A stretch of DNA of 64,000 bases, taken from NCBI GenBank assembly GCA_019787685.1, contig JAHNUO010000025.1, positions 62,001 to 126,000 on the forward strand, written 5' to 3'. Source of the stretch: Chiua virens. Lineage: Eukaryota; Basidiomycota; Agaricomycetes; Boletales; Boletaceae. Below, piece by piece: positions 1 to 64,000 of this stretch (its first letter is position 1; each line of letters starts with the position of its first letter). The notes under the pieces are model-generated. The model did no database searches, was not told the origin of the DNA, and saw nothing but the letters and a program-made list of their open reading frames with translations. The translations under genes and the position numbers were made by a program.

Positions 1-293
1 TGACACTGCGACACTGTGACAAGATGCAATTTCGTTTGCCAGGCCCAACAGCGCCATCGTCACTGTGGCAGGGAATGCTGTCATCAACTAGCTCTATACA
101 AGCACCCTGCAGGATTCCACTCCACAAGACTGCCAAGGATTGGTTGCAGGGCTTTGCATTTGCTTTTGAGGACTTTAACCACAGCAATGAAAACAAGTCC
201 TTTCAATCTTCGATGCTTCTTTCAGCTCTCACTTCCATGTACCTGCAAGATACCATTGGATGGGTTGACATCCCTGGCCTTGAGCTTCGTGAC
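1..293. other. Unassigned sequence left of the hAT terminus
   Basis: An open frame of 90 codons (24-296, plus) runs into the terminus of the hAT element at about 294. I do not recognise its product. It could be the flank of a gene into which the element inserted, or chance. Nothing else is visible here. Confidence 0.25.
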
Positions 294-480
294 TAGTGAT
301 GTGCAGGGCCCAGGTTGGGCTCAAAGCCCCAGGTCAGGTTGGGCTTTATAGGCTCAGGCCCATCCAAATCCTGAGCCTGAGCCTTTGTTGAGGGCCTGGG
401 TTGGGTTGGGTCAGGCTTTGGCCTGAGCCCAGGCTTGTCTGCTATATAGTACTGTGTACCAAGATGTAGTCAAATTTAAA
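294..480. repeat. hAT terminal and subterminal repeat region
   Basis: The segment starts TAGTGATGTGCAGGGCCC and is packed with alternating GGCCTGAGCC / GGTTGGGCT motifs in both orientations. This is typical of hAT ends, which carry short terminal repeats and GC-rich subterminal transposase-binding motifs. It lies just beyond the 3' end of the hAT transposase reading frame. The matching opposite terminus was not found, so the other boundary is unknown. Confidence 0.5.
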
Positions 481-999
481 TGAGTAGGTTACAAGGCCTG
501 AGTATCATTATTGTCGACCTCATCTGCTGAGTCCAAGTCTAGCATCATAATGTCCCATCCACTCTTTTCAGTCCTAGCATTTTCGGCAGCCTGAGGCATG
601 CTCGCCTCACCATTAGTACCAACCTCTGCATCTGCCAGTGGCAAGTCTGACACAATTGAAGGATCCTCCTGAAAGAGCAAGTCGTGTCATATCAGACACT
701 TCAGGCATTGGAGTGCTTCAACAATATCTGGGTTGAGGTGATTGCGGCGCTTGCTAATGGTAATCCCTGCAAACGAAAATGTGTGCTCGCTCAAAACTGA
801 TGTTGCCATCATGGAAAGATAGTCTCAAGCAAGCAAGGCCCACACTAGATATTGGTCAGCATTCATTCCCCACCATTGAACAAATGATGTATTTGGTGGA
901 AGATGATCCTTCAATTGAAGGTATCCATGGAAGTCCTCAAGCCATGGTTGTTGCATGTCACCAGGTCTGGCCTGTGTGGCTGTGTCATGTGGCACCTTG

Positions 1000-1028
1000 T
1001 TATCATCATCATCATCATCATCATCATC
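1000..1028. repeat. (CAT)n microsatellite
   Basis: About nine ATC/CAT units in tandem. On the minus strand they encode an aspartate run in the linker upstream of the hAT dimerisation domain. Confidence 0.9.
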
Positions 1029-1116
1029 AGATAGCACATGTAGGAGCCATCCAAGTTTGCCATATGCTGCCAAATTCTTCACAGCTGACTTTGGTTTCTT
1101 AACTGCCTGGGTGCTA

Positions 1117-2601
1117 CAGTGACTCCAAAAACTGTTGCAATAACTAAACATAACACAGTGTGCAAAGCGCACTGCAAACATGGGTGAGAGTTTCGCTTAG
1201 GTCGGGTGGGATGAAAGATAGTACTCACACTTGGCTACAAAATGGCCCTTGGGTCATGTGATTTGGTTGACAGGATCCCAAGATATGAATATTTTAAATC
1301 AATGACCCCATTGCAACAGTTTTTGTACTTTTAATTTGAGACCTAGGATCTCATATTAACCAGTGGATATTTGGTCTTGTTTGGTGCTACAAACAAAGAT
1401 ATACATGACTACATTATATCTGAGTTTGAAAATCTTCACACACTGTGTGACTTCATGCTTACATCACCATAAGATGTCTTTCTCCCCTTAGGAGAGTAAT
1501 CAAGCTCTCTTGAGATGCTGCCAAGGCTATTCAAAGGAGTTTGGGTTCAGAGAATGTATAGACCATGTCACAGACCCACATCACCACTTATTATGCCATT
1601 GCTGGATCTTTTAAAAGGATACTTGACATTATTATCTTGTTGAAAAATGCTATTAATGAAATTCCACCTATAATATTTTATGGTATGCTATAAGTCATTC
1701 TTCAAAATCTGAATGAAAATATGACCATTGATCATACCCTGTGTTTTGGAAGCACATCCAACCCTCTATCAAGTGATACAGCTTCATATCATGAAGAAAA
1801 GACTCCTAAACATTATTGCTTCTATTGCTAGTCTATTACTATAGCCTCTGACATGGTTTTTTAGACAATGATATGCTCTTTTCTTATCCTAGATAATCAT
1901 TCTGACATAGTCAGAGTATATTATGTTCATCTAGCCCTTGTAGTCCTCTTCTTGTGAGCATAGACCAGGTCTCCTAATGACTAATTCCAAGAAAGGGTCA
2001 ATGTTTCTTGGCTACAATTTGTATATCAAGAATTTTCCAGTCAAAGTGAACAGTATGTTCCATCTTACAAATTGACATAAAATAATGAACACAACAAGTG
2101 GTAGTAGAAGAAAGTTTGAATACATGACCACTAATGGACTTTATGAGGTCTGGATACCCTGGGAGATCACACCAGCATATGAATAAGTAATGAGACCTAT
2201 GCCTACTCTATCAGTATCCTGAGAATATGAAGTTTGATTACTCTCCTAAGGGGAGAAAGACATCTTATGGTAATGTAAGCATGAAGTCACATAGTGTGTG
2301 AAGATTTTCAAACTCAGATATAATGTAGTCATGTATATCTTTGTTTGTAGCACCAAACAAGACCAAATATCCACTGGTTAATATGAGATCCTAGGTCTCA
2401 AATTAAAAGTACAAAAACTGTTGCAATGGGGTCATTGATTTAAAATATTCATATCTTGGGATCCTGTCAACCAAATCACATGACCCAAGGGCCATTTTGT
2501 AGCCAAGTGTGAGTACTATCTTTCATCCCACCCGACCTAAGTGAAACTCTCACCCCTGTTTGCAGTGTGCTTAGTTATTGCAACAGTTTTTGGAGTCACT
2601 G
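1117..2601. mobile_element. Tc1/mariner-like element with ~390-bp terminal inverted repeats
   Basis: The element begins CAGTGACTCCAAAAACTGTT and ends with the reverse complement. TA dinucleotides flank it at 1115-1116 and 2602-2603, the Tc1/mariner target duplication. The arms (1117 to about 1512, and about 2238 to 2601) are nearly identical apart from a roughly 17-bp indel near the outer end. Each arm holds a second, inverted copy of the AAACTGTTGCAAT site about 190 bp in (about 1308 and about 2420). The 0.7-kb core has no open transposase; it may hold a heavily decayed one. It is inserted in the hAT transposase. Confidence 0.88.
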
Positions 2602-3154
2602 TATGTAGATTGGGAATGAGAATGAGGTGGTCAGCACATATACCCATGGCAATCTGATACACATTGGCCAAGTCCATCAATGAGTAGTATCGGTTGAGAG
2701 TCTTCTTTGCAAGTCCAATTGCAGTGTGAATTGCTGGGCTGAGTTCTTTATCATCCAGTATGCTGTTGGTGAAGGCCTTGTTGATATAGTCCATGGCTGG
2801 TATGACCATTGCAAGGTTTGGCATCCTTCAGAGTCTGTCACAGTGTGTGATTAGTAATGCAAGTTCACATGAAACAATGCAGTGTCACACCTTGAGAACA
2901 TCATGCAGTTGTCCCAATAAGTCCCACTCCTTGTCATTCAGTGCATAACTGCTGGCTCCTAGCTTATTTTTATCTGTTATTGCATCAATACCAGCTTGAT
3001 ACTCCACTGTGAAATTCAGTATATTGAAGGTAGAGTTCCACCAAGTTGACACATCCTGTCACTCCTGTGGGAGATTTCTCACCACCAGTTGGTGCTCTGT
3101 CAAGGTCTCCTTCCACATGGGCAGCAACTTTGTGCTTGAATGGATGATTTTGAA

Positions 3155-3744
3155 TAGTGTTTTAAAGTCTGGTCTAGTCTGGTTTTCCATGGTCCAAATG
3201 AGGCAACCAGACCAAGACTGGTCTTAGAAAAGTCCTGGACTCTTGCAACCACAACTGGACCGAAAAAAAACCAGTCCAAAATGGTCTTTTGATCAGTTAC
3301 AACCAGTTGCAACCGGTTTTGTGCAAAATTGGTCTTTGGACCCCTTTTCTGTGGAAACCATGATTAGTCATGGTGAAATAGAATCTACTATGGACCCATG
3401 GCTACCTACTGACCCTCAGAGTATAAGATTTGGATCACAGGATCACAATATATGGCCATTTCTGGGTGGCATGTCAGTCAGAGGGGGTCTCAACTCAGTT
3501 TTTGTTGTAGAGACTCAAATAAAATACATAAAATTCTGAAAATATTGTGGGAAGTACCCATGGATAGGAGCTAAAGACTGGTCTTTGACTGGTCTCTTAT
3601 TTTCTTTTTTCAAAATCAAGGCAACTGGCAACTGGACTGGTTGGCAACTGGATGCAACTGCAACTGCAGTCCAGTTGCCTACCAGTCTGGTCTGGTCCAG
3701 TTGCCAGTCTTTTGAGCAGTCCTAGACTGGACTTTGAAACACTA
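3155..3744. mobile_element. Miniature element rich in CTGGTC repeats
   Basis: The ends form an imperfect inverted repeat (TAGTGTTTTAAAGTCTGGTC at the left, the complement of TAGTGTTTCAAAGTCCAGTC at the right). The inside is filled with GGTCTGGTC and CAACTGG variants. It interrupts the 5' part of the hAT transposase frame. The terminal sequence suggests a non-autonomous hAT relative. No clean target duplication was seen, so the superfamily is uncertain. Confidence 0.55.
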
Positions 3745-3759
3745 TTCACCTAAGCCACC

Positions 3760-4030
3760 CTTCATCACTGTGACCAATGACCAGCTCCTTGGTCCACCCT
3801 GATCACAAGGGGAAGTCTTCGGTCCTTCAGGTATAGATTCCCAACAGGATACTCTCAGAAATTCCTGAATTCTATCTTCATCTCACTGGTAGCAATCTGC
3901 TGACCAGTAACCCTCCTGAAACTCTTCAGCACATCACATATCAAGTGATGGTTGTTTGAGTTATCACAGCCACTTGATACTTAGTGCTTTTGTGGCTATG
4001 CTAGGCCCTACCTGGGACTATCATAATATC
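3760..4030 (+). mobile_element. Truncated LTR of family D
   Basis: This matches the 3' half of the family D LTRs at 5170-5845 and 9901-10517, with the same GTAGCAATCTGCTGACCAG and GGTTGTTTGAGTTATC blocks. It ends at a degenerate terminus (TATCATAATA where the others have TATCGTAACA). The 5' half is missing, so no target duplication can be tested. Confidence 0.7.
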
Positions 4031-4783
4031 AACCTCTGTCTCAACAATGTGGGTCTTGGGATCATCATTCATGACAATGTCACAGTGCGCTTCCAAGTCT
4101 TTTCCCTTCAAGTTCCCTTGTGAACCCAACCCCCTATTAGCTGTAGCTGCCCTGGATCCTACTGTTCTAAGGCCATGTGCCCTCTCTGTGAGATGTGGGA
4201 CACATTTCAGAAACATGTGAACCAGTGGAGTTGGTGGGGTGTTTTCAGACCTGACAAATCCCAAACTTACATATATCCAAAAAGCAAAAATTTTGTGTTT
4301 GTCTCATACAGAAACCTTGTAGTGCATACTGTACAGCTACTGCAAAAACCCAAATGGCAGCTTCCAAGACAATTGAAAATTATAGCATGGGTATTGCCAA
4401 TGGGTTTGCACCCATGGGTGGTGGGTCAATGAGTCCATATATGGCAACCTGCACCTGTACCCATGCACACCCATACCCATGACCTGTGACAGGTGATCCA
4501 TATCCATGCAGAACTCTAGTGGCCATTCATAATCATCCTGGAGCCAGACTGTCATCTGTGTCAAGGCTACAGGTTAAAGTTGGCCAAATGAGCATTAGTA
4601 GTACTCCAGATCCCTGGTCTGTGTTAGAACAGACTGGTTCCAAAGGACCCAGTTGTCCCAAGGGCAGAGTCACTGCTCTGGTGACTTACCTGATGGTGGA
4701 GCTCAAGACAATATACATATTCAGTTGTCAAGTTAAAAATAAGATATAATGATTATTTATTTATTTATTTATTTCCATTATAT
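4031..4783. other. Unassigned stretch with CCCAT-rich patch
   Basis: No supported gene. A minus-strand frame ending near 4001 could be an N-terminal hAT remnant but lacks recognisable motifs. A patch at about 4400-4490 repeats CCCAT/CACCC units and resembles the patch at 10740-10860. A (TTTA)n run precedes the next element at about 4752-4772. Confidence 0.3.
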
Positions 4784-5169
4784 TACAGTGAGCAACAAAA
4801 CTGTTGCAATGTCTGAACACAATACAGTGCACTTTGTGCACTGTAAACACAAGAAAGAATCTGACCATGCTATAGTGAGATAAAATGTAGTATATACTCC
4901 TGGCTATAACATGTCTCCCTAGGTCATGTGATTTGGATCAGTGGCTGTGGAGATAATTCCATTTTAAACCACTCTTGTCATTGCAACAGTTTTGTTGCTG
5001 ATCTACTAGGGTATAGAAATTATATGTTACAATGAGATATTATACCAGCAATGTGTCATATGATGCATAAACAGTTCAATATGATGTAAACACAGCCAAA
5101 TATCATCACCTTTACCACATTTTTCATTATGAAATCCCTTTTCATTGATCAAACCAACCAGATCATTGC

Positions 5170-5845
5170 TGTTACAATTTCTTTCTTTTGTTTCACTTGT
5201 ACCTCTTCTCTTTACTCGATACCTAGGTATCCTCGTACGTTCATCCGTACTCGTTCTCTTTTGATCTTTGTAACTCAGCACCGGCCTTACCCGAGTGCTT
5301 ACAATCTTCTTTCACGTCATCATCCGATGGCTTTGTGTTTGTCATTTCATCTTCGTCATCGTCCGTTGCCTTCACACCATACGATTCCTCTTTTGTTCAC
5401 TGCGCACTCCTTTTGGCCTTTTGGCCTTCCGCTCTTCTGGCCTCCCTCTTTTAGTTACTTGGTCTGTGCGCAGTTTTCGTAGTATAAATACCTCGCAGCG
5501 ATACTCCTGTAGTCTAGTCTTGATCTCCGCAATCCAGCTGAGTATCTCTGCTCCACTCGCCTCAGTGCCTGTGACCACTCGACCGGACTATTCCTAGTCC
5601 AACAAGAACACTCGGACTCGTCGCAGTCAACCCTCGACCGTCCTTCGGGTATAGATTCCCAAAAGGACAACTCTCAGCAATGCCTGAGTTTTCACTCGTC
5701 TCTCTGGTAGCAACCCGCTGACCAGAAACCTCGTTCGACTCTTCAGCACACCACGTATCAAGTGGTGGTTGTTTGAGTTATCGCAGCCACTTGGTACTTG
5801 GCGCTTTTGTGGCTACGCTAGGTCCTACCCGGAACTATCGTAACA
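5170..5845 (+). mobile_element. Solo LTR, family D (copy 1)
   Basis: It starts TGTTACAATT, ends ATCGTAACA, and is flanked by a perfect 5-bp duplication ATTGC (5165-5169 and 5846-5850). A TATAAAT box lies in the middle, consistent with a plus-strand promoter. It is inserted in the left arm of the Tc1-like element. Confidence 0.93.
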
Positions 5846-6043
5846 ATTGCTTTCTTGAAATTGGGTCAATCAACCTGCCAGATTTTTGTTTTCACTGGCT
5901 TCAATCGCTCTACCATGAGTCATATTCATATTGAACACTGTCACAATCTTTCCAAAGCCTCTGATGGGCACCCATTCATCATTTCTCCTATCAACATGTA
6001 CTATACTGTGTGATTACTTGATACTGGAAAGGCTGGAAATGCC

Positions 6044-6762
6044 GTCCAGGTCATTAAAACTCTTCAAGATGTAAAGGAAAATCCTGGATCCTCTTTACCA
6101 TCACTTTTGCAAGGTGCTCCAACCTCTTTCCAAGTTGCACAACCCTATATTAGCACTAATCCTTCTCTAAACTTGACTATGTACCCTGTGTAGTCCTATC
6201 ATTGAGGCCCTCCCCTGCCCTCTTCCAAGCCTATTTCCAACCATCTGGTCTCATATAACCATATAACATATTTCCAATCCTCCACAGTCCAAATCTATGG
6301 CTTAAAGCAAAATCCAGTCTTCCTCTTCTATGATACTTGAAGAGAAGTGGATGTTTTTGATTTGCCACAGCTTCCATACCAGCATTTTTCAAGTGACAGC
6401 AGACAGTTTGAGAGGGTATAGGATGGTTCTCTACATATCAAAGAGTTTTAGTGACCTGGACAGCATTTCCAGCCTTTCCAGTATCAAGTAGTCACACAGT
6501 ATAGTACATGTTAATAGGAGAAATGATGAATGGGTGCCCATCAGAGGCTTTGGAAAGATTGTGACAGTGTTCTATATGAATATGACTCATGGTAGAGCGA
6601 TTGAAGCCAGTGAAAACAAAAATCTGGCAGGTTGATTGACCCAATTTCAAGAAAGCAATGATCTGGTTGGTTTGATCAATGAAAAGGGATTTCATAATGA
6701 AAAATGTGGTAAAGGTGATGATATTTGGCTGTGTTTACATCATATTGAACTGTTTATGCATC
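6044..6762 (-). pseudogene. Tc1/mariner transposase remnant
   Basis: From about 6695 leftwards the minus strand encodes a helix-turn-helix of the Tc1 paired-like domain (IIAFLKLGQSTCQIFVFTG, then STMSHIHIEHC). GHPFIISPINMYYTV and DTGKAGNAVQVTKTL follow, then PSQTVCCHLKNAGMEAV and HRRGRLDFALSH. Further on is a degenerate stretch like the catalytic-core start (WKRAGEGLNDRT). Stops interrupt it repeatedly and the DDE core is not complete. The N-terminal part is duplicated in the opposite arm at about 5129-5169 and 5851-6014 and again at 11407-11610. Confidence 0.78.
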
Positions 6763-6767
6763 ATATG

Positions 6768-7408
6768 TGTTACAATCACGTTTTCACATTATTCTTTCGC
6801 CTTCCTACTCAACGCTCTCATCCACTATACAAGATACACAATATCTATTACAGCATATATTGCCTCATGCCAAGGCTATACTCAGGATCATATCCTATTG
6901 GCCATTCCTTTATGACTCACTATGATTCATTATTAGACACGTGTTATCACACGATGTCATAACCCATGCACAACACACATGTATTCACACGTTATCTCTT
7001 ATCTATGATTCCATATGACTCATACCTATTATTAAAGCAGTGCTTATCTCATAACATGCTTATACCGCATTGTTACAGCATTGTTTCCTCATGTCTTTAT
7101 CTATGACTCACATACATGCCTATACCTCATGTTATCTCACCTTATCTACCAATCAGGACACTCATACTTATCTATGTATTCATACTCCGATTGTAGCTCC
7201 GATTGTACTTTTAGTATATAAAGACTTGAATGCAGCACCAGGGAACTCTAACAAAGTTCACCTCTGGTTTTCCTCCATTGTCTCTCATAGACGGATTTCC
7301 TCTGTAGTTCTCGCCTCACTCGTTAGACTCACTTGCATTCAACCTTACACTGACCACTATAACCACTCGCAAGTAACTCATAGTCTACGTTTGTTCTAGG
7401 TTGTTACA
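6768..7408 (+). mobile_element. Solo LTR, family B (copy 1)
   Basis: It starts TGTTACAATCACG, ends GGTTGTTACA, is 641 bp long and is flanked by ATATG on both sides (6763-6767 and 7409-7413). TATATAAAG near 7215 marks the sense strand as plus. The near-identical copies at 12849 and 31673 point to a recently active family whose full-length member is not in the window. Confidence 0.95.
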
Positions 7409-7677
7409 ATATGACACATTGCTGGTATAATATCTCATTGTAACATATAATTTCTATACCCTAGTAGATCAGCAACAAAACTGTTGCAATGACAAGAGTG
7501 GTTTAAAATGGAATTATCTCCACAGCCACTGATCCAAATCACATGACCTAGGGAGACATGTTATAGCCAGGAGTATATACTACATTTTATCTCACTATAG
7601 CATGGTCAGATTCTTTCTTGTGTTTGTAGTGCACTGTATTGTGTTCAGACATTGCAACAGTTTTGTTGCTCACTGTA

Positions 7678-9785
7678 ACAGGGATTATATTATTGTTTCA
7701 ACTAGTGCTATCCTACATAATTTATCTTGTTAATACAGTAGCAACCAGTCAATGCTGACAATAATGCTGGTATTCATGGAATATAGGTACAGAATGCAAG
7801 GATTCAGAGACCTGTCAACAGAATTGAAATGCAACAATGCTAGAGCATCATCAAATACTCACCAGTGGTAGAGCAATAGGACTCTGCCCACTGACAAGTC
7901 TATGGTTGTCCATACACACCTTGGATACATATTTGCAGGCTTGGGCTTGATGACACCATGTAGAGGTGAGGGGTTAGGAGATATGGACCAGGGAGGGTGA
8001 TAAGCAAGAGATAGGAGGGTTCACATTGAGTGTAGAATTGCATGTGATCATTGGTGACAGTGGACAATATGATTTTGCTGAAGCCTGGGAAGGAAGTAAG
8101 TAAGGACAGGAAGGGAAGAACTAAGTGCACCCTCATTAATGCTGAGGTGACTATGATATACATTGCAGTGATGCCATTGCTATCCAATGGAACAGATGTC
8201 ACTATTGGTTATTGTCCATAACTAGTTTAGCTCAAAGATGTGGACATGGACCTTTGGTGACTGTGAAGTAGAGTATAATTCAATGTCTAAATCAATGGAA
8301 CTCACTGAGTAGTTGGTTCCAGCCCAAGGAACACTTCTAAGCTCTGAGTCCAGGTACTTGCATTGACACTGTTGAGCACACTAGGCTGAGCTTGATATTG
8401 AAGTTAGGATTGACATCTAAGTATTATTATACGCATTGTCAACACTATAGCAGCATTGGATTTCAAACTATCTGAGTTGAGTTTAAGTCCAGGTTGGGAA
8501 AGAGGGAAGAGGGAAGAAAAATGGTTTGTATGGCTACTATTAATATAATGATGCCATTGTCAACACAAATAAACAATGCTTAGGTAATTATAATTCAGAA
8601 TAAGTTGAATATAAGGAAACATCTTAATAATTTGAGTGCTAGATTATTGTAATGAACCTAATACATAAGAACAAGACTTAGAAGTATTCCATGATTTTTT
8701 CAGGGTGAATCCACCCCCTCTGAACCCACATGACGCTGTGAATGAGACTTTTGGCTGTGTGTGACAGCCAGTCAGAAGAGATGAGTGCTGTCCATGTGGG
8801 TGCTCTCTAGAGACCCTCCCACTACCTGAATTGCTCCAAGCCTGCTTTGAAACAAGGGGGGCTAAGTTCACAGCCCCTGACCTCCACTATTCAACCCTCT
8901 CACTCTGAACCCTTGAACTCCCAAATCTAGATACATATCCTTTGAGTCACAGGGGGCCCCATTGCTTTTCTGTGCTGGCATTGACCTTCAGAGGCCTTTA
9001 TGCCTATGGGGTTGACCAGCCAGCTGGTGAAGCCCCAGAAAGTGCCCCCCACCTTGACTTTGAGGTTAAGGGGGGGACATTGGATGCAGTGCCTCTTTTC
9101 AGCTCTTCACTCCTTAAATATACCATCTAGACTTTTGTATATCAGATGCAATGGCAGCCATGATCCATCTGATGATCTCACTGATTCTTGCCTCTGCTTT
9201 GGACTTGCCATTTTCACAACCCACCTTTTGAGCATACTCAATGCTTATATAAATATGGCAAGCATGACAAGAGGCATGTGGGTTTGCTGTGCTCTGTGTG
9301 ATAATGACTGGGAGAACATAGTCAGAAGGGACCTGATTCAGATATACTTAGTACTGAGACAGTGGGTGTAGTTTGAGAGAAACTTGAAGTTTATGGCAGT
9401 TCTGTTGAATCATGTTAACAAACCTCTCATTTGCCCATTGGTTCCTGGAGAGATTGGAGCTATAATTGATTTGGACAACTTTAAATTGAACCTTTGTCAA
9501 AGTCTGGTTCATCTTACTGATCTTGTTGACAAGTCTGCAGTAAGAGTGTTTCCATCTCAGTGCTAGTCTGACTTGTCACACCTGGGTAACATGATCTTGA
9601 TGTAATTTCAATTGACATTCAAATGCAGCTACTAATATGAGTACTACACTGAGGGGGTCCAGGAGATTCTGAGTCAGAATGAATCAGAATAATAATAATA
9701 TAAAGATGTTGTTCTGTCAACCAAATGAATCTAAAATGAGAAGTGAATGGTGTAGCTACTATAATGCAAATTAGGTATATACCAG
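7678..9785. other. AT-rich unassigned stretch
   Basis: Short open frames on both strands (for example 9384-9566 plus and 7900-8202 minus) show no domain I recognise. CpG is scarce, as in the neighbouring mobile elements, so this is probably old transposon debris. A (CTC)n run begins at about 9799. Confidence 0.3.
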
Positions 9786-10700
9786 ACAATCTAACATTGC
9801 CTCCTCCTCCTCCTCCTACCCCCTGGGCAACATTCTCCTTGTATCTCACTACCACCCATGTCACTTGATTCACCACTTCACAGGCATCAAACCTCATTAT
9901 TGTTACAACTTTTCTCTTTTGTCTTGTCAACTCCATTTCCCCAATGGACTCTTACCTTAGCTCCTCCGCTATGACTTGCTTTCCCTTCTTGCAGAGATCA
10001 TATTGCTCCATAGCATGGTAACTTTTTCTGTTTTCTTCAGTTATCATTGCATGACTCCCTCTTTTCTGTGGAGTACCCTACTCCACCTTTGTTCCCTTTG
10101 CTTGGTTCCTCTTCATCGGAACACCCCTTTTATATCAATGTATAAACCTTACAGTGATACTTCTCCTGTACCACTGTACTTGTGTAGTACCCACAATCTA
10201 GCTGAGTATCACTGCTCCACTTGGGAACATCCCTGTGACCCCTTAACCGCTCAACCCTCAACCCTAGGCCAATACCTACGTTCTACCTCGATCACAAGAG
10301 GCAGCCCTTGGTCCCTCAGGCATAGATTCCCAACTGGATACCTTAGCAATGCCTGAGTTCTCACTTGACTCACTGGTAGCAATCCGCTGACCAGCAACCC
10401 CTTGTTCAACTCATCCAGCACACCACATACCAAGTAGTGGTTGTTTGAGTTATCGCAGCCACTTGGTACTTAGTGCTTTTGTGGCTATGCTAGTTCCTAC
10501 CTGGAGCTATTGTAACAATTATATCTGATGAGGTTCACATGCCTTTGAAGCAGCAATTCGCTCTTGATGACCTTCAATGTTGCCTCCTCCTCCTCCTCCT
10601 ACCCCCCTGGACAACATTTGCCTCATATCTCACTACTGTTTGCATTGCTTGATTTGCTACCTCACAGGCATCAAACCTCATCATATCTGATGAGGTTTGC
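9780..10700. repeat. Duplicated ~110-bp unit flanking a solo LTR
   Basis: The segment at about 9796-9898 ((CTC)n, then ACCCCCTGG, CACAGGCATCAAACCTCAT) recurs at about 10577-10682. The ATATCTGATGAGGTTCACATGCC block after the LTR also recurs at about 10684. The LTR at 9901-10517 was inserted into one unit of a pre-existing tandem duplication. Confidence 0.75.
9901..10517 (+). mobile_element. Solo LTR, family D (copy 2)
   Basis: TGTTACAAC...TTGTAACA, 617 bp, flanked by ATTAT on both sides (9896-9900 and 10518-10522). The same 3' blocks as the other family D copies are present. Confidence 0.93.
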
Positions 10701-11061
10701 ATGCCTTTGAAGTTGCAATTCATGGGTATACCTGACCAGGGTATACTCACAGGTGCTTTTCTACATACCCTTGCATGGGTATGATACCCGAGATGGGGGT
10801 ATGGGTATTCACTGGGTGCAGGTGCAGGTAAGGGCCCAGATACCCGAGGGTTTACCCAGGCCAGTTCCTAATGACAGCACCCACTTTACCCAAAACTTTG
10901 GAAACCTCACCCCCCCTGAGACAAGAGATAGAGTTAAACTCACATGTTCACGACCCAACATGTAGTCAAAACACCCCTAGCCCTACACAGGCTTCTGCTT
11001 GGACACCAAGCTGATATCAGACATCCTCAGTGCATGCTAAATATTTTAAAAGCAATTCAAG
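10523..11061. other. Unassigned stretch with GGGTA-rich patch
   Basis: Beyond the duplicated unit there is a patch of GGGTAT / TACCCG motifs (about 10725-10860) in both orientations, like the terminal part of a miniature element. No gene is supported. Confidence 0.3.
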
Positions 11062-11063
11062 TA

Positions 11064-11672
11064 CAGTGAGCAACAAAACTGTTGCAATGTCTGAACACAA
11101 TACAGTGCACTTTGTGCACTGCAAACACAAGAAAGAATCTGACCATGCTATAGTGAGATAAAATGTAGTATATACTCCTGGCTATAACATGTCTCCCTAG
11201 GTCATGTGATTTGGATCAGTGGCTATGGAGATAATTCCATTTTAAACCACTCTTGTCATTGCAACAGTTTTGTTGCTGATCTACTAGGGTATAGAAATTA
11301 TATGTTACAATGAGATATTATACCAGCAATGTGTCATATGATGCATAAACAGTTCAATATGATGTAAACACAGCCAAATATCATCACCTTTACCACATTT
11401 TTCATTATGAAATCCCTTTTCATTGATCAAATCAACCAGATCATTGCTTTCTTGAAATTGGGTCAATCAACCTGCCAGATTTTTGTTTTCACTGGCTTCA
11501 ATCACTCTACCATGAGTCATATTCATATAGAACACTGTCACAATCTTTCCAAAGCCTCTGATGGGCACCCATTCATCATTTCTCCTATCAACATGTACTA
11601 TACTGTGTGACTACTTGATACTGGAAAGGCTGGAAATGCTGTCCAGGTCACTAAAACTCTTTGATATGTAGA
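11064..11672. mobile_element. Truncated Tc1/mariner element (left arm)
   Basis: This starts CAGTGAGCAACAAAACTG after a TA (11062-11063) and is nearly identical to the arm at 4786, including the inner inverted AACTGTTGCAATG site and the helix-turn-helix coding segment (11407-11610). Similarity to the family ends near 11672 after GAGAACCA, so the right part is deleted or replaced. Confidence 0.82.
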
Positions 11673-12456
11673 GAACCAACCAATCAAAAGGGCCAGAAAG
11701 AAATGTATGATGCAGAAGCAATGGATGGAACAAAGAGGAAGTGGCAAAAGGGGAAGCCATTGAATTGATGATGGAAAGGGAGGACCCACATCAGGTCAGA
11801 GATAAGTGATAACAGAACAATGGGTTGGACCAGCAGTATGTTTGTGGAACAAGACAGAAAGGAAATAGAAGAAATGGAAGTGGAACAAAAGGCAAAGGGT
11901 TAAGCCCTTGCTGGGTGAACATAGTGAGGTACCTGTGGTACTGAGCATAGTGAAATCCAGGTAAAAATAAAAGAAAAAAATGAATTGTAACACCCCTCTG
12001 AATTCTGAACTGTTTGTCTCACTTTAGCTCCTCAGTTTTCTGTCACAATATTGGTGCTGATCATATACTATAGTAAGTGGATCTTGTCAATACAATATGG
12101 GGTCCATGTGGTTGTTCAATGGCCACACTCACCATTGTATTGCATGGGGAATCAGTAACTTTATTACATTAGGAACCATTTCAGACCAACCCTCCATCAC
12201 AGAGCAAGAACAGAGAACCATTCAGGGTGGGAAAGGGTTTTAACATCACCTTTGTCCAAGAATAATTAGCTTGGAGTCAGATTCCAGATAACTAACATGC
12301 TCCATGTCACTGTCATTTGACAGTCCCATATGGGATCTTCATTTCTCCTGAAATGTTTGTGTACTGGAATCCTTTCATAGATTTGGCTGATCCTGACCAT
12401 ACTATCCTTCTAATCTAGTACAACATGGTTCTGGAGCTACCATTGAGCAAACCTGC
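11673..12456. other. Unassigned stretch
   Basis: No supported gene. A GAATTGTAACA end at about 11980-11990 resembles the terminus of a minus-oriented family D LTR, but no partner end or duplication is visible. Confidence 0.25.
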
Positions 12457-13747
12457 TGAAGAAAGTAAATCCTAGCTGAAGTGCAATACTCAGGGGGATT
12501 GAAAGAATGAAAGAGGGTGAAGGAAATGCAATTCCATTTGACCCAGGGACAACACTGAGTTGGTGAACAATGAGAAATGGTTTTTAAGTGGTCTGAGATG
12601 AATCCAGGGCAAATCCAGATTAAAACAGATGGAAAAGTGAACATGGAAGTCCAAATCCGGATCGAGAAAACACAAGGAGAACAAGAGAAAATGAATGTTG
12701 ACCAAAGACAATGTGAGACAGATGCACACAGGCAAAAGCTACTGTATTTTGTCAATACAGTGTATTTTATAGTCCTCGGGAATACCCTCAGACTTGTCCT
12801 AAGTAAGGATAATAATAAAAAGAAAGTTTTCATATGGTATAAAGTTTGTGTAACAACCTAGAACAAACGTAGACTATGAGTTACTTGCGAGTGGTTGTAG
12901 TGGTCAGTGTAAGGTTGAATGCAAGTGAGTCTAACGAGTGAGGCGAGAACTACAGAGGAGATCCGTCTATGAGAGACAATGGAGGAAAACCAGAGGTGAA
13001 CTTTGTTAGAGTTCCCTGGTGCTGCATTCAAGTCTTTATATACTAAAAGTACAATCGGAGCTACAATCGGAGTATGAATACATAGATAAGTATGAGTGTC
13101 CTGATTGGTAGATAAGGTGAGATAACATGAGGTATATGCATGTATGTGAGTCATAGATAAAGACATGAGGAAACAATGTTGTAACAATGCGGTATAAGCA
13201 TGTTATGAGATAAGCACTGCTTTAATAATAGATATGAGTCATAGGGAATCATAGATAAGAGATAACGTGTGAATACACGTGTGTTATGCATGGGTTATGA
13301 CATCGTGTGATAACACGTGTCTAATAATGAATCATAGTGAGTCATAAAGGAATGGACAATAGGATATGATCCTTTGTATAGCCTTGGCATGAGGCAATAT
13401 ATGCCATAATAGATATTGAGTATCTTGTATAGTGGATTGAGAGCGTTGAGTAGGAAGGCGAAAGAATAATGTGAAAACGTGATTGTAACAGTTTGAGAGG
13501 CACCTGAACGTCCCTGCAAGGGCTGTGTGACATTGTCTAGGCCTATGCTAAGTATGAATAAGGAAAAAGAAAAGAAAAGAATCCTGAGCAATACAAGCGT
13601 GGGTACAGCAATCCAGACGAGTTCATGCATACAATCAAGCAAATAATGGTGGATTTGAGTGCATGGATGGTTCAGATTTGGATTTGGATGATGATGGTAA
13701 GTGGTGGGAATGCACTTTATGAGCACAAGGAATGTCTATTCCTTACA
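12457..13747 (-). mobile_element. Solo LTR, family C (copy 1), split by a family B LTR
   Basis: On the minus strand it runs from TGTAAGGAATAG to CTTTCTTCA. The 4-bp flanks are CTGC (12453-12456) and CCGC (13748-13751), equal except for one CpG-type transition. A family B LTR (12849-13490) plus its 5-bp duplication is inserted inside; without it the LTR is about 644 bp. Confidence 0.85.
12849..13490 (-). mobile_element. Solo LTR, family B (copy 2)
   Basis: 642 bp, TGTAACAACC...GATTGTAACA on the plus strand, with perfect GTTTG duplications at 12844-12848 and 13491-13495. It is nested in a family C LTR, so family B was active after family C at this site. Confidence 0.95.
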
Positions 13748-13751
13748 CCGC

Positions 13752-14110
13752 TTCAATCCAGATAAGGGATGTGTTTTTCAATGAGCTGACTTTTCAAATA
13801 TTTACAGGAAAACTGTCATATCCCTGTGCTTGTGGAAATGGATAAATAGTTCTATATCTCAGCCACACTTTGCACAAAAACAAGTGTGCTTCAGTAGATC
13901 GCATAGCTGACATGACTGATCCTTGGCAAAAAAACAGTTCCAACAGCATCTGCCATCAGGTACAAGTGAGACTGAAATAAAACAAATGCCAGGGAATAAA
14001 TCTCATTAGAAATAGGTTATACCTAAATAATTCCATGTTCCTCACAACTGGAAAATAATAGCTGCTATCAATTTGTTATCAATTACAATGCTGCCATCAA
14101 ATCCACATCT
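13752..14110. other. Unassigned stretch
   Basis: AT-rich sequence between two LTRs; no gene, repeat or structural signal was seen. Confidence 0.3.
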
Positions 14111-14409
14111 CATTGTGTTACAATAGCTCTAGGTAGGAACTAGCGTAGCTGCAAAAGCACTAAGTACCAAGTGGCTGAGATAACTCAAACAACTATCACT
14201 TGGTATGTGGTGTGCTGGATGAGTCAAACAAGGGGTTGCTGGTCAGCGGATTGCTACCAGCGAGTCAAGTGAGAACTCAGGTGTTGCTGAGGTGTCCGGT
14301 TGGGAATCTATACCTGGGGGACCAAGGGCTGTCTCTTGTGATCAAGGTGGAATGTAGGCATTGGCCTAGGGTCGAGGGTCGAGTGGTCGAGGGGTCACAG
14401 GAGTGTTCC

Positions 14410-15042
14410 TGAAACAACCAAACCTTTACAGGCTTAAGTTATTTGCTGGAAGGACAATGAAAGCGAGTCTGTGTGACTAGAGAGGCTTGGGGAAACTCCA
14501 GAAGGACAAGACTGGGTCCTTCAGTGAGTTGGGAATGTCCCTTTTATACTATTCTACTGTTTGTACAAGTGTAAACTAAATCTACAGATATGCTATGCTA
14601 TGGGACAAGGGTTTGAATGGGTATAGGGTATATGGATCTAGAATACATAGCCATAGAATGTAATTGCATCATAGACATGAGGGAGAATGGATATGAGGGT
14701 AGGCATGAGGTGAGGTAGGCATGAGGTGAGCATGTGTAGAATGGAATGACATACTATGAGTCTGGAGGGTGTCTGAGGGCTTGTATGGTCTAGACTGGTC
14801 AAGGGTTTAGTGGTTCTAGGCCATGGCAAGGCCTGGGTTAATGTATTCAATCATATATCACTTTGTATTTGCTAAGTGTTCAGTTCCGGAGTTTCCGAGA
14901 GTGTGGGAATTTCGGAAACTCCGGAAACTCGGAAACTCAGAAGGAATGGAATGCTGATAGCAAGCTCAAATGCAAAGGGAAAAATATGGAAAAATAGGCG
15001 AAAAATAGGGGGATTAGGATAGTACATTGTGTGATTGTAACA
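14410..15042 (-). mobile_element. Solo LTR, family E
   Basis: 633 bp, TGAAACAACCAAACC...GTGATTGTAACA on the plus strand, flanked by GTTCC on both sides (14405-14409 and 15043-15047). The termini resemble families A and B but the body differs. Confidence 0.9.
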
Positions 15043-15365
15043 GTTCCTGAGTGAAGCAGTGATACTCAGCTAGATTGCAGAGATCAAGACTAGTGTATAG
15101 GAGTATTGCTGCGAGGTATTTATACGATGAGAATCGTGCATGGACCAAGTGTCTAAAAGGGGTGGCCAGGAAGAGCAGAAGAGCAAAAGGGCCAAAAGGA
15201 GAATCACACAATGCAAAGGCAGTGGACAATGATGAAGATGAAATGACTAAGAGCGATGCCATTGGATGATGACATGAAAGGAAACGAGTAAGCACTCAGG
15301 TAATGCCAGTGCTGGTTATGTAAGGGTAAAAGGAAACAAAGTATGAATGAACATATGAGGATACC

Positions 15366-15795
15366 TGAAATAACCTAGAACAAAGATCGAACTAGTAGTT
15401 GGATAGAGTGGATGAGAGGGTGTTCAATCAAAGAGGTGAAAACTCCAAGAGAATTTTATTAGAGCTCTCTGGACTGAATTCATGGGGTTTATATACTACA
15501 TGGATGTCGGAGTTCTAATCTGAGTATGAACTACATAGATAAGCATAAGGCGTATAATTGGATGATAAGGTACATATGAATTTTATATGAGTCATAGATA
15601 AGACGCATAGCCTTGCACAGGTATCTGGCAGGTATGAGTCATGATGAAAGATAAGAGAATGAGTCATGGATAAGGCTGTGTTGGTGTGGTGACCAATAGG
15701 ATATGATCCTGTGAATAGCCTTGACATGAGGCATGATTCTTTAGAAAAGATTGAAAGTATGATCCATATGAGGGTGAAACATTGAGATTGTAACA
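15366..15795 (-). mobile_element. Solo LTR, family A (relative of the Gypsy LTR)
   Basis: 430 bp, TGAAATAACCTAGAAC...GAGATTGTAACA, with ATACC duplications at 15361-15365 and 15796-15800. The body is a diverged copy of the 432-bp LTRs of the Gypsy element at 35387-42259, so this is an older trace of the same lineage. Confidence 0.92.
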
Positions 15796-15860
15796 ATACC
15801 TAGGTATTAAGTGTAGTGAAGTAGTACAAGCAAAGAGAAGAAAGAAATCGTAACACATTG

Positions 15861-16690
15861 AGCACTCAGATATGGGACTGTCATGGCAGTGTAGTACTAC
15901 TAGTGAACTATGATGAAGGAAAGTGGCACCTCACTGGCAGGGGATTACTGATAACTAAGAATAGCATGAAAGGTTTCTTGACACACTGGACAAGGTACTG
16001 TCATCAACTTTTCAATGAAAGTCTATGCTCCATACTTCAATGCATACTGCACAGGTATCATTGACATGCTCCAGTACCCAGACTACTGGGATATACTATG
16101 TCAACAACTGCTTTCACTGCACAAGCAAGGGTTGTAAGGCATATGCAGCCCCTTCTTTGATTCTAACCAACAATTGAACACAGAGCTATAATGAAAGCTG
16201 GTAGTAATAACCCACCATCACTGCAGAAGATCCCTAGTGTCATCATTCCACCGGCACCCACCACCAGCAATTACAACCCATAGCCACAGGAGTCATCTGG
16301 TGGTGATGACTTTAATTTCCTTGAGGCTGAGTCATCTCTGGTTGAGTATGATTGGACCAGGTATGATTTTGCTAACTAGCTACTACATGTTTGTATCACG
16401 CTACTAGTCCAAGTCAATTACTTGTAATGATACCAACTTGTTAGCCATGTAGATAATTAATCCAATGATTATCATTTCCTGATTGCAGTCATATTTAGTT
16501 GTATTTGTATGGTCAATTCAAGGCAATATTTTTATTTCTATTTTTCAATGACAAATATCAGGACAATGTGCAATAAAACATAGGTGACATGCAAGCCATA
16601 ATTCAAGTATTCAATGATGAGAGGTACTATACAAAAGTGGGCAAGTGAGTCATGATCCTATGGTCCCAGGATCAACTTTTGGTCCTGTGG
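15861..16690. other. Unassigned stretch
   Basis: A few short plus-strand frames exist (for example 15858-16064) but none has a recognisable motif. Low CpG content suggests old repeat debris. Confidence 0.25.
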
Positions 16691-16695
16691 TAACC

Positions 16696-17357
16696 TGTTA
16701 TGATAGTGCCAGGTAGAACCTAGCATAGCTGCAAAAGCACTGGGTAATCAAGTGGCTGCAATAACTCAAACAACCATCACTTGATACGTGGTGTGCTGAA
16801 AGAGTTCAAGGAGGATTACTGGTCAGCAGATTGCTACCAGTGAGATGAGGTAGAACTCAGGCATTACTGAGAGTGTCCTGTTGGGAATCTATACCCAAAG
16901 GACCAAGGGACTTCCTCTTGTGATCATGGTGAAGCTATATGTTGGTTGTAGCATCAGGTTGGTTTAGGTTAAGCCCAAGGAGGAGGCAGTGATACTCAGC
17001 TAGATTGTGGAGATCAAGGCTAGGGTACAGGAGTATCACTGCGAGGTATTTACATATACATAAGGAATTGTGCATGGACCAAGTGTCCAAAAGGGGTGGC
17101 CAGGAAGAGTGGAAGGAATAAAGGCCAAAAGGAGGAATTGTACAGTGCAAAGGCAACAGACAATGATGAAAGCAAAATGAGTAAGTGTGATGCCATCAGA
17201 TGATGATGCGAAGTGAAATGAATAAGCACTCAGGTAATGCTGGTGCTGGTTACATAAAGGTGAAAGGAAACGAAGTACAGATGGACGTATAAGGATAGCT
17301 AGGTATCAAGTATAGTGAAGTAGTACAAGTGAAAGAAAGAAAGAAAGAATTGTAACA
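16696..17357 (-). mobile_element. Solo LTR, family D (copy 4)
   Basis: 662 bp, TGTTATGATAG...GAATTGTAACA on the plus strand, with TAACC duplications at 16691-16695 and 17358-17362. A (GAAA)n run precedes the right end. Confidence 0.92.
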
Positions 17358-17524
17358 TAACCAAGTGCTTAGGACCACTCTGACACACTTTTTGGTTTAC
17401 AGAAGCTGCCTGTCACCACTCATCACCTCTGCTTCATACATTTGGACCACTCTTGCAAGCATCACCTGGTATATCCTCTTGTACTTCTATTCAATTCACA
17501 TAACCCCCCTCCTAGGCCTCATGT

Positions 17525-18237
17525 TGTAGGAGTTAGATACTCCCTACGGTTGTAGGATACCTTTTCCTCGCTCTTCATCATATCCTATCACCTCCCATCT
17601 CATCAGCCATCGACTTCATGCCAGCCTTGTTTCATTCCTAGCATTTACAGATCATCCAAATCCATCCAAATCCAATCCAAGTCCAATCTAAGTCAACGCG
17701 ATCCAATCCAGTTTCATCATACATATACCGCTTCATCTGATTTGACTTGTTCTATTCAATTTGGCCTTATTAAGGTCATTACTATCCTAACACCTTCTTT
17801 TCCTTTGTTATCTACAAGGTTTGACACTCCTTCTTAAATACTCACCCTACATCAATCCTGTACACTTACCCAGGGTTGAATTACCTTTAACAGTCCTGGG
17901 TTGTGCCCAGGACTATAAAACCATGTTCCTAACATAAAATATCATCTTCCTGCATTCAGGAGATCTCCTGTTTACTCTCCCATGTGTGAGTGAGCTGGAT
18001 AGCTTTCCTTTTACCTCATCCTATCGTTCCTCTGCACCTTATCTACTCAAATCAATCCTCTCATTGCCTTGACTTCACCTGGATACTTTTTCATTGACCG
18101 CTTTTCATTCTGGATCATTCAGCAGCCTCTAGGACTCCTAGACAAACCCAAATCCTTCATTCCTTCGAGTATAACCCCCCCTGGGATGAACTTATCACCC
18201 CACCTTTCTTCATTTCACCTATCATTAGTTTTCTACA
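17525..18237 (+). mobile_element. Probable solo LTR, family G (related to family C)
   Basis: It begins TGTAGGAGTTAGATACTCCC, like the TGTAGGGAATAGG start of family C, and ends TTTTCTACA. It is flanked by ATGT (17521-17524 and 18238-18241). A TATAAAA box lies about 325 bp before the 3' end, as in family C. The 4-bp duplication is short, so the boundaries are less certain. Confidence 0.6.
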
Positions 18238-18241
18238 ATGT

Positions 18242-19955
18242 GCTGAGTTTATTGTTCAGATATGACAATGGGCTATTGTATGTGCTGAACCCTTGTTCCT
18301 TTCTTGCCCTTTGCCAGTAGGTCTCAGACTACTCACTGTCAATGATGAATGCATCAGTTGATGTACAGTAGATCTTAACTAGGCATTGCTATGGCCCTGT
18401 GTTTTCTGTCCCGGCAAATCAAAGTTATTTCTTCAGGAGATGGAATCTCTTCCATCTTCTTAACCTCCCATCAGCTGCTGTGTAACAATATCATGCACTG
18501 CAAGATGTTCCACATTGTCTCTGGAGTTAAATCCAGTTACATACACCTTTATGAAGTCATGATCCACAAGCTCTTTTCACTTGTTGACAAGCACTTGTCA
18601 CCACACCTTTTCACTACAAAAAAGTCTGGTCATGTGAAAATGAGTGTCACAGTCACCAAAAGAGGCAAAATACATGACCAGGTCACAGATTCAGTGGACA
18701 CATCTTATCAGTGACAGTCATTGCTCACTTTTTTTCAGTGTCACAGGAAGATGGGTGTAGATTATCAGTGACAAATACTTGTGCATGATTTTATGTGACT
18801 GGATTAGCATAAATTATCAGTGACCAGTGCTGAAAAATAGTAACCATGAGATCTTGCACAACTTCACAGTGATGATAATACCACAAGTGTAATAGCATAT
18901 TCTGATTATCTATGTCAAATTAACCACAGCCTAAGCAAGTGGTGACCAATTGTGTTATCTCAGATCTGTCCATGTTGACAAGCAGAAACTGAATTATGGA
19001 GTGCTCTGCATCATTGGTTTTCAAACCCAGAAATCACCACAACAGATGGAACTGATACTCAATTAGTACAATTCCCGCTACTTTAGTAGTGGGTTTATTA
19101 TGGCAGGGGACCTGTTATCAGACTTTGAATCAACTATGCAGGAAAAAAGAAAAATCATGTGAGTTTCCTTGTATGGTAAAATATCATGTGTGTCATTTTG
19201 GATGAGTCAGAGATCGGTTATTGATGTGACGATTGAAACCTATCTTGAACGACCGTCATGACAGACAAAGGTGAGTAGTTCGTACATGTTTCCATTGCTC
19301 CCAAAGGCTTACTTTGCTTCATCTCAGGAATTTTCAATGGAAGGCACGTAGCGCTACGATGGGATGAAAGTGGACAATGTCTGCAACCGTGTATGCAGTG
19401 CCCAATAAGAAATAGATGCAATCGCCGTGCATCACACATATCACAAAAATGAGTGAATAAAAGACTACAGACCTTCTCTGAAGCCCCTATGTGATGATTA
19501 ATTGTTGATGCATGTGTACTATCTCATATATTTTATTTTATTTTATTTTATCTTTCGTTATGATCTTGTGTGGTGTCTACAAAGAGCATAAGTAGCAGGC
19601 TCTGCCACACGCAGTCGCAGCCCTATGCAAGTTACTTAAAGTTGGATTAGTCACGCGATAAAGTTCCATCGCAATTGTGGCAAGTCGCATCAAATGTTCA
19701 GACTCTGATTTATCTTCCTCTCTCGAAACCATCATCATCCCCTCTTGTTCTGAGCCTTCCACATCACCCCCAGTCACCAGATGCATGGTATTTATCTATT
19801 GAATGTTTAATACAATAGTCTCAATTTGGATTCACAGGCCTAAGGACCAGTTCATGGGTGGATGCAATCAGAGGTGAGTGGATGACATAGATTATGTAAT
19901 CAGCCACTGACTCATGTTAATGTTTACATCTCGCCTGATAGCCCCGCCACGTCAC
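18242..19955. other. Unassigned stretch
   Basis: It contains a 107-codon plus frame (18391-18714) with no recognised domain and three copies of TTATCAGTGAC at about 18708, 18763 and 18815. There is also a small hairpin CCCGCTAC/GTAGTGGG near 19077-19092 and a (TTTTA)n run at about 19535. From about 19200 the CpG content rises and a minus frame (19577-19786) may be a small host gene fragment, product unknown. Confidence 0.3.
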
Positions 19956-19959
19956 TCGA

Positions 19960-20973
19960 GCGTTGCGTTTGGACTCATCCTGTTATCTGAGATCAAGAGC
20001 TTTCTCCAGGAATGCAGTGGGCCAATATCCCTGACCTCTCTCACCAACAAGCCTCTTTACAACACAACGAATTATGTCCTTCTCAGAAGCGCCTTCCCAG
20101 CTGTAACATACAGAGACTTCATGACATTGAGCAAAAGCATTCTATACCAGCTCTGCAGGACATTGCTTTGGCATTGGCCATCCGACACAGCGCACACAAG
20201 ACTGTTGAACTCTCTCAAGGGATATTTGCAGCAGGGAGACTTCATTGACTGCGATGACCAATTTTCCTATGGGGCATTCACAGCAACATGCTGAGTAACT
20301 CACTCCTTTTGCTCTCATTTTTTACTTGGCAACCCTGGCACATTTGCGTGAATTCGCACGGAGATTGATTTGGTGGTTGAGAAGTCTGGCAGCCTTGAGG
20401 TGCTACTAGTAGCTGGTGCTGATAAGCTGGATGATCCATCATTCAGACTGCTATGACATCTGTGATAATAGAGATCATGAGGCTTATGGGACTGCACGCC
20501 AGGGCACAGTAGGCAAATTGTGATTTTAATTTGAGGGTCAAAGATGGGGACAATACTGATAAAGAAGGGACAATTTGTGTTTGGGAATGTGCGTGCCACC
20601 CATATGGACGCAGACGCCTTCCCAGATCCCAAGACTTTTGTGGTCGATCGGTTTGCCCAGCATCCCTGCAGAAGGAAACATCTGCCAACAGAAGGATATC
20701 CATTCTATTCACTGGTGGTGGTAGACATGTCATAAGTACCCACTCCTCGTTACTGTGTGCGTTCTGATGGTCATGCAGTGCAAAGGAAGACAGTTAGCCA
20801 TTTACGCAATCAAGGTTCTCATGATAATTTTGGTCCATAAGTTTGACTTTTTTCCGGGGGCGGAGAACTCCACTGGCTGGTGCTCACTGCGACCCCACCT
20901 GTGCAGCATTGGCATTATGCACACTGAGGATGATGTTTTTGTCTGGCTAATTCCACGGGATGGGGAGCTCTGA
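19960..20973 (+). pseudogene. Cytochrome P450 (broken)
   Basis: Several frames line up with the C-terminal half of a fungal P450. SAFPAVTYRDFMTL and TRLLNSLKGYLQ lie upstream and EIMRLMG resembles the ExxR region. ILIKKGQFVFGNVRATHMD followed by AFPDPKTFVVDRF is the meander region. FTGGGRHV and CKGRQLAIYAIK form the haem-cysteine loop with the Cys after a probable intron, and VHKFDFFP comes close to the end. Frame changes (for example between NLRVKDGDNT and the ILIKKG segment at about 20545) and stops break it. The N-terminal membrane anchor was not identified. It lies about 120 bp left of the large transposon end. Confidence 0.72.
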
Positions 20974-21093
20974 ATGGCAGCTGGCAATAAATGGGGTTGA
21001 AACGAACTGGACTCAAAAGGCTGTGATTTTGTACATATGTACCTTGTTTTTGTCATGGAAAAAATCTTTCTTATGAGACATACTTTTTCATCA

Positions 21094-21300
21094 CACCCCT
21101 GGGACAATTGAATAAGTCCTTGTAACATAGGCTGTACATAGCTACAAACATATTCTGCCTAGCTAACTACTAATGTGGTTGAAACATAATTAACAACAAA
21201 CTGACAAAATGTTGCTAGTTTTGCTTGTGGGACTTAGGCTTGGGAAAAGGTAAAATATTATGCCTAAATTTAGGCATAATAAAAACTGGGCCTCTGTTTC
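21094..21300 (+). repeat. Left terminal inverted repeat of the giant element
   Basis: It matches the complement of about 55480-55683 with about a dozen differences, mostly transitions. It contains a perfect 24-bp palindrome at 21257-21280 centred on CCTAAATTTAGG. Looser similarity (GGCCACTC-type motifs) continues to about 21620. Confidence 0.9.
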
Positions 21301-21665
21301 GTGAATTCATTATCACACTTTCTTAGAAAAAGATCATGCATTTGATAATAAAACATTTTTGTGTACAGATTCTCCATATGCAATGGGAACATTGTCGGAG
21401 ACTGAGCCAGAATAAGTATACAATTTGCTATAAGGTCATGTACAAAATAAGTTCATTAGATAAAACAGCATACATATCCAAAAAGAGTCAAGAATCTGTG
21501 AACAGTACATTTGCAAGATCTGATTTTGAATATGATTAGAAAACATATGAGGGGATCACTCAGAGGACCACTCAGAGGCCACCTGGTAGACCACTCGGGG
21601 GCCACTTACTGAGGCCCTGCTCGGCAAGCAGCCAGCTGTCCATAAGGATCCTAACGATTTCTGAG

Positions 21666-22560
21666 TTAGGTGTAGTCACATTGTCCACTGATAATGCCTA
21701 CCAGTTTGGGGAACTCAATGTTGTCTCTGGAGGCGAGGATTGCACAGTATCTGGTACTTAGACCCCTAAACCACTCATTGCTATACCAATTACAGGGAAG
21801 TCCAGGAAGGGGCTTTGCCAGAGTATTCTTCCTGCGGGGTTCGAAATGGTGGGAAAGCGAGGCATTGCCAATATGCAAGCGCATGTTCTCTTCTATGAGG
21901 GAGGGTCCATAGGATTCTACAGCTTGGAATAAGCGTGAAATAACAGGACTTATCCATGGAGTTTTGATATGCCTCAAGACTTTGGGAAACACTCTGGCCC
22001 ACAAGTCTGTTTCATCTCCACTCATCCCCTCCACTCCTAGGCAGTTGAGCATTTGTATGATCACATCCCAGGTGGGGGGATCTTGAGATTGATTTTCGTG
22101 GGCAATTTTGTGGCGCCTGGCAAATGTCTGCAAGTCGATCAGAAGAAGTGTATAGGAGAGACTGAGATATACATATGCCATGTTTCTGGGCAGTCAACCT
22201 GTCATTCTTTCACTGGGCACATTTCTGAGACTGTTGCTGTGCAATAGCATCTACACGAGCTTGCTCATTGTTACTGGAATCTATAACGGCCTGTTGTCGA
22301 TACGCTCAATATGTCCATGACAGCTTCTGCAAGCAAATCTGGCTGAGGGCGTCATAAGTCACACTTGCATGCAAACCCGACTGGATCTCAGATCGAAAGT
22401 CTGCCACCAACAATTGAAGCACTTCTTTATTCCAGGGTGAAGTCTTCAGCAGGCTCTTCCAGTCGATGGCGATATCCTGAATAGTGGGAGGAGAACCTCC
22501 ATCCTGATTGAACGATTGGACTTGACTTGGATCAGGCATGCGTGGATTCCTGACTGTCAA
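21666..22560 (-). pseudogene. Conserved basidiomycete protein of unknown function, possible CACTA accessory protein
   Basis: Three minus-strand blocks fit one protein. 22560-22306 carries LLKTSPWNKEVLQLLVADFR. About 22300-22190 carries a basic stretch that reads AYRQQAVIDSSNNEQARVDA. 22181-21666 carries RRHKIAHENQSQDPPTW, then LNCLGVEGMSGDETD, and ends with PLPGLPCNWYSNEWFRGLS. The GVEGMSxDE and PGLPxNWY signatures recur in large families of unannotated agaricomycete proteins. In-frame stops (after LSWTY, and in the 22200-22260 stretch) suggest decay. Its place beside the left inverted repeat and its co-orientation with the transposase are what a TnpA-like second gene would show; this is inference. 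Confidence 0.55.
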
Positions 22561-22611
22561 GGATCAAGTGTTCATGAGACCTTTCTGTTCCAGGTATCTT
22601 CTGAAAGCTAA

Positions 22612-22918
22612 CTAAAGGTGTATTTGTAATGTGTCAATGTGTGCACGAGGAACAAGGAATACAGAGCTTACATGCAAGTAGTTCATGTGACCATGAGTGC
22701 CAAGTTTTTTCCTGTGGGACAAAACTAATGCGTCCTCATTATCATCTTCATCGTCTCCGTCCCAACCATCCAAGTTCCCAATGTTGCACATTGCAAGGCA
22801 AGCTAGTTTCGTGTTGATAAATTCCTCCAAACAAGGAACACATGTGTCCACTATGCCATGGACTGTAGAGTCAATGAGGTGAGTGGTGGTAGAGTCCAGG
22901 CGTTCTGTAACAACGCGA
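22612..22918 (-). other. Coding remnant cut by a family C LTR
   Basis: The minus frame reads LIDSTVHGIVDTCVPCLEEF and then an acidic run (WDGDDEDDNEDALVL) before HGHMNYLH. It is cut at 22918 by a family C LTR and would have continued at 28057. It may be an upstream exon of the gene at 21666-22560. I do not recognise the domain. Confidence 0.45.
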
Positions 22919-23491
22919 TGAAGGTAATAAATCCCAGCTGTAGTGCAATACTCAGGGGGATTGAAAGAAATAGAAAGAGGGTGAAGGAATGCGATTCCAT
23001 TCAACCCAGGGACAACACTGAGTTGGTGAACGATGAATAATGGTTTTTGAGTAGTCTGAGATGAATCCAGGGTGAATCCAGATTAAAACAGATAGAAAGG
23101 CAGACATGGCAGTCCGATCTGGATCAAGAAAATATGAGGAGAGCGAGAGAAAACGAACATCAACTGAAAACGATGTGAGACAGATGCACACGGGCAAAAG
23201 CTACTGTATTTTGTCAATACAGTGAATTTATAGTCCTCGGGAATACCCTCAGACTTGTCCTAAGTAAGGATAATAATAAAAAGAAGGTTTTCGTACAGTA
23301 TAAAGTTCAAGAGGCACCCGAACGTCCCTGCAAGGGCTGCGTGACATGGTCTAGCCAATGCTAAGTATGAATAAGGAGCATCAAAAATAAAATAAAAGAG
23401 TCCGAGGCAAATCGGGCGCGGATACAGCAATCTGGATGAGTTCGCACAAGCAGACAGATCAGGATCAGGATTGGGTGACGATGGGGTGCGG

Positions 23492-24107
23492 TGTAGGGAA
23501 TAGGTATTCCCTGTGCTTGCATAGCACGTTTCCGCACCCTGTCGTCACCCAATCCTGATCCTGATCTGTCTGCTTGTGTGAACTCATCCGGATTGCTGTA
23601 TCCACACCTGATTTGCCTCGGACTCTTTTATTTTATTTTTGATGCTCCTTATTCATACTTAGCATTGGCTAGACCATGTCACGCAGCCCTTGCAGGGACG
23701 TTCAGGTGCCTCTCAAACTTTATACCATACGAAAACCTTCTTTTTTTATTATTATCCTTACTTAGGACAAGTCTGAGGGTATTCCTGAGGACTATAAATT
23801 CACTGTATTGACAAAATACAGTAGCTTTTTGCCCGTGTGCATCTGTCTCACATCGTTTTCAGTCGATGTTCATTTTCTCTCACTCTCCTCGTATTTTCTT
23901 GATCCGGATTGGACTGCCACGTCCGCTTTTCTATCCGTTTTAATCCGGATTTGCCCCGGATTCATCTCGGACTACTCAAAAACCATTATTCGTCGTTCAC
24001 CAACTCAGTGTTGTCCCTGGGTCGAATGGAATTGCATTCCTTCACCCTCTTTTCTATTCTTTCAATCCCCCTGAGTATTGCACTACAGCCGGGATATATT
24101 ACCTTCA
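23492..24107 (+). repeat. 5' LTR of the family C element
   Basis: TGTAGGGAATAGG...ATTACCTTCA, 616 bp. ACTATAAATTCACTG near 23800 is the likely TATA region; transcription would start shortly after. Confidence 0.9.
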
Positions 24108-24375
24108 ACTGGAGCCCACGGCGAGGGACTTCCAGAAGTTGGTACAGATGACGACAACCCATCCACTCATTATTCACCTCACTCATGACACACCTTCGCT
24201 TCACTCTCAGAAAATTTTCGCCTCGGTTAACACCTCCTTGCATAGCATCATTGCCCCTATCAAACCCTGCACCACTACCCTTACGCCGCTGCAGAACTCT
24301 AAGTGACGTCAGACAAGTCAGACGACACACCTGTCATGGCACACGGTGACCTGTGCCACCATCTGAGTCGTTACT

Positions 24376-25026
24376 ATGCCATCACCCAGATATCTCCTAC
24401 AGCTGCCCTTCCGGACTGCCTCTAGCGCCCCACGTTTCGATGCAACCATTCCATCACAGTTACCTGCCTTTTTGAAATACATCGATCAGTTAGCTACGAG
24501 CATTGGACTCACAGACGCACAGAAGATTAATACAGCCATCTGGTATGCCTACCCAGAAGACGCCGAGCTATGGCGGACATCACAGCAAGTACTCGCAGCA
24601 CAGCCGGATTGGTCAACATTTGTAGCGGATGTCCAGCACTGGTACTCATCATACGACGATGACTACCCACTTTACGTCCCAGAACCATCCATCAACATCA
24701 CCACCGACCCCATCCTTGCCTCAGCATCCACCTCATCGAATCTAGCAGATCACATGCCACAAGGTGATTCCATCCGGGTCTATTCAAGGATAGTAGAATG
24801 CGATCCTGAGCAATCCGGTAATGTCTCAATTGAACCCGTCTATGCTAATCCGCCTCTCACAGCTGTCGAATTTGCAGTACTGCATGCCGAAACACAGGAG
24901 CAAGATGAACCGGATTGCCCCAACACATCTCACCCACTATGCTCACCCTCCTCAGGCACAATCGCTCTGCCACCGGACGTACTCATGCATACATCAATCC
25001 GAACGTTCTCGGATCCATCACCATGA
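24376..25026 (+). CDS. Gag-like protein of the family C retroelement
   Basis: A 216-codon ORF begins at ATG 24376. The first 100 residues look like the N-terminal capsid-type part of basidiomycete LTR-element Gag: PRFDATIPSQLPAFLKYIDQ, GLTDAQKINTAIWYAYPED, then ELWRTSQQ and FVADVQHWYSS with its regularly spaced aromatic residues. The C-terminal half is acidic, Pro/Ser-rich and probably disordered. There is no CCHC zinc knuckle in this frame. It lies 268 nt after the 5' LTR, the usual place for gag. Protein supplied in trans by a complete relative would be needed for movement. Confidence 0.7.
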   Translation: MPSPRYLLQLPFRTASSAPRFDATIPSQLPAFLKYIDQLATSIGLTDAQKINTAIWYAYPEDAELWRTSQQVLAAQPDWSTFVADVQHWYSSYDDDYPLYVPEPSINITTDPILASASTSSNLADHMPQGDSIRVYSRIVECDPEQSGNVSIEPVYANPPLTAVEFAVLHAETQEQDEPDCPNTSHPLCSPSSGTIALPPDVLMHTSIRTFSDPSP

Positions 25027-27396
25027 CCAATCCAACCACCTTCGCCCTCTTCAGATACGTCACAACCCGACTTGTCCACCCCATCGCTCTCACCATCAAC
25101 CACACCAACCTTGCCACCTTTGTCACCTCGGATGACTATGAAGTTGCCACCGATGAACCTCGCACCACCACTTACCCATCCATCACATGGTACTGGATTG
25201 CAGCTCAGCAGATCAACGTTTTCGGCTATGACAAAACGGCCAACTGGGCGCATACTCTCATCCCACTCACTTCCCTCTCACCCACCTGGCTTAGCACGAC
25301 CACCTCACTTGCCTCCAGAGGACACGACTGTGTTATCACCACCGGATCCGCCATCATCGCCATCCGTTCGCAATAGCAGCACACCGGCCACGTCACCAAA
25401 AACATCTATCCGGATAGCTCGGATCATGTCGGATCCATCACCACCTGCATTGCCCAGTCAGTCTCTCATCCCTAAAGCTGTCCCATCACCTATCATGTCC
25501 AAACCGCTGTTGCTGCATTTACAGCCGTATCCGAGGATTTGTAGTACCTTGCCAGTTCAATCGGTTTCTGGCCAGGTATCGAAGCTAAACACACTCTTCT
25601 GCGCAGTTCCTATACCCCATGAAGTGCGCAAATTGCAGCCACTCTCATTGCCCTCGTCCTTCCTCAACAAACCCCCATCTCTGCATTTACGACCGTATCC
25701 GAGGATGAGCACCTCACCAGTTCGATCAGTTTCCGGTCGTGGATTGAAGCTAAACACACTCTTCCGCGCAGTTCCTATGCACCATGAAGTGCATGCATTG
25801 CAGCCACACCCATCACCCTTGTTCTTTTTCAACAAACCACCCTCGCTGCTATCGACCTTGCCCCTCGCTTCTGCAACCATGCCACCACCCATCTCATCCA
25901 AGCCGCCACCTCTACGTTTACAGCCATATCTGAGGACCCATACCTCACCGGTTCAATCGGTTCTGAGCCGGTTATCGAAACTACGCATGCCCTTCACCAC
26001 TCTCCGAGTCCCAATCTGTTTCCCTCTCTCCCAATTTTACACTAATGCATACATCTTTTCGTTTCAGTTTATGCTTCAGCCGTCTCTGCCCACATCGGGT
26101 TTATTTGACGACCCGGCCAACACAGTTCAGTCACATTTTCCCTTCGACCTGGGAATCTGACTGTTTCTTTTTTTTCACTATCATCGAGATGTCCTCACCC
26201 TTTCTCCACAGCATTATCCGGATGACCGGGAGGTCATCAGATATGGCCTACCCAGGGGGGAGGGGTCTACAAGACCACCTCGGTTTCTACACGCAACTTT
26301 TCGCGTTTTCACAATTTCAGTCATTGAAATTATTCTTTTGATATCCGTTTCATCTCTGTTTTGTCCCCAGTATTCGTCCAGCAGATCTCTATCTCACCCC
26401 GGGTTTAGTCCGGTGATTGATCATTACTCATTGAACAAGAAACCATCACAGGAAAGAAAGAATACCATATAGAAAAACCAACACACGATTGTATAGTCCA
26501 TTCATTTCTTCTACCACTCAATTCACTACTTCGTTATTGCAATCATCTAGAGTTCGTGCCCTCATCCGCTACATACCACTTCTGCTCTTCGAACGTGCAT
26601 AGGCACAACGCACTTTATCCAGTCGTATCCGGATCGTTTCCGGACATTTTTAGGTATCACAAAAGGGCATCCGTTGCAGGTATAGACGCGAAAGACGCAC
26701 AACGAAGACAAGCCAAGTCGGACACTTGCCAATTGGTTTTATTTCGTTTTTTCTCTTTCTTATCATTTCTTTCACATTCAACCATACAGTTCTTTTTCTT
26801 TGAATTTGGATCACACAGCGAGCAGCGAGCAGCGGATAGCAAACTCGGCCGACCGGATCACATTGGATCACACCTGACACATGCAGACAAGCAGAATTCA
26901 CACAGGACGATCGACGCATACCAGAGATGCTATCACTGCGATGAACACGAAACCATCACACACACTTCGCATCGCAGATTACGGCCATCCTTCATCCATT
27001 GTGCCTTCATGCGCGAGACTATAGACAACAGACACACAGAAAAGCCACGCATCACACCGTCGCGATCACTATCCGATCCTGTCATTTGTGGATCATTGTC
27101 ACTGTGCCGCTATCACCAGTCGTCATTGTCATTCCTGTCGTTTTCGGGTCATCATCACTGTGCAGCCACCATCACTCTCGTTGTCATCATCATCATCTCT
27201 GTCGTCATCTCTGTCGTCGTCTCTGTCATTACTATCATCACTCTCATCGCTGTCATTGTCTCTGTCGACGTATCCGTCACCCTTGCATATCCAGACCCAT
27301 CCGCTGCCATCTGCAACTGTCACGTTGAACCACCAATCGCATTCCCATACACATCGGGCTGACTGGGGACAGTCAGCATCTAAAGTCCCTGTCGGG
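25027..27396 (+). other. Non-coding or unassigned interior of the family C element
   Basis: Long Pro/Ser-rich frames are open here (25072-26160; 26556-27362) but none carries a retroelement domain. Three imperfect repeats of about 165 bp lie at about 25500-25660, 25665-25830 and 25905-26010. A TCATC/TCGTC-rich low-complexity run covers about 27090-27290. The reading frames probably reflect base composition rather than genes. Confidence 0.5.
25500..26010 (+). repeat. Three ~165-bp tandem repeats in the retroelement interior
   Basis: Units share CATTTACAGCCGTATCCGAG, AAGCTAAACACACTCTTC and CCATGAAGTGC blocks; the third unit is shorter and more diverged. Confidence 0.7.
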
Positions 27397-28012
27397 TGTA
27401 GGGAATAGGTATTCCCTGTGCTTGCATAGCATGTTTCCGCACCCTGTCGTCACCCGATCCCGATCCTGATCTGTCTGCTTGTGCAAACTCATCCGGATTG
27501 CTGTATCCACGCCCGATTTGCCTCGGACTCTTTTATTTTATTTTTGATGCTCCTTATTCGTACTTAGCATTGGCTAGACCATGTCACACAGCCCTTGCAG
27601 GGACGTTCAGGTGCCTCTCAAACTTTATACCGTACGAAAACCTTCTTTTTTTATTATTATCCTTACTTAGGACAAGTCTGAGGGTATTCCCGAGGACTAT
27701 AAATTCACTGTATTGACAAAATACAGTAGCTTTTTGCCCGTGTGCATCTGTCTCACATCGTTTTCGGTCGACGTTCGTTTTCTCTCACTCTCCTCGTATT
27801 TTCTTGATCCGGATTGGACTGCCGCGTCCGCTTTTCTATCCGTTTTAATCCGGATTTGCCCCGGATTCATCTTGGACTACTCAAAAACCATTATTCGTCG
27901 TTCACCAACTCAGTGTTGTCCCTGGGTCGAACGGAATCACATTCCTTCACTCTCTTTTCTATTCTTTCAATCCCCCTGAGTATTGCACTACAGCCAGGAT
28001 ATATTACCTTCA
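27397..28012 (+). repeat. 3' LTR of the family C element
   Basis: 616 bp, same ends as the 5' LTR, directly followed by the GCGG duplication. Confidence 0.9.
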
Positions 28013-28056
28013 GCGGAAACGTGCTATGCAAGCACAGGGAATACCTATTCCCTACA

Positions 28057-29500
28057 ACGATGTATGACGCTTTCTAGAGCCTCAGGGAGAGGCAATGGCC
28101 TGGAGTGCGAGCATGCGGCGGGGGAATGGGAGTGGAAGGTGTATATGGTTGAGTGTGAACAGTGTAACTTTGATGGGGGGTAGGCATTTGGTTTAAGGAA
28201 GTAGGAATGGCGGGGGAATGAAGTGTACGCGCATCTGGAAGGGTGGGTGGAGTAGAAAGGGAACCTGGATTGGGGGTGGTAGGTGTGGGGGCAGTAGGCA
28301 TCATTTGATTTAAGGAAGCAGGAATGGCGGGAGGATCAGCAGAAAGAAGGCCTGGAGTAGGTGGAGTGGGTGTTGGGACAGAAGGGCGTTGGGGTAGAAA
28401 GCGATACTGGGTCTGGGTTGAGGTCCATGAGAAAGGAAGGCATGGCGTCGTCGAGTCGAGCAACTACTGTGGTCACCAGAGTGTCGTGTTCTGAGGATAC
28501 TGCAGTCATCGCAGTGTCTTGTTCACGGACTGGGGCTGAGAATGGATCGGCCAAGGTTGAGGATGGTGGGGTGATCAAGGTCTCGATAGCCATCTCCTCC
28601 ACGTCAGATGAGGGTCCTAGGCAAGGATTAGGTATGAGGGTGTGAATCAAACAGGGAAATGAACCGGGAGACGATGGGCAGGAGGCAGCGGTCGCATATG
28701 GTGATTCAGCTATGGACTCAGTGGTGGGCTCCGACTGGGACTCGCTCTAGTGGGGTTGAACTTATGCAAACCAGACACAAACAAAATTGTCTCACCACAG
28801 ATAGAACATGATAGCATGTGAACTTGAGCCTCATCCCATCACGAGACACTTGAAGTGTCCCTCGGACTGAGGGTTCTGGGAGAGATGGACTTTCGGAACC
28901 TTCCCGGTGCAGAGGACAATAGGATTGACCACAAACAGACTGGGGTGGGGCTTGAAAACTCTTCTGATGATCGGGAACAGAAGGATTGTGGCCCTGAGTG
29001 TTGCTGATTTCCCGATGGCTCTGCTTGGTATAGACAACATAGGGTAGTTTTTGTGGGCTGGCTACTTGGGCTTCAACATCTGCCTGGGTAGGGGAGTTGC
29101 CTAGTCCCGGGATGTTCCATTTCACAAAATCGCCTGCCTGTCAGATATTAGAGGGCGTGAACGCAATTGAGGGGAAATGGGGGACGAACCAAGTGTGAAA
29201 GGGTGGCAAGTGCATCAGAAACTTTCATGGCTAGAAGGATTGGTTCTGAATTTGGAGATGCAAGAATAAGATAATGCACCAAGTTATATGAGGGTTGACA
29301 CATATTGATTACTATTGGCAACACAATAGGCAGTTGACCAAGAATGATATTAACGTACCGGGTCAGTCTACAATTGTTTCATCGATCGCCCAGTATCTGG
29401 GACGGTACATCATTATATTGGTAACCATTGAGGGAGGTAAGAACAATAATAACGGGAGACGGGCGCATGTAACATACCAGGTATGGGGATAATCGCTCCC
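28057..29500 (-). other. Unassigned minus-strand coding remnants
   Basis: Several minus frames appear collinear: a segment ending GDFVKWNIPGLGNS (about 29125), one with AIGKSATLRATILLFPIIRR and a downstream NPIVLCTGKVPKV (about 29010-28900), then a Thr/Pro-rich part (28650-28074). Stops separate them. They may be exons of a single decayed gene interrupted on its 3' side by the family C insertions at 28056. No domain is recognised. Confidence 0.4.
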
Positions 29501-29599
29501 CTTACTTGATCATATCATATCATTTGTCCTGCATTGAAGGGATATAACTAATTAGCATGGAGTGGGAGAAAAGAGAAGTTGTGTGAAAAATCCAAAGTA

Positions 29600-29660
29600 A
29601 ATAGTGACGGCCGATTTCAAACTCAGCAACTCTCATGTGCTGAGTTACCCCTGTGTAGCA
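29600..29660. repeat. Copy of a TAGTGACGGCCGATTT motif
   Basis: AGTGACGGCCGATTTCAAAC followed by CTCAGCA...TGCTGAG. The same motif recurs inside the giant element at about 44477 (as part of a hairpin) and, inverted, at about 47150. Confidence 0.6.
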
Positions 29661-29759
29661 TACTTTACCATAGTGCATCTAAACTTCAATATTTTTTGTG
29701 TGAACTTTGATCATGTTTTAAACAATTTAATGTATGAAAAGAGACAACAAGAGACAACA

Positions 29760-31532
29760 CTAGGATCTACGCAGACAACTTGAACTCCAGGTACTAGTAG
29801 GTTCATCAACATGAATCACCCTATCCCAGGGCAGCTCCTTTTCTTTCGGGATTTCACCATCAAGGCAACATACTTTGACACGTTGATTCTTGATTGATGA
29901 GGAGATGACCCACAACACTCCCAACTGGTTCACTTTCTGCCCCATCTCCTTCCTTGGTGACCATACAAAGCATATTTTTCTCGCAAGGAGCATGGGGTTC
30001 CAAGTAGTGTTCATGAATATTTTCATGCAGTAAGGCAGCGCCCTTGGAATGAGAAGTGAAATTGACAGCAAGATGCGAGTGAGGGACTGGGTCTCCTGAA
30101 GCTGATTGTAGCGGGTCGGGAATGTCAGTCATGACTCGGTGACCCTCGTAACTACCCTTCCAACCGGTAATCTTGAAGATTGCATGGTAGAACTTGAGGT
30201 TTTCTTTGACGATCGGGTGTAATATAAAATCAAGCTCTGAGAGTCAGTTAGTAAAGGTTAAAAGGGGGCAGAGGGGAGAATGTGCACTCGTTAAGGCAGG
30301 GGCTGCACTGCCAACTACATCGAGAGTGTCTACAACCCAAGGGCTAGAACCTGGTGAGGCCGGAGTGGTTGGAGGTGATGGGGGAGGGGTCTTTGCTCTG
30401 GTTTTTCCTTTCGTGTCCTCTTGCACACCCCACTGGAATGCTCCAAGGACTTCCAGAACTTGAGTGACAGACAACTTTTTACCCCCTAGGGTAGCTGCAG
30501 CACCTCTAGAAATGGTGTAACTCTGAGAATAATCAAAATATCAAGCATAATTTGGTCTTACCTAATGATAACATTGTTTTTTTGGATGACGAAAGGAGGG
30601 GCATTGCCTGGTGCAACCTCACAAGTGTGTTCGGATATGTTTCGGAGCATACCCTGCCAACCCTTATACTTGCCACAGATAATCAAAACTTCCTTTCCCT
30701 GGTGGTGGTGAGCTTGATCGTGATCTGATACCAATCCATCATGACCAACAAACGTGATCAGTATGACAAAACTACCCTGTTCAAAATTAACACCAAGATA
30801 ATGAATGCAGGGCCAACGGCTTACTGAGTTGGCCAGTCCAGCAACCTCTAAAGTTTTCTTCTGAAGGTCGACAGTTTTGACTGTCCCTTTCTTCCCTAAC
30901 AACCTCCCTCTTATAACTTCCACAGCATCTCCTGACCTGATGTTGTAACTGCGGTCAGATGTGAACTTCAGGGCAGCCACTGGAGGTGTAAATGTCACCA
31001 ACATGGCTGGCATGTCAACATGATGACTGTTGTCAATTCGACACAGCCGGACCATCCTCCCATGGATCCCTATCACAACCCCAGCTGTACCATTACAAAC
31101 GCCTGATTCAACAAAGCTGCTGTCACCGATCTGGGGGTAATGAATCTGCCCAGAGCCAATGCTATCCTCGATACATGCATTGTCAGGGTTGGCGAACAGT
31201 TGGTCCGGAACATAGGACTCTAGTAGATAATGCAACCAAGACGTCGACCATTCCAGACCTCTTTTCAAGTGAGAGGATATACGTGAGGTCTCCACAATAC
31301 CACCCGTGCTTAGATATGAGTCCCCATGTGGGAACCTCGGGATACAAGACATCAAAAAGGTCCTCAGGAGATACATACAAGGTCCTTGGCCAGCACAAGA
31401 AGCCAACTTCAGAGACAGCTTGTGTGAGACGGTGGAAGGGCTCGGACGAAGGTTTGCTGATCCAGAGACCAGACATGAATACAACCAGGGAGGGACTGCA
31501 CGACAGAAGCCTTCAGCTGATGCCTGCTCCAA
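29760..31532 (-). pseudogene. KOW-domain (Spt5-like) protein, decayed
   Basis: The minus strand encodes several KOW motifs, the beta-barrel RNA/protein-binding modules of Spt5. One is RSGDAVEVIRGRLLGKKGTV (30940-30870). A second is GKEVLIICGKYKGWQGMLRN (30690-30630). An upstream one, TWGLISKHGWYCGDLTYIL, lies in another frame (about 31320-31250), so a frameshift separates it. Part of the N-terminal region resembles the NGN-adjacent segment (LCWPRTLYVSPEDLFDVLYP). A downstream exon-like block (about 30130-29760) includes VKVCCLDGEIPKEKELPW. Agaricomycetes carry many such Spt5-like genes outside the true SPT5 locus. This copy sits in the giant element and is not intact. Confidence 0.6.
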
Positions 31533-31672
31533 GCCTCTGCAATGTAGTGAGCAGATGAGGCTGTATGACTATGGCTTAGTCCTGAAGTGATGAAGAATGA
31601 ATATACTACTACACACCAGGAATGACTTGAACTGACCATAGTCTCAACTCTGAGACAACCAGCACATGCTCC

Positions 31673-32313
31673 TGTAACAACCTAGAACAAACGTAGACTA
31701 TGAGTTACTTGCGAGTGGTTGTAGTGGTCAGTGTAAGGTTGAATGCAAGTGAGTCTAACGAGTGAGGCGAGAACTACAGAGGAAATCCGTCTATGAGAGA
31801 CAATGGAGGAAAACCAGAGGTGAACTTTGTTAGAGTTCCCTGGTGCTGTATTCAAGTCTTTATATACTAAAAGTACAATCGGAGCTACAATCGGAGTATG
31901 AATATATAGATAAGTATGAGTGTCCTGATTGGTAGATAAGGTGAGATAACATGAGGTATCAGCATGTATGTGAGTCATAGGTAAAGACATGAGGAAACAA
32001 TGCTGTAACAATGCGGTATAAGCATGTTATGAGATAAGCACTGCTTTAATAATAGATATGAGTCATATGGAATCATAGATAAGAGATAACGTGTGAATAC
32101 ACGTGTGTTGTGCATGGGTTATGACATCGTGTGATAACACGTGTCTAATAATGAATCATAGTGAGTCATAAAGGAATGGCCAATAGGATATGATCCTGAG
32201 TATAGCCTTGGCATGAGGCAATATATGCCGTAATAGATATTGTGTATCTTGTATAGTGGATGAGAGCGTTGAGTAGGAAGGCGAAAGAATAATGTGAAAA
32301 CGTGATTGTAACA
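31673..32313 (-). mobile_element. Solo LTR, family B (copy 3)
   Basis: 641 bp, nearly identical to the copies at 6768 and 12849, with perfect GCTCC duplications at 31668-31672 and 32314-32318. It interrupts the 5' part of a minus-strand gene remnant. Confidence 0.95.
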
Positions 32314-32318
32314 GCTCC

Positions 32319-32622
32319 TGCATTGGAGAGGATGGTGGCGATAGTGATGGTGCTGGTGCTGCTGATACATGAGAACGGGAGGGAGGGGAGGAGGGGTCAT
32401 CGGATGCATTGTTTGACCTTCTGCGGTGATGCTCTTCTAGCGAGACAGCGTTGAACATTGCATCTTGTTTATCCAGGTCGCTCTCGAACGCCAGCTGAGA
32501 AACAAAATCTTCCCAATAACTGATACTCCCCAGCTTCCCTTGGTGGAAGTCCATGATCGACGTTAACTTGCTGAAGCACTTGGAGCCGTACAACCAGTTG
32601 TTGATCACACTCCATATACTGC
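32319..32622 (-). other. Minus-strand coding remnant upstream of the KOW gene
   Basis: Reads SVINNWLYGSKCFSKLTSIM, then SYWEDFVSQLAFES and EEHHRRRSNNASDDPSSPPS. It is bounded by a family H LTR on one side and a family B LTR on the other. It may be the 5' end of the KOW-type gene; no domain is recognised. Confidence 0.4.
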
Positions 32623-33508
32623 TGAAGAAATAAAAAATGGGCTGGTGTGACAGGAACAAGGTTAGTAGAACTGTCAGATAGAAAGAAAAGGGATGGGCGC
32701 GAGTATGACTCATCCCAAGGGGTTCTGAGGTTGGAGACGAAGTGTCAAGGCATTGACAGGAGCTTTGAAAGCAATCCGGACGCACTCCCGGGTGAAACCA
32801 TACAAAGGTCGACAAAACCGGCCGAAACGTGGACAGTCGGATAGTTCGGCAACAAGGCAGAGACTCGAGCACAACGGTGATCAAGTACGAGTAAGGTCGG
32901 ATAGAAAATATAGTTAAACGGGTGAGGCGACTTAGAACGTGAGAGGAAAACAGGGATCGAAAAGATAAAATTTTTATTTACGAACACAAATTTTATAGTC
33001 TCAGGTATTCCCCGGGACTTTTACAGCGGATAAAGTATCAAATAAATAAGGGAAGCATACGTATACAGAGCCGACTCTCATGGAGATCGACCCGTGAAAA
33101 GGAAAACAATGTTCTGTCAAGATGGGATAAGGTTTGATCCGTGAATCAATGGACTACCTTTAAAACATCATATGACCCCACTATCTGTTCCTTATAACCA
33201 ATCGGATACGTGTCGATAACACGGAACTGTCTAAAAAAAATCTAAGAAGGTATGAAATAACATAGAAATTGGACAAAAAGAGAGTTGATTAGTGTACGTC
33301 GTGCGATCCCAATTGAGCAACCCGATTCGGTCACCTTGCGCGAAAACATGTAGGAACAAAGAACAAAACATACGAATATGGGTTGGATTCACTTGGATGG
33401 ACATGGGACCATGACGGGCGGGTAGGACAATCGATATGGGCAATCCGGGCATCCTGTAAACAAGCGGGAACACGGTTTTATCACCTCAAGGGGTCATTGA
33501 CTCCTACA
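32623..33508 (-). mobile_element. Probable solo LTR, family H (related to C and G)
   Basis: On the minus strand it starts TGTAGGAGTC and ends ATTTCTTCA, similar to families C and G. A minus-strand TATAAAAT box lies near 32990, about 370 bp before the 3' end. The 4-bp flanks are CTGC (32619-32622) and CCAC (33509-33512); both could derive from CCGC by one CpG transition each, so the duplication is suggestive only. Confidence 0.5.
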
Positions 33509-34787
33509 CCACTGTCATCCAAGAGCTCACATTCTTCATCACCATCTGCTTTGCCCACTTCACCTTCACAATCACCTCCATATCACTGTGCAAGGGCTTC
33601 AATCGCATTGCCATACCTTGACAGGCACATAGCTGAAGAGGGGGTGTAAATGTGTGAATTTGCGGCAGGCTGACTCGAAAGTATGTCGGTGTTGTCTGGA
33701 ACAACAAAATCATCTTTACAAAGAATTAGAAATTGAAATTGAATTAGAGATGGGCGACGTACCACACTCCCCCTCACCTTTGTCGTCATCATCGTTGTCG
33801 CTAACTTGAGCTTCCAGATCAAGATATCATCGGGCTGACAAAGCTGATGCCTAGAATACTAGTCAGACTTGTCAGGTAGGCCAAGGCTATACACGAACCT
33901 TACAATGTTTTCGCAGTGAGGTGGCTTCTGACCATCAGTGCTTGGAACCACTGGCGAGACCTAATGTAAGGCTGTAATTAGAAGGGTGATTTGAAGGGAT
34001 GTAATACTCACGAGAAGCTGTATTGCTTTCCATGAAGGAAACACCTAGGACCATCATCTCTTTCTCTACTGCATTAATAGCCACTGCTTGATCTTCTTCT
34101 TCCAAAAGATAGTCAAGCAACAGTTGCCAGTGTTGGACAGCATGATCGCTGATTTTGCTGAGTGCTTCATCCAGTTGGACGAAATTGATCTTGTCTATCG
34201 CGTAATCCATGATGGTTCGCCATACATCGAGATGGCAAACAAGGGAATCAATGCCTGAAAAGTATGTTTGTGAATCAGAATCATCACAGGAAAAAGTGAC
34301 AATGCTCACTGGTGGTGGCACTGTGGCTTGGCAACGACGACATCCTGAACAAATCAGCAGTGGATCTGTATTAACTTCACTGTTAATGTTAATTCATGAA
34401 GTAGCAGATACGATGTGTGTCTTCTACAATAATGGTGGATCTGGGTTGTAGGTAGGTCTACTATGATAGGAGTGAGGGAGAGGGAAAGAGAAATGTGTCC
34501 AGGCTTCATGCACATTTTGTAGTGACAGCCGAATTGAGAAGGTGAACTGTGGTTACCCAATTTAGTAAACTGTGTGGAAATGAAACACACACAATGGGCT
34601 TAATTTCCAGGAAAAGCGTGATTTAGCACAATAGAAGTGGATTAGGTAATGAATAAATCATGAGTGTGGAAAGCATAAGTGGTGGTTCCGTATGTCCTCT
34701 GATGGAGTCCACAGTGCATACAGGATATAAGTATCTAAGAGAACAGTAAGAGAACAATGGGCAATTGTACAAGGTAGTTATAAACAA
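33509..34787 (-). other. Hypothetical minus-strand gene region
   Basis: The best frame is 34321-33935 (128 codons), with DSLVCHLDVWRTIMDYAIDK and HWQLLLDYLLEEEDQAVAIN, plausible helices. A likely intron follows at about 33935 and further short frames lie at 33822-33583. No family is recognised. It could be the 5' part of the KOW-type gene or a separate gene. Confidence 0.35.
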
Positions 34788-35386
34788 CTAAAAAGGTGAC
34801 ACCTCAAAGCAGATTCCCTCCTGGCAAGGAGCGAAGCTCATGAATTGAGCACGGAGCAGTTCGGCATCATCAAAAACATCTGGGATGAGGTTGATGGTTT
34901 GTAACTTCGGGAAAGCTCGAAGCCATGATCCACAACGGGGCTGGGGCATATTAGCCCGATGAAGAAGACACTGATAATGACTCACCACAGGATTGACATG
35001 CAAGCCTGCCAGAACACCCACATGACATTCGACTTCAATTTTATTAGTGTTGCAGATGCACCTTTCACAAGAAGGAAATCGGGTACACTCTACCATTTCC
35101 ATGTCTTCGGACAACAAAAGAGTGATTTCAACAGAAGAAAGCTTGGGAAAGTATTGGGTACAATCCAGCAATGTAGAAATGAGAGGTCGTGTGGAATGAG
35201 GTTCTGCGAGGGTGACTGCGAGAGTTCTAACAGTGAGGGGAAGACAAAGGTGCTTCGCGAGCACATGGACATACTCCACAGGTCCACCCAGATGATGCAG
35301 CAATGGAAGGTCAACGAGTGGATAATGCACAAATGTGCCCTTGGTGCCCTCTTGGGTGGAAATATTGAGGGTATTGATGGAGGGGT

Positions 35387-35818
35387 TGAAACAACCTAGA
35401 ACAAAACTAGACTGTTAAGAGTAGTGGTTGAAGTGAGAGGGGGTTCAGTCCAGTGAAGAGGCGAAAACTCCAAGAGAACTTTGTTAGAGCTCTCTGGCTG
35501 AAATTCATGGGGTTTATATACTACATGGATGTCGGAGTTCTAATCTGAGTATGAACTATGTAGATAAGCATAATGTATCCTATTGGATGATAAGGTGTGA
35601 ATTGATATGAGTCATAGATAAGAGCATAGCCTTGCACTGCCGGTGATGAGTCAGTGATAAGGGAAATGAAAAGATAAGAGGCATGTGTTTGATGGATGCT
35701 GTGTTATTGTGGCAGCCAATTGGATATGATCCTTTGGATAGCCTTTGCATGAGGCATGTATTTTTAGAATAAGTCGAATGTTGGAGTTGTGAAGTGAGGA
35801 AAAGTTGGTATCGTAACA
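35387..35818 (-). repeat. 3' LTR of the Gypsy element
   Basis: 432 bp. The single difference from the other LTR is GGCATGT here versus GGCGTGT there, a CpG-type transition (about 35752). The last 55 bp of the pol reading frame extend into this LTR. Confidence 0.95.
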
Positions 35819-38800
35819 CTATCCCCCTTTTGTTGATCAGGCTCCGAATGATCTATTTCATAATTGAGACGATGGAGACTATCCTCATCTTCGGTTTCTG
35901 TTTTATCGTCATAGGAACGGAACATGGAGTTAAACTCTGTTTGTGTGACTTTTAGTTTTCTTGGGGCATCTGGATGTGCTTCATGGAAATCGGATATGAG
36001 GTCCGGAGCATTTTTTAGATTTTTGAGTGGTTCCCAAGTTCTTTCGTCATCATCATATCCTTTCCAGTGTATGAGATATTCTAGGCGACGTCCCTTCATT
36101 CGGGAATCAACGATATAGTCTGCTTCAAATTCTTCTTCTCAGTCATCTCCGATTACGACAGGTCGTGGTTTGTAAACCAGCTGTTCTGGTAGATGTTCTT
36201 TATAAGGTTTGACCTGAGAGATATTTACAACTGGGTGTATTCACATAGTGCGTGGGAGTCAAAGCTTTATAGCATTCGGACCGTGCATGGATATTATGTC
36301 ATAGGGTCCAATCCACTTGTCTGTGAATTTGGGGTGTTGTTTTATTTTTAGGTTTGCAGTTGAGAGCCAGACCTTATCGCCAATGGAGTAAAAGGGTGGT
36401 TCTGTTCTCGTCTTATCTGCAACGTTTTTCATGTGTTCCACGGCTTTATCTATATTAGATTTGGTTTGCTCTAGGACTTCGGTAAAATCCGTGATGAAGT
36501 TCTGAGTGGCCGGGTTTTTCATGGATTGTGGCATAATTCCCATCCTAGGGACATAAGAACGTGTGATTTCGAATGGTGAGAATTTAGTGGCAGTATGTTT
36601 CTTGCTGTTGTATGAGAATTGTGCGAGAGGGAGCCAATCAGCCCATGTGTTATCTTTCTCAGCACAGAACATGCGAAGATATTGTTGCACTTCTCGGTTC
36701 ATTCGTTCCGACTGTCCGTCTGTTTGTGGATGATGTGCGGTGCTTAATTTGGGTGTTATTTTTAACCCTGAGCATATATCTTTCATAAGTTGGGAAGCAA
36801 ATTGTGGTCCTCTATCGGATATGATGGTTTTAGGAAGGCCATGATGTTTCCATATGTGTGAGAGATATAGTTTGGCGAGTTCCATAGATGTACACGTTTT
36901 GTGGCAGGGAATGAATTTGACTTCTTTAGAGAAGCAGTCCACAACCGTGAGAATGGAATCATAGGAGTGTGAAAGTGGGAGATCTGTGATGAAATCTGCT
37001 GAGATATCTTCCCATGGTAATGACAGTGTTTCTAAGGGTTGTAGTAGTCCTGCTGTTTTCTGATTGGAACCCTTGAATCGAGCACATCTTTCACAGTGTG
37101 AGACATAATTTTTGACTTCTTCGTTCATGCGAGGCCATATATAGGTTCGTGAGAGAAGTTCTAAAGTTTTGTCGTAACCGGGGTGACCGGCTTCGGGTGT
37201 GTCATGAAACATAGTTATGCATTTCGTTCGTAATATGTCTGGAATGAAGATCCTATCCCCCTTTCTAAGGAAGGCGTCCTCAACTTTATATCCGGTGGAT
37301 AGTAGATGTTTCATGGCATTTGGTGATAGTTTCATAGTTTCATGTTGTACATCAGATAAGAATTGATCACCATTATATAGGAGAGTGACGGCTGATCTGA
37401 TCTTGGATGGATCCATGAGAAGGATTCCTTTGTTATCATCTTCGATTCCGATCATGTGATCTTCTCTTCTGCTTAAAGCATCTGCTTTTCCCATAGTGAC
37501 TCCAGCCTTGTGGTGCCAAGTGAAGTTAAAGCGTGAGAGATATTGGGCCCATCTCGCTTGTCTTCGGTTAAGGTCTTGGCGTGTCATAAACCACGTGAGG
37601 TTCTGGTGGTCATTCCATATTTCAAAGTCATGTTTTGCACCTTCAAGATAGTGGCGCCATAGTTCTAGAGATCAGATAACCGAGAGCATTTCTTTATCGG
37701 CTATTGGGTAATTCCGTTCTTCTGGTGTCATAGAGTGGCTATTATAAGCGACAGGGTGCCAAAGTCCTTCTTTTTTCTAGAGATAGAACTGCTCCTGTTG
37801 CGAAATCCAATGAATCACATTCTAAGCGATATTTGGCATTCTGATCTGGATAAGCAAGGATAGGGGCTGTCGTAAATGCCTTTTTAAGCATGGTGAATGC
37901 TTCGTCACAAGCGAAGGTCCATTCAAATTTTTGATCCTTTTTAGTAAGGTCGTGTAAAGGTTGTGCTATTTTTCCATAATCTTTAATGAATCTGCGATAG
38001 AAGTTGGCAAGTCCAAGGAAACTTCTGATGTGTTTGACTGATGTGGGAATTGGCCATTCAGCTACTGCTTTGGTTTTCTTGTTATCCATTTTAATCCCAT
38101 CAGTTCCCACAATCATTCCGAGGAAGTCCACTTCTTTTACGCGGAAGAAGCATTTTTCTGGTTTTACGTATAGGTCATTTTCTTCGAGACATTTAAGTAC
38201 TTCGAGTACGATTTTGTCATGAGTTTCATAATCATCAGTGTCTGTAAAGATCATAAGATCATTGATATAGACGACAACAACACCATTCATGTCGGCAAAG
38301 ATTTCGTTCATCATAGTTTGAAACGTTGCTGGGGAGTTACATAATCCGAAGTACATGACGATGGGTTCAAAAGACCCGTGGTGGCAGACAAATGCTGCTT
38401 TCCATTCATCGCCTTCTTTGATGCGTACATTATTGTATCCCCATCAGAGATCCATTTTTGTGAAGAGTTTAGCGTCTTTCAATTTATCCACAAGCTGCGA
38501 AATAAGCGGCAAGGGGTAGTTATTTTTGCTTGTATGTTCATTTAGGTATTGGTAATCCTGGACCATACATTTCTTTCCATCTTTCTTGGGGACGAAGAAG
38601 ACCGGAGATGTTTGTTCGGATTTAGAGGGTCTGATGTATCCTTTCTTTAATTGGTCATCAATGAATGCGGAAACCTCCTCTTGTTCTGTGACAGAGAGGG
38701 GTATTAAGCAACCCTTCTTCGGAACAAAAGTTTCTTTTAGGTCAATGCTGTGATCCCATGGTTTGCGTAATGGTATCCTTTCGGATTCTGTTTTTCCAAA

Positions 38801-39560
38801 TACTTTAGCATATTTTAAATATTCTCGTGGGACCATCTCTTCAAGAGTGCGTCCCTTAGGAGGAGAAGGTGGAGTTTCCATGTTTGTGGTAAAAATACGA
38901 GATTCCGTGATAGAGTTTGCATATTTAAGTTCTTCTGCAATTATGGAATCCAAGAAATCGTCTTCTTCTTGAGAATGACATGATTCTGGGCATCTCCGCA
39001 TTACGACTGATCCAGTTGACCAATCTATATGGGGGTTGTGGTGCTTTAACCATGTATATCCGAGGATAAGGTCGTTCTTTCCAAGGTTGGTAATTTCGGC
39101 ATCCACTATTTCCCTATGTCCTTTGTAATCGATTAGGATCTGTGTGGCGTGAGTAATAGCTCCCGCTTGATTCTTGGTTCCGTCAACGTTGAAGACTTGT
39201 ATGGCATGGGGAAGCGCGTGTGTGGGAAGTTTATGCTTTGCGACGTAATCTTCGTGTATGAAGATCGCATTAGCTCCACTATCTAAAAGCGCTTTTGCTC
39301 CAACATATCCAATTTGGTTTACTGGGGATACCAAAATTGGTAATACTATTTCTTTTTCTACTGATGTAGATCTAATGAAAGACCCATCGGGTATTTGTTT
39401 TGTGACAGAATTAAGCACGGAACTATCGTGTCCGCCGCGCTCCACAGAGACGCTGTCAACGCTTTCGTTTTCTGTTGTTTTTGGTGATTTAGGTAGTTTA
39501 TCCTCTTGCCAGGGAGGTAGTTCGGAATAAGCGAAATCGAACTTTAAAGAAACGGTGTTT
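35764..39560 (-). pseudogene. pol: Gypsy pol polyprotein with chromodomain (inactivated)
   Basis: The protease motif ALLDSGANAIFI is at about 39280. Reverse transcriptase follows (SPVFFVPKKDGKKCMVQDY, LFTKMDL, FGLCNSPATFQTMMNEIFAD). The catalytic box reads YIND, not YxDD (codon 38261-38263). The RNase H/connection segment is followed by an HHCC integrase (HPGYDKTLELL, CERCARFKGS; STAHHPQTDGQSERMNREVQ) and a chromodomain (LEYLIHWKGYDDDERTWEP) ending at 35764. Breaks are: TGA at 38444-38446 (after KMDL, expected Arg); an extra A in the A-run at about 37776-37781 (frameshift); TGA at 37672-37674 (expected Arg); TGA at 36259-36261 and 36241-36243; and TGA at 36139-36141 (expected Trp). The frame is shifted relative to gag and overlaps its end, suggesting ribosomal frameshifting. 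Confidence 0.93.
35819..35838 (-). promoter_or_regulatory. Polypurine tract of the Gypsy element
   Basis: On the element's sense strand AACAAAAGGGGGATAG lies directly before the 3' LTR. Such tracts prime second-strand DNA synthesis in LTR retroelements. Confidence 0.8.
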
Positions 39561-39606
39561 TCATAGTATTTTGGAAGGGTAGTGCGAACATGAGATCCCA
39601 GTTTAC

Positions 39607-40779
39607 TCAGTTCGCCTTGCCTTTTCCCTTCTTTTTGGTTTCGTATTTGTCATAATAATACGCCTGTACTTCTTCAGGGGTCATTCCGCGGATGGCCGCA
39701 AAGGGGTCCTTATCCGGGACTGAAGAAGTGGAAGCCTTAGGGGTTTCCTTTTGAGATGTGGATCTTGCTTTTCGAGTTTTACCACATGAGGCTTTGTGGT
39801 TGCCGGCATAGTATTTGCAGTCTGGGCATTGTACTTTGGGTTTAGGGCATTCCCTTGGGATGTGTCCCTGTTCTCCACAGTTGAAGCATTTGTTTTTGGG
39901 GTTGGTCTTCTTTTGACCAAGTGCCCTTACTTCTTTGCCGGTAAACCAGCCTTCTTCGTCCTTTTCATAGGTTATGGCCCCTATGTCCATTGCATTGGGG
40001 TCCTTGTTTTTCCAGTTCCTTTCTCCTCGGACATAGTTGATTGACTTGAAGGAGTTACCTGCTGTGCGAATTGCAGCGAGGTATTTGATAACTGCTTGGT
40101 TGCGGTCATCGATGTAGGAAGGATGTTTTGGGTTCATATAGATCGGATCATTCGGATCTTGCCGTTGTCCGTCTTTGAATATTTGGAATATTATGCTTCT
40201 GGCGGTGTTTGTTTCCAGAAGCCTTATGGCATGTGTGGGATCAATCTGGGCTTGTTGCCACAGATTTTCCCAGCGGACTATGAAGTCTTTGACCCTCATG
40301 TTACCTTGTTTCAGGTTTTCCAATTGGGTACGAGCCCAGTCTACTTTATTGTTTTGTCGGAACATTCCTTCTATGTCCACGACTAGTTGTGCCCATGTAA
40401 GTTTAGAACCTTGAGCTAATCTTGTCTTGGCGAATTACGAGCTTTTTGCTCCTTTGAGACGTGAGAGTATGGCAAGTACCGCATGGTGTGAATCAGGGGC
40501 GATAGCCCTCTGATTGATGTCGAGCCATCCTTTCATCTTAGCCCACCATTCTTCAAATTTGGCTTGATCTCCGTCATAGAGACCGGGGTCTGCGAATATT
40601 TCGACTTTGGACGAGGTGGCAGCTGGTGCAATTGCCCCAGTGTTTATTTTATTTTCTAGTGTAGCGACTACATTGGTGAGTTCTTGGACCAGCCAAGCCG
40701 AAGCCGTGAGACGATCCCCATCGTTCAACGATTGGTTGTTAAGATCTTTAAGGGCGGTGGCGTAGGTGTATCCTGACAT
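39607..40779 (-). pseudogene. gag: Gypsy gag (one internal stop)
   Basis: The ATG at 40779-40777 lies 2 nt after the stop of the preceding ORF. Capsid-like sequence is seen around DQAKFEEWWAKMKGWLD and LENLKQGNMRVKDFIVRWE. A single in-frame TAA at 40435-40437 (after LKGAKSS) separates two open halves in the same frame. The C-terminal half ends with one CCHC knuckle, CFNCGEQGHIPREC, and a second Cys-rich motif (CPDCKYYAGNHKASC) before a basic tail. Gag packages the RNA and builds the particle; with the stop only an N-terminal piece would be made. Confidence 0.9.
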
Positions 40780-40781
40780 AT

Positions 40782-41027
40782 TTACCAAGCGTCAGTTGCA
40801 GGTTCTGGTGCTCCCCAAGCGTTAGCGGTGGCTGTTCCGTATTCTTCATAGGGTGAGAATAGACCAAATGTGACTGTGAAGGGGTAGTCTCGTCGTTTGA
40901 TCGAAACGTAAATTGGGCGTTGCGATTCTTGTACCTTGTTTGTAAGGCAGAATGCGATGTATCCGAAATAGAAAGTAGTGATTGTGCAAGAGATAATGAA
41001 CGCGATTGCAATGAGTTCCCAGGACAT
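40782..41027 (-). CDS. Small membrane-segment ORF ahead of gag
   Basis: An 81-codon ORF (ATG 41027, TAA 40784-40782), intact. The N-terminus contains a strongly hydrophobic stretch, IAIAFIISCTITTFYFGYIA, long enough to span a membrane, followed by a basic and then a polar tail. It begins 11 nt after the stop of the upstream ORF. Its TAA is separated from the gag ATG by only AT. I do not know a function or a named family. Possible roles are a membrane anchor for particles, a regulatory upstream ORF, or the relic of a captured gene. Confidence 0.6.
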   Translation of the reverse strand: MSWELIAIAFIISCTITTFYFGYIAFCLTNKVQESQRPIYVSIKRRDYPFTVTFGLFSPYEEYGTATANAWGAPEPATDAW

Positions 41028-41038
41028 AAAAGGTAATT

Positions 41039-41596
41039 CTAAAGGTATCGGGAAGGAATCCTAAGAGTGTTTCTAGGACGTAATGTGGGGAATTCGCAAT
41101 TATCGTACTGTGAGTATGGGCGGATACGAGAAGGAACTTGATTAGCTTTGTAGCGTCTGAGTATTCTTTTCCTTTCTAACTCTGTACGAGTGTTCCTTCT
41201 TTCTATCTCACGAGGTGGGATCCAATCGTTTGGATCTCCTAAACTTTCCTCAGAGGGTTCTCTCAGTGGAGCAGGTGGGAATGGGGACGGTTCTCTTTCG
41301 GGAATGGGAGCGGGGAAGTATTCGTGCTTTGGTTCCTCTGTTGGATACCGTAATTCTGGGCTGTCGGACCGGGTTGACTCTCTGGTGGATGAGTAGTCTG
41401 GGAGCGATGAGTCGTCTCCTAAAAAGTGGCCTAGTAAGGCGTGGAAAATCTCTGTATCTGTCCTGTCCTCGGGATCAAGATCCTCTAAGGCAACTACCTC
41501 GGCAAGGTAGGCGGCGTCAAGTACGTAAGGCTCTTCTTTTATATCAGGGAAGGCCTCGTTGGCGGCGGCGACAATGGAGAGAGGGAGGGAAGTCAC
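41039..41596 (-). CDS. Acidic, proline-rich ORF after the 5' LTR
   Basis: A 185-codon intact ORF, the first after the 5' LTR (about 230 nt leader). The N-terminal third is acidic and helical in look (DAAYLAEVVALEDLDPEDRT). The middle is Pro/Glu/Ser-rich (ESTRSDSPELRYPTEEPKHE) and the C-terminal third is basic (RRNTRTELERKRILRRYKA). No retroelement domain is recognised. That it stays open while gag and pol have stops suggests either constraint or chance. It could be a gag-leader protein or an upstream ORF controlling gag translation. Confidence 0.55.
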   Translation of the reverse strand: MTSLPLSIVAAANEAFPDIKEEPYVLDAAYLAEVVALEDLDPEDRTDTEIFHALLGHFLGDDSSLPDYSSTRESTRSDSPELRYPTEEPKHEYFPAPIPEREPSPFPPAPLREPSEESLGDPNDWIPPREIERRNTRTELERKRILRRYKANQVPSRIRPYSQYDNCEFPTLRPRNTLRIPSRYL

Positions 41597-41827
41597 TATT
41601 TTTTTGTGGTCTCAGTAAAGAGGACAATGAGCGATGAGTGCGCTATCGACTTCTGTGCTATGTGGACCTTTGGTCTCGAGCGGCTTTTGAAGAGGATAAA
41701 ATCTTCCGTTCAAAGGGTTGCGACTTACTCTGTGCGCTTGTTCCTCTTGTTTAGTGGTAAGACGGCTACGACGAGGTCGAGGGACTTGACAGTAGTATCG
41801 ACAGCGAAGAAAGCAACAAAGTTCTAA

Positions 41828-42259
41828 TGAAACAACCTAGAACAAAACTAGACTGTTAAGAGTAGTGGTTGAAGTGAGAGGGGGTTCAGTCCAGTGAAGA
41901 GGCGAAAACTCCAAGAGAACTTTGTTAGAGCTCTCTGGCTGAAATTCATGGGGTTTATATACTACATGGATGTCGGAGTTCTAATCTGAGTATGAACTAT
42001 GTAGATAAGCATAATGTATCCTATTGGATGATAAGGTGTGAATTGATATGAGTCATAGATAAGAGCATAGCCTTGCACTGCCGGTGATGAGTCAGTGATA
42101 AGGGAAATGAAAAGATAAGAGGCATGTGTTTGATGGATGCTGTGTTATTGTGGCAGCCAATTGGATATGATCCTTTGGATAGCCTTTGCATGAGGCGTGT
42201 ATTTTTAGAATAAGTCGAATGTTGGAGTTGTGAAGTGAGGAAAAGTTGGTATCGTAACA
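41828..42259 (-). repeat. 5' LTR of the Gypsy element
   Basis: 432 bp. On the element's sense strand it runs TGTTACGATACC...GGTTGTTTCA. A TATATAAAC box (plus strand GTTTATATA at about 41954) lies roughly 130 bp before its 3' end. The sequence directly after it in element sense is TTAGAACTTTGTTGC, which lacks the usual TGG of a tRNA 3'-end primer site. Confidence 0.93.
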
Positions 42260-43139
42260 GGGGTGATGCTCAAGGAACGTAAGTAACACCTTGAGAGGGC
42301 AACGGGCGTCCAGGCAGAGATCCTCAAGGAAGGGAAAGGTTAAGGAGAACAAAAACTTGCCCCACCTCACACTGCTAAACCCCACATTTTGGATGGACAA
42401 AACCTTGAGGGGGGAGTGGAGAAGTACGGTCATCATGAAAGGCATCAATTTAGGGCAGAAAGTGAGGTGGGTATCAATAGAGAATACATCAAGATGTTTA
42501 TGTGGAGCGCCTGTGATCTTTGGAAATCTGATGCGTGGGGGATGAGAGGGGGTGGGTACCATATGTGAGAGGAAGACCCGACGACAGCATGCCAATCCAG
42601 TATTCCACAAAGTGGTCACAAGTGCGGCCATTGAGAGTGAATCACCACTGCAAACAAGAAAGATGGAAACTTTACCTACTGTACAGGGGGTCTGCAAAAG
42701 ATGTTGAGTGCATGGAGGTGAGAATCTTCGGTAATACTACAGAAAAGATCTTTTGGTGCCACAAAAGTGTCCAAACGCCTCCAAATTAGAAGCCCCAGAT
42801 ACTGCGTCATGTCCAGTGAAAGCCAGTAGGGCAATTGACCTGGTTTGAACCATACTGTATTAAGGAAGAGCGGGCCAGCGATTTCTCTAAAGAAGACAGA
42901 GACCTGCAAGCAAATACGCAGGTCTCTGCCACTGAAAAATGAGAAGATCTGATGGAAGAGTTCAGTTGGGAGCACAAGTATTGACATTGAAGAGGATGAC
43001 TTGAAGGAGGCGGTGGGGGAACACGACAGGTGACCAAACAATGGGCAGTTGGACTCAAGGACTTGATTTGTACCAGTAGAGGGGCTCCCTAACGATGGAG
43101 CATGGCAAAGATGCTTGGATGAGACAGCTGTAAGTTGGT

Positions 43140-43470
43140 CACCTGCCCTCCGCTTAAGCCCAGAGAAAGCGACATCAGGTGCAGATGGCACTTGGGATGG
43201 GGCAGCAAGGTCGAGTACGGATGGGGCACAAGGGGTAGTGAGGTCGAGTACAGATGGGGCACAAGGAAGGGTAATGAGGGCACAAGGGGGGGTAGTGAGG
43301 TCAAGTGGGGATGGGGTGCGAGGAGGGGTAGTGAGGTCAAGTATGGATGGGGCATGAGGAAGGGTAGTGAAGTCGAGTGCGGATAGGGTGCAAGGGAGGA
43401 TAATGAGGGTGCGAGGAGGGGTAGTGAGGTCAAGTGAAGTTGGGGCACGAGGGGGATTAGTGAAGCGAAG
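43140..43470 (-). repeat. Coding minisatellite in the F-box gene
   Basis: About ten imperfect units of roughly 33 bp encode LDLTTPPRTPS-like repeats (plus-strand unit AGTGAGGTCGAGTACGGATG). Units vary in length by multiples of 3, so the frame is kept. Confidence 0.85.
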
Positions 43471-43689
43471 ATGCTTGGATAGCAGATCTTCTCCATGTTC
43501 GTCATCCCACTTCCACTTAAGCCCAGTCTCATCAGTCCTCTCCCTTTTCTGCGGATTGGGTGTATGTAAATGTAAACTGCCGAGGCGAAGACGTTTGGGT
43601 GGCTGAGGATATTCAGATTCCTCATCCTGCTTGTGCTTGCACTCTGCTTCATCGGCTGCCCCCTTGCTCTCAGACTTGGGGGTGGACAA

Positions 43690-44470
43690 AGTGCCCAGAT
43701 AGGATAGCTACCGAGTGTTTAGTATTTTTTTAATGCTGCAATACAATCAATGGCTTACAGTACTAAGGAAAGATCGAAAGCCCAGCAATCCCAGATAAGT
43801 CAATACCTGTGCAGACACTTCAGTACAGAGTAGTGTACAACCAGAATCACTTACTTCCAGAAGTCTGAGGAGGCAAATGGGTCGACTGACTGAGTTTCCC
43901 ATGATTGAGATAATAATGATAAGACAAGGGTGAGTGATCTTGAATGCCTGTAGAACGGAAATTGTCCTAAGACACAGTGAAGACGCAATGAATAAATATG
44001 CCAACTGAACACAGGGCATATTGAGGACTTACAATAAAGTGGTCAGACCAAGTGCATGCTGAGGGCCCCACACAATAACAATGATTGGTAGCAATCTTTG
44101 GATCGTCGAACCTAAGTGCATCATAGTAATGGAGGGCATGTGACACCCAGGGCTCTGGAGCATCATACTCTGATGCAGAGATCGTTGATTATTGAGCTAA
44201 ATGTATCGTCAGGACTACCTGAAACAATAACAGAGGAGGGACATACAGAGCAGCAGTACTTTGTATCAGCTCATTCTTGTCTCGTCTCATCTCAGGTTTT
44301 TGTTTTTGCTTATGCCCTTGGAGGATCAGAGAGGATCAGAGACCAATGTATTACGTTACATGTGAGGTTAGTACATTACAATCTACTACAACACTTGTGA
44401 CTGTAGTAATGAGTGGTATAGGCGAGTGGTATAGGTGTGGGCAAGAAAGAAAGTCGTACGAAAAAATCCA
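43690..44470. other. Upstream region of the F-box gene, unassigned
   Basis: A minus frame at 44019-43747 and short plus frames at 44116-44480 show no recognised domain. The sequence probably includes the F-box gene promoter. Confidence 0.3.
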
Positions 44471-44472
44471 TC

Positions 44473-44546
44473 TTAAGTAGTGACGGCCGATTTGAAACCC
44501 AGCATTTCTCCCCTATGCTGGGTTTGAAATTGGTGGTCACTATTTA
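44473..44546. repeat. Hairpin made of two inverted TAGTGACGGCCGATTT copies
   Basis: TAGTGACGGCCGATTTGAAA with CCCAGCA, then a 12-nt spacer, then TGCTGGG with the near-complement ending GGTCACTA. The arms pair over about 26 bp with few mismatches, ending in TAGTGAC/GTCACTA. Confidence 0.75.
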
Positions 44547-44955
44547 ATCCCTGTCTTGGCCACACTTGCTTCTCTTCCGACCACTCACTAGTATCCACCT
44601 GTAGTACGCAATAGTAGCACAAACTTGATTCCACCCTGCGGTAGCACTACAAAATACAAGTTACCAAAAATGTAAGGCACGGCAAGTAAGCCAACGATGT
44701 GCATTTAATTTCGGATCTTAATCTATGCCCCTCAAAATCACATAGATTGTCCTCCGTATGTATATTTTCTAATTGTTTTTGAATCTTACAAACTGTGAGC
44801 TATAGGTGGTGCCCCATGCCTGAATTTTGGATCCTGCTGCTTTGGACATATATCAAAAGTTGATCACAACAGAAACTCCAACGGTTTGGTGCTCTCAATT
44901 GTTCACCAAAGTTGATCCGGTCGTGATCACCATCTAGACACCTGGGACTAAAGAG

Positions 44956-46011
44956 GTGTGTTGCGTCTTAATTCTTCTCAAACTCCTCATAAACTCTAAT
45001 GCCTGCAGAGGCCTGAGGTGCATCACCATGAAGTTGGACTTCGATTCCAGTGAGTTCTACCCACCTCATTATAATCCTTACTGTCGCTACCCCCACTCGC
45101 ATATAACCGTACCCTCCCCTACACCAACCCTCAATTCTCCCTTCCAACTGACCATGGCGCAATTGTGGCCACTGTCTAGAGGTCCTCCTGTTACCCCCAT
45201 TTGTCAGGTAGCCACGAATCTCTCCCCGGTGCTGGCTCTTGAGCCCGTTACCCCTCCAGCTGGTATGGGCTTCCAGGTCAGGCTTCCTATTCTGGACCAT
45301 AGGTCTCTCAACAACGATCTGGGTTCTCCTGCCCCTATCAGAGTAAGTGGTTGTTTTCGGTGTGCTGCATCATGCTTAGCTTGTCACAGGAGGTTCCTGC
45401 CTTTTATTCCAATGGCTCCCTTTGGAGCATGATCTGCAGAGCAATACGTGCAAGAGAAATGTTAGAGCGTGCATGTGGCCTCCTTGAAGATGCCCTGTGC
45501 AATGAGGCCGAGGCTGTCATGAATCTGGTGATCAAGAGAGCTGTTGTGGAGACACTAGCTCAGGTTGGTATCCAAGCAAATGAGAGGGCTTCGTCCCCTG
45601 ATGAAGTGATGATGGATGTTACTGGCGATCACTCCGAAATGGTAAGGTCATTACTATTGCAGAGGATTCATTGCTCTCAACCAAGATCCAGGTAGATGAC
45701 ACCAATACAATACACTTAGGTGACCCAGGCTTAAGGGATCTCGGGATGGTAAGACGATTACTATTGTTGTCAAAGCAAATCAGATCTGACGGTGGTGTTG
45801 ACAAAATCAGCACGATGTCATCATGGAGACGATTCCCAAAAGTAAAAGTACTGTGTATGCCGCTGTGTGCTGCATGACCAAAGCAATCATTCAGTGCTTT
45901 TCTGGGGCACTTATCTTGGGAAGCGGTTACCTGCTTTCCTTGGTCATACCCAAGGATCCCTCAGTTGGTCGGTTCACTCCTTTTTGCTTACTTAGCTGTT
46001 ATGCTAACTAA
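44956..46011 (+). CDS. Hypothetical gene, several exons
   Basis: A likely start is ATG at about 45029 (MKLDFDSSEFYPPHYNPY). The first exon is Pro-rich (PFQLTMAQLWPLSRGPPVTP) to about 45343. A second exon (about 45391-45640) looks helical (ICRAIRAREMLERACGLLED, ALCNEAEAVMNLVIKRAVVE). Further exons may follow between GTAAGG/GTAAGA donors at 45641 and 45749. I do not recognise the protein. The coding quality of the second exon is good, so a real or recently lost gene is likely. Confidence 0.4.
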
Positions 46012-47485
46012 TCCACCCTGTTCGGGGCATAGAGAGTGGAAAGGGCTGTATGCCAGGAGAATGGAAGGAGGCCAAATGCCAGGAGAATAGAGGGACCTTG
46101 TATAATAGTTGTCGTGTATGATGTATGGTGCGATCATTGTTTGCCTGTCTGTTTGCAACCTGAGCCAAGATAAGTAAGATTGATACAATATATATATATA
46201 TTCCATGTCATACAACGACTCAAGTGGACTATGCTGCTTGCATGGCAGTGTTTTTCAGGAGCAACCTCAGAAAGTCAGACACGACCCAATCACCGTCGTA
46301 GTCATTCAATTGTGGGTACCGTTCCTTTGCCTATCAAGTTATCACTAAGTAACTGATCTTTCTGGGGAGGGTTCGAACCCACTTTAGCAAACACCACCTT
46401 CAGGCCTGCTTGTTTCTGTTTACTCCATGGCTTCGTTATGACAAGGTGATCTTGGGCTAGCTGGATTACAAATGTCTGCAATGATATAGTGAGCAATTGG
46501 CAGGAAGGGAAGCAAGGTGAGTTACACGAATTTCCTCATATTCAGTCACTGGCCATCTTAATTTTTCTTGTAGATTATAGCCACCTTGATTGATTCTAGA
46601 AACCTCTCCCCACAGTTTAAGTATCAGAGTCTTGACCTGTGGGCTAGGATTCCCCACTGGCACCAGTTCATCTTGCTGTGACTCAGCGGCAGGTCAGTTA
46701 CCTGAAATACGAGGAAACATCTTGTGCTGCGTGAGGGGTGGCGGAGTTACCATCCGTTTGGGGGGGAAGATGGACTGGCATATCAGAGGAGAAAAATGAC
46801 AATGATAAGACCAGTGAGATGTCGTTACTTTGGGCATACTGGATTGTTATTGACAACCCCCTTCCTTTGACCTTTTATAAAGATACCTTTATAAAGCAGA
46901 GCAGAGCTGGGTAGTCCCTCAGCATACCTTCACAACTGTCGCGTCCCCACGTAGTCCCAAATCGTCTATTCTTGTTCTAGGCAAACCCTTGTACCCTTGT
47001 ACGTGCATACATTTCTCGTGGCTCATGTACCTAGCTCACACAAACTCTTACCCAGATCACCGGCACCACACAATCTGTTTGTTGCTGGACTCACGTCTTG
47101 GTGCAGTCGCACTCCCAATGGATTAGACAAGGTATGTATATTACAGTGGAGTTTGAAATCAGCCATCACTATTTAGTATGAGCAGAGTATCAGTCCATCG
47201 GTTTCCTTCACTTCCCCATGCTCACCCATTAATACTCATTAGTCGCACTAATAGTTACATACCCTAAGATCACCCCATACCATAGCCACTATACCTTACC
47301 TACATCACATTTAGTTACCCCCAAGAAAACAAAAGTCATGTTTGTTATTTGCGCCCTAAGTTAGTAACCTTATGCCCTTTGATACCCCCATGGAACCACT
47401 ATTGTTTTGCTCCCTTCATTATGTGTACTCGGATATGCTCCTCAGTTACCTCACTAAAGCTCAGTATGGTATTTCCTATTATCGC
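46012..47485. other. Unassigned stretch with a TATA-like region
   Basis: Minus frames at 46663-46302 read WPVTEYEEIRVTHLASLP and further on WSKQKQAGLKVVFAKVG, resembling short basic segments of unannotated basidiomycete proteins. TTATAAAGATACCTTTATAAAG at about 46876 could be a promoter. An inverted copy of the TAGTGACGGCCGATTT motif (TTTGAAATCAGCCATCACTA) lies at about 47152. Confidence 0.3.
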
Positions 47486-48100
47486 TGAAGGTAATATATC
47501 CCGGCTGTAGTGCAATACTCAGGGGGATTGAAAGAAATAGAAAGAGGGTGAAGGAATGCAATTCCATTCGACCCAGGGACAACACTGAGTTGGTGAACAA
47601 CGAATAATGGTTTTTGAGTAGTCCAAGATGAATCTGGGGCAAATCTGGATTAAAACGGATAGAAAGGCGGACATGGCAGTCCGATCCGGATCGAGAAAAT
47701 ACGAGGAGAGTGAGAGAAAGCGAACGTTGACCGAAAATGATGTGAGACAGATGCACACAGGCAAAAAGCTACTGTATTTTTGTCAATACAGTGAATTTAT
47801 AGTCCTCGGGAATACCCTCAGACTCGTCCTAAGTAAGGATAATAATAAAAAGAAGGTTTTCGTACAGTATAAAGTTCAAGAGGCACCCGAACGTCCCTGC
47901 AAGGGCTGCGTGACATGGTCTAGCCAATGCTAAGTATGAATAAGGAGCATCAAAAATAAAATAAAAGAGTCCGAGGCAAAACGGGCGCGGATACAGCAAT
48001 CTGGATGAGTTTGCACATGCAGACAGATCAGGATCGGGATCGGGTGACGACAGGGTGTGGAAACGTGCTATGTGAGCACAGGAAATACCTATTCCCTACA
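47486..48100 (-). mobile_element. Solo LTR, family C (copy 5)
   Basis: 615 bp, minus orientation (TGTAGGGAATAGG at the right end), with flanks TCGC (47482-47485) and TTGC (48101-48104) that differ by one CpG transition. Confidence 0.88.
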
Positions 48101-48182
48101 TTGCTCCTTGGCAACACTCAAGAACAAAAAACAATACTGTACTTATACTGTGAAGAAAATGAACCCGCATTCATCGTACAAC

Positions 48183-49520
48183 ATGGATGCTACTCAGGAT
48201 GTGAGCAGAGCAACGTCTGTGTCCTTTGTCCTTTCTACTAACAGTAACAGTTTTCTCTCAAGTTCACACTTGTGCGGCACACCAAAGCCGTGAATACAAT
48301 TGTTATAAGCCCCTGCGGCTCCATGCTCCTGAGTGGTGGTAAGTTTCGTTCTACTCTTCACAATTCCTCTCTCACTGTCAGACCAGGTAATGATAGTTGT
48401 GTCGTCATTTGGAGTTTATCGTCAGGAGAAATGATTCAGGAAGTTTATATTCCCTCCACTGGATTTATATCTTGTCTCACATGAATCGGACTATCTGACA
48501 AGGAGGATGCATTTGTGTTTGGTGCCTCTGATGGGAATATTCATCTCTACAGTCGACCCAAGGACAACCCCTTGTTTGCATTCACTTCAATCACTCTCGC
48601 CCATGGCAGCGCCATCGAATTTTTCGCATGGGATCCTGTTCAGAGTCATTTGGCAAGTGCAGGCAACAGTGAAGTTAAGTTATGGAAAGGTAGCCCAGAA
48701 GCCAGTATGTTTAATCATTGTCTATCTGAACCATTGTCCTTGTACTGACTTCCTCAGAATCATTCATTTCATTCAGCCCTGATGCCAAAAAGCAGCCCTA
48801 TATTACTCATTCTGTTCATTTCTGCGATGAAGGTTCAAGTCTTCTCATCAGTTACCTTGAAAGTGGCTTTGTGTGTGCCTCATTTTTTTTCCCTTGTATC
48901 CTTTATCGAAGGTGCTTACAGTGCTGGGCTTGCAGTTTCTGTTTCTCTTGTGATCCATGGGATTTCAAGTGGAAAAAGAAAGTCAATGGATGCATGTACG
49001 CGTTTCCTCTTTGTCCTTGTTCTTGGAGTTGATCATCCCTGCAGCAGCAGCACTTGTCTCAATGGCCAACACCTTTTAATCACCAACCTGCATGACAGTA
49101 TCGATCGCTACACCCTGCCTACAATGCATCGCAGTCAGACATATCATCATACGATTCTTGTCAATGTCCCCCTCCAGATTTCAGTTGCATGCGAGCTAGG
49201 ATGGGTGATAGTTGGTGGGAATAATGGTTTCACCAGGGTGTTTGATTATCAAACAGGTACTTTCTGCAGGAAGTTGGACCATGGTAGCTGTATGTGTTTT
49301 TGTAACTTGCTCACGAGTACTCTGACTTCTCAATCTCCAGCTGGAGATCGAATTGTTGCTATCACAGTGAGCTGTCTTTGAGTTATCCCCATGTGGTCTC
49401 TAACTTCAACTTAAATCCTATCAGGCCTTTGAAGGAACAAGCAGTTGTATCATTGCAACTGGGAGTGCGTCAGGGGGTCATAGCAGTGTGAAGGTATGGA
49501 CTCTACAAAAGCAGGTGGGT
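48183..49520 (+). pseudogene. WD40-repeat protein (decayed)
   Basis: Beta-propeller repeats are visible in order: VRHTKAVNTIVISPCGSMLL; after an intron (about 48341-48388) DSCVVIWSLSSGEMI; then DAFVFGASDGNIHLYSRPKD; FFAWDPVQSHLASAGNSEV followed by KLWK. Further on are NVPLQISVACELGWVIVGGN with GFTRVFDYQTG, and finally CIIATGSASGGHSSVKVWTL near 49500. The ATG at 48183 precedes the first repeat but needs an intron or indel to join the frame. A TGA after FISCLT stands where Trp is expected, and the middle (about 48780-49010) is broken. The downstream SPS/PPL-rich tail (49740-49880) may be translated in an intact relative. WD40 proteins are scaffolds; the partner is unknown. Confidence 0.65.
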
Positions 49521-50129
49521 AGTTATTTTTCCCCCTTCATTGCTAATCTGTTGAGCGAACCCAGCGCTCTTTGCAGGGTTCCTCACCCCCTACCACACAA
49601 AATCTTCACCAGCCCTCCTCATCTACTAAGCAGATAGTGATCTTTGGCATCATATATGTCCTCGTGAATATTATTATGCAATACCTTACCCTTTCTACCC
49701 CGTATAACACCTTCATTACGATATGAGACTTAACCATATCTGCAGTCCATTCCAGTGACTCCCTTAGTCCCCCTCTTAGCTCCTCTGTGATCCATCCCAG
49801 CGATTCTCCTCATAGTCTCCCCCTTAGCTCCTGTGCAGTCCATCCCAGCGTCTCCCCCATCAGTTCCCCCTTTAGTATGCCTTAAGCATCCTCCCCATCC
49901 TGGACAACTTATCTACATGTAATGTAAGTACCCCAAAAACTACGCTCTGCTTCTCAAATGGTTAATGGCGAATGAGTAATACACTCCTTCGTGCAATCAT
50001 GTATATGTAGTACACAAATCCACATTGACTAGCTTGTATACTCACTTTACTGCAATAGTCTACCACCGACTACATCATTTTCAATGCTACGCCTCACCCC
50101 ACAGTTCCCCTCACATTGTGCTGGCACCG
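49521..50129. other. Pyrimidine-rich tail between WD40 and transposase genes
   Basis: Two to three imperfect repeats of CCATCCCAGCG...CTCCCCC...TTAGCTCC lie at about 49738-49875. Otherwise nothing is recognised. Confidence 0.35.
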
Positions 50130-53100
50130 TCAAATGCCTTCTAATGTTGTAAGTTCGGTGCCACCCTGTATTTGCATGCAGTCACTCACCCTATTTAATG
50201 CCTTCATTGCCAATATTCCAGTAATCCATGGCATGCTTACTCCATGGCAAACTTTTCCCTGTTTCAAGGGAACAATATCCAGATCAGTTGCATATGTGTC
50301 CCTCCACAGACTGGCTCCAAAATCTCTGTATTCTTGGAAGGGATCCTGCATGGCATTCGAAATTGGTAAGTGTTGGCAAACTGTCAAGAAGTACTCCTTT
50401 CCACCCGCTAACAAGATTCCAAAGATGTGCTCGATTCTCCCTGGGACGGACACTCGTCCATCATTGAAAAAGATGGTACAATCGGTTTTGGATACCTCGT
50501 GTGTGGCATATTGAATACCACATAAATGGTAGCGTTTATACATTTCAATCTTGCTATTCTGAGCATTGATTCCTCTCACATGGAGTGCATTGATGATATA
50601 GTCGGGTATTGGGGTTTCTTCACTAGTGTGTTGATTGTTGTGCATGCTTGGTATGTCACCCACTGTCGATATTCCACACAGAAGACTGAGATCTGCATCG
50701 AATAAAGTCTCTCCTTGTGTCTGTCTGGACACTTGTAGTATGGCACTTGCGTGTTCAATGATACTTGCAGAATCCTTTTCTTGAAGGAGGACTCTTACTT
50801 TCACTCCTGTGCAGAAAGTAAGAAGCATGGTTTTCTCCATTTCACCTTCATTCCTGTGAGTTTTATTGATCTTCCTTCTGGTCATGTTTACCTACCCATT
50901 TTGTAGTTCATGTTGCTCTTCTGCAACGTGCCAATTATCCGTTCAAACAGAAACATCCACCATCCATGCATCGGGCCATACCTTCGCAGAACTTGGCGGT
51001 GAAAACCAATAAATGAATGGACAGTGATCTGTACCTCTCAAAAAATTCATGGATGTGCAACGCCACATGGTGATTAGGCCGCCAAGCTATGTCTGGAAAG
51101 AGGTCTTTGACCAATTGCAAGTAGGCCGTCATATACCCTGCATACTGACGTGTGTGTTCGTCAGACATGACATGAGATGTTCCCCATCTGATTGCCATAG
51201 CCAAGAGCATTGTGCCGTGTGCCAGCTTCTTCCTTCACACACTCTTCTCGTCTCCGGTGCAATCAGTGCCCCACAGTTTGAGGAGTGTGACAGGAAGGTC
51301 AAACTCAATACTCGATCGCCATTGATCTGCTTTCAGTTTTCCATGGTCGGCATTGCCAAGGTCAATAGGGGGTCCCCTGTGCCAGGAAGGTCTTCGTATT
51401 TTCTTTAAACACTCTTGAATCTGATTGACTTCCTCGTTGGTTAGGGGTTTGCAGCTTTGTGGTTTCTTGTCCGCATGCCTTCCATTTCCAATGCTGCATT
51501 CATCCACAAGTTCTTGCCCCATGAAGGAGCCTTCATCCACCTCCATGTGAACGCTTTCCTGAATCGTCCTTGTGAGTACGGCCTTCAAGATCGTCATGTT
51601 AGATACATATTTTGTAAGTGTTTGCTGCTCACCGATAGCAGCACCTGAATTATCTCCTGTTTTTTAGGCACCTTTCGCAATGAGTTCACCAGGTGGTGTA
51701 CATTGCACTCGTCTAGCAGTTTCCGAAGGGTAGGTGCATGCAATTGACCTAGCGCCACTTCAGTCGGATTGGTTTGCAGGATTTCCCTGCCTTTCACCAG
51801 CTCCCGTTTGTCAACCAGTTGATCAGGACCTCCAGAATTGCATAAGTCCTTGTTCACTTGTTTATCAATAACGATAAGGTCTCTGAACTGGAACTGCGTT
51901 AGCTCAAGGAAAAGATTATGCATGCCATCGATAATGAGGAAACGAGTTGGGTCCCAGTACAGCAAGTGAAGTAGTTCAGACCACCGCACACCCGTCTCCT
52001 TGAAAAATTCAGTCCCATTCTTTCTTGGTATCCATGTCTCTCCATTCAATGGCTGCATTGTAGGGAATAGGTATTCCCTGTGCTCGCATAGCACATGTCC
52101 GCACCCTGTTGTCACCCGATCCCGATCCTGATCTGTCTGCATGTGCAAACTCATCCAGATTGCTGTATCCGCGCCCGTTTTGCCTTGGACTCTTTTATTT
52201 TATTTTTGATGCTCCTTATTCATACTTAGTATTGGCTAGACCATGTCATGCAGCCCTTGCAGGGACGTTCGGGTGCCTCTCGAACTTTATACCGTATGAA
52301 AACCTTCTTTTTATTATTATCCTTACTTAGGATGAGTCTGAGGGTATTCCTGAGGACTATAAATTCACTGTATTGACAAAATACAGTAGCTTTTTGCCCG
52401 TGTGCATCTGTCTCACATCGTTTTCGGTCAACGTTCGCTTTCTCTCACTCTCCTCATATTTTCTCGATCCGGATCGGACTGCCGTGTCCGCCTTTCTATC
52501 CGTTTTAATCCGGATTTGCCCCAGATTCATCTCGGACTACTCAAAAACCATTATTCGTCATTCACCAACTCAGTGTTGTCCCTGGGTCAAACGGAATTGC
52601 ATTCCTTCACCCTCTTTCTATTTCTTTCAATCCCCCTGAGTATTGCACTACAGCCAGGATATATTACCTTCAGCATCATAATGGTACTGGTAGGTATGAT
52701 ACCTCCAACTATTGTAGTTGAAGTTCCCCTTCTCTGACTTGTTCAACCAACAGAGATTACACAAATGGCGTGACGTAGGGGCTGCAAAACTGTCAATTTT
52801 TCGAGTGGCTGGCAAATCACTGATAACCAGAGCAATGACCAAGCGTATCAAGCAGCCCATGGAATGGCTCATAGTCCTGGTGAACCACGTCCCAAATTTT
52901 CAGGCAGCAACAAAGGAATCAATGACAGGCCACAAAAAATGATTGACCTGTTCAAGCAAAGGCTCCTTAGGTCCAGGGATGATGCCCGCAAGATAAATGT
53001 TTTCAGGTTTGTAACAAAGACTGGGGAGGAGATTGAGGATAGTCATTGCAACCGAACCAACAGATTTCTTTTTCCTGGCCATCTTGTTTCCTAGAGGGTT

Positions 53101-54321
53101 GAACCAGTCGATACTGAGACTCCAGGCTAAGCGGAGGTCGCTCCTCTTTAAACCGTCTATGAAGGGCTTCTTATCCAGTCCCTGAATCTCAGATATTGCT
53201 GTCCTGTCTTTGATATCCCATAGGTGATATTTGTCATTCAGCAAGGTTCTGCACTCCAAAGCTTCCTCTATCCCAGGATGACTCAATAATTCACCCATGA
53301 AGTCACTGTAATCTTGGACCACGTAAGGCTTTACAGGAACTTTGATCTTCTTGCCACCCTGTTTCACCGTTTTGACTAATAGTTGTCTGCAGGGCTTCCC
53401 ACCTCAGTACTTCGTGAACATACACTGTGTAGGGTAGGTCTGCAAGTCCCCCTTCCTAACCAGCGCATACATGTAGGAGCATTTGGGACACGTGGCATAG
53501 GTGTGGGTTATCAGGTCAAGGTCAAGTTTCTTGTGAACCGTGCGGATGTCTCGGGGAAGATAATCACTGACTCCCTCTCCAGATTGACCAGTTCCCTCTC
53601 TCGTGGTAGGATTGCCAAGGACTGTGGTCAGCAAGAGGTTTAGTAAGCCCAGTAAAGTGTTCGACCAGGGGCGCATGAGATGACCGAAGACATTCAGAAT
53701 GAGAGCTATGAGCATGGGCAAGAAGATAGCTGGATTGGCGTTTCAAAAGCAGTGGTGGAATTTATCTTCTGTAAGTTAGTTTAATGAGTCACTACAAACT
53801 TGGTGCTGAGCTTGCATCATACCTGTGTCCACTACTTCTGCAGCCTGCTCCCTCTGCGGGACGATCTCTGGAGCCTACCCATCCAAGGTTGTCTTGACAG
53901 TGGTCACCGCTGCGAGGACTCGATCCAAAGAATTCTTCAATTCACTGCAAAGTAACTCATTCGTATTGTCTCCTCCAGTGTCCAGGTGTGCGATCCTCTG
54001 CCTATTCTCCTCCAACCAAATCAACTCCTGCTGTAGCGACGCTATTGTGGCTTTCTGTGCCCCTTGTACATTCAAGCCCTTCATCATTGCAGAGATGCTC
54101 CCTGCACGCTCATGCAGCTGGTGGTCTGTGAGTGCAAGGTCTGCAAAAGTGGCATCGACCGGTTTGTGAAAGTACTCAGGCATTGTTGTAATCGGAATAG
54201 TGGTTGGGAATGGAGTGGTATCTGGGGCGACTATTTCCTTTGATGCTGCATGCTCCTCGGTCAATGTTTTTTCTTCCAAGGTCATCTTGAACACACTTCT
54301 TGCAACTTCCTCAATTGCCAC
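50130..54321 (-). pseudogene. Tnp2-type CACTA-like transposase, split by a family C LTR
   Basis: The whole protein can be followed leftwards. There is an N-terminal helical region (54321-53875), then LILNVFGHLMRPWSNTLLGL. A Cys ribbon follows (ATCPKCSYMYAL, TYPTQCMF), and after it the core LRLAWSLSIDWFNPLGNKM, LPSLCYKPENIYLAGIIPGP and KEPLLEQVNHFLWPVID. A Cys motif HLCNLCWLNKS comes next. After the LTR (52059-52672) come TGVRWSELLHLLYWDPTRFL and IDGMHNLF, then RRPSWHRGPPIDLG, KADQWRSSIEFDLPVTLL, RPNHHVALHIHEFF, EGEMEKTMLLTFC and the C-terminal VPGRIEHIFGILLAGGKEYF. Stops include a TGA (expected Arg) after MFTKY and another after KKEWD; an extra T gives a frameshift just after it. This is the only transposase-like gene in the giant element and in this copy it is dead. 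Confidence 0.9.
52059..52672 (+). mobile_element. Solo LTR, family C (copy 6)
   Basis: 614 bp, TGTAGGGAATAGG...ATTACCTTCA, with perfect GCAT duplications (52055-52058 and 52673-52676). Removing the LTR and one GCAT joins the transposase frame as HYDA-AIEWRDMDT. Confidence 0.93.
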
Positions 54322-55215
54322 ATCCTGGTAGCCCTATGAGATCATGTTGTACAACGAATTCAACACTTCACTCACACTTTTATCGTGTAGTGTCATATTG
54401 GAAAGACACTGTGATATGTTCAAGTCATCATTCTATTGAGTAGTTGTTACACCTCTGACATAACAAATGAAATTTTAAATACCCCGGTATGCAAGGCAAG
54501 TTGGACATGATCATTGCAATCATGCCTTCACTTTACATCTTTGTGGACTTCCTTTCCCCCACAGTTGGTGCAATAGCACAGGACCATGGCAAGTTCATTC
54601 CTATCTCACTATTCTGGCTGCTCTATATGCTCTTGCTGAACAACGCACGCCTCCTAAGGAATTACTCTACTTTGACCACACGTAATGGTAACCAGTAATA
54701 AGCAAGGCCCTCCATAACTGGCAAACAAGGCACTTAGCCTTAGCTCAGTAAGCGACAACAAAATGGAACAATTCATTATACTGACTTGACTACCGTTCCT
54801 GACTTTCCATATTCAATTGCTAATTGTTAACTTCAACAATAGATTCATGACTCTTATATCCCTCTCAATGCATTGCAGTCTGCCCCTCTTCCACTTTCTC
54901 CTCAGCATGGTTGTACGTCCCGCCATTCAAGTTCCATAGTCTGTCTCATGTTAACATTTGTGGTCAGTGCTGCATACATGCTAAACGACGAGCACTGAAA
55001 GCCTCGGCCAACAAATGCAGTTCAGTCTCGGTGAGTTCCTCTTGCTTTAATAGTCCCATTACTGACTGATCCTGCAGACCCACCATTTTTTGCGAGAGAT
55101 CAAAGGAGTTACCATTTGGCTTTTTGCTATCTTCCTACTTGGATTGGCTTCTGTCCTGGCAGACTGGGGGTTACAGCAGATCAACTTTGCTTTCCTTCAC
55201 CTGGTCAACCTTAGT
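54322..55215. other. 5' region of the transposase gene
   Basis: No further conserved exon was identified. A 69-codon plus frame (54489-54698) has no recognised domain. The promoter of the transposase and subterminal transposon sequence probably lie here. Confidence 0.35.
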
Positions 55216-55479
55216 GAGGCCCCCTGTGTGGTTGTGAGTGGCCCCCTCAGACATATCTGACATCATATTTAGAATCTGTAGCAAAATAAGTAATCAAAAC
55301 CGAGTTTTCATAAATATTTATAATAAGTTTCTTGTTTCTTGACAAACTTTGCGCGTAAACCTGAGTTTAGATCTGGCATCAAAAATGATGACTTGACATA
55401 TTCAGTAAATTATTGTGCATTTGTAAGCAGCACAGATAAACTATCTTTTTCAGAAACATTTGACAAATTAGCTCACGAA

Positions 55480-55683
55480 ACAAAGGCTTCACTCTTATTT
55501 TGTCTAAATTTAGACATAATATTTTACATTTTCCCAAGCCTAAGTCCCGCAGGCAAAACTAGCAACATTTTGTCAGTTTGTTGTTAATTATGTTTCAACC
55601 ACATTAGTAGTTAGCTAGGCGGAATATGTTTGTAGCTATGTATAGCCTATGTTACAAGGATTTATTCAATCGTCCTAGGGGTG
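55480..55683 (-). repeat. Right terminal inverted repeat of the giant element
   Basis: Complement of the left repeat; the element ends CTAGGGGTG before TCA (55684-55686). A 16-bp palindrome TGTCTAAATTTAGACA lies at 55501-55516, at the place of the left-end palindrome. Weaker similarity continues inwards to about 55215. Confidence 0.9.
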
Positions 55684-55956
55684 TCATTCGGTTGATGCAG
55701 ATGAGTCCCAATCGGGCGGGGTCAACAAATGTAAACAATTCCTCCACACTGCGCGCAACGACGGTGACGACACAGTGCCGGACGACTTTCCCCCCCGCTA
55801 CATCGACGACAAGCTTGGCCACTGGTCTTGGTAGGCTGAGACGTCGAAGTACCATTGACTTCACAGCCAACTAGTAACTACTCGGCGCGGGTCAACGTGG
55901 TGTTTAGGTAAACCAGCGTCTACTGGATTTACAGCGAGCACTCCCGGCCATCCGCC

Positions 55957-58446
55957 ATGACCATCTCTCACCGGAAACGCGAACATCAACCTGATGAAAT
56001 ACAAAGTGCGTCTAGTGCTCATTCTACCCCGCTCCTAGTTTGTTCTATCCAATCGTATTTCTCACGGGGTTGGTTTGGGTAATCTTGTGCAGCTGTCAAC
56101 GAGCCTGGCCTGCAGATCCAATGCGACTCATGCATGTGTGATCTCACTCATTCTGTCCGAATAAAATGTGCGGATCCCGCCTGTCAACCGGGGGATGGGG
56201 TGGACATTTGTCCTGCGTGTTTTTGTTCTGGGAAAGAGTTCGCAAAGCATCAACGCGCCCATGCATACCGTGTCATCGTAAGTCGTTGGGCGTCGGCGCT
56301 GCTTACTATAACACAGTCTTTTCCTCAGGAGCTCCACTCGTATCCTATCTTCTCGGATGATTGGGGTGCTGATGAGTATGTCGTCCTCATTTTGTGTCAC
56401 CTAAATTCGCTGTTAACTTTGCGTTTTGCTAGGGAGCTATTGCTGATCGAGGGCATATCAAAAGCTGGCCTTGGAAACTGGCAAATGATCGCCGAGCACG
56501 TCGGGACTCGGACCAAAGAAGAAGTAGAAGAACATTACAACTCTATATACGTCGATTCTCCTAATTGGCCCCTGCCGGTGAGCCGTTGGCGCCAAATTAC
56601 TGCAGTCCAATCCCTAACTTGCTACATTAGCAGATGAACGTTGACTTTGATGCCGATCCCGAAGAGTTTCAGCAGCGGAAGCGGAGACGAATGTCAGCTA
56701 TGAACAACGCTGTGCCACCCCCTCCAAAGGTCGCCCCGACGTCCGCACCAGGTATACATGAAATCGCAACCTTCCTTCCAGGTCGCTTGGAATTCGAACA
56801 TGAACTTGACAATGAAGCGGAGGAACTAGTCAAAGATCTCGAGTTCGGTATATGTCTTGCTTACGGTGGAGACCGAATTGTTGAAGACGAGAACGACGTG
56901 GATGTCAAAGCTCGGGCTCAGATGCTTGAAGAGCGCAAGTCGAACGATGAAAGTAGATCAATGAGTCAACCGCCGACGAATGGCATCAATGGCTATGTCA
57001 ATGGTCATAACTCTGTCAATGGCGACACATCCAGACCACACTCAATAGTAAAATCGGAGGAGCCTAGTAGCAGCGACCAACAAACCACCGGAGAAGATGA
57101 CCCGAACTCAGAGGAGCCTACACAACCACCTCCATTCGAGACAGAAGATTCACTTGCATTCAAGCTGACCATCATTGAGATGTACAATCAACGTGTGGCG
57201 AAACGCCACGAGGCTAAAGCAGTTATGTATGAAAGAGGCCTCCTTGAGTACAAGAAGGTTAGTTGGGTTTGGTTCAACAATACACGTTGATTTCTCTAAT
57301 AATTGTACTCGAAGATGCAAGCCGCTGAGAAGAAACGCGCAAAAGAGGAAAAGGACATCGTGCAGCGCCTCCGACCCTTTGCTCGGCTCCAGACAGCCGA
57401 AGACTACGAAGTATTCGCTGCGGATATATTGTGTACGATTTCAGTACTATTTCACAGCAACGGAGAGTAACTCTGTATACAGACGAAGCGATGCTGCGGA
57501 AGCGCATACAGGAATTACAGCACTATCGGCGACTGGGGCTAACAACCGCCGCCGATATTGATAAGTTTGAGACGGACAGCATTCGCCGCGTACGTATGCA
57601 ATCGTACTCCGTGTGTTTCGATTTGACTCATGTTTTTAATCACAGGCACAATTAAAGGCAAACTTATCACGAGATTACTGTGCTTCTGAACGGTTAAACC
57701 AACTACGCGGTGGAACTGGTCGTAAGTGTGGTCCTGGGGCGTGCTGTTCGTTGATCCGACGTGTATTTCAGGGGAATCGGAAGGTCGTAAAAGTCACGAA
57801 CGAGAATCGACACCCAAGCTTGGTGCCGGCACCACGGGAACGAGTTTAGTGCGCAGACCACGCAAGTCCCCTTTCTACCCGCTCATGACCTTTGAGAACG
57901 CTTACATTGTATCCATCAGCGGCTCCTCTCAATCTGGTTAACAGTCCTTCACTACACTTGCTCACGCCCGCGGAACAAGCACTCTGTTCGCAACTGCGTA
58001 TACTGCCAAAGCCGTACCTCGTTATCAAGGAAACGCTCGTGCGAGAGTACGCGCGTCGTGGTGGCAAGCTGCGCCGCCGCGAAGCTCGCGATCTTGTGAA
58101 GATCGACGTCAATAAGACTAGTCGCGTCTGGGACTTTTTGGTGCAAGCCGGGTACCTCAAGATCACGCCAGACCCACAACCTGCTGCTCCCACAGATCCT
58201 GGGTGAGTATCGTATTCTCATTTTTGTAGCCACCATATTTCATGCCAGAGCGATAGACAAGCACAATCGTCCCTCGCCGCATCGCCATCCAAGGACCACG
58301 TTCAAGCACGCGTTTCCCCCAACCTTGCCGTACCTTCATCAGCCTCCAAAACTTTGACTCAAACTAACGGCGTTGCTTCTCAGCCAAAACAACCATTCAC
58401 GTCTCCTACTCTATTCCCCACTCCATGGCCACCAAGTCAATCATAA
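55957..58446 (+). CDS. ADA2: Transcriptional adapter 2 (SAGA/ADA complex)
   Basis: ADA2 links the Gcn5 acetyltransferase to nucleosomal histone H3 in SAGA-type complexes in the nucleus. The order of domains is complete. A short first exon (55957-56005, MTISHRKREHQPDEIQ) is followed by a ZZ zinc finger in exon 2 (56093-56277; IQCDSCMCDLTHSVRIKC and DICPACFCSGKEF). A SANT/Myb domain is spread over exons 3-4 (DDWGADE, then LIEGISKAGLGNWQMIAEHV), then the ADA2 middle region (NVDFDADPEEFQQRKRRRMS; ATFLPGRLEFEHELDNEAEE), a KKRAKEEKD helix, and a C-terminal SWIRM domain (LTPAEQALCSQLRILPKPYL; KTSRVWDFLVQAGYL) near 57950-58190. Introns have regular GT-AG ends (for example 56006-56092 and 56278-56328). 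A last intron after TDPG (GTGAGT at about 58203) keeps the frame open to TAA at 58444-58446; without it the protein would stop at 58206. It looks intact. Confidence 0.92.
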
Positions 58447-58757
58447 ATATATACACACTAACATGTTTGGAACCGCCTCGCAGTGCTTGTTCCTATAAAT
58501 ACCCTGACACGACGCATTTGTACCATAGGCATATTTGCATCACGCTCTTACTTCTTGCACACTTTTCCTTGGTGTTATTGATTATATTATGGTGGCCCTG
58601 GCATAGATTTTTTTGCGAGGTTCTCGATGATTGCTGGATCGATGGGGATGCCAGCGCGTCCCAGGTACTCGTCGTTCCTAGATGAACATCGGCAAAGAAA
58701 GCATTTCAGGGAAAACATGAGCCGCTCTCGAACTAGATTTTCAGATCAATGGATTCC

Positions 58758-60905
58758 TCACCAAAACTGTATTTCATCCCGAGCAAAATCCACGTCACTC
58801 ATTCGAGAGAACAGGCGACTGGAGTAAAGCCTTACCTTGGAATAATGACGATTGCCAGAATCACATCTGCCGAACGACATGAGAATGCGATACCAACTAG
58901 AACCAGGAGTACCTACAGGACAGTGACGATGGTCTTCCGACTTTCTTGCCATTCCATTTGGTGCACCAATTTGACGCATGCGACCAAATTGCACGCACTG
59001 CTAGATCCGAGGAATAAACCATCATGTTGGACGAGGTAGCGAGACATGGCAACGGCTTCGGCGTCCGTAATCCTAAAAAGACAGTGCTGTCAACAACAGT
59101 GAAAAGATTGGAGGGAACTCGAACGTGCCGGAAAGCATCGTCGATGATGGGCAGCGCCAATTCGATATTGTTGGTCATCCGATTGATCCCGCTGTACACA
59201 GAACGCAATTATAAACCGTCGATGAAAGGCAACAACTAAGAGAACGTACATTCCCTCGACGATTGTGTCGACTTGATGCCGTCGTTTTGTGCCTTCTGCT
59301 TCTCTGCGATCGTACATCACGCCAAATTTGACCTGCCACGGCAGAAAATCCGGTAAAGGAACGGTCATAATGAGATTTGTCACTGCCAATTCTCGGAAAG
59401 AAGCAGCCGAATATTGTACCTTGTTGTAGAGACCGCTTCCCTCGGGATCAGCCAAGACGACCCGGATGCCGTCGCCCATCGATTTAAAATAGCATCCCGT
59501 GCCAGCGATCGTTCCCCCCGTCCCTAAAACCGTGGCCCTTAATTCTGCGACTGGGGTAGAAGCACTCGGATTAACGACTCACCGGCACCAGAGACGAACG
59601 CATCCAGCTTCCCGTTCGTCTGTCGCCATATCTCTGGACCGGTCCCTTCGTAGTGCGCCACAAAATTGCTCTTGTTCTGCGTGCATGGATCAGTGGTTCG
59701 AACACGATCGCTCTCAATCTTCAGACCGGCAACTTTGACGACCCACCTCAAATTGGTCGGCAAAGAACCCACGAGGCTTGCTAAGTAGCTCCGTATCCTG
59801 AGGATCGACTTCGGTGCCTTCGGGACGTACATGCGATGAGGTGGTGGAGACGACGACCGAAGGTGAACCGGTGATCATCTCGTGACTGATACCGACAACG
59901 TCGGATCCATTCGAGATGTCCTGTTCGCCAAATCTGACAGCGGCTTGTCGTGCCATGTTCTGAATCGCCATTATGAGGATACGGTGCATAGACAAGGCGC
60001 ATACATACTACATACTGTTCTCGATAGCGTGAGCCGTCAGGGGTTGTCGCTAGGCTGAGGTACGTACTTGTTTCTTGTCGACAATACTGGCTGGCCGGAC
60101 ACACTGTACTTCCGCGCCGAGCGACCGTAACGCTTTTACCTTTTCTTCGGCGACGTCGTCTGGCATAATAATGGCTTTCTAGGAGGTGAGCCAGCGAGTA
60201 AAACCGGTTCGAGGCGTAACTCACTCGCTTCATAACCTCTATCGACGAAACCACTATTCGTATCAGCAACCAACGAGATGAAGAGGATTCCAGCACATAC
60301 CTCGCCTTCGCAATTGTTGCTATAGAAATCCCAGTAGAACCTACGGTACCCTCAAAGATCCGGGAACCGGTATGCGGGTGCAGCAATCCTTGTCGTTCAG
60401 CATCTTCTATCACTGTCGCAAACAAGTTAAGTCCTCTCGCAGGTCACCCATGACGGATATAATGAGCTTTCTCACTTCGCAAAGCGACCCGATCCTTGAC
60501 GCTGCCTCCCGGATTCAAAAACTAGGTGCAGTCTACATTCAGTCGTTTCTTGCGGTCGAGTATACCGCAGTTCGAACCTCCGCCTTGCCCAGAATCTCTA
60601 CCCCAAGCGCGTCGCTCAACGAGTTGATCCTCACCAACGGCGTGTTCCCTAATCCGTTCAACCGTCACGAATTGGACTGGCGGGAAACTAAGGAAGGGAG
60701 ACGCACCAATGAGTCCAGTGACACCACATAGGACCTCGTCGCTCCTCAGCTCGATAGGTCGTAACGTAGTCTGTTTCTCGAGTTTTCCCTGTCTTCTACG
60801 CTCGACAAGGTAGTGAGCTAAAGAAGTCACCGATATACAAAGTGTAAACCCAATCAAAACTCCACAAGACACTTGGCGAGTAACATCAGAGAACATGAAA
60901 ACCAT
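58758..60905 (-). CDS. Membrane-anchored cysteine synthase (PLP-dependent)
   Basis: This is the O-acetylserine sulfhydrylase / cystathionine beta-synthase fold. The start is ATG 60905 or the in-frame ATG 60896. A hydrophobic segment [21 protein letters not shown] precedes the catalytic domain, as in the fungal cysteine synthase 2 group, which are membrane-attached (mitochondrial). Exons then read [42 protein letters not shown] (with the PLP lysine), [20 protein letters not shown] with [14 protein letters not shown], then [54 protein letters not shown] and [19 protein letters not shown] sequence. The last intron (GTAAGG...ATACAG) puts only Phe-Trp-stop after [10 protein letters not shown], matching the ...HYSKFW end of the family. 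No stop breaks the exons. Transcription is convergent with ADA2. Confidence 0.85.
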
Positions 60906-60909
60906 CAAT

Positions 60910-62135
60910 TCTCCGACAACGCATTGGGCATCACAATAGTCAAGTGCAAACGAAGACAAATGACGAATCAATCGAAATGCGGAGCTTGAAAAATGTGCTG
61001 CCAGTAGTAGCAAATTAATTGCAATGCAACCATGCCCAAAATCATGAGACAGTGAGGAAATCATTGCGGAATCATCTTGTGAATGACTACACATCACATT
61101 CAGACAGGATTGAGGAAAGGGCACTGGCACCAGAGTTATTGGCTCCACCATTGTTGAGGGTTAGACTGTCGACAGTTAAACCTCTGATATCCATGTAGTT
61201 GATCTTGCTGATATAATCCTCATTTGCTCTCAAATCCTGGCAATTATATGTCTGACTAGGTAAGTCCTTGATGAACATGATATAACCCAACTTACTTACT
61301 GAGAAAAGTTCATGATGGAAGGCACCATGGCAGGGTGGAGATGTGCCAGGCCAGGTGAACAAGGCAAGTGAACTCTTGATTGCCTCATCGATTGTGGTGA
61401 AGGAAGAGGCAACTCCCCAAAGGAGTGAAGATGATGAGACCTAGGTGTCTCCAAAATGAAAGACACTGCTACTCATATGATTGGTGGCAAGGGCAAAAGC
61501 AACAGAGACAAAAGGTTACTCATCCAGTCATTGATTGGTCCCAACAATCCATGAGTATACTGATCAGAGTACTCATTGCCTCGTTTGTGTTGATCTAGAC
61601 CATCTTCAGATGTGGGATCCACACTCAATTCTGGAAGCTCTGAGACAGAGTTCTTCGTGCTTCTAGGAGACATTCTTTGGCTCTACCTCACTAGACATTT
61701 CTGACAAACAATAGGTACAATGAAAAGAGAAAAAGGCACTGCCTACCAAGGTGAGTATTAATGGCTGTATACTCATCAAACATATAATCTCTGGCATTCT
61801 GAATGGCTGCTGGCTCAGGTTTCACTGAGCCTGGCTCTCACTTTTCCATAGAGATATTCCTAGGAAAAAAGTCAGCATCACAATCAAAGGCCACAGTGTC
61901 AACCAAATCAAATTCACATTGATGTGTTGGAGCTTCTTCTAGTCCATTTCGCATAGTTCAGAGCAGAAATTATCATTCCTGCCAGATGAATTAAATTATC
62001 TCATCCAAGACATCCCAGGGGCTGCCTGCCAGTGGAAGGCAGAGGCATATCCCACATAACACACTTGAACAATTCCCTGTGATGTGATTGTAACAAAATC
62101 TCAGTTCACCATCATCCATTAGAGCAAAATGTTCA
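60910..62135. other. AT-rich stretch, possible old insertion
   Basis: CpG is rare here compared with the genes on both sides. Minus frames at 61362-61087 and 61673-61473 have no recognised domain. No long terminal repeats or target duplications were found. It may be an old transposon fragment. Confidence 0.35.
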
Positions 62136-62763
62136 TCAAATGACAATTTCAACACAATACAATACAGTCACATACAATACATACATAGAGAGAAAATCCA
62201 TCAGACAGACGCTCAACTCGTTGGCTCCGACTCACCGAGCTGCAAGCAGCCCGGCAAAGTACAGAACCAAACGTCCTCGAGATCCCACTAAAGTGAAGAC
62301 CATGCTCTCTGTCGAACGAGCGAGCGCAGATGTCATCGAATGGATTTGAAGGATGTGGCATGTGTAAACATGCGAGACTCGAGTTAGTTTCTATAAAATA
62401 GATCCTAGCTGAGTATGTTCTAAGGATTCAGGATATCGAGGCGCCGATTTTATACTTTGTGCGCTTGGTCCGTGCGCGAGGGCACGTGACTTGTTTACTC
62501 CACTTTTATGGCAAGCAACGTAGCTGCGACGTAAAGCGTAAAACGTCAGAGAGGCTTTGAAGTTACTATAGAAGGTATTTCATTAATGCACGCACAGAAA
62601 AGGTGTATATGAGGCTTGTTGCTGTTCAGATTGTTCTCATGAGCGATGATCGTTATGAACAAGACTGAATCACGCGGTTCTGATCCAGGATATGTTGACA
62701 CGGATTTCCGTTATCCGCTCTGCTATTGTCATCAATAATCTCCGTCTCCGTCACCTATCGAAC
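62136..62763. other. Intergenic region upstream of the CoA-binding gene
   Basis: Small overlapping frames (62140-62361) on both strands have no recognised product. The part from about 62400 to 62763 is probably the promoter of the next gene. Confidence 0.35.
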
Positions 62764-63369
62764 ATGGTCACTTCGATCGAGAAGCAGAAGTTCTTCCTAA
62801 CGCACAACAAGTATGCCGTAGTCGGGGCGTCGACCGACCAATCAAAGTGGGGAACAAAGGCAAGCTAGCAACTTACACCCGCGGATTATGTTTCCCTGAC
62901 GAATGAACCCCTCTCACAGATCCTCCAATGGTATATTGCAAGGGACAAGGATGTGACACCCGTGCACCCGGTCAGTCATATCAGTTAATAGCTCCTTTCG
63001 CTTATTCTCAGGTTCTCACAGACAAATGCTGAACTAGAGGGGCGCAAGACGGTCAAGTCCGTTGATGAACTGCCTTCCCCCAAGGAAACTGCCCTCAGTA
63101 TTGTAACCCCTGCCAAGGTTTGTGGCTGTTCCGATATCGATTTGCCCCTCTCACTGCATGATGTCAAGATCACCATCAAGTTGTTGGAACAGGCGAAAGC
63201 CGAAGGCATCCCTGCAATTTGGATCCAACCCGGAGCAGCCGACAAAGATTGTATAGACTTTATTACGAACAACGGAATGGCCGACTGTGTTCTCTGGCAA
63301 GGAGAATGTTTGTGGAGAGATGGTGATGGTGTACTTTCCACCATGGTCCACGAACGTGCGTCAATGTAA
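62764..63369 (+). CDS. CoA-binding domain protein (Rossmann fold)
   Basis: The start at ATG 62764 gives KQKFFLTHNKYAVVGASTDQ, the first strand and glycine loop of the CoA-binding fold (as in bacterial YccU-type proteins). Exon 1 ends GTK and the intron starts GC (GCAAGCTAGC...CTCACAG, about 62862-62920), a GC-AG intron. ILQWYIARDKDVTPVHP follows, then a GT-AG intron to about 63020. Next come ELEGRKTVKSVDELPSP and ALSIVTPAK. A 51-nt segment (63118-63168; GTTTGT...GTCAAG) can be read as intron or in-frame coding. The remainder reads ITIKLLEQAKAEGIPAIWIQ, PGAADKDCIDF and WRDGDGVLSTMVHERASM, with TAA at 63367-63369. The biochemical role of this family is not well known. Confidence 0.82.
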
Positions 63370-63608
63370 TACTAACAACATGTATTTTCTATGGATGGAT
63401 GCACCATCGTTTTGACTGACTGGGCCCTGGCAAGCTGACTCCAAACCATTAGCCGGCAACGATCGCCGAGTCGGGTCGACCTGCTATCTCTAGATCTTCG
63501 TGACATGGCTAAACATGTCAACATTTTCTCCAAACCGACGTATGATAGTTATTTCCATGGATCCAGAGCTCCTCTCTATGAATCAGCTACACATAAAGAC
63601 GTTAGACG

Positions 63609-64000
63609 CTATAGATGTCCTTTCACGGAATTTCCCGCTTCTATCTTGCCTTCTGCCCAATGTTTGATCAATACTCCGGCGATCGCAGTAGGAGGCGGCA
63701 TCTTGAAGGGCGATTCTGCCTTAACAACGGTATTAATTCCAGATTGAGTCTCTGTTTTGTCTTCCGTCCAGGCTGAAACAATTTTTTCATTTGTTGTGTT
63801 AGACACCCATGAAAGGGAGGTCAGAACTTCTTCACGGGTATACCACCGAGCGTCTGAGAAGAGGGAAAAAATAGCACCCATATCAGCGATGAAACACGCG
63901 TGGTATATCGGGAACGGCCACCTTCTAATTCATTATCTAGGTCCGTACGGATGGATTCGGACTCGTCTGCCGTGGCATAGAACCCCAGCATAAGATTGGC
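63609..64000 (-). CDS. NPY1: NADH pyrophosphatase, Nudix family (C-terminal part)
   Basis: The gene enters from the right edge. The first visible exon reads ANLMLGFYATADESESIRTD with LDNELE. An intron (about 63920-63847, GTGGCC...CTTCTCAG) follows. DARWYTREEVLTSLSW continues to PPPTAIAGVLIKHWAEGKIE and a stop at 63609. The NLMxGF and DNELxDARWxxREEV motifs are those of NudC/Npy1-type enzymes, which hydrolyse NADH to NMNH and AMP, usually in peroxisomes of fungi. The Nudix box itself and the zinc-binding region lie outside the window. The last three residues (GHL) do not form an obvious canonical SKL signal but resemble a weak one. It converges with the CoA-binding gene. Confidence 0.82.

Follow-up and report, generated by a model that had tools for sequence, protein, structure and literature searches.

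A conserved six-gene set in about 20-kb CACTA-type (Tnp2) transposons of Chiua virens, with a decayed copy on contig JAHNUO010000025.1

A decayed large transposon in the window

The window, by which we mean the whole 64,000-nucleotide stretch of contig JAHNUO010000025.1 (C25) that was analysed, contains, at positions 21094-55683, a single decayed copy of a DNA transposon that is very large and of the cut-and-paste kind. Its termini read CACCCC...GGGGTG and, as the preliminary description had stated, are bordered by TCA; direct reading places this target-site duplication at 21091..21093 on the left and 55684..55686 on the right. The left terminal inverted repeat (21094..21334, forward strand) starts with CACCCCTGGGAC, and its right counterpart (55443..55683, reverse strand) was recovered by blastn and ungapped comparison. 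The two repeats are 88% identical over 243-247 columns in the blastn alignment; without gaps, identity is 95% for the first 100-150 bp and 91% when 200-207 bp are taken. Thus, the repeats proposed earlier are real, with the original figure of 94% over about 200 bp slightly high, and the looser similarity that had been traced to about 470 bp is weak from about 240 bp onward. Since the first 207 bp have 45 matches in the genome (counting the repeat itself and five 26-base palindromic pieces), the repeat is not a product of chance. Subtracting 14,794 bp of later insertions from the 34,590 bp of the unit leaves a core of 19,796 bp, matching the earlier estimate of about 19.8 kb and confirming a size unusual for Tnp2 elements.

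Six genes lie between these ends. The Tnp2 transposase gene T (50187..54150, reverse strand; PF02992, tblastn) reads inward from the right end, as first described, and is broken by an insertion and stops. Gene W (48248..49538, forward strand; tblastn, with PF00400 detected in a copy on C2) codes for a WD40 protein and has one stop in its first stretch. The small gene X, or orfX (46232..46837, reverse strand), recovered by the genome search, bears no Pfam name, is 44% identical by tblastn to the orfX of an element on C62 and contains several stops; the predicted fold of orfX (mean pLDDT 70) found no PDB match at E <= 0.001 (0/41). Gene F, coding for an F-box protein (34797..43707, reverse strand; tblastn, with PF12937/PF00646 in the C2 copy), is split by a retroelement, and its region includes an ORF at 42676-43707. 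Gene K (29911..32623, reverse strand; PF00467, tblastn) codes for a multi-KOW, Spt5-like protein and has an open stretch of 336 aa at 30558-31568; against PDB sequences its KOW part yields weak matches, the best being an SPT5 chain (0.0046), together with several L24 proteins. Finally, gene E (21699..22608, reverse strand; tblastn) codes for a terminal protein without a Pfam name, reads outward toward the left end and shows 37-44% identity by tblastn to the C62 ORFs 75634-76104 and 76115-76615.

The later insertions differ in their distribution across the related copies on C2 and C22. Nested repeats of about 5.1 kb (22916..28015), apparently of LTR type from their repeat pattern, are absent from C2 and amount to about 0.6 kb in C22. 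Inside gene K lies an LTR-like repeat of about 640 bp (31673..32314), also found at 6768-7408 and 12849-13491, and an 889-bp insertion without an assigned type (32620..33508) matches C20 403357-404243 at 93%. Gene F is interrupted by an LTR retroelement (35387..42259, reverse strand), absent from C22 and C2, whose LTRs (35387-35818 and 41828-42259) have one difference in 430; judged from its ORFs by eye, it looks to be of the gypsy type. Solo-LTR-like insertions at 47483..48104 and, within the transposase gene, at 52055..52674 are common to C22.

Related copies and their decay

An independent copy of 20,646 bp at C2:1466841-1487486, bordered by TTA/TTA, is colinear with the window unit; its flanks are unrelated to those of the window, and homology ends within one base of the repeats, which bears out the earlier view of a single CACTA-like element. 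A search of the genome for an empty site of the C2 copy found none. C25 and C22 share a colinear region of about 45 kb, and C22 likewise carries an element at the corresponding position; some of the element loci are probably allelic.

We refer to these copies as family A. The window and C2 copies differ by 894 transitions and 23 transversions, with 633 cases of a CpG retained in C2 but no longer present in the window, and the C2 reading frames meet stops and indels in both the window and C22 copies. As the differences within the family are mostly CpG transitions, pN/pS per gene is uninformative at this level. Gene X has several in-frame stops in all three copies compared; hence, the analysis turned up no intact copy of family A. 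Family A, the window copy included, is damaged at CpG sites, and the window copy is dead: it has decayed at CpG sites, and its T, F and K genes are all interrupted. Searching the genome with the repeat also brought up short relatives of about 550-620 bp with family A ends and, as the preliminary description had suggested looking for, paired ends with identical 3-bp flanks: 7 of the 11 two-ended copies have such duplications, two differ at one base and two are without an intact end. Lone ends are found on C53, C29 and C20. Among the type C families and the element on C18, the right end on C18 is the one that was read.

Family B comprises seven two-ended large copies, three of them exactly 19,887 bp, with ends CACCCG/CACCTG. 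Its 220-bp ends are 98-100% identical across all seven copies, and because they are almost identical, the family probably moved recently. Matching 3-bp duplications border five of the seven; the other two have unlike triplets (TTA/TCA on C4 and TCT/TAA on C9), and in both cases one of the flanks recurs beside another copy, which makes recombination or an assembly switch the likely source of the mismatch. Of the 15 matching duplications, 13 have the form TNA. A site on C56 lacking the family B element of C62 aligns at 97% over all 700 bp and has five extra bases at the junction; from the sequence, these look like an excision footprint, another reading being that the site was never occupied and the extra bases are an unrelated indel.

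A six-gene set at sixteen loci

A search of the same 48-Mb genome with all six proteins (T, W, X, F, K and E) revealed 16 loci with the complete set, in four gene orders shuffled by inversion. In every one of them, T reads into the element from one end, and E, at the opposite end, reads out of it. Clusters with at least four kinds of gene number 19, against a mean of 0.009 and a maximum of 1 in 1000 random placements. The accessory genes have few genome matches outside the element loci at E <= 0.001: W lies in a cluster with one or more of the other five genes in 21 of its 23 places, F in 21/23 and K in 22/27, those standing alone being 2/23, 2/23 and 5/27, respectively, and 10/31 for T. Within a 30-kb limit around T we found 19 of the 27 K places, 19/23 for F and 17/23 for W. 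Across families, pN is 0.27-0.50 and pS 0.74-0.84 in all six genes. Synonymous sites are thus saturated, yet each of the six proteins can still be aligned, and the gene set has therefore been kept by selection. These sequence comparisons suggest that E, K, X, W and F are standing genes of the element rather than passengers. In this one genome, which the evidence of co-occurrence and conservation covers, we are confident that CACTA-type (Tnp2) transposons of about 20 kb with a fixed six-gene set form a clade, of which the window copy is a decayed member.

The transposase and its class

The T ORFs match PF02992 above the cut-off. A fold search with the predicted structure of a relative (71% identical) returned 42 PDB matches at E <= 0.001, all of them chains of the RAG1/2 complex and of RAG1 size, these matches being partial (TM-scores 0.30-0.39); by sequence, T retrieves nothing from the PDB at E <= 1. 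We class the transposase as CACTA-type; the fold predicted for it is RAG1-like. The termini are inverted repeats of the CAC...GTG form with CACCC in place of the strict CACTA letters. CACTA/EnSpm elements carry short subterminal repeats; here, three of the four ends do not rise above the shuffled maximum, and the family B left end has seven near-copies of TATGTACAT against a shuffled maximum of 6 (20 shuffles), a weak excess.

The genome has at least 161 Plavaka matches. An assignment to that group was rejected: the scanned T ORFs have no PF18759 match at E <= 0.05, and the ends differ from the TGT..ACA or CATCA..TGATG given for Plavaka in PMC12730594. Forty ORFs were chosen for Pfam, most of them without any family; none matched a TET/JBP dioxygenase, in a scan that may miss short exons, and none a tyrosine recombinase. 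The captain of a Starship is a tyrosine recombinase (DUF3435) at one end; here, the gene at the element end is Tnp2.

Alternative origins

The preliminary description took the F-box, WD40, KOW and nameless genes for host cargo, and an ordinary Tnp2 transposon might have recently captured several host genes without a role in the element. F-box, WD40 and KOW domains are indeed common in host proteins, and the broken C2 frames in the window and C22 would suit such cargo. However, the same set recurs with this Tnp2 lineage at 16 loci in four orders, its proteins are conserved across synonymously saturated families, and W, F and K seldom stand apart from other members of the set, making recent capture improbable. 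We give still less weight to the six-gene blocks being segmental duplications of a host cluster, with Tnp2 and the inverted repeats there by chance: the 45-kb colinearity with C22 and the probable allelism of some loci could be so explained, but not the C2 homology ending within a base of the repeats, the 3-bp duplications at several sites or the C56 site without the element. That the ends come from two smaller elements with host sequence between them might be read from the short relatives and lone ends; this fails because the colinear C2 copy, which also rules out the host cluster, sits between unrelated flanks with TTA/TTA, and the nearly fixed length of the family B units leaves such a composite with a negligible probability. 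Equally negligible is the probability that the element is not a transposon but virus-like or of some other kind, such as a linear plasmid or an integrated virus, and uses Tnp2 as its integrase. The unusual size and gene number and the conserved non-transposase genes might point that way; on the other side, the 40 ORFs chosen for Pfam, most of them without any family, include no polymerase and no capsid.

A possible mechanism

For the six-gene transposon, we propose that T would recognise the CACC...GGTG ends, cut out the whole unit and join it to a new site, a chemistry modelled on that of the transposon family, and that joining would make the 3-bp duplication, mostly TNA. With low confidence, the accessory genes may help the element to function despite being methylated and mutated by its host: the F-box and WD40 proteins could serve as adaptors to a ubiquitin ligase or to chromatin, the KOW protein could act in the manner of Spt5 in transcribing silenced templates, and X or E could be an end-binding partner. 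This anti-silencing role is a tentative hypothesis that we think is rather less probable than its negation. Similarly speculative is the fuller picture of an undescribed, recently active clade of about 20-kb CACTA elements, in Boletales or their kin, that operates as a six-gene machine with a ubiquitin and transcription module countering methylation-based silencing. A limited search of open-licence literature found no published account of a Tnp2 transposon with a KOW gene.

Comparison with known systems

Multi-gene DNA transposons this large are seldom reported, and their extra genes are often taken for captured passengers. Here, one lineage of transposase retains the same five accessory genes, in shuffled order, throughout families that are synonymously saturated. 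The conserved set, the near-identical family B ends, the element-free site and the CpG-mutated family together make the idea of standing anti-silencing genes in large transposons directly testable.

Among known systems, CACTA/EnSpm (CMC) elements share the PF02992 transposase, the RAG1-like predicted fold, the CAC...GTG ends and the 3-bp duplications, whereas the present elements have five more conserved genes, a size of about 20 kb, CACCC ends and no clear subterminal repeats. The En/Spm families of the red alga Chondrus crispus, of 16-20 kb with 4-5 ORFs (Kojima 2013, cited in PMC6431247), are alike in size and multi-ORF make-up; they belong to another host lineage, and the passage on them in PMC6431247 makes no mention of F-box, WD40 or KOW genes. 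Fungal TET/JBP-carrying transposons, which include EnSpm and Plavaka members, the EnSpm ones with CAC..GTG ends and 3-bp duplications (PMC12730594), are comparable in host kingdom, in EnSpm ends and duplications and in having an accessory gene for which an anti-silencing role is proposed, but that gene codes for a TET/JBP enzyme, and none of the 40 ORFs scanned here matched one. Lastly, the Starships of Pezizomycotina (PMC12134995) are likewise large, multi-gene, mobile elements of fungi; theirs is a tyrosine recombinase with accessory cargo, in contrast to the Tnp2 transposase, inverted repeats and fixed gene set of the elements described here.

A constant six-gene set in four gene orders

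We searched the genome (48.3 Mb in 136 contigs, of which the window is 64 kb) with protein queries for the Tnp2 transposase (T; PF02992), the WD40 (W), F-box (F) and multi-KOW (K; PF00467) proteins, orfX (X) and the terminal protein (E), which gave 43, 25, 27, 33, 44 and 28 matches, respectively; T, W, F and K are named after their Pfam matches. Neighboring pieces of one gene were merged by hand before counting (42 of the 200 matches were removed as second pieces), leaving 31 T, 30 X, 27 K, 24 E, 23 W and 23 F places. Linking these at a distance of 20 kb placed all six kinds together in 16 of 54 clusters, and four or more kinds in 19; 1000 uniform random placements averaged 0.009 clusters with at least four kinds and never gave more than 1. 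The 16 six-gene loci are not all independent, because some are probably allelic pairs. Most places of each kind cluster with another kind: X 26/30, K 22/27, T 21/31, W 21/23, F 21/23 and E 21/24.

The preliminary description took the genes between the ends of the window element for cargo; instead, they form a constant gene set, found at 16 loci in four orders. Read from T, these are T>W<X>F>K>E> in family A (the window and contigs C22 and C2), T>F<W>K>X<E> in family B (seven loci), T>F<X<W>K>E> in family B' (C18) and T>K<W<X>F<E> in family C (five loci). Every one of the 16 has T at one extremity, reading inward, and E at the opposite extremity, reading outward. Two type C blocks (C4:88871-107898 and C4:137012-156040) lie mutually inverted about 29 kb apart, with their E ends face-to-face. 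PF02992 has 47 matches in the genome (41 above the cut-off), 16 of them within six-gene clusters. Across the whole genome there are at least 161 Plavaka (PF18759) matches versus these 47, and Plavaka seems to be the commoner CACTA-like group here.

The window element and other family A copies

Sequence comparison bore out the inverted repeats at the ends of the window element (21094-55683). Their identity is 95% within the first 100-150 bp, 91% when 207 bp are counted and 88% across about 245 columns; beyond this, the similarity fades. The bordering TCA is read directly outside both ends. The first 207 bp of the repeat have 45 matches in the genome. That this is a single element is upheld by the copy at C2:1466841-1487486 (20,646 bp, about 95% identity), which is colinear with the window unit, has unrelated flanks with TTA on both sides, lacks the window's later insertions and has one 676-bp stretch of its own. 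Without the 14,794 bp that are absent from this copy, the window element measures 19,796 bp, in agreement with the proposed core of about 19.8 kb.

Contig C22 carries this insertion at the corresponding position, in inverted orientation; the surroundings are colinear with the window at 97-99% over some 45 kb, and C22 is probably the other haplotype. The window has four insertions (4,525, 646, 890 and 6,878 bp) that are missing from C22 and so are probably later. The LTR retroelement at 35387-42259, gypsy type by reading, is missing from the C22 copy; its two LTRs show a single difference in 430 positions, and it is a young insertion. An 889-bp insertion at 32620-33508, missing from both C2 and C22, has a 93% match within the copy on C20. 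C20, C29 and C53 hold partial copies; matches to F or W on C45 and C47 may be further remains. Short elements of about 550-620 bp with window-family ends (sequences L029-L039, on C17, C16, C7, C3, C10, C36, C2 and C11), 7 of 11 with matching 3-bp duplications, are a non-autonomous, MITE-like derivative of this family.

Family B and a site without the element

The family B element at C62:57292-77178 (19,887 bp) lies between two TAA triplets. Its ends were picked as the best 20-bp match (16/20), equaled in 23 of 300 shuffles, or in 1 of 300 when equal flanking triplets were also required. They are confirmed by a genome search with these ends, which found seven large two-ended copies (19,887, 19,887, 19,887, 19,871, 19,955, 26,824 and 33,339 bp) whose 220-bp ends are 98-100% identical, besides single ends on C28, C39 and C6. 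A short 882-bp relative on C29 is bordered by TCA/TCA. The flanking triplets agree in the copies on C62, C13, C3, C25 and C2, and disagree in C4:2007266-2027152 and C9:46431-66385, each of which shares one flank, not the other, with a further family B copy. The likely cause is that 20-kb copies recombined ectopically or that the assembly switched between copies. The T gene of C62 has an open frame of 760 codons, which a likely 46-base intron with a CTAAC motif, one of four candidates, can connect to the next frame.

When joined, the C62 flanks match contig C56 through the junction (97% over 700 bp). The C56 junction reads TTCTATTCCCTTATTGTAAGGAG, where the flanks predict TTCTATTCCCTTAAGGAG. 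The five extra bases in C56 can be read as what an excision would leave, namely the duplicated target followed by the TG from the end of the element; they may also stem from an unrelated indel.

Divergence, probable selection and decay

Identities to the family A queries are 76, 48 and 81% for T, K and W at C18; 69, 45 and 72% at C30; 61-66, 35-37 and 63-67% in family B; and 60-67 (one further piece 55), 32-33 and 63-64% in family C. For all three proteins, identity drops through these groups in much the same order, which fits joint descent, although T and W leave B and C unseparated. For all six genes, comparison of family A with family B gives a saturated pS (0.74-0.84) and a pN of 0.27-0.50, the codons coming from tblastn stretches, biased to better conserved parts, with stops dropped; therefore, all six have probably been under long purifying selection.

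Within family A, the pattern of substitutions is one of decay. Over 19,766 aligned positions, transitions between the window and C2 number 894 and transversions 23; at 633 of these transitions a CpG kept in C2 is lost in the window, with 60 in the opposite direction. Such a pattern suggests that methylated CpG mutated or that a RIP-like process acted. Window and C22 differ at 499 of 21,570 positions in the element, 12 of 4,991 in the right flank and 83 of 5,485 in the left; thus, the element's excess is clear against the right flank and modest against the left.

Predicted transposase fold and accessory proteins

A relative of the transposase, P0001 (71% identity to the C2 protein across 92% of the latter), was modeled along with 29 further homologs picked among the 120 matches listed (mean pLDDT 81). 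All 42 PDB matches of its predicted fold at E <= 0.001 are RAG1/2 complex chains that have the size of RAG1 (TM-scores 0.30-0.39), as PMC12730594 leads one to expect for the CACTA-related group. By its family membership, T would move the element by cut and paste with a 3-bp duplication, which the observed duplications and the C56 site fit.

For F, W, K, X and E, we infer roles: the F-box suggests that F might be an SCF adaptor, and the KOW repeats that K might be an Spt5-like elongation partner. A PDB search with the predicted fold of X found no match at E <= 0.001. K has one database relative, from Boletus reticuloceps, and the 12 named among 18 database matches of X are from Melanogaster, Paxillus, Boletus and Suillus, all genera of Boletales, which suggests a host in this order or close to it. 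The first part of gene E (sequence L056:634-1104) has a weak, sub-cut-off match to a NUP210 Ig-like domain (PF22969, E 4.6e-5).

Comparison with known systems

A limited literature search did not find a conserved F-box, WD40, KOW, X and E set. Large size alone is not new, because PMC6431247 reports En/Spm families of 16-20 kb and 4-5 ORFs in a red alga. PMC12730594 describes fungal transposons of the EnSpm and Plavaka groups that carry a TET/JBP gene; by analogy with these, it is plausible that the accessory genes of the present elements act against silencing.
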